From a virus: a DNA stretch of 30,937 bases. Made by a program: the position numbers and the translations under genes. The DNA lies in IMG/VR virus record IMGVR_UViG_3300036768_000205, positions 1 to 30,937 of that record; one strand, 5' to 3'. Shown here piece by piece: positions 1 to 30,937 of the stretch. Every line of letters starts with the position of its first letter. Positions within the stretch are counted from its first letter, which is position 1. The notes beneath the pieces were generated by a model, which was not told where the DNA came from, did not search any database, and saw only the letters and a program-made list of their open reading frames with translations.

Positions 1-46
1 GTGAAATGACAAGTCAATTCTTTGCCACAGATTTAACGAATTGATG

Positions 47-118
47 TTACGCACCGTCCCGAAGGTTTGGGCAAAATCCAAGCCTGATTTACGTGAGCCT
101 TCGGGACGTTTTGCGTAA
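47..118. repeat. Imperfect inverted repeat in left flank
   Basis: Arms at 47-65 and 98-118 are complementary apart from a small bulge; both contain GTCCCGAAGG or its complement flanked by TTACGC/GCGTAA. A smaller inner stem (TTTGG/CCAA) lies between them. The element sits outside the tRNA attachment site, so it is probably host DNA. It has no T-run and contains no gene; it could be a REP- or MITE-like element. Confidence 0.5.
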
Positions 119-153
119 GGTGAGTTAAGAAGAAAAATCAGTGTATCCTGCCA

Positions 154-189
154 AAACAAAAAAGAAGACTCTCTCACGAGAGCCTTCTT
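154..189 (-). terminator. Rho-independent terminator of the tRNA gene
   Basis: Read on the minus strand, AAGAAGGCTCTC pairs across a GTGA loop with GAGAGTCTTCTT (one mismatch) and is followed by a T-run (the A-run at 154-163 on the plus strand). It lies a few bases beyond the tRNA 3' end, as expected for the terminator of that tRNA transcript. Confidence 0.8.
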
Positions 190-190
190 C

Positions 191-236
<46 letters not shown>

Positions 237-363
237 CGACAATGGGGCATCTGAACTTCAGACAGTTTGCTTGCTGATTTTGACCAGGTAAGCAGTCTGT
301 GGTAAGCGTTTTTTTAAGGGAATGCAGGATTGTTGCGATTGTCCTGATGAAAGAACATGTGTT

Positions 364-735
364 CTATCTCGTTTTTAACAGCATTCGAGCCGGAGGTTCC
401 GGCTCTTTTTTGCTCGCTTTGAAGCGGATGTAGTCGAGTATTTCAGCCTGCTCTTGCGGGGATAACTGGGATAGCAGGTAAAGCAGTTCTTCCCCATACT
501 CAGTATCGGGGGGCTTGGGCGGAAGCAAGCCGGCGCGCCGAAATACTATTTCGGGCGGGAGGTTGAAGGCGCGGGCAATGGCAACAAGTACGTCACTATC
601 AGGCTTTTCTCTCTGGCGATTTACATAGGTGCTGATAACTTGGCGGTTTAAACCGGCTTCTCTGGCTAGGTCTGCCTGAGACCAGCCACGTTTGTTCATT
701 TCGGCAATCAGCCAATCGGAAAAATCCATGTCCAT
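364..735 (-). CDS. XRE-family HTH repressor (CI-like)
   Basis: A protein of 123 aa with an N-terminal helix-turn-helix (residues about 8-62; recognition helix near NRQVISTYVNR) and a short C-terminal helical tail (LSPQEQAEILDYIRF) common in small XRE repressors. No S24 peptidase domain is present, so RecA-stimulated self-cleavage is not expected. It is the only leftward phage gene, divergent from the early operon, with paired operator-like sites between: the layout of a lysogeny switch. The start at 735 has a second ATG two codons later and no clear SD. Its codons include one copy of the window-wide palindrome (496-506, read as DTEYG). Confidence 0.85.
   Translation of the reverse strand: MDMDFSDWLIAEMNKRGWSQADLAREAGLNRQVISTYVNRQREKPDSDVLVAIARAFNLPPEIVFRRAGLLPPKPPDTEYGEELLYLLSQLSPQEQAEILDYIRFKASKKEPEPPARMLLKTR
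387..411 (+). terminator. Rightward rho-independent terminator inside the repressor 3' end
   Basis: GAGCCGGA (387-394) pairs with TCCGGCTC (398-405) around a GGT loop, followed by six T. It acts on plus-strand transcripts, so it would stop host transcription entering the prophage from the left. It overlaps the last codons of the minus-strand repressor. Confidence 0.7.
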
Positions 736-761
736 AATTGCTTACATTTTGTCACCGATTT

Positions 762-779
762 TGTCTTTTTTGGATGACA
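762..779. promoter_or_regulatory. Operator-like site 1 (TGTC-N10-GACA)
   Basis: TGTCTTTTTTGGATGACA matches the site at 822-839 in length and in its outer TGTC/GACA and inner GATGACA. A further TGTCA half-site lies at 750-754. It lies just upstream of the repressor start and is probably a repressor or Cro-type binding site. Confidence 0.55.
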
Positions 780-794
780 TTTAGAAATTGGGTA

Positions 795-822
795 TTGACA
801 AATCTATATAATTTGCTATAAT
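795..822 (+). promoter_or_regulatory. Early rightward sigma70-type promoter
   Basis: A perfect TTGACA (795-800), a 16-bp spacer and a perfect TATAAT (817-822) preceded by TGC, which also makes an extended -10. It drives the early operon starting at 880. An operator-like palindrome overlaps the end of the -10 element, so repression by occlusion is likely. Confidence 0.85.
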
Positions 823-839
823 GTCATTAGTTGATGACA
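822..839. promoter_or_regulatory. Operator-like site 2 (TGTC-N10-GACA)
   Basis: TGTCATTAGTTGATGACA is an inverted repeat (TGTCAT/ATGACA, 6-nt centre) overlapping the last base of the -10 box. It is followed by GACAATTTGTC (836-846), a second short palindrome. Together with 762-779 this forms an operator set in the 740-850 intergenic region. Confidence 0.65.
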
Positions 840-879
840 ATTTGTCTTTAAACACTCACCCACCACAAAGAAGAGACCT

Positions 880-1107
880 ATGTTTGGAAAATATTTGAAC
901 ATGGCATATGAAACACAACACAAAACCTGGATTGCGCCGAATGTGCATGAGGGTGGAGAGCTCTGGAAAGTAAGCATCCTGAATGGATTGGACAATGCCG
1001 TCATCTTTGGCACAAAACACAGCGCCATCCAATTTGTGAAGTATTGCTCCATGTCCTGCGCTGCAATCTGCGAAAAAGTCAAAGCGTTTGAGACGTTTAA
1101 GCGATGA
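880..1107 (+). CDS. Hypothetical protein, first gene of the early operon
   Basis: A protein of 75 aa, not recognised. It has no clear HTH, although it occupies the position where a Cro-like protein is often found. Basic C-terminus (ICEKVKAFETFKR), two Cys (residues about 57 and 61), no membrane segment. A GAAGAG SD lies upstream of the ATG at 880. The transcript from the 795-822 promoter would start about 45 nt upstream, and a 384-nt gene-less structured stretch follows. Confidence 0.7.
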   Translation: MFGKYLNMAYETQHKTWIAPNVHEGGELWKVSILNGLDNAVIFGTKHSAIQFVKYCSMSCAAICEKVKAFETFKR

Positions 1108-1121
1108 ATCATGAAACCTAT

Positions 1122-1388
1122 CCAGCCCCCAAAGTGGCGACAGGCAGGTGCAAGTCCTGCGGGCTGAATTGCCGAACCTGTCGGGGTTGCTGCCCCACCA
1201 GCAGGCAGGTGCAGCCGGCGCACCCGAAAGCGACCGGAACAGGCAGGGTGACAGCACGGAGAGACGGCAGCCATGCTTCCCCGTCCGTGACGGGAGACCC
1301 AGGTCGGAAGCGAGCGGCGGCGCCGCAAGGATGCTCGACAGCGTACCGCCTGGCCAGCGGGCAGGCTTGACGGCGGGGAGGCAGCTAT
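1122..1388 (+). ncRNA. GC-rich structured gene-less stretch (candidate RNA)
   Basis: No convincing gene lies between 1108 and 1491; the frames open there give low-complexity Arg/Ala/Pro/Cys peptides. The stretch is richer in G+C than its flanks and full of helices: CAGCCC/GGGCTG (1123-1128/1161-1166) enclosing GCAGG-TGCAAGT-CCTGC (1144-1160); an alternative outer stem GACAGG/CCTGTC (1139-1144/1177-1182); GGGG-TTGCTG-CCCC (1183-1196); CCGTC/GACGG (1281-1293); CGAGC/GCTCG (1311-1337); CCGCC/GGCGG (1346-1376). A 12-mer, CAGGCAGGTGCA, occurs at 1141 and 1202. A tRNA fold follows directly. It may be a phage RNA or a leader; no known family was recognised. Confidence 0.5.
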
Positions 1389-1460
1389 GGACGGCTGGTC
1401 TAACAGGAAAGACGACTCTTGTGCACGGAGCAAATCTGGGTTCAACGCCCAGGCCGTCCA
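1389..1460 (+). tRNA. Phage tRNA or tRNA-like RNA, nominal anticodon UGC
   Basis: The acceptor stem is perfect: GGACGGC (1389-1395) with GCCGTCC (1453-1459), discriminator A1460. The D-arm is GTCT/AGAC with loop AACAGGAA, giving U8-A14, A15-U48, G18 G19 and A21. The T-arm is a perfect CTGGG-TTCAACG-CCCAG. The anticodon arm is weaker: 1415-1431 has an A-C mismatch at the top, four pairs, and loop TGTGCAC with G instead of U at position 33. The nominal anticodon UGC would read Ala codons, but the acceptor lacks G3:U70. CCA is not encoded. It is either a decayed phage tRNA or a tRNA-like RNA not used in decoding. Confidence 0.65.
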
Positions 1461-1491
1461 CAAAACCAGAAAACTTGAAAAGGAGTAGCAC

Positions 1492-1704
1492 ATGGCAGAA
1501 CTTGTACAGGTAAACACCAGCATTACAGAGGAAGACGCCAAAATGCTCGACCGTATGGCGGCGGACGACGGGTTCGACAATCGCAGCGCATTTGTGCGCC
1601 GGCTGATCCGCCAGGAGTGGGCACGGCGATACAGCCAGCCTAACGCTGGCGTGACTATTGCTCAGGCTGTCCAGGCGGACACAGTTATCAACAAGAGGAA
1701 GTAA
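1492..1704 (+). CDS. Ribbon-helix-helix (CopG/Arc-type) DNA-binding protein
   Basis: A protein of 70 aa. An N-terminal beta strand (residues 4-10, LVQVNTS) followed by ITEEDAKMLDRMAADDGFDNRSAFVRRLI matches the RHH fold, in which a dimer puts paired strands into the major groove. The tail (residues 45-70) is unstructured and basic at the end. A strong AAGGAG SD sits 8 nt before the ATG. It follows the tRNA-like element and heads a run of small genes. RHH proteins bind short repeated or palindromic sites, so it is a candidate reader of the repeated palindromes in this phage; that is speculation. Confidence 0.8.
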   Translation: MAELVQVNTSITEEDAKMLDRMAADDGFDNRSAFVRRLIRQEWARRYSQPNAGVTIAQAVQADTVINKRK

Positions 1705-1706
1705 TC

Positions 1707-2000
1707 ATGACGCGCACCGACTACCTGCGGGCGCTCACAGCCCGTTTTGGCTACAACACCGCCATTCCGGCGGAATTCATGACCGCTGGAGAGCTGCTTG
1801 AAATTCTTGAAGAAATGGAGGAACTGAAATATGGGACTGTTTCGCAGGATTATGACAGGGATGACTACCGTGCGGGATGTGTACCTGACGGCAACGTTCA
1901 TCGGGATTGCATTGATTGTCGGCATGCTGTTGGGGCGGCTGCTGCGATAGCCACTGATTGTCATCATGCCGATATTTTCACACAGGAGACAGCGCAATGA
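1707..2000 (+). CDS. Hypothetical protein, C-terminal half doubtful
   Basis: A 97-aa frame starting two bases after the RHH stop. The first 45 residues look protein-like (Thr/Tyr-rich start, then acidic helix LLEILEEMEELKYG); after that the frame becomes Cys/His-rich and overlaps a better gene in another frame (1831-1950). Either the two genes overlap out of frame, or the true product is shorter through a frameshift. No family recognised. Confidence 0.5.
   Translation: MTRTDYLRALTARFGYNTAIPAEFMTAGELLEILEEMEELKYGTVSQDYDRDDYRAGCVPDGNVHRDCIDCRHAVGAAAAIATDCHHADIFTQETAQ
1831..1950 (+). CDS. Small single-span membrane protein
   Basis: A 39-aa gene in the +1 frame relative to 1707-2000, starting MGLFRRIMTGMTTVRDV and ending in a hydrophobic segment (YLTATFIGIALIVGMLLG) with a basic LLR tail. 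GGAGG lies 9 nt upstream of its ATG. The start-site signal and the clean transmembrane profile make it more credible than the overlapped part of 1707-2000. Function unknown; small membrane proteins near phage repressors are sometimes exclusion proteins. Confidence 0.55.
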   Translation: MGLFRRIMTGMTTVRDVYLTATFIGIALIVGMLLGRLLR

Positions 2001-2308
2001 ATATCGGGAGCAATTCTGGAACGATTTTGGGCGTATTCCTGCTGTTATTTGCGTTCGGTGTTGGCTACAACGCACTGGTCGCCTGGCTGGAACGCCAGGG
2101 CTACACAGAAGGCTATTTGAGTCTGGTCGTTGCGTTTGGCGTCGCTGTGACCCTGTGCGGCGTCTCGATACTGAGTATCCACGCGGCGCTGCTGACCCTG
2201 GGCGCGTTTGTCGCCAGCGGGACGCCGATGATTGTGGGCAGTATTGTGCGTTACCTGCGCAAACGGGAAGAGATGAAGCGGTCCATCATCGAGGAAATTG
2301 GAAGATGA
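1997..2308 (+). CDS. Small membrane protein, two to three spans
   Basis: A protein of 103 aa from the ATG at 1997, chosen because AGGAG lies 8 nt upstream; an earlier in-frame start at 1958 has no SD. Hydrophobic segments lie at about residues 8-26, 38-57 and 60-80, followed by a basic cytoplasmic tail (RYLRKREEMKRSIIEEIGR). Function unknown. One copy of the window-wide palindrome (2168-2178) lies in it, read SILSI. The stop overlaps the next start (ATGA). Confidence 0.7.
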   Translation: MNIGSNSGTILGVFLLLFAFGVGYNALVAWLERQGYTEGYLSLVVAFGVAVTLCGVSILSIHAALLTLGAFVASGTPMIVGSIVRYLRKREEMKRSIIEEIGR

Positions 2309-2514
2309 CCAAAGCGCGGCAGTGGCCCAACAATGCAAAAGAGGCGCGAGACCGGAGCGCAGAAGAAGCCGCCCGCGCGTTGAGAGCCATAGAGCCGCTG
2401 TTGGAGAAGGAGGTGACCGAAACGGAAAAGATTCGACGGCTGGCAATTGCTGTAAGCGCTTTGCAAACGATTTTGCGTCTGCTGGAAGGGGCAGGCGCGC
2501 AAACAAGACCATAA
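2305..2514 (+). CDS. Small helical hypothetical protein
   Basis: A 69-aa protein starting in the ATGA overlap with the preceding gene, so probably translationally coupled to it. It is Ala/Glu/Arg-rich and predicted all-helical (EARDRSAEEAARALRAIEPL, then IRRLAIAVSALQTILRLLEG). No Cys, no membrane segment. The sequence gives no function; its place ahead of the recombination genes suggests early expression. Confidence 0.65.
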   Translation: MTKARQWPNNAKEARDRSAEEAARALRAIEPLLEKEVTETEKIRRLAIAVSALQTILRLLEGAGAQTRP

Positions 2515-2518
2515 GATG

Positions 2519-2540
2519 AAAAAACCGCCCCGAAGGGCGG
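2519..2540 (-). terminator. Minus-strand hairpin plus T-run within the early operon
   Basis: CCGCCC-CGAA-GGGCGG (2525-2540) is preceded on the plus strand by six A (2519-2524), so read leftward it is a GC-rich hairpin followed by T6. On the plus strand no T-run follows and it should not terminate the operon. No leftward gene lies to its right; it may block antisense transcripts or simply separate the operon segments. Confidence 0.55.
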
Positions 2541-2589
2541 CATTCCAAAAACACCAAACCTATTTTATCAAAAACAAGGAGATGAAACA

Positions 2590-3360
2590 ATGGCAACCCC
2601 TATGACTACTCAATATGACCCATGGGCGGAAGCGAACAACCCGCCGGAACCTGTGTATCAGAATTTTTTGTGGGGCCGGGTGACCATAAACGCCTGGCTG
2701 TGCGCCCTGGTAAAGGGTGTGGGAAAGGTCCCGTATGATCCACAAGAGCATAACGAAAACCGCTTCACGGCAATTGACATCAGCATCGAAGCCTTACCGG
2801 AAATGAACATCACCAACGACAACATCCTGAAACGCTCTACGCTGGCAACCAGTAAAGACTGGCGTACGATCATCAAGCCGTCTCTCGATGATCTGGGATA
2901 CACCGACGCGCGGCAAGTTGTTGGCAAGTGGGTAAAGGTTGAAACCGTGCGCACAGGACGCACTTACTACAAGGATGGCGAAGAAAAGCACGAGACGACC
3001 TTCAAGTTTGTGGAAGTCTTTGCCGACGAAGCGGCCTGCCGTGCCGATTTTCTGGCGGCAAATCCCGAAAAGAACAACGGCCATGAGGCCGACGAAATTT
3101 CGTTTGAATCTCCCGCTTCCGCTCCAGCCCCTGCCCCTGTCCCTGATGACAAAGAGCGAAAAACCGCCTGGGCGTTTGCGCAAGCCGCATTGAAGTCGAA
3201 GACTGCTAACTGCAAAACGATCGATGAAGTCATGGCAAAAGTGCCCGAAGCCCTGGCGATGTACCCGCAGGTATCCAAGTTTTTCAGTCCTGACAGTCCA
3301 GAGGTCATGAACTGGCTGACGGAATGGGAAGTAAGCCACGCTGAAGAAATGCCGTTTTAG
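2590..3360 (+). CDS. Putative phage SSB-like protein with EEMPF tip
   Basis: A protein of 256 aa. Residues about 20-150 are beta-rich and could form an OB-type fold (NRFTAIDISIEAL, WVKVETVRTGRTYYKDG, TTFKFVEVFADE). A Pro/Ala linker (SPASAPAPAPVPD) and a helical segment lead to an acidic end finishing EEMPF, resembling the DDDIPF-type tip by which bacterial SSBs bind partners. It is followed by an ERCC4 nuclease and a Sak4-like ATPase, a family reported to need its cognate SSB for annealing. AAGGAG SD. The OB fold is inferred from pattern, not from a clear family match. Confidence 0.55.
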   Translation: MATPMTTQYDPWAEANNPPEPVYQNFLWGRVTINAWLCALVKGVGKVPYDPQEHNENRFTAIDISIEALPEMNITNDNILKRSTLATSKDWRTIIKPSLDDLGYTDARQVVGKWVKVETVRTGRTYYKDGEEKHETTFKFVEVFADEAACRADFLAANPEKNNGHEADEISFESPASAPAPAPVPDDKERKTAWAFAQAALKSKTANCKTIDEVMAKVPEALAMYPQVSKFFSPDSPEVMNWLTEWEVSHAEEMPF

Positions 3361-3369
3361 GAGGCAGAA

Positions 3370-3543
3370 ATGTTTGACGTGACCTTGCTCATTCCCGATT
3401 ATGACGAGCCTATGGCCTGGTATTTCGTACCAACTTGCCCAGATGACGAAATGCCTGAGGCGGAAAAAGACCGTTTGTTTGAAGACCTTTGCGCCCGCAT
3501 TGATGACGGAGAATTTGACCCGGAACGTGAAATCCTGATGTAG
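3370..3543 (+). CDS. Small acidic hypothetical protein
   Basis: A 57-aa protein directly after the SSB-like gene; the AGGAGG SD overlaps that gene's stop. Strongly acidic (about 16 Asp/Glu), no Cys pair and no membrane segment. Small acidic phage proteins can be DNA mimics or inhibitors, but nothing here proves that. The coupling suggests co-expression with the recombination genes. Confidence 0.65.
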   Translation: MFDVTLLIPDYDEPMAWYFVPTCPDDEMPEAEKDRLFEDLCARIDDGEFDPEREILM

Positions 3544-3571
3544 GTGTTGGCTCAGGCCCGACCGTAAACGC

Positions 3572-3685
3572 GGCGACCGGGGTGCGAGGCCCCGGCGGGC
3601 ACATAGCAGGCTGTGCCAGCCAGCCTGTGAATCTCCTCCTTTGTGAAGGGGCGGGAGGAAGGCGCGTAGCGGTTGCTCCCGCCCC
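3572..3685 (+). ncRNA. Structured leader before the nuclease gene
   Basis: The 156-nt gap contains three strong helices: CCGGGG-TGCGAGG-CCCCGG (3577-3595); GGCACA/TGTGCC (3598-3617), which competes with CAGGCTG/CAGCCTG (3607-3627); and a perfect 10-bp stem GGGGCGGGAG/CTCCCGCCCC (3648-3657/3676-3685) ending 15 nt before the ATG at 3700. Mutually exclusive stems next to an SD (AAAGGG, 3687-3692) suggest translational control. Its start resembles 1136-1164: GGCGAC, a hairpin with loop TGCRAGK, then GGGC. Confidence 0.5.
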
Positions 3686-3699
3686 GAAAGGGAAAAACC

Positions 3700-4422
3700 A
3701 TGAATAAACTGAATGCCATCCTGATTGACAGCAGAGAACCCGCCTGGGTGCAGGCATTGGACTTTAACGCACCAAAAATGAACGGACCGTGTGAAGCAGG
3801 AGACGCATGGGCGATTACATCTGATGAATACACGCTCATCATCGAACGCAAAACCCCGGATGACTTTTTGCAAAGCCTGAAAGACGGACGGCTGTTTGAG
3901 CAGGTACGCCGTCTGGGAGAGTATCGCTACCAGGCGCAACTAAAAGGCGAAAAACCCACCATGCTGCCGTACCTGGTCATCACTGGTGCATTCACGCCAG
4001 GGAGCGACGGCAAGGTGTATACCAGCCGTCAGACTGGCTGGAGTTTTGCGGCAGTCATGGGCGCAATACTGAGTATTCAGGAAGCGGGCGTTTACGTGGT
4101 GTTCTGCAATGGGGACAACGATTACCGAGACTGTATCTTGCGTCTCGCCAGCCGCGATCGCAGCGAGACGCTGGATATTCTGCCGCAGCGACCCATCGAA
4201 TTGCTGGGGCCAAAGGAGACAGTTGTCGCGTCCCTGCCTGGTATTGGAATAGAGCGGGCCAAAGCCGCACTGGAGTGGGGAGGCTGGCATCTTGGATGGA
4301 CGCTGGTTGGTTTAACCGACCCATCTTTAGAAAAATCACCCGTGCCGCGTACGGTGCGGGCGAATATCCGCGCCCTATTTGGGCTGGGCGCGGATGAAGA
4401 ATTAACCATCATTTCAAAGTAA
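3700..4422 (+). CDS. ERCC4/XPF-type structure-specific nuclease
   Basis: A protein of 240 aa. The N-terminal LIDSREP (residues 8-14) and the catalytic series G34-D35 ... E49-R50-K51-x3-D55 match the ERCC4 nuclease motif, in which the acidic residues bind metal. A helix-hairpin-helix (about 175-205, VASLPGIGIERAKAALEW) should bind DNA without sequence specificity. The protein would cut branched or flapped DNA during phage recombination or replication. The start at 3700 is preferred over an in-frame ATG at 3673, which lies inside the stable hairpin. It precedes a Sak4-like ATPase by 15 bp. It carries the palindrome at 4066-4076 (ILSI). Confidence 0.85.
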   Translation: MNKLNAILIDSREPAWVQALDFNAPKMNGPCEAGDAWAITSDEYTLIIERKTPDDFLQSLKDGRLFEQVRRLGEYRYQAQLKGEKPTMLPYLVITGAFTPGSDGKVYTSRQTGWSFAAVMGAILSIQEAGVYVVFCNGDNDYRDCILRLASRDRSETLDILPQRPIELLGPKETVVASLPGIGIERAKAALEWGGWHLGWTLVGLTDPSLEKSPVPRTVRANIRALFGLGADEELTIISK

Positions 4423-4437
4423 AAAAGGAGATAGATT

Positions 4438-5289
4438 ATGTTTCAGAAAGCGATACGAACACAAGGCAAGTTGCGCATGACAATTGACGGACCTGCTGGC
4501 AGTGGCAAGACCTATACTGCCCTGAGATTTGCCCACGTCCTGGCGCAAGGGGGCAAAATCGCGGTCATTGACACGGAGCGCGGGAGCGCCAGCAAATATG
4601 CCGGTGAGGCCCCCGATGGCATTCCCTGGCAATTTGACACGGCGCAACTGGTGACATTTGGACCTGACCGCTATACCGAGGCGATTTTAGCGGCGGTCCG
4701 CGCCGGCTATTCAGTACTGGTGATTGACAGCCTGAGCCACGCCTGGGAGGGCGTTGGTGGCGCATTGGAGATGAAAGACAAAATTGCCGGCAACGGAAAC
4801 CAGTACACCGCATGGCGCGAGGTCACCCCGCTGCACAACCGCATGATTGATGCCATCTTGCAGGCGCCCATGCACATCATTACAACCATGCGTTCCCGTA
4901 CGGAATACGTGATGGAGACCAACGAACAGGGAAAAATTATCGGGGTACGACGTGTAGGCATGTCGCCGGTGCAGCGTCCTGGCATGGAGTATGAGTTCGA
5001 CATCGTGTGCGATATGGACTGGAGCCATGTGCTGACAGTTGGCAAGAGCCGCTGCCCGGCGGTGGCGGATTTGCGCGTGGAAAAGCCAGGTCCGGAATTC
5101 ATCCGCCTGGTGATGGAATGGCTGAATGGCGGCAATCCGGTACCACCGAAGAAGGCGATTACGCTGGAAGCCCTGATTACTCAGTATGGGGCTGAATCGG
5201 TTTTGGAAGCAAACGGTGGAATGCCGCCCAGCACGCAGGAAGAGATTGAGCAGGTGGCAAAGCGGTTGGGTTTAATCCAATCCGTATAA
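4438..5289 (+). CDS. Sak4-like RecA-fold ATPase (recombination/annealing)
   Basis: A protein of 283 aa with Walker A GPAGSGKT (residues 18-25), an acidic motif VIDTERGSA (43-51) and Walker B VLVID (93-97). It fits phage AAA_24/Sak4 proteins, minimal RecA-like ATPases acting as single-strand annealing or recombination factors. Next to a nuclease and an SSB-like protein, it completes a compact homologous-recombination set. SD AAAGGAG. The C-terminal 50 residues (from about VPPKKAITLEALI) are probably a small helical add-on. Palindrome copy at 5177-5187, read ITQYG. Confidence 0.8.
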   Translation: MFQKAIRTQGKLRMTIDGPAGSGKTYTALRFAHVLAQGGKIAVIDTERGSASKYAGEAPDGIPWQFDTAQLVTFGPDRYTEAILAAVRAGYSVLVIDSLSHAWEGVGGALEMKDKIAGNGNQYTAWREVTPLHNRMIDAILQAPMHIITTMRSRTEYVMETNEQGKIIGVRRVGMSPVQRPGMEYEFDIVCDMDWSHVLTVGKSRCPAVADLRVEKPGPEFIRLVMEWLNGGNPVPPKKAITLEALITQYGAESVLEANGGMPPSTQEEIEQVAKRLGLIQSV

Positions 5290-5330
5290 TCCATAGTTGG
5301 GCGGCTATCGCCCAGAAAGGAAGCAATAAA

Positions 5331-5681
5331 ATGCACGAATGTCCTCGATGCGGGAAACAGACCAGCGGGTCAATATCAGAAGGGGGGTTGCAATGGGCAA
5401 TCTGTGATGATTGCATGATGGATGATGTCCAACCAACAACGAGGGTGATGAGCGAACATAATCCGCACAATCCGAGCGCACATGGTTTTGACGCTTGGCA
5501 GTGGGGGTATGATGACGCCATGTATGATGGTTTTTACATGGCGAGCGAATTACCGTGTCAGTGTGTCCACTGCCTGTCTGAATATCAGCGCGGGCAAGAA
5601 GACGCCTTCAAAGAAATCTTTGCTGGCAGTAAGTCCGCAGCCGCTGGCGCAGGCACGCAAGCCGAATTTCCCCTGACGTAA
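5331..5681 (+). CDS. Small zinc-ribbon protein
   Basis: A protein of 116 aa. CPRCG (residues 4-8) and CDDC (about 25-28) form a C4 zinc ribbon; a second cysteine set CQCVHC follows near residue 80. The middle is rich in Trp/Tyr/Met/Asp (DAWQWGYDDAMYDGFY). SD AAAGGAAG. Not assignable to a family; zinc ribbons of this size in phages often bind nucleic acid or RNA polymerase. Confidence 0.7.
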   Translation: MHECPRCGKQTSGSISEGGLQWAICDDCMMDDVQPTTRVMSEHNPHNPSAHGFDAWQWGYDDAMYDGFYMASELPCQCVHCLSEYQRGQEDAFKEIFAGSKSAAAGAGTQAEFPLT

Positions 5682-5714
5682 ACCGTTAGGTTCTTCATGT
5701 TTCAAGGAGAAAAC

Positions 5715-5840
5715 ATGCTAAAAGTTGCTTTTCGTAAAACGGTATCCGAGAAAGTATTGGGCTTCAATATTGCCCATGATGGTTTATTTATCTTTCTCAT
5801 TTGGTGGGAAGGTTTTGTTTCATGGAAAAAACGCGCCTAA
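5715..5840 (+). CDS. 41-aa single-span membrane peptide
   Basis: Short gene from the ATG at 5715 to TAA at 5840 with a perfect AAGGAG SD 6 nt upstream. Basic N-terminus (MLKVAFRKTVSEK), hydrophobic centre (GLFIFLIWW) and a lysine/arginine tail. The good SD and typical membrane-peptide layout support it despite its length. Function unknown. Confidence 0.55.
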   Translation: MLKVAFRKTVSEKVLGFNIAHDGLFIFLIWWEGFVSWKKRA

Positions 5841-5938
5841 CACTACATGCACCGGACACCACTCGAATGCGCAAAGCACAGCAAAGATTATCAGAAAGGT
5901 TAGGTTACTCATGGAAAACGAAATCAAGCAAAAGTTAG
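5822..5938 (+). CDS. Possible overlapping 38-aa basic peptide
   Basis: ATG at 5822 overlaps the end of the 5715 gene and the stop at 5938 lies inside the 5911 gene. The peptide is basic and helical (RMRKAQQRLSERLGYSW) and could be a small nucleic-acid-binding protein. SD is weak (GGGAAGG about 11 nt upstream). Kept as a low-confidence candidate because it would otherwise leave a 70-nt gap. Confidence 0.3.
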   Translation: MEKTRLTLHAPDTTRMRKAQQRLSERLGYSWKTKSSKS

Positions 5939-6297
5939 ACCAATTGGCAGAGTTTCAAGCCGAGCGCGATGTTACCATGCTTGAAAAACAACGCCTGCTC
6001 GATGAACTCTATACCGCCGAAATCAAGGCACGTATGGCTGAAATCGAAGAAGAATTTTCGGGAAAGATCGAAGCGGTAAACGAAAAAATCGCCGCACTTG
6101 AAGCCGAAATCAAAAAGGATGTTATCGAACATGGCGCAAGCGTCAAAAGTTCTACACTTCATGCTGTTTTCTCAAAAGGCCGTGTGTCATGGGACACCAA
6201 GTCCCTTGATGGCTATGCTGCCGCTCATCCTGAATTACTGGCGTTTCGCAGGGAAGGTGAGCCGTCCGTCTCTATCCGTGTTGTGAAAGAAAAATAA
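5911..6297 (+). CDS. Coiled-coil phage protein (Gam/Gp157-like layout)
   Basis: A protein of 128 aa from the ATG at 5911; an upstream in-frame extension to 5725 reads through the 5715 gene in another frame and is not credible. Residues 1-72 form a charged coiled coil (KQKLDQLAEFQAERD ... EKIAALEAEIKKDV), followed by a compact beta-like end (HAVFSKGRVSWDTKSLDGYA ... PSVSIRVV). This coiled-coil-plus-small-domain plan recalls phage Gam and Gp157-type proteins, which protect DNA ends or act in recombination; the match is by pattern only. Confidence 0.6.
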   Translation: MENEIKQKLDQLAEFQAERDVTMLEKQRLLDELYTAEIKARMAEIEEEFSGKIEAVNEKIAALEAEIKKDVIEHGASVKSSTLHAVFSKGRVSWDTKSLDGYAAAHPELLAFRREGEPSVSIRVVKEK

Positions 6298-6318
6298 CAC
6301 CGCGTACACAGGTACAAA

Positions 6319-7209
6319 ATGAAAAACAGCAAGATTGAATGGACACATCATACATTCAACCCCTGGTGGGGATGCGTGAAGGTATCGGCAGGTTGTAAAA
6401 ACTGCTATGCCGAAACCTTTTCACGGCGTTTCGGAAGGAATATCTGGGGTGCAGGTAAGCCGCGTCAATTTGCGAGTGATGCCTACTGGCGAGAACCGTA
6501 CAAATGGAATGATGAGGCGCAACGGGCAGGAGAACGTCATCGCGTGTTTGTCGCAAGCATGGGCGATATATTTGAGAACCACCCGGATGACGAAATTCAG
6601 CGGCAGATGAACGAAGCACGGCAACGTCTGGCACAATTGATTGTCAAAACCCCATATCTGGATTGGCTCTTGCTAACAAAAAGGCCAGAAAACATAGAAC
6701 TGCACAGCCGAAGCATGTTTGAAAGAGACATTCTGGATGTTATGTACAAGCAGCGCAATTTGTGGCTTGGTGTCAGTGTGGAAAATCAGGAAATGGCAAA
6801 CTTCCGCATTCCTGCATTATTGCTTGCACCCAATGAAATACACGACATTACAGCCGTGCGGTTTGTAAGCATTGAACCACAACTCTCGGCGATAAATCTG
6901 CACCATCTAAAGAGGAATTATGGTGACGGCTATCTGGAATGGGATGCCCTGAATGGAATGCAGAGAATTAGCGACAGCACTGGCTATCACATTGGTTATC
7001 ACGTCCGCAAACTGGATTGGGTGATTTGTGGTGGCGAGAGTGGCGCAAATGGACGACCATTCAATCCACAGTGGGCGCGTTCGTTACGCGACCAGTGTAA
7101 GGGAGCCAATGTGCCGTTCTTTATGAAGCAATTAGGCGGACATCCAAACAAACGCGATCGCATTGAAGATTTGCCTGAAGATTTGCGCATCCGAGATTAT
7201 CCAAAATAA
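6319..7209 (+). CDS. Phage Gp37/Gp68 family protein (DUF5131)
   Basis: A protein of 296 aa. The opening SKIEWTHHTFNPWWGCVKVSAGCKNCYAE is the family signature, with Cys at about residues 19, 26 and 29 (C-x6-C-x2-C). Other hallmark segments are VFVASMGDIFE, WLLLTKRPENI, LWLGVSVENQE, RFVSIEPQL, and DWVICGGESG with PFFMKQLGG near the end. The cysteine cluster suggests a metal or Fe-S site. Common in phages and mobile elements; biochemical role not established. A full-length copy between recombination and replication genes. Confidence 0.85.
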   Translation: MKNSKIEWTHHTFNPWWGCVKVSAGCKNCYAETFSRRFGRNIWGAGKPRQFASDAYWREPYKWNDEAQRAGERHRVFVASMGDIFENHPDDEIQRQMNEARQRLAQLIVKTPYLDWLLLTKRPENIELHSRSMFERDILDVMYKQRNLWLGVSVENQEMANFRIPALLLAPNEIHDITAVRFVSIEPQLSAINLHHLKRNYGDGYLEWDALNGMQRISDSTGYHIGYHVRKLDWVICGGESGANGRPFNPQWARSLRDQCKGANVPFFMKQLGGHPNKRDRIEDLPEDLRIRDYPK

Positions 7210-7221
7210 AAGAGTGTTTAC

Positions 7222-9063
7222 ATGCCCATCACCATTGCCGACCTGCATATCCCCGAACACGAAATGAAAGCCCTGGACCAGGCATACTTCATCAACGATG
7301 CCTGGCTCGGCGACCTGGAACTGATTGCTGCCGCAATTGATACCAACCAGCCGCCAAGCCGCATTCCGGCAACGCAGCCCTGGGCGCTGATTGCCGAGCA
7401 GATACTGAGTAACGTGACCATGGGTGATGGCATTACCCCGGCAGCCCTGCGAAATGCAGTAACGATGGCTATCGGGCGGGCGATTGAATGGCGGCGCAAC
7501 GCCGATAAACGCTCGAAGATGACCAGCAAACTGAACGCGCTGAGGGCGGCGCGGGTGATCAACCCATACCTGGAATCGCCAGATGAGGACCTGAAAGCGC
7601 GGATTACCACAACACTGGTGGACAAGGAAACATCCGCTTTAGAGCGAAAACAAATCGCAGAAGCGCTGCTGCTCGACTGGCTGGGGGCGCATGGGCGGTT
7701 TATCCGCTCCGCTGAGGGGTTTATCCATTACCTGTATGAGAAGACGCACAAACTGTATGACCTGGAATCTACAGCGTGGGACGCGTGGCTGCACGCACTG
7801 ACGGGAGTCAACCCGGCGCTGACGGATTACAAGGTCCTTCTCAACGCCACCCAAAGCGCAGCACACAATCGGGGGCAGGAGCACTCAGTAGTGAAACTGG
7901 CGCATTGGGACAACGCTGCGAAAATTCTGCGCGTGACCCGTTTCGATGGGGTGACATACGTTTTGACCGGAACGGAAATCTGTCAGGAGAACAACGGCGA
8001 TGGTCCAGTCATCTTCCTGGATTCTCCCATCTGGCAGGCGTATGACCCGGACTTCGACGCGGGCTTTGAAGACTTCATTGCGCCGTTTACGCGACAAACG
8101 TGGGGCAGTACGTCCCAATGGGCGGCGGCGGTTTGGGCGCTTTCCCTGTTTTTCACCGAGTTGTGCCCAACGCGCCCGATTGCAGTTTTCCTTGGCGAAA
8201 AGGGAAGCGGAAAAAGCATGACCCTGCGCATGATTTTGCGCCTGCTTTTTGGCAGTATGGCTGAACTGCTGGCAACGCCGGATAAACCAGATGATTTTCT
8301 GGTGAGCGCTTATCACAATCACGTTTTGGCGCTTGACAATTTTGACGGTTTTCAGGAGTGGATGCGCGACCGCCTGGCCGGGCTGGCAACTGGTATCGAG
8401 ATGCAAATGCGCACCCTGTACACCAACAAGGAACTGACGCCTATGAAATTCCGCTCCTGGCTGGCGGTGACGGCGCGGCAGCCGGACACGCTCAAACGTG
8501 ATGACCTGGCAGATCGGCTCCTGATTTTCAAACTGGAGCGCATCAAAGATGAACAACGGACACGTGAGGGATATTTTTTGGATGCGATTGCCGCCATGCG
8601 TAATCGCTGGTGGGGCGGCATGCTCAATCTGTTGAACCAGATAGTGGCTTACTTGCGCAATAACAACCTGCCCGACAACAGCCCGCTGCGCATGGCAGAT
8701 TGGGAGGTTTTCGGGCGGGCAGTCTCTCAGATGATGGGAAAAACAGATGAATGGAAGATGATTGTAGCCGAACTGAAAAAGGCTCAAGGTGAATTTCTGG
8801 CTGAAGACATCATTGTCGAGGCGATTCAAAAGTGGCTGGAAATTCCTACCAACATCAACCGCGAGGTGCTGGCACGTGACCTGTACGCCGAATGTGAAGC
8901 GGTCCTGTTCAACGGCAATAAGCCGGATAGTGACTGGCCGAGAAGCGTTAAGTCTTTCTCACACCGGCTTTCAAATGTTGCTGAATATCTGAAAAATGAA
9001 TTCGGTATGAAAATTCGTCCAGATAATCGGCATGGCAATTGGATTCAGTTTGTAAAAGCATGA
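7222..9063 (+). CDS. AAA+/SF3-like replicative helicase ATPase
   Basis: A protein of 613 aa. Walker A GEKGSGKS lies near residue 325 and Walker B VLALDNFD near residue 370, followed by an arginine-rich sensor region (AVTARQPDTLKRDDLADR). The N-terminal 300 residues have no recognised motif. The C-terminus is a probable winged-helix region (EVLARDLYAECEAVLF ... PDNRHGNWIQFVKA). With a PrimPol-CHC2 primase just downstream it most likely unwinds DNA for phage replication, as D5-type helicases do. The stop codon is the first three bases of the inverted repeat at 9061. Palindrome at 7402-7412 (QILSN). Confidence 0.7.
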   Translation: MPITIADLHIPEHEMKALDQAYFINDAWLGDLELIAAAIDTNQPPSRIPATQPWALIAEQILSNVTMGDGITPAALRNAVTMAIGRAIEWRRNADKRSKMTSKLNALRAARVINPYLESPDEDLKARITTTLVDKETSALERKQIAEALLLDWLGAHGRFIRSAEGFIHYLYEKTHKLYDLESTAWDAWLHALTGVNPALTDYKVLLNATQSAAHNRGQEHSVVKLAHWDNAAKILRVTRFDGVTYVLTGTEICQENNGDGPVIFLDSPIWQAYDPDFDAGFEDFIAPFTRQTWGSTSQWAAAVWALSLFFTELCPTRPIAVFLGEKGSGKSMTLRMILRLLFGSMAELLATPDKPDDFLVSAYHNHVLALDNFDGFQEWMRDRLAGLATGIEMQMRTLYTNKELTPMKFRSWLAVTARQPDTLKRDDLADRLLIFKLERIKDEQRTREGYFLDAIAAMRNRWWGGMLNLLNQIVAYLRNNNLPDNSPLRMADWEVFGRAVSQMMGKTDEWKMIVAELKKAQGEFLAEDIIVEAIQKWLEIPTNINREVLARDLYAECEAVLFNGNKPDSDWPRSVKSFSHRLSNVAEYLKNEFGMKIRPDNRHGNWIQFVKA

Positions 9064-9175
9064 GGGTATTGAGGGTATTAAAAGGCACTTTTCATTAACT
9101 TTCTGTTGCATGCAAATTTTAAAGAATTTACAGAAACTTTTTAAAAATGGCATTTCAATACCCTCAATACCCTCA
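9061..9175. repeat. 19-bp inverted repeat of doubled 9-mers with AT-rich core (candidate origin)
   Basis: TGAGGGTATTGAGGGTATT (9061-9079) is perfectly repeated in inverse orientation at 9157-9175. Each arm is two direct copies of GAGGGTATT. The 77 bp between are AT-rich with A/T tracts and TGCATGCA. The site lies between the helicase and primase genes, a position and composition fitting an iteron-type replication origin or a regulatory site. It also allows a long RNA stem in the helicase 3' end. Confidence 0.6.
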
Positions 9176-9193
9176 CCCAAAACGGAGGTTTCC

Positions 9194-9403
9194 ATGCAAA
9201 AACTACCAGACAATCAGGAAGTTGAGATTTACTGCCCAAACTGCAAATGGCCGGTCAAACTGATTGTAAAGACGAACCGCATTACTAGAAATCAGTTTTT
9301 GGGATGTCCAAACTGGCCAGACTGTAACCACACTCAGTCCATTCCGGAGTCAATTGTTATGCGGCTTAATGGACAACCCACACTCTTTGGAGATAACCCA
9401 TGA
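9194..9403 (+). CDS. Small topoisomerase-type zinc-finger protein
   Basis: A protein of 69 aa with CPNC (residues 14-17) and GCPNWPDCNHT (38-48), the pattern of the C4 zinc finger at the end of bacterial topoisomerase I. It probably binds single-stranded DNA. The start at 9194 has an ACGGAGG SD; an in-frame ATG at 9110 would translate the inverted repeat and has no SD. The 4-nt overlap with the primase start (ATGA) suggests coupling. Confidence 0.75.
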   Translation: MQKLPDNQEVEIYCPNCKWPVKLIVKTNRITRNQFLGCPNWPDCNHTQSIPESIVMRLNGQPTLFGDNP

Positions 9404-10269
9404 ACGACTACATTGAGCAATTCCACAAGCAAGGCATTTCGGTTATCCCGCTGAAGCTACAGGATAAGCGCCCCGATCCTGCTGTACTGCCCGATGGTCG
9501 CTGGGAACTGTATCAGACCACACCCAATACTGAGTATGAACTCTCTCGCTGGTTTTCCGCTCCGAGAAACTACGGGGTTGTTTGCGGCTGGCAAAACCTG
9601 GTGGTGCTGGATTTTGACGACTGGACAACGTACAACCGCTGGGCGGCGTGGGCAATCGGTGCCGGTCCGTTGCCAAAAATGACGGCAGACAGCGCGTTTC
9701 GGGTGGCGACCAGCCGCGGCGTTCATCTGTACATCCGCACGTTTCTGGATGTTAACCGCAAACTGCCAGGGCTGGACATCAAGATACACGGCTACGTTGT
9801 GGGGCCGCTTTCCATTCATCCCAGCGGGGCAGTATATGAGCCGCTGAATGAAATGCACTTTCCGTATGTGCCCAGCATCGGCGATATTCTACCGGTTGAA
9901 TGGCTGGCGGCGATGCCGGTCCCCAATACTGAGTTGCGGGTTCCGACCATTCATGAGCGGGATATTTGGGAGGCGGTGAATGCGGGCTTCAATGCTGGCA
10001 AGGATGTTATCGGGTTGATCCGTGAGAAGTTTCGGGTTGAAACGTTTTTCATCAATCGGCGCAGCAGTGACGGCGGTAAGGGGCGGTGGTGGATGGCGCG
10101 GTGTCCGTTTCACGATGACCAGCATCCCAGTTTGTGGATTGATGCTGAGCGGGGAATTTGCCAGTGTCATGTTTGTCACGATAAGCCGCTGGATGTCATC
10201 AATCTGTATGCTGCACTGAAAGGGATTAGAAATGAGCAGGCTATCCACGCGTTGGCGAAAATGTTGTGA
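9400..10269 (+). CDS. PrimPol (AEP) primase-polymerase with C-terminal CHC2 zinc finger
   Basis: A protein of 289 aa. The N-terminal part is an archaeo-eukaryotic primase domain: GISVIPL (13-19), the catalytic VVLDFDDW (about residues 66-73), the GVHLYIR motif (about 107) and VGPLSIHPSG (about 131-140). The C-terminus carries a CHC2-type zinc finger (CPFH near 232, CQCHVC near 252) of DnaG-like primases. The order PrimPol then CHC2 is a fusion that would make primers at the phage origin with the upstream helicase. Palindrome at 9527-9537 (NTEYE) and a degenerate one at 9926. Confidence 0.85.
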   Translation: MNDYIEQFHKQGISVIPLKLQDKRPDPAVLPDGRWELYQTTPNTEYELSRWFSAPRNYGVVCGWQNLVVLDFDDWTTYNRWAAWAIGAGPLPKMTADSAFRVATSRGVHLYIRTFLDVNRKLPGLDIKIHGYVVGPLSIHPSGAVYEPLNEMHFPYVPSIGDILPVEWLAAMPVPNTELRVPTIHERDIWEAVNAGFNAGKDVIGLIREKFRVETFFINRRSSDGGKGRWWMARCPFHDDQHPSLWIDAERGICQCHVCHDKPLDVINLYAALKGIRNEQAIHALAKML

Positions 10270-10297
10270 AATGTTGTGAAATGTAGGAGGTTGAACG

Positions 10298-10729
10298 ATG
10301 AGAACGACTGATTTTGCCATTTTGGGGCTTGTGCTGATGGTCGTCGTGGCGGCGGCCATCGTGTTGAGCATGTCTGGGCCGGATGCAGCGATTGCCCAGG
10401 CACAGGTAGGGATGGCTCTCTCTCCGGCGGGGAGTGTTGGGCTTGGCTGGGTGCTTAGTTTGGTGCTGAAGGTCCTGCTGGGCGGGGTGGTGGCTGGGAT
10501 TGTCGTTGGGATTGTGGTCTGGGTCCGTGAATGGGCGCGAAGCCGGCAGCAGAACGGGCGCTGGCAATCTGGACCAAATGCGTACTGGCGGCGGCAGTCT
10601 GAGCCGCGTTCCAGTATCAGCCAGGATGACTTGATGAAGATGGTGCTGCTAAAGGCACTTACTGGTAATCAGCCTATGTTACCGCCGTCTCAACCGCCAG
10701 CGCAGGAAGATGAGGTGATCGAATGGTAA
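10298..10729 (+). CDS. Membrane protein with two spans, start of FtsK-like module
   Basis: A protein of 143 aa. Hydrophobic segments at residues about 6-26 (FAILGLVLMVVVAAAIVLSM) and 45-75 (Gly/Val-rich, VLLGGVVAGIVVGIVVWV) are followed by a basic cytoplasmic stretch (REWARSRQ) and a Pro-rich acidic tail. AGGAGG SD. The bases before it (10260-10290) hold a tandem AAATGTTGTG repeat. Its stop overlaps the lipoprotein gene, suggesting a complex with it. Function unknown. Confidence 0.7.
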   Translation: MRTTDFAILGLVLMVVVAAAIVLSMSGPDAAIAQAQVGMALSPAGSVGLGWVLSLVLKVLLGGVVAGIVVGIVVWVREWARSRQQNGRWQSGPNAYWRRQSEPRSSISQDDLMKMVLLKALTGNQPMLPPSQPPAQEDEVIEW

Positions 10730-11673
10730 AGATTTTCTGGACCTTCCTGCTGGCTCTTTCCCTGACTGCCTGCGCTACAGAGACAGTCACGCCGCTGGCG
10801 ACGCCTACCCCGCCACCGCAGCCTGGAGCGGCAGACCTGGCGGCAACGATGATCTATCAGCAGATTGCCATCGAAGCGACAAAATCGGCGGCAAATCAAC
10901 AGGCGGAGTTGCGCAATGCCATGTGGACGGCTACGGCTCAGGCGGGAGAGCGTGCGACAATGGCTGCTCAGGCCGCCGCAACCGCTACAGAGCGAGCGAT
11001 AATGGCAACAGCAACTGAGCGGATTCGGGCTGAGGGTGCAACGGCTACACAGCAAGCGTTTTATCTGCACGTTACACAAACACAGCAATCCTGGCAGGCT
11101 ACGGCTCAAGTACAGGCAGCCCATGATACTGCGACTGCTATTGCAGCCCCGATGTATGCTACTGCTGAACGGGCGCAATTGGACGCCAAAATTGCTCTGG
11201 CCACGGCACAGGTAGCAGAAGCAGACCTGGCTGTGCGCCGTCAGCAAATGAAGAATGGACTGGATGCCTTCGGGCCGTGGGCAATTATCTTTCTGGCGCT
11301 GGCAGTTGCTGGTCTGTGGGTTTATTTCAGCAGCCGCCTGCGCACCATCGAACGCGGGGCACACGGACTGCTGCCGGGGGTAGTACTCCAGACAAAAGGT
11401 GGCACTGTAGCGGCAGACCTGGAAAATCTGGCTGCAACTGGCTACCGGTTCCGCCCGGACGGGTCAGTGGATACCCTGACCAGCGATGCGGATGTCTTGC
11501 GCCGCAAGCAGGCAGTGCAGGCGATTGGCAACCTACCACCATCCAAACCGCCGAAGTTGGAAGTCGGGCAGATGTTTTCGGTTGGTTCCGGAGGTCGAGT
11601 TACGGTAGTGAGCGCAACCAGTCACGACAAAGCACTGGATGATTACGAGGCGCAACTGGCGGAGGAAGTATGA
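10723..11673 (+). CDS. Lipoprotein with Ala/Thr coiled coil and internal membrane span
   Basis: A protein of 316 aa. Signal peptide with lipobox LTAC (Cys17), then a Thr/Pro linker (TPLATPTPPPQPG), then an Ala/Thr/Gln/Glu-rich coiled coil of about 140 residues (TATERAIMATATERIRAEGA). A second membrane span follows at about 185-203 (FGPWAIIFLALAVAGLWVYF) and then a soluble C-terminal domain of about 110 residues. So both a lipid anchor and a span could hold it, with the coiled coil outside the membrane. Such a protein is unusual in a siphovirus replication/packaging interval. Confidence 0.7.
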   Translation: MVKIFWTFLLALSLTACATETVTPLATPTPPPQPGAADLAATMIYQQIAIEATKSAANQQAELRNAMWTATAQAGERATMAAQAAATATERAIMATATERIRAEGATATQQAFYLHVTQTQQSWQATAQVQAAHDTATAIAAPMYATAERAQLDAKIALATAQVAEADLAVRRQQMKNGLDAFGPWAIIFLALAVAGLWVYFSSRLRTIERGAHGLLPGVVLQTKGGTVAADLENLAATGYRFRPDGSVDTLTSDADVLRRKQAVQAIGNLPPSKPPKLEVGQMFSVGSGGRVTVVSATSHDKALDDYEAQLAEEV

Positions 11674-12998
11674 CCCCTACTGAGTATGCTGAACGGCTTG
11701 TTTCTGTGATTGAGCGCACCCTGGCGGGGTTGCGGCTGTACCCACCGCGGCAGTATGCGCTAAAGGAACGCAATGGACTGTGGTGGCTGGACTGTGTTTT
11801 TGATGTGGCTGCGGCTGGCAGAACAGTAGAAGTGTACGAGCGGGCGGCGCATACGGTGGGAGCGGCGATTGGTCGCCCGGTGTACACCAGCAATCATGTC
11901 GGGATGCGGTACGGCATCCTGCTGTCTCCCAAACCGCGTCTGCCGCAACGAGTTGATTTGCCGAGCGATGGCGTTACGCTGGACGTATTCCGGCTGGGTG
12001 TTTCGCTGCGCGGAGAGGTGACCGTATCGGCGCGGGCGATGGTGAATGCGCTGATCGGCGCCAGTCAGGGGGCGGGCAAGTCGAACATAATGCACCTGTT
12101 TGCGCACCAGGCGCTGGCGTTTGGCTGGAAGTTATACCTGGCGGACCCGCAGAGTCACACCTTCAACCCGGACCGCTGGAATGGGTTGGCGGCAATGGCA
12201 GTGGCAGGGAGTGTGGATGACTTGCGTAAGGTGCTGGATGCGGTGGAGGGTGCCCTGGCCGACCGCGTGGCGCAGTTCCGGGCGGCGGCGCAGACGCTGG
12301 GGCTGGTCCCAGCGGACCTGGACGCTTATAACGCCCAGATAGAGACGCCGCTGCCGCGCATTGGCCTGCTGGTAGATGAAGCCAACACTTACCTGGTTGA
12401 CCGGCGCATCCTGCAACGGCTGGCCGACCTTGCGCGGCAGGCGCGCAAATTCGGCATTCACCTGATGCTTGCCGGGCATGACTGGCGGGCTCAGGACGTG
12501 CCGCGCGAACTTTCGGCGATGCTGCCAACCCGCATTGCATTGGCAGTGGCAGATAGCACCAGCGCGCGGGTGGTGTTGGATAATGAGCGTTGGGGTAAAT
12601 GGTTGATAGGCAAGCCGCCAGGGCGGGGTGTGTTGAAACTGGGACAGTTTGTACCTATGCAATTTTACCTGGCGGGCGATCTGCCGCAGGGTGAGCACGT
12701 TTTGCCGTTGATGGAGACCGAACGGCAGATTGCGGAGAAGGCTCTGGCGGAGACCGGCGGCAAGATCAGCCTGGATGTTTTGATGGGGTGGGGGCTTGGT
12801 CAGCGTGAAGCACGGCGTCTTCAGGATACCTGGAAATCTCGTGGCTGGGCAGAGATTGACCCGGCGCGCAGGAATGGTTTGTATATCACCTCAAAATTAA
12901 CCGGTTTGATTGACAAACTGACAAACTCGACAAACTTGACAAACTGCCCTGAAACGGCTGACAAACTGACAAACTGCCCCGACAAACTGACAAACTGA
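11670..12998 (+). CDS. FtsK/HerA-type DNA translocase with winged-helix tail
   Basis: A protein of 442 aa. Walker A GASQGAGKS (about residues 130-138), Walker B IGLLVDEAN (about 230-238), and an FtsK/HerA ATPase core with GIHLMLAGHDW. Residues about 350-405 (ISLDVLMGWGLGQREARRLQDTWKSRGWAEI) look like a winged helix, as in the FtsK gamma domain that reads KOPS. The last 30 residues are a DKLTN repeat made by the 8-bp DNA repeats at 12912-12996. It could move double-stranded DNA in conjugation-like transfer or partition. Overlaps the lipoprotein gene (ATGA). Palindrome at 11677-11687 (PTEYA). Confidence 0.8.
   Translation: MTPTEYAERLVSVIERTLAGLRLYPPRQYALKERNGLWWLDCVFDVAAAGRTVEVYERAAHTVGAAIGRPVYTSNHVGMRYGILLSPKPRLPQRVDLPSDGVTLDVFRLGVSLRGEVTVSARAMVNALIGASQGAGKSNIMHLFAHQALAFGWKLYLADPQSHTFNPDRWNGLAAMAVAGSVDDLRKVLDAVEGALADRVAQFRAAAQTLGLVPADLDAYNAQIETPLPRIGLLVDEANTYLVDRRILQRLADLARQARKFGIHLMLAGHDWRAQDVPRELSAMLPTRIALAVADSTSARVVLDNERWGKWLIGKPPGRGVLKLGQFVPMQFYLAGDLPQGEHVLPLMETERQIAEKALAETGGKISLDVLMGWGLGQREARRLQDTWKSRGWAEIDPARRNGLYITSKLTGLIDKLTNSTNLTNCPETADKLTNCPDKLTN
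12912..12996 (+). repeat. Eight direct repeats of GACAAACT at the 3' end of the translocase gene
   Basis: Exact GACAAACT copies start at 12912, 12920, 12929, 12938, 12960, 12968, 12981 and 12989. They form two blocks separated by GCCCTGAAACGGCT, with GCCCC between copies six and seven. They encode the Asp-Lys-Leu-Thr-Asn tail. They could be an iteron, partition or transfer site, recalling the 8-bp TraB recognition repeats of Streptomyces plasmids. Confidence 0.8.
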
Positions 12999-13016
12999 TG
13001 CGAATGGAGCAAAGTT

Positions 13017-13763
13017 ATGAAATTAGAATCACTGTATGCGATTATTGCACCAATTGCCAGCCCGGTGGCTGTGGCTACGGTTACGGGTTCGGCGGTGTAT
13101 GTGGCAATGTCCGCTGTGCCAGGTATCCCGCCTGGGCTGGTCATTGCCGCTGCAATCATGTTCGCTCTTGCGGTTGAGATGTCCGGCGGATTGGCGTTTG
13201 CCGTCTTGTCACGGGCGTTTGCCAACCGGTCGGCTGGCGCAGTCCTGGCGGGGTTTGCGCTTGCGGGGTTGTACCTGGTGATCATTATGTTTGCCGCAAA
13301 CATTGGGGCGCATGGCGGTATCCTGGCTGCCACAGGGGTGCTGCCGGTGGTAGCGTATGGCGGCCGGGCGGCGTGGGGATACCTGGCTCAAGTGGAGCGG
13401 GCGCGGCAGGTACAGCAGGCTGAACGTCTGGCCGCACAACAGTCAGCCGCTGAGTTGGAGCGTTTGCGATTGCAGGCGCGAATGGTCGAGTCGAACAACC
13501 AGGCGGCAATCGCCAGGGCGAACGCGCGGGCAGCTGCTGCCGAACATGTATCGAACGTTCGGGCTGTTCGGGCGAACATGCCGAACACCCCGAACAGCCC
13601 GAACAAACTGGACGCACAGCGATTGGAGCTGGCACGTCAGGCGTATGCTGCCAATCCGAACATTACTGCCCGCCAGATGGCGGCAGCTATTGGCGTATCA
13701 TCATCTGACACTGGATTGCGGTATTTGCGGGCGGTGGAAGCAACCACATCAGATACTCAGTAA
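13017..13763 (+). CDS. Membrane protein with coiled coil and C-terminal HTH
   Basis: A protein of 248 aa. Three or four N-terminal hydrophobic segments (residues about 5-30, 36-60, 70-92, 98-115), then an Ala/Glu/Arg coiled coil (about 120-180), an Asn/Pro linker (NMPNTPNSPNK) and a C-terminal HTH-like segment (ITARQMAAAIGVSSSDTGLRYL, about 213-234). The layout suggests a membrane anchor for DNA or for the neighbouring translocase. GGAG SD. The palindrome at 13753-13763 contains its stop codon. The linker DNA holds a perfect 16-bp inverted repeat. Confidence 0.65.
   Translation: MKLESLYAIIAPIASPVAVATVTGSAVYVAMSAVPGIPPGLVIAAAIMFALAVEMSGGLAFAVLSRAFANRSAGAVLAGFALAGLYLVIIMFAANIGAHGGILAATGVLPVVAYGGRAAWGYLAQVERARQVQQAERLAAQQSAAELERLRLQARMVESNNQAAIARANARAAAAEHVSNVRAVRANMPNTPNSPNKLDAQRLELARQAYAANPNITARQMAAAIGVSSSDTGLRYLRAVEATTSDTQ
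13557..13604. repeat. Perfect 16-bp inverted repeat within a CGAAC-rich array
   Basis: GTTCGGGCTGTTCGGG (13557-13572) is exactly inverted at 13589-13604, with a 16-nt centre that also contains two CGAACA copies. Several CGAAC units fall within 65 bp. It lies inside the coding sequence of the membrane/HTH protein, in its Asn/Pro linker. It is a possible protein-binding or RNA-stem site next to the GACAAACT array. Confidence 0.65.
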
Positions 13764-13776
13764 CGGGGGTTGTGTG

Positions 13777-14109
13777 ATGATTGTGCAACGTACTGATAAG
13801 GTTGTAACCTGTAAGATGTGCCAGGCGGAACTTGGGCGCGTGTATCTGGTGGGGGATGATGTCGAAGCGCTGATGGTTGGCAGGCTGCTGGTGTTTGATT
13901 TGATCAAAGGTGTATGCGTCAGTTGTGGGGCACCGTTTTTTTACAGCATACCGTTGAAGCGGTTCGAGAGTGTGGTGGATCGTCTGTTTTCCGATGATGA
14001 ATGGCAGGCAAAAGCCCGGCAGATGCGGCGGGAGGGGAAATCTTATGGGGAGATTGCCAAAGCACTCAATCTGCCGCGCTCAACGGTGTGGCGGATGTTT
14101 CAAAAGTGA
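13777..14109 (+). CDS. Zinc-ribbon plus HTH regulator (candidate late antiterminator)
   Basis: A protein of 110 aa. CKMC (residues about 12-15) and CVSC (about 47-50) form a zinc ribbon. The C-terminal AKARQMRREGKSYGEIAKALNLPRSTVWRMFQK is a resolvase/sigma-r4-type HTH. It lies immediately upstream of a promoter-terminator module before the terminase genes, the same place as lambda Q relative to its late promoter; lambda Q also combines a zinc-binding and an HTH part. A late regulator is therefore a fair guess. Start chosen at 13777; the SD is weak (GGGGG). Confidence 0.65.
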   Translation: MIVQRTDKVVTCKMCQAELGRVYLVGDDVEALMVGRLLVFDLIKGVCVSCGAPFFYSIPLKRFESVVDRLFSDDEWQAKARQMRREGKSYGEIAKALNLPRSTVWRMFQK

Positions 14110-14146
14110 AACAAGCGTTTCATATCGAATCGAAACATTTAGAACA

Positions 14147-14155
14147 TGGTATAAT
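14147..14155 (+). promoter_or_regulatory. Extended -10 promoter before terminase genes (module 1)
   Basis: TGGTATAAT combines a TG motif with a consensus -10; no good -35 box lies 16-18 bp upstream. Transcription would start near 14161 and meet the terminator at 14183-14217 after about 20 nt, so late expression would need read-through. Confidence 0.65.
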
Positions 14156-14169
14156 TCAAAGTGGGATTT

Positions 14170-14187
14170 TCGGAGTTTACCGCCCGG
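14170..14187 (+). repeat. 18-bp element shared with 19227-19244 (copy 1)
   Basis: TCGGAGTTTACCGCCCGG is identical in both promoter-terminator modules, while flanks and terminator stems differ. It can form a small CGG-AGTTTA-CCG hairpin and its last bases enter the terminator stem. Conservation between promoter and terminator suggests a factor-binding site on DNA or RNA. Confidence 0.75.
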
Positions 14188-14217
14188 ATGCGCAGTGACT
14201 TGCGTGTCTGGGTTTTT
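14183..14217 (+). terminator. Strong terminator between promoter and terminase gene
   Basis: CCCGGATGCGCA (14183-14194) pairs with TGCGTGTCTGGG (14201-14212) through 12 bp including wobbles, loop GTGACT, then TTTTTCTTTTTT. It lies only 11 nt upstream of the terminase small-subunit start, so it can attenuate the late operon. Confidence 0.8.
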
Positions 14218-14227
14218 CTTTTTTGGA

Positions 14228-14680
14228 ATGAGTATGCTGACAAACAAAAAGCGTAGGTTTATTGAGTACTACCTGCAGTCGTGGAATGCGACCAGAGCGG
14301 CGAGAGAGGCAGGTTATGCCTTCCCTGACCGTCAGGCCAGCCGCATTCTGAAGGACGCGGATGTTGTTGCTGCGGTAAAAGAGCGAATGCAGGAAGTGGC
14401 GATGGAAACAGATGAAATCCTGGCGCGACTGTCGCAACAAGCACGGGCAGACATCAGCCCCTACCTACTGAGTAGTGGAGAGCCAAACTGGGATGTTATC
14501 CGGCAGGCGGGTCATCTTGTAAAACGGGTAGCGAAAAATCGTAATGGCTGGGTGGTGGAATTGCATGACGCGCAATCGGCGCTGGCGATTCTGGCGAAGG
14601 CGCGGGGACTAATGGTAGAACGAGTGCTGCAAAATCAGTCACAGGTGAATATCTATTTGCCAAAGAAAGAAGAATTATGA
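14228..14680 (+). CDS. terS: Terminase small subunit
   Basis: A protein of 150 aa of the Terminase_2 type. The N-terminus KKRRFIEYYLQSWNATRAAREAGY is the helix-turn-helix that recognises phage DNA at packaging start; RQASRILKDADVVAAVKERM and a helical centre for ring assembly follow. A second start at 14234 is possible. The stop overlaps the endolysin start (ATGA). It follows the promoter-terminator module directly. Palindrome at 14465-14475 (LLSS). Confidence 0.85.
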   Translation: MSMLTNKKRRFIEYYLQSWNATRAAREAGYAFPDRQASRILKDADVVAAVKERMQEVAMETDEILARLSQQARADISPYLLSSGEPNWDVIRQAGHLVKRVAKNRNGWVVELHDAQSALAILAKARGLMVERVLQNQSQVNIYLPKKEEL

Positions 14681-15495
14681 AATACTCATATCCAACAAAT
14701 GAACGATTGCGAGTTGTGCAGGCCTGGGGGAATATAAATGCCAAAATGTATCCCGCGCCAACGTACCAGCATATGGGCGTTGACATCGGTGGTCCAGTTG
14801 GGGCGCCGATCTATGCTGCGGCGGATGGGGTTGTGGCGGAGGTAAACCTGACTGGCGCTCATGGATATGGGCGGCATGTTATCGTCGCGCACGAGTCTGG
14901 GGCATATAAAACGTTATATGCTCATCTGCATCGTGTGATGGTCAATGTCGGGGATGCTGTCAGCGGCGGGCAGCAGATCGGGGAGATGGGCGGCCAACCT
15001 GGAGATGATGATCCGATTGATGGGGCATCTACAGGCAGCCATTTGCATTTCGAGGTCATTCTGCCAAATCAGCCAGATGGGGATTGCGTCAAAACGTGGG
15101 CGGGGTACACAGTGGACCCGCTGCTGTATCTGACACGGCGGGCATATGGAGAGCCGCGCCAGGTTGGGCGGGTGGTTGCACGTCAGGGGGTGCGGGTGCG
15201 ATCCGATGCGAGTGTTAGCGCTCCACAGATCGGGGCATTGGGCAGCGGGGATAGCGTGCCGATCCTGGAATTAATCCATGCTGGGGCGGATGTCTGGGCC
15301 AGATTGTGGTCACTGCGGAAGGAGTATGCGGCAGTGAAATATCGTGGAGAAACGATGATATTTGTGGAAGAACAAGTTAAGCAAAGTCAACAACAAGTAT
15401 CTCAAACGGAAGAAGAAAGAAAAATACGAAATGATTTAATCGAACAAATCATTGCGTACCTGGAAAGTCTCAAAGTTAGAGATGGAAACAGTTAA
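14677..15495 (+). CDS. M23 metallopeptidase endolysin with SH3-like domain
   Basis: A protein of 272 aa. LytM/M23 motifs are complete: H32-x3-D36 (QHMGVD) and H122-L-H124 (GSHLHFEV), with YAHLH at 81-85; these bind zinc and cut peptidoglycan cross-links. Residues about 165-225 form an SH3b-like domain (VARQGVRVRSDAS ... GALGSGDSVPI). The last 45 residues form a Gln/Glu coiled coil. It lies between the two terminase genes rather than beside the holins, an unusual place. No signal peptide, so it probably needs a holin. Confidence 0.85.
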   Translation: MKYSYPTNERLRVVQAWGNINAKMYPAPTYQHMGVDIGGPVGAPIYAAADGVVAEVNLTGAHGYGRHVIVAHESGAYKTLYAHLHRVMVNVGDAVSGGQQIGEMGGQPGDDDPIDGASTGSHLHFEVILPNQPDGDCVKTWAGYTVDPLLYLTRRAYGEPRQVGRVVARQGVRVRSDASVSAPQIGALGSGDSVPILELIHAGADVWARLWSLRKEYAAVKYRGETMIFVEEQVKQSQQQVSQTEEERKIRNDLIEQIIAYLESLKVRDGNS

Positions 15496-16849
15496 TATTC
15501 GTCCACAGCCCAAACAGGAAGTCTTCTTGACCAGCAGCGCCGATATTGCCATCTTTGGCGGCGGGGCCGGTGGTGGAAAGACGTTTGGGCTGCTGTTGGA
15601 GCCGCTCTACCACGTTGGCAATCCCGATTTTGGGGCAGTCATATTTCGGCGCACCATGCCGGAGATCACGAAGGAAAAAGGAATGCTGGACGAGAGTATG
15701 AGCCTGTATCCCTTGCTAGGTGCGGTGTACAACAAGAACGAAAGCCGCTGGACGTTCCCCAGCGGGGCGCGGGTGTCGTTCAGCCATTTGCAGTATGAAA
15801 CGGATTTGGCGGCCTGGCGCGGGGCGCAGATTGCGCTGTTGGAGTTCGACCAGTTAGAGACATTTACCGAACAGCAGTTCTGGTACATGCTTAGCCGCAA
15901 TCGCTCTACCTGCGGCGTGAAACCCTACGTCCGCGCCACCTGCAATCCTGAACCTGGCTGGCTGGCTGACTTGCTAGACTGGTGGATCGGTGATGATGGT
16001 TATCCGATCATGGAGCGGTCGGGGAAACTGCGCTGGTTTGTGCGGAATGGTGAGCGGCTGGTCTGGGCAGATGACCCTACCCCCCTCCATACTGAGTATC
16101 CTGACTTGCAGCCGAAGAGTTTGACGTTTATTCCGGCGAATGTCTTTGACAACCAGGTGCTGATGGAGAAAGACCCTGGCTATCTGGCGAATCTGAAATC
16201 GCTTGCGCCGCTGGATCGTGAGCGCCTGCTGGCGGGGAACTGGAAAATCAAGCCGAGCGCCGGTAAGGTGTTCAACCGTGCGTGGTTTTCGGTTGTGCCA
16301 GCGGCCCCGGCGGGCGGGCAGACGTGCATTTATTGGGATTTTGCCGCGACTGAGAAAAGCATGAGCAAGCCCGACCCCGATTACACGGCAGCGGTGGTGA
16401 TGCGCAAAGTGGGCGGGCGATGGTATGTGCTGGACTGCATTGCCGCGCAGGTGGGACCTGCCGAAGTAGAACGAATGTTCGTGAACGTAACGCGGCAATG
16501 GGCGGAGCGGGCGCGGGCTGATGGGTCCACTTTTCTGGCGCGGTGGGAGCAGGAACCGGGGAGTGCATCAAAGCGGGAGGCGTCACGCATGGCCGCATTG
16601 CTGGCGGGGATTGACGCCCATGCGGTGCCCAGCCAGGGAGACAAAATCAGCCGGGCAAAGGCGATGAGCGCGCAGGCGGAGGCGGGAAATATCTCTCTGG
16701 TGGCCGCGCCCTGGAATACTGAGTGGTTGGAACACATGCACGGGCAACCGGATTTACCGCACGATGACATCATGGATGCTAGTGCGGGGGTGTTCAATGC
16801 GTTGGCGGGCGCGGGCCAGGTGATTTATGCACCGAGCATTTGGGATTGA
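15482..16849 (+). CDS. terL: Terminase large subunit
   Basis: A protein of 455 aa from the ATG at 15482, overlapping the endolysin by 14 nt. Walker A GGGAGGGKT (residues 26-34), a Walker B-like ALLEFDQLE, motif TCNPEP, and a C-terminal RNase H-type nuclease with IYWDFA and HDDIMDA metal ligands. It cuts concatemers and drives DNA into the prohead. Two palindrome sites lie in it: exact at 16089 (HTEYP) and degenerate at 16716 (NTEW). Confidence 0.95.
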   Translation: METVNIRPQPKQEVFLTSSADIAIFGGGAGGGKTFGLLLEPLYHVGNPDFGAVIFRRTMPEITKEKGMLDESMSLYPLLGAVYNKNESRWTFPSGARVSFSHLQYETDLAAWRGAQIALLEFDQLETFTEQQFWYMLSRNRSTCGVKPYVRATCNPEPGWLADLLDWWIGDDGYPIMERSGKLRWFVRNGERLVWADDPTPLHTEYPDLQPKSLTFIPANVFDNQVLMEKDPGYLANLKSLAPLDRERLLAGNWKIKPSAGKVFNRAWFSVVPAAPAGGQTCIYWDFAATEKSMSKPDPDYTAAVVMRKVGGRWYVLDCIAAQVGPAEVERMFVNVTRQWAERARADGSTFLARWEQEPGSASKREASRMAALLAGIDAHAVPSQGDKISRAKAMSAQAEAGNISLVAAPWNTEWLEHMHGQPDLPHDDIMDASAGVFNALAGAGQVIYAPSIWD

Positions 16850-16861
16850 TGGAGGTTACAC

Positions 16862-18190
16862 ATGGCAACGGTAATGGATTGGATTCGCAGTTTTTTCAAC
16901 AAAACCCCGGCAGACATTTTGTCAAAGCAGGCAGAGCAAATCAAACGAGTTGACCGCTTTGCGCGGGCATGGGAGGCATATTATGGTAAGTATCCTAGTA
17001 GTCTGCCAGTCAAGTCGGGAAAGATAAACGATAACGTAACGCTCAACTTTTCCCGGCTTGTCGTTGATCAGACGGTAGATTTTCTGTTTGGCAAGGAGGT
17101 CGTGTTTGAGATTGATGAAATGGCCGATACCCGCGCCGAGGAGTGGTTGAATTCCGTCTGGCAAGCAAACCAGAAGATGATTTTTTTGCAGAAATTAGCC
17201 GTCAATGGCGCAGTGTGCGGGCAGGTATTTGTTAAGATTAGCGACGGCGGGCTGTATCCGCGCCTGATTGCTGTTGACCCTGGTATCGTGGACGTTGAGA
17301 CGGAACCCGGTGACTATGAAATGGTGCGGGCGTTTACCATCACCTACCCGGCGGGTGATGTTGCACGGCGTCAGATCATCCGGCGCGATGGGGATGGGGC
17401 GGACTGGAAAATTGTTGACCAGAAGCGCGACAAGGACGCAATAAACTGGGAAACCGTACAGGTCACAGTTTGGACGCGTCCGTGGCCACCGATTGTAACG
17501 TGCCAAAATCTACCCGCGCCGAACGAATTTTGGGGTATAGCGGATATTGAGCCGGACGTTATCGGGCTCAACGAATCGCTCAATTTTGTGATGAGCAATA
17601 TCAACCGGATTTTGCGTTATCATGCCCACCCAAAAACCTGGGTGCGAGGTGTGCTATCGGCGGATAACCTGAAAGTTGGCGCGGATGAAACTATCCTGCT
17701 GCCGGACGGGGCGGAGATACACAATCTGGAAATGACCAGCGACCTGAACAGCAGCCTTGACCTTTACCGTCGGTTGAAGGAGGCGTTACACGAGGTGACG
17801 CGCAGCCCAGAAATTGCCAGCGGCAAGGTCGAAAACGTAGGTAATCTGTCGGGAGTGGCACTACAGATTCTGTACCACCCCCTACTGAGTAAAACGGAAA
17901 CCAAGCGGCGCATGTACGGCAGTTTACTGGTGGAGTTGAACCGGCGGCTGCTGGAGTTAGGCGGCTTTGGCGCGAACAACATCACCAAAATTCACTGGCC
18001 AGAGATGTTGCCGCGTGACCCGATGCAGGAACGGCAGGTGGCATTGCTCGACCAGCAGTTGGGCGTCTCGCGTGATACGCTGTTGCGACGGTTGGATTAC
18101 GACCCAGACCTGGAAGCGCAAAAACGCGCGGCGGAAGAGACGAATATCGGCGCCAATTTGTTGGCAACATTTGAGCAGGGTAAGTCGTGA
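16862..18190 (+). CDS. Portal protein (SPP1 Gp6-type)
   Basis: A protein of 442 aa. Family segments include NFSRLVVDQTVDFLFGKEVVF near residue 60, a Pro-rich PAPNEFWGIADIEPDVIGLNESLN near residue 220, and SGVALQILYHPLLSKTETKRRMY near 330. It forms the dodecameric ring through which DNA enters the head and to which the connector binds. It sits between terminase and the MuF protein as in SPP1-like phages. Stop overlaps the next start (GTGA). Palindrome at 17882-17892 (LLSK). Confidence 0.9.
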   Translation: MATVMDWIRSFFNKTPADILSKQAEQIKRVDRFARAWEAYYGKYPSSLPVKSGKINDNVTLNFSRLVVDQTVDFLFGKEVVFEIDEMADTRAEEWLNSVWQANQKMIFLQKLAVNGAVCGQVFVKISDGGLYPRLIAVDPGIVDVETEPGDYEMVRAFTITYPAGDVARRQIIRRDGDGADWKIVDQKRDKDAINWETVQVTVWTRPWPPIVTCQNLPAPNEFWGIADIEPDVIGLNESLNFVMSNINRILRYHAHPKTWVRGVLSADNLKVGADETILLPDGAEIHNLEMTSDLNSSLDLYRRLKEALHEVTRSPEIASGKVENVGNLSGVALQILYHPLLSKTETKRRMYGSLLVELNRRLLELGGFGANNITKIHWPEMLPRDPMQERQVALLDQQLGVSRDTLLRRLDYDPDLEAQKRAAEETNIGANLLATFEQGKS

Positions 18191-19179
18191 GTGACATCTA
18201 CCAGGTAACCGATGACTTTCGGCGGCGGCTGCTGAGGCAGGAACGAGAAGCGGCGGTCGAGATGACGCGGGCATATGCCAGAATTTGGATGCGGGTGAAA
18301 CAGGAAATTGATGACCTGCTGGCGGAGTGGGAACGGGATGGCGGCGTGAATGCTGGCCCGGATTGGGTTTATCGTTACAACCGGCTGCGCAAGTTGGAGG
18401 CGCAAATTCAAGCCGAACTAACCCGTTATACTGAGTATGCGGAACAGCGGATAGAGACTGAACGGAGGCGGGCGGCAAAACTGGGTGCAGAAGGCGCGCT
18501 GTTTCAGTTGGGGATTGCAGGGGAGTTCGACCGTTTGCCTGCTGGCGCGGTAAGGCAGGTTGCCGCGGCGATTCTGGCGGATGGGTCACCGTTGAAAATC
18601 CTGCTAGGGACATTGCCAGATAATGGTGCAAAAGTGGTGGGGGATGCGCTGATTCAGGGCATGGCACTGGGGAAGAGCGTGCGAGAGATTGCCGGAGATA
18701 TGCGGGTGGCACTGGGTGGCAACCTGACGCGGGCGCTGCGGATCGCACGGACGGAGACGCTGCGCGCATACCGTGAGGCAACACGGGCAACATATCGGAA
18801 GATGGGTGTGCAACAGTGGGAGTGGCGCAGCGCGCGGAACGAGCGGACGTGTGCGGTGTGCTGGGCAATGGACGGAAAACGGTTTAGCGTGGATGAACCA
18901 ATGCCCGCGCATGTCAATTGTCGGTGTGTAATGTTGCCAGTAACGGACACATGGGAGGCGTTGGGGGCTGTAGGTATTGATGAGTTGACGCAGCAAGAAC
19001 CCGCGCTAGAGCGTTTTGCAAGTTTGCGGCCTGACCAGCAATTAATGGTGTTAGGTCCAGCGAAATTTAGGGCGTATAACGACGGAGTAATAGAATTATC
19101 TGATCTGGTAGGCTGGAAGGTAAACCCGTTTTGGGGCAAAAGTGTATATGAGCGTAGTCTTGCAGAATTGAATTACTAA
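18187..19179 (+). CDS. Minor head (MuF/SPP1 Gp7-type) protein
   Basis: A protein of 330 aa starting at GTG in a 4-nt overlap with the portal gene. An N-terminal helical region is followed by RIARTETLRAYREATRATYRKMGV and the zinc-like CAVCWAMDGKRF ... PAHVNCRC motif that defines the Mu F family. It joins a few copies of itself to the portal inside the head. The palindrome at 18428-18438 gives YTEYA. Confidence 0.9.
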   Translation: MSDIYQVTDDFRRRLLRQEREAAVEMTRAYARIWMRVKQEIDDLLAEWERDGGVNAGPDWVYRYNRLRKLEAQIQAELTRYTEYAEQRIETERRRAAKLGAEGALFQLGIAGEFDRLPAGAVRQVAAAILADGSPLKILLGTLPDNGAKVVGDALIQGMALGKSVREIAGDMRVALGGNLTRALRIARTETLRAYREATRATYRKMGVQQWEWRSARNERTCAVCWAMDGKRFSVDEPMPAHVNCRCVMLPVTDTWEALGAVGIDELTQQEPALERFASLRPDQQLMVLGPAKFRAYNDGVIELSDLVGWKVNPFWGKSVYERSLAELNY

Positions 19180-19192
19180 ACTGAGTAAATTG

Positions 19193-19201
19193 TGCTATAA
19201 T
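19193..19201 (+). promoter_or_regulatory. Extended -10 promoter before holin genes (module 2)
   Basis: TGCTATAAT is a consensus extended -10. A degenerate palindrome copy AACTGAGTA (19179-19187) lies just upstream, where a -35/spacer contact would be. The terminator at 19241-19276 follows 40 nt later. Confidence 0.65.
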
Positions 19202-19226
19202 TTAGATGACAATTGATTTGGGTTTG

Positions 19227-19244
19227 TCGGAGTTTACCGCCCGG
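19227..19244 (+). repeat. 18-bp element shared with 14170-14187 (copy 2)
   Basis: This is exactly TCGGAGTTTACCGCCCGG as in module 1, but 25 rather than 14 nt after the -10 box, which argues that the element itself, not its distance from the promoter, is conserved. Confidence 0.75.
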
Positions 19245-19276
19245 CACGACTGGAGTTTCCAGGAGTGCCGGTTTTT
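19241..19276 (+). terminator. Terminator between module 2 promoter and holin gene
   Basis: CCGGCAC/GTGCCGG (19241-19247, 19265-19271) continues through a tandem GA/GA internal loop into CTGGA-GTT-TCCAG, then T5 and a further T-run. Its stem sequence differs from module 1, so the shape rather than the sequence is kept. Confidence 0.85.
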
Positions 19277-19309
19277 CGTTTTAACCAATTGCACAAGGAG
19301 AATAGAAAA

Positions 19310-19675
19310 ATGATCGAGCTTCAAGAGATTGGCGTAAAGGTTTTGAATGCCATATTGATGGCAGCATTGCCTGCCTTGGCAGTATCGTTGACCGGGGCGG
19401 TCATTGCCTGGGCACGCAAGACATGGGCAGAGTTCCAACGCACTAAACCGAGACTTGCCGACCAGGTGGCCTTTTATGTACGGATTGCCGTCGAAGCCGC
19501 AGAACAGGCAGGCGCAGCAAAACTGGTGGAAGATAAAAAGCAATACGCACTGCAAATTGCACAAGCCTGGTTAAAACAGAATGGATTGGGAAGTATTGAT
19601 ATTGAATTAATTGCTGCTGAAATTGAACGCCAGGTCCGAGATATGAAGCGTTTAGAAGCTTATGCCAATCTCTGA
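19310..19675 (+). CDS. LLH-family phage holin
   Basis: A protein of 121 aa. One N-terminal membrane span (residues about 10-32, ILMAALPALAVSLTGAVIAW) is followed by an amphipathic helical tail with the LLH-holin pattern AVEAAEQAGAAKLVEDKKQYALQIAQAWLKQNG and a final helix IAAEIERQVRDMKR. Holins hole the membrane so the endolysin reaches the wall. AAGGAG SD; a longer in-frame start at 19265 lies inside the terminator and is rejected. Position between MuF and scaffold is unusual for lysis genes. Confidence 0.8.
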   Translation: MIELQEIGVKVLNAILMAALPALAVSLTGAVIAWARKTWAEFQRTKPRLADQVAFYVRIAVEAAEQAGAAKLVEDKKQYALQIAQAWLKQNGLGSIDIELIAAEIERQVRDMKRLEAYANL

Positions 19676-19940
19676 TTTATCTCTGCTATTCAGTGCTTTG
19701 GGCGGACTGGCAGGACTGGCAGCCCTGATAACGGCGATTGCATCGGCCAGGCAGGCGGCAAAAAAAACCGAATTGGACGCGCTCAGACAGACGATTGACG
19801 AGTTGCAGGAAGAAAACAAACGCTTACGCGCAATTGTCCATGAATTACAAATTGAAAATGAACAATTGCGAAAAAAACTGGGCATGACTGCATTTCGACA
19901 ACCTGTTCGAGGGTTGGAAACTCGCAATGATGTTGATTGA
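19662..19940 (+). CDS. Membrane protein with leucine-zipper tail
   Basis: A protein of 92 aa overlapping the holin by 14 nt. A span at residues about 7-27 (LLFSALGGLAGLAALITAIA) precedes a long coiled coil (LDALRQTIDELQEENKRLRAIVHELQIENEQLRKKL). It may be a second lysis factor or holin partner; no family recognised. Confidence 0.65.
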   Translation: MPISDLSLLFSALGGLAGLAALITAIASARQAAKKTELDALRQTIDELQEENKRLRAIVHELQIENEQLRKKLGMTAFRQPVRGLETRNDVD

Positions 19941-20202
19941 TTTGATTGTTTCTGCGTTTTTAGGATATGGCTTGCACCAGTCACGTGCATATACTGCAAA
20001 ATTGCCTGACGGATGGCGCGAGTTGACCAATTATTCGATTGGTGTCGCTGGAACTGGACCGTTATTCGTTTTTTGGTGGCACAAGCTGAAAGATGTTGTC
20101 CATCCATTCAATCGTGCGTTTCTGGCTTTTCTGCTGGCATTTATTGGCGTTGGCGCCGGCGTGGTAGCAGGATGGCTGATAGACACATTCAAGCAAGAAT
20201 AA
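19927..20202 (+). CDS. Small membrane protein, possible holin partner
   Basis: A 91-aa protein overlapping the previous gene. Hydrophobic segments at about 3-16, 38-52 and 66-84 (FLAFLLAFIGVGAGVVAGWL) and a charged end. With the holin and coiled-coil membrane protein it forms a three-gene membrane cluster probably used in lysis. A start three bases later (second Met) is possible. Confidence 0.65.
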   Translation: MMLIDLIVSAFLGYGLHQSRAYTAKLPDGWRELTNYSIGVAGTGPLFVFWWHKLKDVVHPFNRAFLAFLLAFIGVGAGVVAGWLIDTFKQE

Positions 20203-20221
20203 TGAGGAAGGATTTACAGAT

Positions 20222-20803
20222 ATGGATGATGCAAATTTCCAGATGCAGAATGCCAATGGAGATCATGTTCAAGAACAATTTGATGAACAAACCCAAGAGC
20301 CAAAGACTTTCGATACTGAGTATGTAAAAAAGTTACGTGCAGAAGCAGCCAGGTATCGTAAAGAACGCAACGAACTGGAGGCGAGAGTTAAAGCTTTTGA
20401 ACAGGAGCGGATGACGAAAGAAGAGCAGGCCGCACAGAAGTTGAAAGAACTGGAAGAGCGCGAAAAGGCACTGACCGAGCGGATGCGCTCCAGCAATCTG
20501 CGCGCCGCTATTATGACGGCGGGCGCTGGGAAACTGGCGTCGGTAGATGCCGCCATGAAACTACTGGATGCCAATACGATTGAGTTTGACGAAGACAATA
20601 ACCCGGTTGGTGTCGAAGCGGCGGTGGCGAAACTGCTCAAAGAGTATCCATTTTTGGGCGTACAGATGCCGCCAAGTGGCGACAAAACCAACCCAGAGCG
20701 GGGCGGGCGTAATGCCCTGACTCTCGACGACATCAAACGCATGTCACCATCCGAAATCAACGCGCGCTGGGAAGAGGTCAGCGCGGTGATGAGCAAAAAA
20801 TAA
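20222..20803 (+). CDS. Scaffolding protein (Gp20/DUF4355-like)
   Basis: A protein of 193 aa. The acidic N-terminus is followed by a long coiled coil (residues about 32-88, YVKKLRAEAARYRKERNELEAR and on) and then a conserved-looking tail where DAAMKLLDANTIEFDEDN matches the end of phage GP20-type scaffolds. Placed immediately before the coat gene, it should shape the prohead and then leave. Palindrome at 20313-20323 (DTEYV). Confidence 0.8.
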   Translation: MDDANFQMQNANGDHVQEQFDEQTQEPKTFDTEYVKKLRAEAARYRKERNELEARVKAFEQERMTKEEQAAQKLKELEEREKALTERMRSSNLRAAIMTAGAGKLASVDAAMKLLDANTIEFDEDNNPVGVEAAVAKLLKEYPFLGVQMPPSGDKTNPERGGRNALTLDDIKRMSPSEINARWEEVSAVMSKK

Positions 20804-20882
20804 CGGCTTGACGCCGAACCGGAACGCCAGGCGCGGGAAGGAATTTCACTCCAAAAAAATTTGACTGAAAGGAAAGTGAACT

Positions 20883-21728
20883 ATGAGCATCAACAATTTC
20901 GTTCCTACCGTATGGGCCGCCCGTGTGCTCGATAATCTGAACAAGGCGCTGGTGTACGGCAACATCGTCAACCGCGATTTTGAGGGAGACATCCGTCAGA
21001 TGGGTGATACTGTCAAAATCAACAGTATCGGCGCGGTAACGATTGGGAACTACACCAAAAACACCAACATCGGCGACCCGGAAACCCTGAGCGATGCGCA
21101 GACTACTCTACTCATCAATCAGGCAAATTACTTCAACTTCCAGGTGGACGACATTGACCGGGCGCAGCAATCGCCGAAGGTCATGGACGCTGCCATGCGT
21201 GAAGCCGCCTACGGGCTTGGCAATGTCGCTGACCAGTACATCGCCGGGCTGTATACCGGCGTTGCTGCCGGTAACACCATTGGCAACGACACCACGCCGA
21301 TTGTTCCGACCGCTTCAACGGCTTACGAAAAGCTGGTTGACCTGGCGACCCTGCTCGATGAAGCAAATGTCCCCGGCGAAGACCGCTGGGTGGTGCTGCC
21401 GCCCTGGTATTACGGCCTGTTGCTTAAGGATGACCGCTTCGTTAAGGCGGGCACGGCGCAGACTGACCAGGTGCTGCGCAATGGGTTCGTGGGCGAGGCG
21501 GCCGGCTTTGCCGTCTACAAGTCCAACAACGTGCCAAACACGACCGGCACGAAGTACAAAATCATTGCCGGGCAGCGCAAAGCCATTTCATTTGCCGACC
21601 AAATCAACAGTGTGGAAGCCTACCGCCCCGAAAAGCGTTTCGCTGACGCGGTGAAAGGGCTGCATCTGTATGGCGCGAAACTGGTTTACCCCCAGGCAAT
21701 TGCCGTTCTGACTGCTAACAAGTCGTAA
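20883..21728 (+). CDS. Major capsid protein (P22 coat-like type)
   Basis: A protein of 281 aa. The start NNFVPTVWAARVLDNLNKALVYGNIVNRDFEGDIRQMGDTV and the segments YFNFQVDDIDRAQ, DRWVVLPPWYYGLLLKD and GFVGEAAGFAVYKSNNVP fit the coat proteins related to P22 gp5, which use the HK97 fold. It follows the scaffold and is followed by a strong hairpin. AAAGGAAAG SD; a short CGGC-TTGAC-GCCG stem-loop lies in its leader near 20804. Confidence 0.9.
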   Translation: MSINNFVPTVWAARVLDNLNKALVYGNIVNRDFEGDIRQMGDTVKINSIGAVTIGNYTKNTNIGDPETLSDAQTTLLINQANYFNFQVDDIDRAQQSPKVMDAAMREAAYGLGNVADQYIAGLYTGVAAGNTIGNDTTPIVPTASTAYEKLVDLATLLDEANVPGEDRWVVLPPWYYGLLLKDDRFVKAGTAQTDQVLRNGFVGEAAGFAVYKSNNVPNTTGTKYKIIAGQRKAISFADQINSVEAYRPEKRFADAVKGLHLYGAKLVYPQAIAVLTANKS

Positions 21729-21733
21729 TCTAT

Positions 21734-21763
21734 CTCCCCCAAACTCGTTTGAGTTTGGGGGAG
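21734..21763 (+). promoter_or_regulatory. Perfect 13-bp hairpin after the capsid gene
   Basis: CTCCCCCAAACTC (21734-21746), loop GTTT, then its exact complement to 21763. No T-run follows, so it is probably not a full terminator; it may protect the capsid mRNA 3' end or lower downstream expression. Part of the 3' arm lies just upstream of the SD for the next small gene. Confidence 0.75.
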
Positions 21764-21779
21764 GGAAAGGACTTTCGAA

Positions 21780-21944
21780 ATGTGGATTCGGAACAAAAAC
21801 ACCGGCTTGAAATGGGAAGTGACCGATGAACGCGGACGCGAACTGATTGCCAGCGGCGATTATGAAGCCGTCAACGAACCCAAAGAAACGCCACCCCAAG
21901 AGCCTGTAAAGCCGAAGAGCAAGAGCAATGCAAAATCTGATTGA
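21780..21944 (+). CDS. Small head-region protein
   Basis: A 54-aa protein (starts MWIRNKNTGLKWEVTDERG) with a beta-like N-terminus and a Pro/Lys-rich tail (PPQEPVKPKSKSNAK). GGAAAGG SD. It overlaps the next gene by 17 nt. Small proteins with a Lys/Pro tail often lie just after the coat gene in siphoviruses; role unknown. Confidence 0.7.
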   Translation: MWIRNKNTGLKWEVTDERGRELIASGDYEAVNEPKETPPQEPVKPKSKSNAKSD

Positions 21945-22395
21945 CCTGGTACGCGGACTGATTGGCGACACCGACACGGTGGATAAAGCGTTCAGCGATG
22001 CCGAAATTGCCGCTGTGCTGAAACAGCACTCCGAGCAGGTGTACTACCTGCCATTGATGGTTTTTTCGGTCAAGGACGGCGGCGCGTGGCAGCAGCGCGA
22101 ATTTCGTGCGCCTGTCGGGTTTTGGGCAGACGATGCACACCTGTTCAATACTGAGTATGAGGTGGTGATACCGTCTATATCTGATCTGGTTGCTGGTCGC
22201 TGGATATTCACCAGCCACCAGCCCGGCATCTACCTGACCGGTACAACGTGTGACGTGTACGGCGCGGCGGCAGATCTGTTGAGCCTGTGGTCTGGTCGGG
22301 TCGGTTACGAGCAAAACGGGCGTGGCCAGGCGTTGATGGACGCGGCGCGGGAAATGCGCAAACGAATGCGCCCAAAGGTGGTGCCCAGTGACTAA
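21928..22395 (+). CDS. Head-tail connector (Gp6-like adaptor)
   Basis: A protein of 155 aa. The N-terminal MQNLIDLVRGLIGDTDTVDKAFSDAEIAAVLKQHS has the helical pattern of phage adaptor proteins that sit under the portal; the C-terminus ends in a helical AAREMRKRMRPK. Its place before a DUF3168 gene supports the role. It contains the palindrome at 22148-22158 (NTEYE). Confidence 0.65.
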   Translation: MQNLIDLVRGLIGDTDTVDKAFSDAEIAAVLKQHSEQVYYLPLMVFSVKDGGAWQQREFRAPVGFWADDAHLFNTEYEVVIPSISDLVAGRWIFTSHQPGIYLTGTTCDVYGAAADLLSLWSGRVGYEQNGRGQALMDAAREMRKRMRPKVVPSD

Positions 22396-22783
22396 CGCAG
22401 AAGCTTACTTTATGGGGATTCTGACGGGTGATACTACCCTGATGAACCTGGTTGCCAATCGGGTTTACCTGGACGCGCCGCATCCGGACGCACGCCCGCC
22501 GTTTGTACTGGTGACATTTTACGGAGCGAGTGACACAGTTGGCGTGGGCGGCGCGCGCATACTCAGTGAAGTGGATTACACCGCACGGGTCGTAGCAAAA
22601 CAAGCCGACTCCAGCGCTGACACCATCGCCCTGCGGATTGATACCTTGCTGCACAAAGCTGCGCCAAACACCGCGCTAGGTGTACTGGGGTGCGTTCGCC
22701 AAAAGCCGGTCAGTTTTTTAGACGACGACAAGGGTGTATTGCTCAAACACACCGGCGGCATTTACCGGGTCTATATTGTATAG
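22388..22783 (+). CDS. Tail completion/terminator protein (DUF3168-like)
   Basis: A protein of 131 aa from GTG at 22388, overlapping the connector stop. The start TNAEAYFMGILTGDTTLMNLVANRVYLDAPHPDARPPFVLV and the end HTGGIYRVYIV match the DUF3168 plan of proteins that cap the tail tube at its head end. Degenerate palindrome at 22559 (ILSE). Confidence 0.75.
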   Translation: MTNAEAYFMGILTGDTTLMNLVANRVYLDAPHPDARPPFVLVTFYGASDTVGVGGARILSEVDYTARVVAKQADSSADTIALRIDTLLHKAAPNTALGVLGCVRQKPVSFLDDDKGVLLKHTGGIYRVYIV

Positions 22784-22798
22784 AGAAAGGACAATCAC

Positions 22799-23767
22799 AT
22801 GACTGAACGAGCCAGTATTTTTCAGGGCGTGCAGATCGGCGTGGAAGTCACGCCTGGCACGTCTGTTGCGGCAAACAAAAAACTGCAAAGCATTAGCATC
22901 GAGCCATCTATCAAAGCCGAGGTAAAAACTTTTCGCTCGATGGGCAGCAAATTCCCTGCCATTGCTGCGCTGGGCAAAGAGTGGAGTGAATCAAAAATCA
23001 GTGGACAGCCGACCTATGACGAACTGACTTATATCTTTGCCAGCCTGGTCAGTTATGCCGCGCCAACAGGCACAACTGAAAAAACTTGGACTTTTGCGCC
23101 TATGTCTGACAATGCTGACACGGTGAAAACGTATACGGTTGAGCAGGGTGGCAGCGTGCGGGCGCACAAGTTTACGAATGGCATCATCACCGGCGTGACG
23201 TTGAAATTTGGGCGTGAGGGAATCAGCCTGGACGGGACGATGATTGGGACGGCATTGCAAGACAACATCACTATGACTGCCAACCCCACTACCATCCCCC
23301 TTGTGCCGGTGTTGCCGACACAGGTCAAAATATACCTGGCAGATACTGCTGCTGGACTGACCGGTGCGACGGCCCTGGCGCGCCCTATTTCGGTGGAGTG
23401 GAGCCTGACCGACCGCTTTGGTCCGCTGTTCGTGCTGAACGGTTCGACCAGTTTTGTCACCACGCTCGAAAAAGAGCCAAAACTGAACAACAAGCTGAAA
23501 ATGGAGGCGGACGCCGAAGGGATGGGACTGTTAACCCAGTTGCGCAATGGGACGTCGAAATTCCTGCGCATTGAGGCGGCGGGACCGCTGATTGATACCA
23601 GCCCCTACCAGTTGACGATTGACACCGCCTGCAAAGTGACAAATGTCTCCGAGTTTTCGGATGAAGACGGTGTGTTTGCCATCGAATGGGAGATGACAGG
23701 TGTGCATGACGCTACCTGGGGCAAAGCCACAAGCATCACGTTGGTCAACACCCTGGCAAGCCTATGA
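22799..23767 (+). CDS. Major tail tube protein
   Basis: A protein of 322 aa, beta-rich, with GVQIGVEVTPGTSVAANKKLQSISIEPS at the start, a form seen in the Phage_tube family. It precedes HK97 gp10-like and tail chaperone genes, the usual position of the tube protein. AGAAAGGA SD. Length compatible with a tube protein carrying an extra Ig-like domain. Confidence 0.8.
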   Translation: MTERASIFQGVQIGVEVTPGTSVAANKKLQSISIEPSIKAEVKTFRSMGSKFPAIAALGKEWSESKISGQPTYDELTYIFASLVSYAAPTGTTEKTWTFAPMSDNADTVKTYTVEQGGSVRAHKFTNGIITGVTLKFGREGISLDGTMIGTALQDNITMTANPTTIPLVPVLPTQVKIYLADTAAGLTGATALARPISVEWSLTDRFGPLFVLNGSTSFVTTLEKEPKLNNKLKMEADAEGMGLLTQLRNGTSKFLRIEAAGPLIDTSPYQLTIDTACKVTNVSEFSDEDGVFAIEWEMTGVHDATWGKATSITLVNTLASL

Positions 23768-24171
23768 CAACGGTTGTCAAGATTGTGCGTAATGACGTGG
23801 GCAAACTCGCCGCCGGTCTGAGAAATAGAGCAAGAGCGGCGGCGAGAAAAGCCGCGCTGGACACCAAGCGTGAGATTACCGACCGAATGAGTGATGCCAA
23901 AAGCGGACGCATTTACAAGCGCGGTCAAAAAATCCACCAGGCGAGCGCGCCCGGCGAAGCCCCGGCGATTGACACCGGGCTGCTTGTCAATTCAATCCAG
24001 GTGACCGATTATGGGCGGTTGGGTGCGATGGTGTACACCAATACTGAGTATGCTGATGTGCTGGAACTTGGCGGGCGTCACATTTTGCCGCGCCCATACA
24101 TGCGGCCAGCGGTTGAGAAAATCGCGCCAAAGTTTTTAGAGGCAACACGGCAATTGATTGAGAAAGGATAA
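23764..24171 (+). CDS. HK97 gp10-like tail completion protein
   Basis: A protein of 135 aa, basic, with SAPGEAPAIDTGLLVNSIQV and EYADVLELGGRHILPRPYMRPA, both typical of the gp10 family at the head-tail joint. It overlaps the tube gene by 4 nt. The palindrome at 24041-24051 supplies NTEYA at the point where the family normally has a Y-A-x-x-x-E-x-G pattern. Confidence 0.9.
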   Translation: MTTVVKIVRNDVGKLAAGLRNRARAAARKAALDTKREITDRMSDAKSGRIYKRGQKIHQASAPGEAPAIDTGLLVNSIQVTDYGRLGAMVYTNTEYADVLELGGRHILPRPYMRPAVEKIAPKFLEATRQLIEKG

Positions 24172-24173
24172 GT

Positions 24174-24536
24174 ATGGCAATAGAACTGGCTGATTTGCTT
24201 CGAGATGAACGAAAATTGACGGTGAAGGTAGCGGCGGGCGAGTTAGAAATTACCTACCGTCCTAGCGCATTTACAGCGGCGGCAGAAGAAAGATATTTAG
24301 ACGCCATTGAAAATAAGCGCGTAAATTATGCCTATGCTCAAGCGCTAAGCGAAATTTTGACAGATTGGGATCTAACAAGGAACGGGGAAGTAATACCGAT
24401 TATTCCCGATGAGCTAAAACACTTACCCGCTGAATTTCTGGCCGAGGTCTTTTTGGCGGTCGTGCAGGACAACCGCATGGGAGGCAAAGAAACCCGAAAA
24501 AACTCCGGCGGTGGCTCGCCACGGGCGGGCAAGTAG
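24174..24536 (+). CDS. Tail assembly chaperone, short form (G-like)
   Basis: A protein of 120 aa made without frameshifting. Residues 1-105 look folded (LTVKVAAGELEITYRPS ... EFLAEVFLAVVQDNRMGG), then a polar tail KETRKNSGGGSPRAGK ending at TAG. It precedes the tape measure gene. G-like chaperones coat the tape measure protein during tail growth. The slippery site lies 33 nt before its stop. Confidence 0.8.
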   Translation: MAIELADLLRDERKLTVKVAAGELEITYRPSAFTAAAEERYLDAIENKRVNYAYAQALSEILTDWDLTRNGEVIPIIPDELKHLPAEFLAEVFLAVVQDNRMGGKETRKNSGGGSPRAGK

Positions 24537-24715
24537 GTGAATGTCCTGACTGGTGGCCTGTGCTCAAAGCGGCACAAGAGGCAGGCGTCCCACTACTGAG
24601 TAATCTGCCTTTGATGCAACAGCCTGCTGCCGTGCGCTGGATGTATGAGATTGCGCGAGGCGTAGAGGCGGAAGCCATACGCGCGGCACAAAGTGGATTA
24701 CATCAACAGGCGTAA
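24174..24715 (+). CDS. Tail assembly chaperone, -1 frameshifted long form (GT-like)
   Basis: Slipping back one base at 24497-24503 joins the first 110 codons to an open frame of 70 codons ending TAA at 24713-24715, giving about 180 aa. The T-like part (CPDWWPVLKAAQEAGVPLLS, then MQQPAAVRWMYEIARGVEAE) has no start of its own. The layout equals lambda G/GT and its many relatives. The palindrome at 24593-24603 lies in this frame (PLLSN), a further sign that it is translated. Confidence 0.8.
24497..24503 (+). promoter_or_regulatory. A AAA AAC slippery heptamer for -1 frameshift
   Basis: A-AAA-AAC is in the correct phase (zero frame CGA AAA AAC). A short GGTGG-CTCG-CCAC hairpin lies about 10 nt downstream and could stimulate slipping. 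Confidence 0.8.
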
Positions 24716-24815
24716 GGCAACCACCAGGCAAGCCAGAATGCAGAGCACTTGTAGAACTGCAATGAGGACCGGGAATAATTTGCGCATGACCATACAGTAA
24801 TTTTACGAGGAAATC

Positions 24816-27767
24816 ATGTTAGAGGTCGCCCGACTACTCGCAGTTTATGACGCCGACACACGCGGCTTTGACCAAAAGAGCAAAGACGTGGAAAACACGC
24901 TGGAAAGGCTGAGCGGTGGGAGCGTGTTTGGCGGCTTTGTCGGTGCGCAGATTTTCATGCAAGCGGCCAATGCTCTGGGAGGGCTGGCAGTTGAGGGCGT
25001 GCAAGCTTACGCCAGTTTTGAGCGCCTGGGTATGAGCCTGCAGACGTTGTCAGCGCGGGAGGCGATGAGCAGCGGGGCGGCAAAAAACATGGGGCAAGCC
25101 TTGGCCATGAGCAGCGGCAAAGCCAGTGAGTTGGTGGGTTGGATACAACAATTGGCTGTCAAAAGTCCATTTACCCGTGAGGGAGTAGCAACGGCATTTC
25201 GTCAGGCAATGGCCTACGGATTTACAACAGAGCAGACTCAACGATTAACCCAGGCAATGATTGATTTTGCGGCAGGCAGTGGGGCCAGCGAAGGCGCAAT
25301 GAGCCAGATTGCATTAGCATTAGGTCAGATACAAGCTAAAGGTAGATTAGCCGGACAAGAAATTTTACAACTGGTAAATGCTGGTATTCCTGTACAACAA
25401 ATTCTTGCTGATGCATTTGGCAAAAGTACAGCTGAGATTGCCAAGATGACCGAGCAGGGGCTAATCCCTGCAAATGCAGCCATCGAGGCAATTGTGCAAA
25501 GCCTCGAGAGAGATTTCGGCGGGGCGGCGGAACGGCAGGCCACGAGCGTAGCCGGATTGATTTCGTCATTGTCTGATCTGAAAGACATCAACCTGACTGC
25601 CTTTTTTGGCGGCTTTTTCGAGGAAGTGCAGCCGTACCTGACTGAATTTGTGGATGCCTTGAGCGACCCAGCCATGCAGGAAAACATGGCAGCGCTGGGC
25701 AAGAGCGCAGGCGAACTGGCAGTAACACTAATTGAGGGTGGCAAAGAGATACTCAGTATCTGGAATAGTATTCCGGAGCCCTTGCGTGGCGCGGCAATTG
25801 CATTGATTTCGATTGAGGCTGCCACGCCGCCCTTGATGGATGCCTTGGGGCGCGGCGCGATTGCACTACAGGGTTGGGGCAGTGCGTTAAAAAGCCTGCC
25901 CGGATTTTACCGTGACGTGCAGGCGGCGCAAGCGTTATTGCGGGAAGGCGCAGGTGTTTTTGACGTGATGAGCACCGGCGCGGCGGGACTGACTGCTACG
26001 CTGGGCCCGCTGGCTATGGCGCTGGCGGCAGTCACAGCAGTAGCTGTGACGTACAATCAGACAATTGCCAAAGCGCAAAATGAAGGCATGGCTGCAAACG
26101 CAGAAGCTTGGGCAAATGCACTTGCCAAAGTCAAAGAGCAGGGTGGTGGAACTCAGGCGATACTGGATGCTTATGCTGCTGGAATCAATCGTGTGAATGC
26201 TGCGTATGAATCCAGCGGAATCCTGGCAGATCTGTTCATCGATAAGCAAAAGATTATCACAAACGGATTACAAGCTACTCTATCGATATTGAGTGACAGC
26301 GCTGGGAGCTGGGAGGAATACAGCACAGCAGTGCAGCAGGCTGCTCAAATGGCGGGTTACCAGGTAGACGAACAAGGACGTATGTATACAGTGATCCGTA
26401 CTGGGGCTGGATTGGTACGCCATTATGCCACTGATCTAAACACGATGACTAAAGCCGAATGGATGGCGGCAGAAGCAACCCGCAACAGTGCCGAATATAT
26501 GGACAGCTGGGCTAGGGCGACCGATACTGCAAGTATAACGTCTTTGAAATTCGGTCAAAGCATTGTCAGCACGACTGACATTTTGAACACGCTGCAAACG
26601 GCACTGAGGGATGCGGGTGCATCCAACCCAGCGCAAATTTACGAGGACATTGCTGCCAGCCTTGGGGTTATCCCTACGGCGGCACAACAGGCAGCAGCGG
26701 ACGTGAAATTACTGAGTGAAGCTTTTGCGGCGGGGCTGATTGACCAAACACAGTACGTTGAGTACATGCAACAGGCACAGGAAGGAATACTTAATCTCGA
26801 CACTGCTACACGCAATTCGCTGCAGGGCATGATAGATAATGCTACTGCTACCCGAGAAGCCGCACAAGCAGCCGCAGATGCAGCTCAAAAATACTGGAGC
26901 CTTGCTGAGGCACTAAAGGGCGCACGTGAAGCCGAATTCGCCAAACAGATGCTGGATCAATTGGGTGAATTATTGAAGGGCGATACACCTAATGTGGAAC
27001 TCTACAATCAAGCTTATCAAAATCTAGCTTTGCAATACGGTTTTGTCAGCGAAAAAAGCATGGCATTAGCAAATGCTATCCCAACATTGACTGCCGCCAT
27101 ACAAGAGGGAACGCTCGCTCCGGAACAATTGTCTGAAGCAATAAAATTCTTGTTTCAGGATGCCGCCGATGGATCAATCAACTGGGATTTATTTGCTCAA
27201 AAATTCATGTCAGCCCCCGAAGCATTTGCTCCGGCACAAGGGGCTATTGAACAAATTTCAGGACAGATTTCGGAATTCGGATCAAATGTCACGTCAACTA
27301 GTACAGTTATATCAACTGAGTTCCCGAAATGGGTCACTACAGCACAAACAACATCCAAAGAAATTGTAAAAGCATTTGCAGCTGAGGATTGGATTAGAGT
27401 AGGTCTGGCTATCAGTGATGGGATAGCTCGGGGTATTGCACAAGGCGAAGGACGAATTATTGCAGCAGCACGAGCAGCAGCAGCAGCGGCATACACGGCG
27501 GCAGCTCAAGAACTGGACATCCATTCGCCATCCAAAAAATTTGAGTTTTTGGGCGAAATGGCGCTACGCGGGTTTGAAAAGCCGTTTTTGGGCAACGATT
27601 TGCAGCCGATTTTTCAAAACGCATTACTGCCTACCATTCCAGCGCCCTCCCATACTGAGTATAAGGGGGTCACGGTGAACAATCCGGTTTTCTCTTTTGC
27701 CGACACAACCTTGACACCTGAGGTTTTGGCGCAAACGATTAAACAACTGGAGTGGATGTATGGATAG
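24816..27767 (+). CDS. Tape measure protein
   Basis: A protein of 983 aa, the longest in the window. Start TRGFDQKSKDVENTLERLSGGSVFGGF; a TMP-type segment FTREGVATAFRQAMAYGFTTEQTQRLTQAMIDF with GRLAGQEILQLVNAGIPV; hydrophobic spans near residues 305-325 and 395-415; C-terminal LDIHSPSKKFEFLGEMALRGF, common at tape-measure ends. At about 1.5 angstrom per residue it implies a tail near 150 nm. Palindromes at 25749 (ILSI) and 27652 (HTEYK), plus a degenerate one at 26709. Confidence 0.95.
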   Translation: MLEVARLLAVYDADTRGFDQKSKDVENTLERLSGGSVFGGFVGAQIFMQAANALGGLAVEGVQAYASFERLGMSLQTLSAREAMSSGAAKNMGQALAMSSGKASELVGWIQQLAVKSPFTREGVATAFRQAMAYGFTTEQTQRLTQAMIDFAAGSGASEGAMSQIALALGQIQAKGRLAGQEILQLVNAGIPVQQILADAFGKSTAEIAKMTEQGLIPANAAIEAIVQSLERDFGGAAERQATSVAGLISSLSDLKDINLTAFFGGFFEEVQPYLTEFVDALSDPAMQENMAALGKSAGELAVTLIEGGKEILSIWNSIPEPLRGAAIALISIEAATPPLMDALGRGAIALQGWGSALKSLPGFYRDVQAAQALLREGAGVFDVMSTGAAGLTATLGPLAMALAAVTAVAVTYNQTIAKAQNEGMAANAEAWANALAKVKEQGGGTQAILDAYAAGINRVNAAYESSGILADLFIDKQKIITNGLQATLSILSDSAGSWEEYSTAVQQAAQMAGYQVDEQGRMYTVIRTGAGLVRHYATDLNTMTKAEWMAAEATRNSAEYMDSWARATDTASITSLKFGQSIVSTTDILNTLQTALRDAGASNPAQIYEDIAASLGVIPTAAQQAAADVKLLSEAFAAGLIDQTQYVEYMQQAQEGILNLDTATRNSLQGMIDNATATREAAQAAADAAQKYWSLAEALKGAREAEFAKQMLDQLGELLKGDTPNVELYNQAYQNLALQYGFVSEKSMALANAIPTLTAAIQEGTLAPEQLSEAIKFLFQDAADGSINWDLFAQKFMSAPEAFAPAQGAIEQISGQISEFGSNVTSTSTVISTEFPKWVTTAQTTSKEIVKAFAAEDWIRVGLAISDGIARGIAQGEGRIIAAARAAAAAAYTAAAQELDIHSPSKKFEFLGEMALRGFEKPFLGNDLQPIFQNALLPTIPAPSHTEYKGVTVNNPVFSFADTTLTPEVLAQTIKQLEWMYG

Positions 27768-28599
27768 ATGGGAATGGATAACGCCGGATGGTATTGTCGT
27801 ACCGCTGGATAAAGACCCCATCTATCTGCATCCAGAAATCAGCGGGTATCTGATGCCGCCATTCAAGCGGTCAGAACGCTGGCTTGGGAGCGTTGGCACG
27901 CTAACCGGACTGCGCGTTGATGCGCGCGATGTATTTTTGCCTCTGACGGTTAAGGCAGATAATTTGATGGATGCTTTGCGTCTGATAGCGCGTTATTTCA
28001 ACCCGCAAGACGGGATTGGCAGGCTGCGCGTGACGATTGGGAGTACTGTGCGCGAATTAGCCTGTCAATATGTTGGCGGACTGGATGGCGACGGGCACGA
28101 CAACGGGCCAGGCTGGCAGAGGATCGGGTTGCGGCTGCGCGCTCTCCAGCCCTACTGGCAGGCAGACGTACCAAAAAATTTTGTTTTCGTAATGGATGCG
28201 CCGATGACGTTTTTCCAGTACCCATTTTTTCCACTGCACATATCACGTGGCACAATTAATGGGTCTGTGATCGTGTTCAACAGCGGCGATGTACCCACCT
28301 ATCCCATCATTACAGCAAATGGAAAATTTACGAGTTTGCAGGTGAGCAATCTGAACACCGGCAAGACGCTGGCGTTTCCGACGTTGAGCATGGTGGACGG
28401 TGACAACCTGGTCATTGACACCCGCCCGTCCGCGTTGAGTGTGCGGCTGAACGGCAATAATGCCTTCGGGTTGCTATCGGCTGCGTCGAGTTTGTGGTCA
28501 ATTAAGTCAGGGCAAAATCACTTGCAGATTATCACGACCGGAACAAACAGCAACAGCGTGGTGAGAATCTCATTTACTGAACAATTTTTGACGGTGTGA
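27760..28599 (+). CDS. Distal tail protein (Dit-like)
   Basis: A protein of 279 aa overlapping the tape measure gene by 8 nt. An N-terminal beta domain (RSERWLGSVGTLTGLRVDARDVFLPLTVKADNLMDALRLIARYFNP) like Dit, which forms the hub at the tail tip, is followed by a second beta-rich domain. The position directly after the tape measure supports this. Confidence 0.7.
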   Translation: MDRWEWITPDGIVVPLDKDPIYLHPEISGYLMPPFKRSERWLGSVGTLTGLRVDARDVFLPLTVKADNLMDALRLIARYFNPQDGIGRLRVTIGSTVRELACQYVGGLDGDGHDNGPGWQRIGLRLRALQPYWQADVPKNFVFVMDAPMTFFQYPFFPLHISRGTINGSVIVFNSGDVPTYPIITANGKFTSLQVSNLNTGKTLAFPTLSMVDGDNLVIDTRPSALSVRLNGNNAFGLLSAASSLWSIKSGQNHLQIITTGTNSNSVVRISFTEQFLTV

Positions 28600-28600
28600 A

Positions 28601-29668
28601 ATGGACTATGAGGTGTTTCTCGAAACGATGAGCGGCGAGCGCGTTGGGCAGTTGCCATTTGAATCGCTGCAGATAACGCTGCGGTACAACGAACCGGGGC
28701 GGGCCAAACTGACATTTTCCGCCACACAAATGACGGCGGACGTGTTTGGTACAGCCTACCGCCTGTTAGTGCGCAGGGATGGCGTCAATCTCATGTCTGG
28801 GATGGTGACAAGCGCGCGGCGCTCCTGGAACGCTAATAATGACCAGGTGGACATTGGAATTACGGACGATATGGCATTGCTGGGCACGCGCCTGATTGTG
28901 CCCGTGCCCGGTGGACCGCCCTACACCAGTGCCGACCATGATGTGCGTACTGGAGCGGTTGAAACCGTGATGCACGCCTACGTCAACGCGCACGCAGGCG
29001 CGGGGGCAACAACCGCCCGCCGGATTGACGGACTGACCCAGGCGGCTGACCAGGCGCGCGGCGGGACCTTGACGGCGCGGGCACGGTTCACCCCATTACT
29101 GAGTATGCTGCAAAAACTTGCCTCGTTAGGGGGGTTGGGGTTTCGTGTAGTTGGGATGCAATTTCAGGTATATCAGCCGGTGTCATCGGCTGTCACCTTT
29201 AGCCAGGAGATGAACAACCTGTTGAAATTCACGCGCACGGTGAGCGTGCCAGACGGCAATTATATTTACGCCGGCGGCGGCGGCGAAGGCACAAGCCGCA
29301 TCATCGTGGAAGCGGGCAATTTTGACAGTATTATGCGCTGGGGACGGCGCGAAATGTTCCTGGACCAGCGTAACACCAGCGACATCAGCGAATTACAGCA
29401 GGCAATTACCGCCCGCCTGAATGAACAGATTGGAAAAGAAGAAACAATCCAGTTTGAAGGCACGACATCGCTTGACCAGGTTGGTCTTGGTGACATTGTG
29501 AACGTGAAATTTGACAATACGGTATACCCGATAACTATCCGACAAATTACCATCCGTACGGATGAGGTAAGCGAGGACGTAGTAATAACATCCGGGGTGG
29601 ATAAGCCCGACATTTACCGGCGCATGGATGACGCCGAGGAAAGCATCGCACTTTTGGAGGTGAGATAA
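28601..29668 (+). CDS. Siphovirus ReqiPepy6 Gp37-like tail protein
   Basis: A protein of 355 aa. The pattern of LQITLRYNEPGRAKLTFSA, a beta barrel, then NYIYAGGGGEGTSRII and QFEGTTSLDQVGLGDIVNVKFDNTVYPITIRQITI matches the Gp37-like family, baseplate hub proteins related to Tal. Palindrome at 29096-29106 (LLSM). Overlaps the next gene by one base. Confidence 0.8.
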   Translation: MDYEVFLETMSGERVGQLPFESLQITLRYNEPGRAKLTFSATQMTADVFGTAYRLLVRRDGVNLMSGMVTSARRSWNANNDQVDIGITDDMALLGTRLIVPVPGGPPYTSADHDVRTGAVETVMHAYVNAHAGAGATTARRIDGLTQAADQARGGTLTARARFTPLLSMLQKLASLGGLGFRVVGMQFQVYQPVSSAVTFSQEMNNLLKFTRTVSVPDGNYIYAGGGGEGTSRIIVEAGNFDSIMRWGRREMFLDQRNTSDISELQQAITARLNEQIGKEETIQFEGTTSLDQVGLGDIVNVKFDNTVYPITIRQITIRTDEVSEDVVITSGVDKPDIYRRMDDAEESIALLEVR

Positions 29669-30492
29669 TGGCACAGATTTATTTCCCGTTCGATAGCGGC
29701 GCAGGGGCAATCGTCACCGAGGAACGGTGGTCAAAAATGGCAAGTTACTGGCGCAATAATGGCGTCTTGTATGACGCGCTCAACAAGATGGAGGTTTATG
29801 CGGATTCGACCGGTATGCAGGTCAAGGTACGTACTGGTGTGGCGTGGATAAATGGACATTACTTTGAGGTTGACGCGCAGGAAACATTACCGATTGCGAC
29901 GGCGCACGCCACGTTACCACGTATTGATCGTGTGGTTGTGCAATTGAACTTAACAAATAATGCCATCTCGCTGGCAGTGCTGACCGGTACGCCCGCATCC
30001 AGTCCGGTTGCACCTAATGTGACGCAGACCAACACAATTTGGGAAATCAGCCTGGCGACGATCTATGTCGGAGCGGCAGTCAGTACGATTGTTGCAGCAG
30101 CAATCACCGATGAACGTCCCTGGGCAACCAGTGGTGAGCCAAATTTTAATATTAATGTTGTGTTGGGAAATGGTCAGGAGGTAATTTCCACTGGCGTAAA
30201 AGGGTACTTGCAGGTCCCTGTTGATTGCTATCTGACTGGATGGCAAATCGTTGGAGATGTATCGGGTTCGTGCGTGATTGGTATCTGGAAGAATACCTAT
30301 GCTAACTTTCCCCCGACTTCAGCGAACCTTATTTTGTCAAGTGCAAAACCAACTCTGAGCAGCGCACAAAAGAATCAGAATACCAATCAACGTCTCTTGA
30401 TGAATAAAAACGACTGGCTAGCATTTAACGTCGAGAGTGCGGCAACGGTCAAACAGGTTACAGTCAGCCTGCTGTGCCAGAAAGTGAGATAA
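29668..30492 (+). CDS. Baseplate or receptor-binding structural protein
   Basis: A protein of 274 aa. N-terminal AQIYFPFDSGAGAIVTEERW then VKVRTGVAWINGHYFEVDA and LPRIDRVVVQLNL resemble upper-baseplate (BppU-like) domains that hold receptor-binding proteins; the C-terminal half (after about 155) is a likely beta-sandwich head. Starts at the last base of the Gp37-like gene. No palindrome copy here. Confidence 0.65.
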   Translation: MAQIYFPFDSGAGAIVTEERWSKMASYWRNNGVLYDALNKMEVYADSTGMQVKVRTGVAWINGHYFEVDAQETLPIATAHATLPRIDRVVVQLNLTNNAISLAVLTGTPASSPVAPNVTQTNTIWEISLATIYVGAAVSTIVAAAITDERPWATSGEPNFNINVVLGNGQEVISTGVKGYLQVPVDCYLTGWQIVGDVSGSCVIGIWKNTYANFPPTSANLILSSAKPTLSSAQKNQNTNQRLLMNKNDWLAFNVESAATVKQVTVSLLCQKVR

Positions 30493-30493
30493 T

Positions 30494-30937
30494 ATGGCTT
30501 TTGTACAAATCATAGCATCAAGTAACGATGGATACATTGTTGAAAACGGTTCGTTTACAGCTACTACTGCTTTTTTGGAAGTAGGCAATACGACATCAAC
30601 AAATAAATTATCAGCATGCTGGATACCATTTTCGGTAAATCTATTGAAAAACACAACTATCGTAAGTGCAGTGTTCAAAATCGCTGCAACTACAACTGTT
30701 ACGGTCAACAGTCAAAATTACAATATAGTTGTGGGAGTACATAATAGTGTAAACAGTCCTCAACCGTCAACATATAGTCAGCTTGTAGGATACACATATT
30801 TGCAATCTACTTATTATTTTGCGAGTCATACAGAAGGAACAATATTAACATTTGACTTTCAAACAGCAGTATCTACTCTCATAGCAAATACAAATTGGAC
30901 ACCCAATAATGTAATTGCCATCGTAATGAAAGATAAC
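30494..30937 (+). CDS. Tail fibre-like protein, cut by window end
   Basis: 148 codons seen, no stop. Ser/Thr/Asn-rich beta-type sequence (FLEVGNTTSTNKLSACWIPF, TTTVTVNSQNYNIVVGVHN) with many Tyr, resembling fibre or carbohydrate-binding domains. AT content is higher than in the genes before, common for host-range proteins that are exchanged between phages. It starts two bases after the previous stop. Confidence 0.6.
   Translation, partial: MAFVQIIASSNDGYIVENGSFTATTAFLEVGNTTSTNKLSACWIPFSVNLLKNTTIVSAVFKIAATTTVTVNSQNYNIVVGVHNSVNSPQPSTYSQLVGYTYLQSTYYFASHTEGTILTFDFQTAVSTLIANTNWTPNNVIAIVMKDN

Follow-up and report, generated by a model that had tools for sequence, protein, structure and literature searches.

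The window, i.e. the whole stretch of DNA analysed here, is an IMG/VR virus record of 30.9 kb, and its features are collected in Table 1. At the left end (nt 190–243, minus strand) the 3' part of a tRNA-Pro gene (anticodon TGG) is followed by a terminator-like hairpin. Judged from the sequence only, this is probably an attachment site, which suggests a prophage or a circular form. The integrase ends and the repressor presumably resemble those of Chloroflexota phages, and no relative of the XRE repressor was found in viral contigs. A GC-rich, structured-looking segment (nt 1130–1475, plus strand) ends in a tRNA-Ala called by ARAGORN (nt 1389–1461); it matched no Rfam family at the gathering score and none convincingly at an E-value of 10, and is possibly an undescribed tRNA-like RNA. 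Farther to the right a gap (nt 24174–24816) separates a small tail gene from the tape measure gene. It has one site of the word described below inside it, and may represent a frameshifted tail chaperone.

The product of the gene prim joins two domains, and the corresponding families, PF09250 and PF01807, were present in all 17 homologues scanned. Residues 5–144 match the PDB profile of pRN1 ORF904 (E = 4.5e-14), while residues 212–297 match the profile of the DnaG zinc domain (1d0q/2au3). An AF2 model (pLDDT 83.7) was matched by Foldseek to 3m1m (E = 4.4e-8) and to 1d0q (E = 1.6e-4), and NrS-1 PrimPol is less closely similar (fold match 6a9w). No copy of prim was found among 50,697 annotated phages, and distant homologues were detected on three archaeal plasmids only.

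Table 1. Coordinates of the replication genes, the candidate origin and the 19 copies of the word (sites) in the window.
Feature	Position (nt)	Strand	Remarks
Site in XRE repressor gene	497..505	-	
Site	2169..2177	+	no confidently called gene
SSB-like protein of replication module	2590..3360	+	function inferred from position; in all long motif-bearing records
ERCC4/Hef-type nuclease of module	3673..4422	+	PF02732, E 4.9e-12; co-occurrence
Site in ERCC4 nuclease gene	4067..4075	+	
Sak4-like ATPase of module	4438..5289	+	phrog_1366, phrog_124; co-occurrence
Site in Sak4-like gene	5178..5186	-	
AAA/helicase-like replication protein	7222..9063	+	weak PF13401; directly upstream of candidate origin
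Site in helicase-like gene	7403..7411	+	
Candidate replication origin	9061..9175		TGAGGGTATTGAGGGTATT ... AATACCCTCAATACCCTCA; inverted pair of direct repeats round AT-rich stretch
prim	9400..10269	+	Prim-Pol (AEP) N-terminal domain and C-terminal DnaG-type CHC2 zinc ribbon; proposed word reader
Site inside prim	9528..9536	+	
Site in FtsK-like gene	11678..11686	+	
Site	13754..13762	-	
Site in terminase small subunit gene	14466..14474	+	
Site in TerL gene	16090..16098	+	
Site in portal gene	17883..17891	+	
Site in MuF-like gene	18429..18437	+	
Site in scaffold gene	20314..20322	+	
Site	22149..22157	+	aligned site in relative L043 centre-flipped (opposite orientation)
Site in neck protein gene	24042..24050	+	
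Site	24594..24602	+	between called genes
Site in tape measure gene	25750..25758	-	
Site in tape measure gene	27653..27661	+	
Site in Gp37-like gene	29097..29105	+	

Abundance of the word and its distribution among phages

The word TACTGAGTA occurs in 19 exact copies in the window (15 on the plus strand and four on the minus strand), about one per 1.6 kb, and 11 of them extend to ATACTGAGTAT. These counts, and the gaps of 546–2225 bp between sites, were recounted and agree with the original prediction. When one mismatch was allowed, 47 matches were found, while dinucleotide shuffles averaged 1.87 and the reversed-pattern control gave none. Since the single-base neighbours of the word have counts near chance, it is nearly all-or-none. 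The earlier proposal that selection acts on the DNA and not on the proteins is supported. When synonymous codons were shuffled with all proteins kept, the mean was 0.52 copies (maximum four in 1000 shuffles) compared to the 17 observed in genes, so codon use fails to explain the word. The statement that every copy lies within a gene holds for these 17, in which the TEY and LLS/ILS peptides are simply the two open frames of the word, but not for the copies at nt 2169 and 24594, which are outside genes that can be called with confidence.

The sites are also spaced more evenly than chance, as had been proposed (coefficient of variation 0.33 versus 0.93 for random placement, p < 0.001). Over 15 phages taken together the sites are less strikingly even, though the effect is real (combined Z = -3.9); the window is the extreme case, and no same-strand spacing rule was significant overall in this set. 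As TACTGAGTA is a near-palindrome of odd length (a 9-mer), it is a G-centred word on one strand, and so has a direction.

Five unrelated genomes have about 0.5–4 copies of the word per Mb. The TerL relatives recovered in the one genome scan were all distant, and their genomes are not enriched in the word, and a literature search for the word itself returned unrelated text only. Among phages with related TerL and capsid genes, it is common only to the close ones. A pattern scan of viral contigs, on the other hand, recovered motif-rich phages with different structural genes and GC content, including G062 (23 copies in 44 kb), G063 (30 in 42 kb) and G064 (28 in 39.5 kb). What these three have in common with the window is the Prim-Pol, the ERCC4 nuclease, the SSB-like protein and the Sak4-like ATPase. 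The word tracks this replication module, which the original prediction had left aside.

Prim was found in every record of 20 kb or more that had been selected by the motif (G062–G064, G101, G102, G103, G105, G106, G108 and G111). In a test of 50 records, prim was found in seven of seven motif-rich records of at least 20 kb and, at full length, in only one of 34 motif-poor records (G130, which uses the C dialect described below); in a second motif-poor record, G127, only the N-terminal half of prim is matched, and weakly. TACTGAG, the core of the word, is present at 6–33 times the expected number in prim-bearing records, compared to 72 observed and 94 expected in 74 control loci. Scans based on the Prim-Pol alignment and on integrases agree with this, as the word is present at loci with prim and missing from integrase relatives of lower identity. 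Phages that share the integrase or TerL but have no prim are without it, and so are the related prim-less phages G095, G096 and G098. A second prim-guided scan, started from a different lead sequence, gave 4–34 times enrichment wherever the homologue was at least 35% identical, and no enrichment for more distant Prim-Pols. Three distant Prim-Pol/zinc proteins (L414, L415 and L416; 30–34% identity) belong to phages without TACTGAG, and may use other words.

Genes for the XRE, RHH, helicase-like, terminase and FtsK-like proteins are not universal among the motif-bearing records. The RHH protein, which had been put forward as a candidate reader, and the XRE protein are accordingly rejected in this role: RHH is present in only six prim-bearing records, and neither protein has a homologue in motif-rich records of 33–47 kb such as G084, G087, G106, G108 and G130. 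The suggestion that the word organises DNA for packaging, or is read by the FtsK-like protein, fared no better, as that gene was seen in the window alone among the first 22 records compared. The helicase-like protein is ruled out as well, being missing in the motif-bearing G064, G084, G090 and G091. The SSB-like, ERCC4 and Sak4 genes, in contrast, are nearly universal and accompany prim in all of the long records, which means that statistics alone cannot single out prim; nor are counts across phages fully independent, because the phages share ancestry.

Several other words were noted during these comparisons. ACCWGGT is enriched in the window, G063, G065, G087, G089, G093, G094 and G098 (ACCAGGT: 15 observed versus 2.7 expected in the window, and 26 versus 4.2 in G089), and is likely independent of TACTGAG; G098 has no prim. 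The TerL relatives L010, L011, L012, L017, L018, L021, L022 and L031 have highly repeated words of their own, namely GGGATCC (the alternate HIP of hot-spring Synechococcus), GCGATCGC, CCGTTGCCG and GCGCCAGGAGC. Individual phages also over-represent a particular 6-bp palindrome (CTGCAG in G085 and G063, CCGCGG in G091, ATCGAT in G087), possibly the modification sites of their hosts.

Direction, dialects and the orientation switch at prim

Across the uncultured phages, whose records are fragments, the conserved unit is directional, and consists of a C-rich tract (-10 to -3), any base, A and TACTGAG, followed by TA in most phages and by C(A) in others. Its constant part is TACTGAG with A in front. 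In 296 TA sites there is an excess of C at -8 to -3, on the 5' side of the G-centred strand, while the 3' side has none; in G101, G106, G108 and G111 the C-tract is found at -10 to -3 (chi-squared up to 101), and it was seen again in loci not previously inspected. Some prim-bearing phages use a non-palindromic sister word, TACTGAGC, about once per kb (19 copies in 26 kb of G094, 44 copies in 43 kb of G130), and several GC-richer prim loci have the C form only. The palindrome had originally been taken as the functional unit, a view that the non-palindromic C dialect and the one-sided C-tract lead us to reject. Within the TA dialect a change of the single centre base reverses direction, an example being the site at nt 22149 when the window is compared with L043. 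The dialects (TA versus C or mixed) cluster on the prim tree, requiring five changes compared to 6.7 after shuffling, a number as low being reached in two of 200 shuffles. Base composition may contribute to this pattern, because the C dialect is commoner in GC-richer genomes.

A hairpin or cruciform was considered and rejected, as a weak signal in 30 sites was gone in 296. In the larger set the folding energy of the flanks, examined for priming sites of the hairpin (ssi/G4) type, equals that of shuffled sequence (|z| below 1), and the complementary flanks suspected from the 30 sites are not found. In G091, close pairs of sites (less than 400 bp apart) are nearly all in opposite orientation (12 versus 2), while other phages differ.

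For the polarity test, each phage was turned so that prim reads rightward, and sites within 6 kb of the prim start were scored. Downstream of the start 79 sites are co-oriented and 31 opposed, while upstream the numbers are 21 and 49; none of 2000 permutations of orientation within each phage reached the observed switch. In a scan over ±8 kb the switch peaked between 0 and -500 bp relative to the start codon of prim. Coding constraints are not its cause, because genes are co-directional on both sides and the switch remains when only those sites are counted that lie in co-directional genes (p = 3e-6). It was found again in 11 unseen loci, which have no 31-mer in common with the earlier records (30:10 downstream versus 10:17 upstream, p = 0.002). 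The orientation is a bias, of about 70:30, and not a rule. Sites are also densest beside the switch, with 1.54 sites per kb in the first kb downstream of the prim start compared to 0.61 overall (2.5 times denser, across phages).

In the window, the switch coincides with repeats whose 46-nt arms are 83% complementary (nt 9061–9175). In 21 of 26 phages, the segment immediately upstream of prim ranks at the 95th percentile of its own genome or higher for repeat density. The DNA there has an AT excess of 10–12%. The AT-rich iteron repeats at the switch look like a replication origin. For a rightward fork leaving this segment the plus strand is the lagging template, and co-oriented sites are in excess there.

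The iterons deserve a separate description. In about 26 phages they lie 50–400 bp upstream of prim and are accompanied by inverted copies, and the repeat unit (e.g. AGGTTGGA, GTTACAGA, GGTCGCAC, AGGTTGAC, GAGGAGGTG) is entirely different between phages. This change of unit suggests a fast turnover of origin sequences.

A putative primase start signal and its alternatives

The direction of the word flips beside prim, and copying probably begins there; the word is therefore most likely a primase start signal, and we consider it likely that the primase of the phage itself recognises the word and starts there. Replication would begin at the repeat-rich, AT-rich segment, from which forks would leave both ways, and the lagging template of each fork would expose 5'-C-rich(8)-N-A-TACTGAG-TA-3'. 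The Prim-Pol/zinc-ribbon protein would bind TACTGAG and copy the adjoining C-tract into a short G-rich primer. Under such a scheme the phages would keep one site per 1–2 kb, in whichever gene happens to be there, and mostly on the lagging-template strand. A word, a short spacer and an 8-base C-tract is the layout that such an enzyme would be expected to select, since it would place a stable G-rich primer by the word. We infer that prim, rather than one of its neighbours in the module, reads the word, and that the C-tract is the template of the primer. As for a template site of an AEP primase, an AEP Prim-Pol is encoded, the word is directional with the C-tract on its 5' side, and it prefers the lagging template relative to the putative origin (the 70:30 bias). 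Most of what is known of primase start sites comes from in vitro work on a small number of enzymes, and such sites usually span three bases; that the core of the word is longer than most known sites counts against the proposal.

The polarity would be equally expected of a directional word of the Chi or KOPS type, because the lagging template and the leading strand have the same sequence. Such a word would be placed with replication polarity and read by a recombination or translocation machine, either the Sak4/ERCC4 module, host AddAB/RecBCD or FtsK. A recombination-type ATPase and the ERCC4 nuclease do co-occur with the word, its spacing is mildly regular, and it is oriented relative to replication as Chi sites are. 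A Chi read by the host should, however, also mark phages without the module, and the prim-less relatives named above do not have the word; FtsK is disfavoured, as the FtsK-like gene was seen in the window alone among 22 records. The C-tract beside the word and the density peak by prim are primase-like, and the dialects follow prim. We regard a Chi- or KOPS-like word as unlikely.

It is also conceivable, with a rather smaller chance, that another protein of the module (SSB-like, ERCC4 or Sak4) reads the word, for example in primosome loading as at primosome assembly sites. The co-occurrence of all three with prim in the long records would accommodate this. Proteins of these families, however, recognise DNA structure or bind regardless of sequence, and known template words of this layout exist only for Prim-Pol and DnaG zinc domains.

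A host-wide palindrome of the HIP1 type, arising from host methylation and repair and passively common to the phages, would agree with the density of the word (0.2–1 per kb), and distant TerL relatives do carry other HIPs, e.g. GGGATCCC (PMC4390886). Against this, the orientation reverses at a phage gene, the C-tract is one-sided, the word of G130 and G094 is not a symmetric palindrome, and phages sharing the integrase or TerL but not prim are without the word, so that we consider this origin quite improbable. The polarity switch at prim is likewise at odds with a DNA uptake sequence, which would be genome-wide in the host and have no replication polarity.

Stoperators, i.e. silencing sites of the XRE repressor or the RHH protein as in phage L5, are very improbable. 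Although the window encodes both proteins and the palindromic dialect is operator-like, the motif-rich records listed above have homologues of neither, and the sites lie in genes of both strands, with an orientation that switches at prim. A composition or codon artefact can practically be dismissed, common peptides though TEY and LLS are, as it is refuted by the codon shuffle and by the absence of enrichment in the 74 control loci.

Returning to the primase start signal, it seems reasonably likely that these uncultured phages form a large family with an AEP/DnaG-zinc hybrid primase and the initiation word C8-N-A-TACTGAG-TA or -CA, maintained genome-wide at about 0.6 per kb with lagging-strand polarity, in which enzyme and word have co-diverged into dialects. 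A word of 7–9 bases and an 8-base tract have been kept across divergent phages, so strongly that terminases, portals and tape measures have to accommodate the peptides it encodes. If the proposal is correct, the co-divergence of enzyme and word would allow one to tell from sequence alone where replication of an uncultured phage starts and which way its forks move, so that priming rules could be tested in the same way and origins mapped without a cultured host. The TA and C dialects would then be natural enzyme-site pairs for the choice of start site by a zinc ribbon and Prim-Pol, and a sequence-specific primase of this kind is a possible practical tool.

Comparison with known systems

HIP1 and the alternate HIPs of cyanobacteria are also short and found inside genes in hundreds of copies per Mb, but they are host-wide, symmetric and linked to methyltransferases (PMC4390886), whereas the word has a direction and is linked to a replication gene of the phage. 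Chi and KOPS share with it an orientation relative to replication, but are read by host RecBCD/AddAB or FtsK, for which linkage to a phage primase would be unexpected. The stoperators of mycobacteriophage L5 are similarly dispersed in many copies over one phage; they are read by a repressor, while motif-rich phages in the current study are without XRE or RHH homologues. T7 gp4 and the DnaG zinc-domain primases recognise trinucleotides. The C-terminal domain of prim is a zinc ribbon of the DnaG type (1d0q, 2au3), although the catalytic domain of those enzymes is TOPRIM and that of prim is AEP.

Two AEP enzymes are more closely comparable. The PrimPol of phage NrS-1 reads TTTGGTTA or GTGA and starts 1–4 bases 5' of the word (PMC8718748). 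Like prim it is an AEP primase from a phage and has a matching fold (6a9w), and the longer of its words has 8 nt, but its site is flexible, its domain plan is different, and the distribution of the word over the genome is not described in PMC8718748. ORF904 of pRN1 (Sulfolobus) has a homologous Prim-Pol; it differs from prim in its three-base word, 5'-GTG-3', in the absence of a DnaG zinc ribbon, and in that a genome-wide spread of GTG by selection is not reported in PMC8076596. The pRN1 primase depends on a GTG in its template, 5' of which it synthesises a primer of 8 nt (PMC8076596), an arrangement in which the primer template lies directly 5' of the word, as the C-tract lies 5' of TACTGAG.

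Follow-up and report, generated by a model that had tools for sequence, protein, structure and literature searches.

Late-gene control is poorly known beyond the lambdoid phages and a few model phages. Among the closest described systems, the Q protein of lambda uses a DNA element for its loading at a pause near the promoter (PMC7171158). AlpA of Pseudomonas aeruginosa enables the polymerase to bypass an intrinsic terminator just past the promoter; its recognition element is part of the promoter, and it binds directly to the polymerase (PMC7969949, PMC9371919). The Com protein of phage Mu is a zinc-finger RNA-binding protein that binds a hairpin motif in mRNA and activates translation of mom (PMC6483171).

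The window, meaning the whole stretch of DNA that was analysed, is an IMG/VR virus record of 30,937 bases. On sequence grounds, two repeated sites in it are putative switches ahead of late genes, each made of a promoter, a conserved tag and a strong terminator. A preliminary description had placed an identical 18-mer before two late gene blocks, behind an extended -10 box and ahead of a strong terminator and terminase or holin genes, and all of these parts are present at both sites. A scan of the window located the 18-mer, TCGGAGTTTACCGCCCGG, as exact copies at 14170-14187 and 19227-19244 and no third copy with up to 3 mismatches (0.01 matches expected from shuffles). Ungapped extension of the two copies gave 26 nt that are 92% alike. 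The features are as follows, with the two -10 boxes read from the sequence.

13777..14106, + strand: candidate antitermination factor, Zn-ribbon with C-terminal HTH, 110 aa (A1/A2 family alignment)
14097..14136, no strand assigned: tandem inverted repeats GTTTCAAAAGTGAAAC / TGAAACAAGCGTTTCA / GTTTC..GAAAC, upstream of promoter 1
14147..14155, + strand: extended -10 of promoter 1, TGGTATAAT
14170..14187, + strand: conserved element copy 1, core GGAGTTTACCGCCC at 14172-14185
14182..14222, + strand: intrinsic terminator 1, 14-pair stem and U-tract (-22.8 kcal/mol, z -5.3)
14228-14680, + strand: terS, terminase small subunit, after module 1 (PHROG match)
14677-15495, + strand: M23 peptidase, after module 1 (PHROG match)
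15452-16849, + strand: ORF of terL, after module 1 (PHROG match)
16862-18190, + strand: portal-like gene (judged from the ORF by eye)
18187-19179, + strand: MuF-like gene (judged from the ORF by eye)
19193..19201, + strand: extended -10 of promoter 2, TGCTATAAT
19227..19244, + strand: conserved element copy 2, core at 19229-19242
19241..19276, + strand: intrinsic terminator 2 with U-tract (-23.4 kcal/mol, z -5.2)
19310-19675, + strand: holin-family gene, after module 2 (holin families, E 2e-7)
19662-19940, + strand: putative coiled-coil protein of a lysis-type block after module 2
19927-20202, + strand: putative small membrane protein of the same lysis-type block

Both terminators begin within the 18-mer. 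The stem of terminator 1 spans 14182-14213 and is followed by the tail TTTTCTTTTT, and the outer stem of terminator 2 pairs CCGGCAC (19241-19247) with GTGCCGG (19265-19271) before TTTTT; the final bases of GGAGTTTACCGCCC double as the 5' arm of the terminator. Upstream of promoter 1, tandem GTTTCAN4TGAAAC repeats were present in the window and in the records L011 and L059. The form of the protein that joins a Zn-ribbon to an HTH is encoded by the window and L059, and the corresponding gene of L011 is cut by the contig end. These repeats are a likely operator, possibly one for the extra HTH domain of the Zn-ribbon protein. Within the packaging genes of the window, the endolysin-like M23 peptidase gene (14677-15495) lies between terS and terL, which directly adjoin each other, without that gene, in the close relative L011.

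In the uncultured phages examined, the module runs in the order TGNTATAAT, a variable 15-50 nt to the conserved element, a GG(G)-rich patch, Y-GGAGTTTACCGCCC-R, a terminator hairpin, a U-tract and late genes. All module records are metagenomic, and most are fragments. A scan of IMG/VR for the core joined to a hairpin returned 28 stretches, 26 of which were judged genuine while L148 and L149 resemble chance, and the identical scan with a scrambled core returned 0. Relaxed scans gave about 25 distinct phage records with GGAGTTTACCGCCC running into a covarying hairpin and U-tract. With the variant core GGATTTACCACCC under the same hairpin condition, 19 matches were obtained, of which only G019 is real, the other 18 having neither module features nor a Zn-ribbon gene.

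The preliminary description had also called for a search for the 18-mer in related prophages. A first 15-mer scan yielded mainly chance coding matches, together with the near-identical relative L011, in which both modules are present, as well as L016 and L031, two further phages that carry the full 18-mer fused to different hairpins; no close 18-mer was found in L067-L106, which are relatives via terL. The exact 18-mer had 5 matches in GTDB genomes, all by chance in coding sequence and none with the promoter-terminator layout, and a DNA search of INPHARED with the element gave a single 17-nt match (E 4).

Because the core letters were partly set by the search patterns, the fair evidence of conservation comes from the positions that were left free. 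Core positions 4 and 11, both free in one scan, were G and G in all genuine modules, and position 11, also free in an earlier relaxed scan, was always G in genuine modules there. In the unconstrained flanks, a pyrimidine stands at -1 and a purine at position 15 (29/29 modules each), GG occurs at about -9 to -5 in 27/29, and TGNTATAAT lies within 75 nt upstream in 12/29 as compared with a mean of 0.13 in shuffles. Where the whole 18-mer had been put forward as the conserved part, the comparison shows the conserved unit to be the 14-mer GGAGTTTACCGCCC with a pyrimidine before it and a purine after it.

The module terminators have a mean z of -5.45 and range from -19 to -41 kcal/mol. Their stems covary, with no change in the core (CCCGG/CCGGG, CCCAG/CTGGG, CCCGC/GCGGG, CCCAC/GTGGG), and the core overlaps the terminator stem in every module, the first paired base being core base 9-13. 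On its own, the leader shows no more fold stability than shuffled sequences do (mean z +0.3). About half of the leaders have a weak predicted GGG..CCC / YGG..CCG fold, which likewise does not exceed shuffles, and the stability of the leader gives no support to a preformed hairpin. Covariance models from Rfam gave no match at the gathering score. The first gene after a gate encodes terS, a portal, a scaffold, a tail chaperone or a holin-like protein with HNH-terS-terL next, the holin-like assignments having been made partly by inspection.

Two other readings of the element were set aside. A leader peptide or attenuator was considered for the SEFTAR frame, which is open in the window; stops that lie just ahead of the element in other phages (L048, L049 and L066, in frame, 1-3 codons upstream) led to its rejection. 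The promoter-repeat-terminator layout suggested a solitary CRISPR repeat (RNA anti-CRISPR); this was set aside on layout grounds, since the core is short, sits inside the terminator arm and has late genes next to it.

The suggestion of more than one target promoter per genome was strengthened, as two or three module copies recur in other phages. In G011, G012 and G017, an exact or near-exact second module stands at a distance of 4-6 kb from the first; G019 carries three modules. The gate adjoining the Zn-ribbon gene is diverged in G016 (25813, - strand), in G019 (4340, + strand) and in G020 and G026 (directly after the Zn-ribbon gene), reading AGAGTTTACCGCCT, cGGATTTACCACCC and GGACTTTCCACCC, respectively, with G020/G026 sharing the last, and the later gate is canonical. 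Such a diverged gate beside the Zn-ribbon gene is possibly a weaker or differently timed one.

Other repeats were seen in these genomes. The palindrome TACTSAGTA, often CCCnATACTGAGTATnnnG, has 19 copies in the window, about 1.6 kb apart and mainly within genes:

497, 2169, 4067, 5178, 7403, 9528, 11678, 13754, 14466, 16090: TACTSAGTA copies 1-10
17883, 18429, 20314, 22149, 24042, 24594, 25750, 27653, 29097: TACTSAGTA copies 11-19

It is also dense in G012 (10 copies), G016 (30), G019 (8), G022 (6) and L059 (4) and absent in the remaining module phages; one copy in G012 overlaps the -10 of the second gate. The palindrome is a putative stoperator-like or other dispersed protein-binding site. 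The window additionally contains a tRNA-Ala (TGC) gene at 1389-1461 in the phage early region, a 46-nt inverted repeat at 9061-9175, 83% complementary and 23 nt apart, just past the large primase/helicase-like ORF, and, at 12911-12996, short direct repeats TGACAAACTGACAAACT in the 3' end of ORF 11670-12998.

When the first loci were inspected, a gene directly ahead of the module was seen to encode a small protein that carries two CxxC pairs. In the window, its gene (13777-14106) is the last before module 1. Four cysteines are invariant in the family (C12-C15 and C47-C50, window numbering). A profile, A1, was built from 8 such proteins, and a second set, A2, has 16 members. Profile A1 matches 8/13 of the first records, a figure that is partly circular because those same proteins built it. 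Evidence free of this circularity is given by 13 further records found by DNA pattern only, 11 of which match A1; with L202, a later DNA-only find that encodes a Zn-ribbon protein as judged by inspection, the family is present in 12 of the 14 independently found records. It was found in 0/37 control phage records (Fisher p 6e-10; 8e-9 with near-duplicates merged), a co-occurrence that linkage of adjacent features can inflate. Among L003-L106 and L203-L221, the profile scored in module-bearing loci only. The Zn-ribbon gene is missing from 7/26 module records, all 7 being fragments of 4-15 kb.

The gene lies upstream of the first module in 15/18 Zn-positive genomes. In G018, G021 and G025, the sole module detected sits 4-5 kb from it, and the association persists in G018, G020, G021, G025 and G026 with the gene and the canonical gate 4-7 kb apart. 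It also spans phages whose terminases are, by inspection, of different-looking types. The zinc part of the family had no counterpart in Pfam or PHROG, and the sole INPHARED match of the Zn-ribbon protein was limited to the HTH part. AlphaFold modelled the ribbon with confidence (pLDDT mostly about 90); structure comparison of the models gave no clear relative, and fold searches gave weak matches only, some of them to RIG-I-like RNA-binding domains (E at least 0.6). Neither sequence nor fold comparison marks the protein as an RNA-binding antiterminator.

A terminator that is strong by itself and stands between a promoter and late genes, immediately after the former, implies that read-through is regulated, and the co-occurring Zn-ribbon protein is the natural candidate factor. 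Each module would then act as a gate in front of late genes: transcription would begin at an extended -10 promoter of host type and halt at once at the strong terminator, whose 5' arm belongs to GGAGUUUACCGCCC. The Zn-ribbon protein, whose gene immediately precedes the first gate, would, once made, recognise GGAGUUUACCGCCC at all gates and let the polymerase pass, and packaging, head, tail and lysis genes would be switched on together. The likeliest step is that the protein binds the nascent RNA and keeps the 5' arm of the terminator (CCGCCC) from pairing. We put the probability that the Zn-ribbon protein opens the late gates by antitermination at GGAGUUUACCGCCC, most likely through the nascent RNA, at roughly 55%; three points in this are inferred, namely binding of the element by the protein, read-through as the effect, and RNA as the target. 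The varying distance between the -10 box and the element argues against a promoter-bound site.

The alternative that deserves most attention, which we nonetheless consider unlikely, is processive antitermination of the lambda Q/N type, in which the Zn-ribbon protein would load onto the polymerase where the element, as RNA or non-template DNA, is recognised, perhaps at a pause, and carry it past this and later terminators. The gene order of factor, promoter, terminator and late genes is lambda-like, the promoter-element spacing varies as it does for a nut- or ops-like element, and core bases G1, C10 and G11 would fit the elemental pause G-10 Y-1 G+1. However, a processive factor needs neither several gates per genome nor a constant overlap of site and terminator arm, and this constant overlap, together with a gate for each late block, favours local action on RNA over a Q-like processive complex. 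Additionally, the Q families PF03589 and PF06530 had no match in 13 module genomes, while the controls did match, and no Q family was among the Pfam matches of the 16 A2 members (E<=0.01).

Since the sign of an effect cannot be taken from co-occurrence alone, the protein could also be a repressor that strengthens termination or blocks the promoter, read-through being the default without it. This is improbable, as the terminators are strong by themselves over the whole energy range given above and the gene stands at the end of the early operon, the usual place of late activators. We consider it similarly improbable, and if anything slightly more so, that a small ligand or a host factor (in the manner of a riboswitch or of a host RNA-binding protein) acts on the element with the Zn-ribbon gene as a mere neighbour. 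The strict conservation of the sequence in phages with different-looking terminases would suit such a factor, but no stable aptamer fold or Rfam family was detected, and the gene-module association does not depend on close proximity. The sites might instead be ordinary intergenic promoters with boundary terminators, the repeat being copied or mobile DNA, as the likeness of the two window copies would suit; this is very improbable given that the hairpin sequences differ around the fixed core, the genes downstream are unrelated, and the scan returned 28 stretches with the true core and 0 with the scrambled one.

It is tentatively suggested, at somewhat less than even odds, that the modules represent a phage switch of a new kind, in which a zinc-ribbon family of ~70 aa reads a tag of 14 nt in the nascent RNA, one that overlaps the terminator stem, and opens several late operons at once; across a broad range of uncultured tailed phages, it would replace Q. 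The literature, the coverage of which was incomplete, yielded no account of a system of this type. Since the late operons carry one short DNA tag, and this tag is accompanied by a small protein family, sequence alone is enough to name the regulator, the target and the operons. If confirmed, this would be a compact switch of about 70 aa and about 60 nt, would offer a route to annotating late genes in uncultured phages, and would make it possible to test for a separate evolutionary origin of antitermination that uses neither lambda Q nor N.

Each of the known systems resembles the proposed one in part. As with AlpA, a terminator close to the promoter would be bypassed, and no sequence relation between AlpA and the Zn-ribbon proteins was seen. 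Com shares with them the form of a very small phage zinc protein, but acts on translation, whereas read-through is proposed here; a search of the window for its family, PF10122 (Zn_ribbon_Com), found nothing at E<=1 while 8 control genomes matched, and the family was absent from the Pfam families matched by A2 members. The antiterminators BglG and LicT come close in the proposed step, in that a protein bound to leader RNA (at the RAT) stops the 5' arm of a terminator from pairing. Their protein sequences are unrelated to the present ones, their targets are sugar operons rather than phage late genes, and no stable RAT-like leader hairpin was detected here; no A2 member had a Pfam match to the CAT RNA-binding or PRD domains.

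The comparison with lambda pR'-tR' made in the preliminary description stands for the layout and for the candidate factor upstream of the first module, and does not stand for homology or for the position of the element. As in lambda (and with Q21 and Q82), a late promoter is followed by an intrinsic terminator and then late genes, and a regulator gene, here that of the candidate Zn-ribbon protein, lies directly upstream, as Q does relative to pR'. The Q-binding element sits at the promoter in a fixed geometry, whereas the conserved element here would be transcribed and overlaps the terminator arm; the lambda terminator lies well downstream, unlike the module core, which overlaps the terminator stem. 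Neither homology nor the placement of the element allows the present phages to be counted in the Q system, and 2-3 gates per genome further set them apart. The logic nevertheless matches that of pR'-tR', and the preliminary description therefore saw the right kind of thing.
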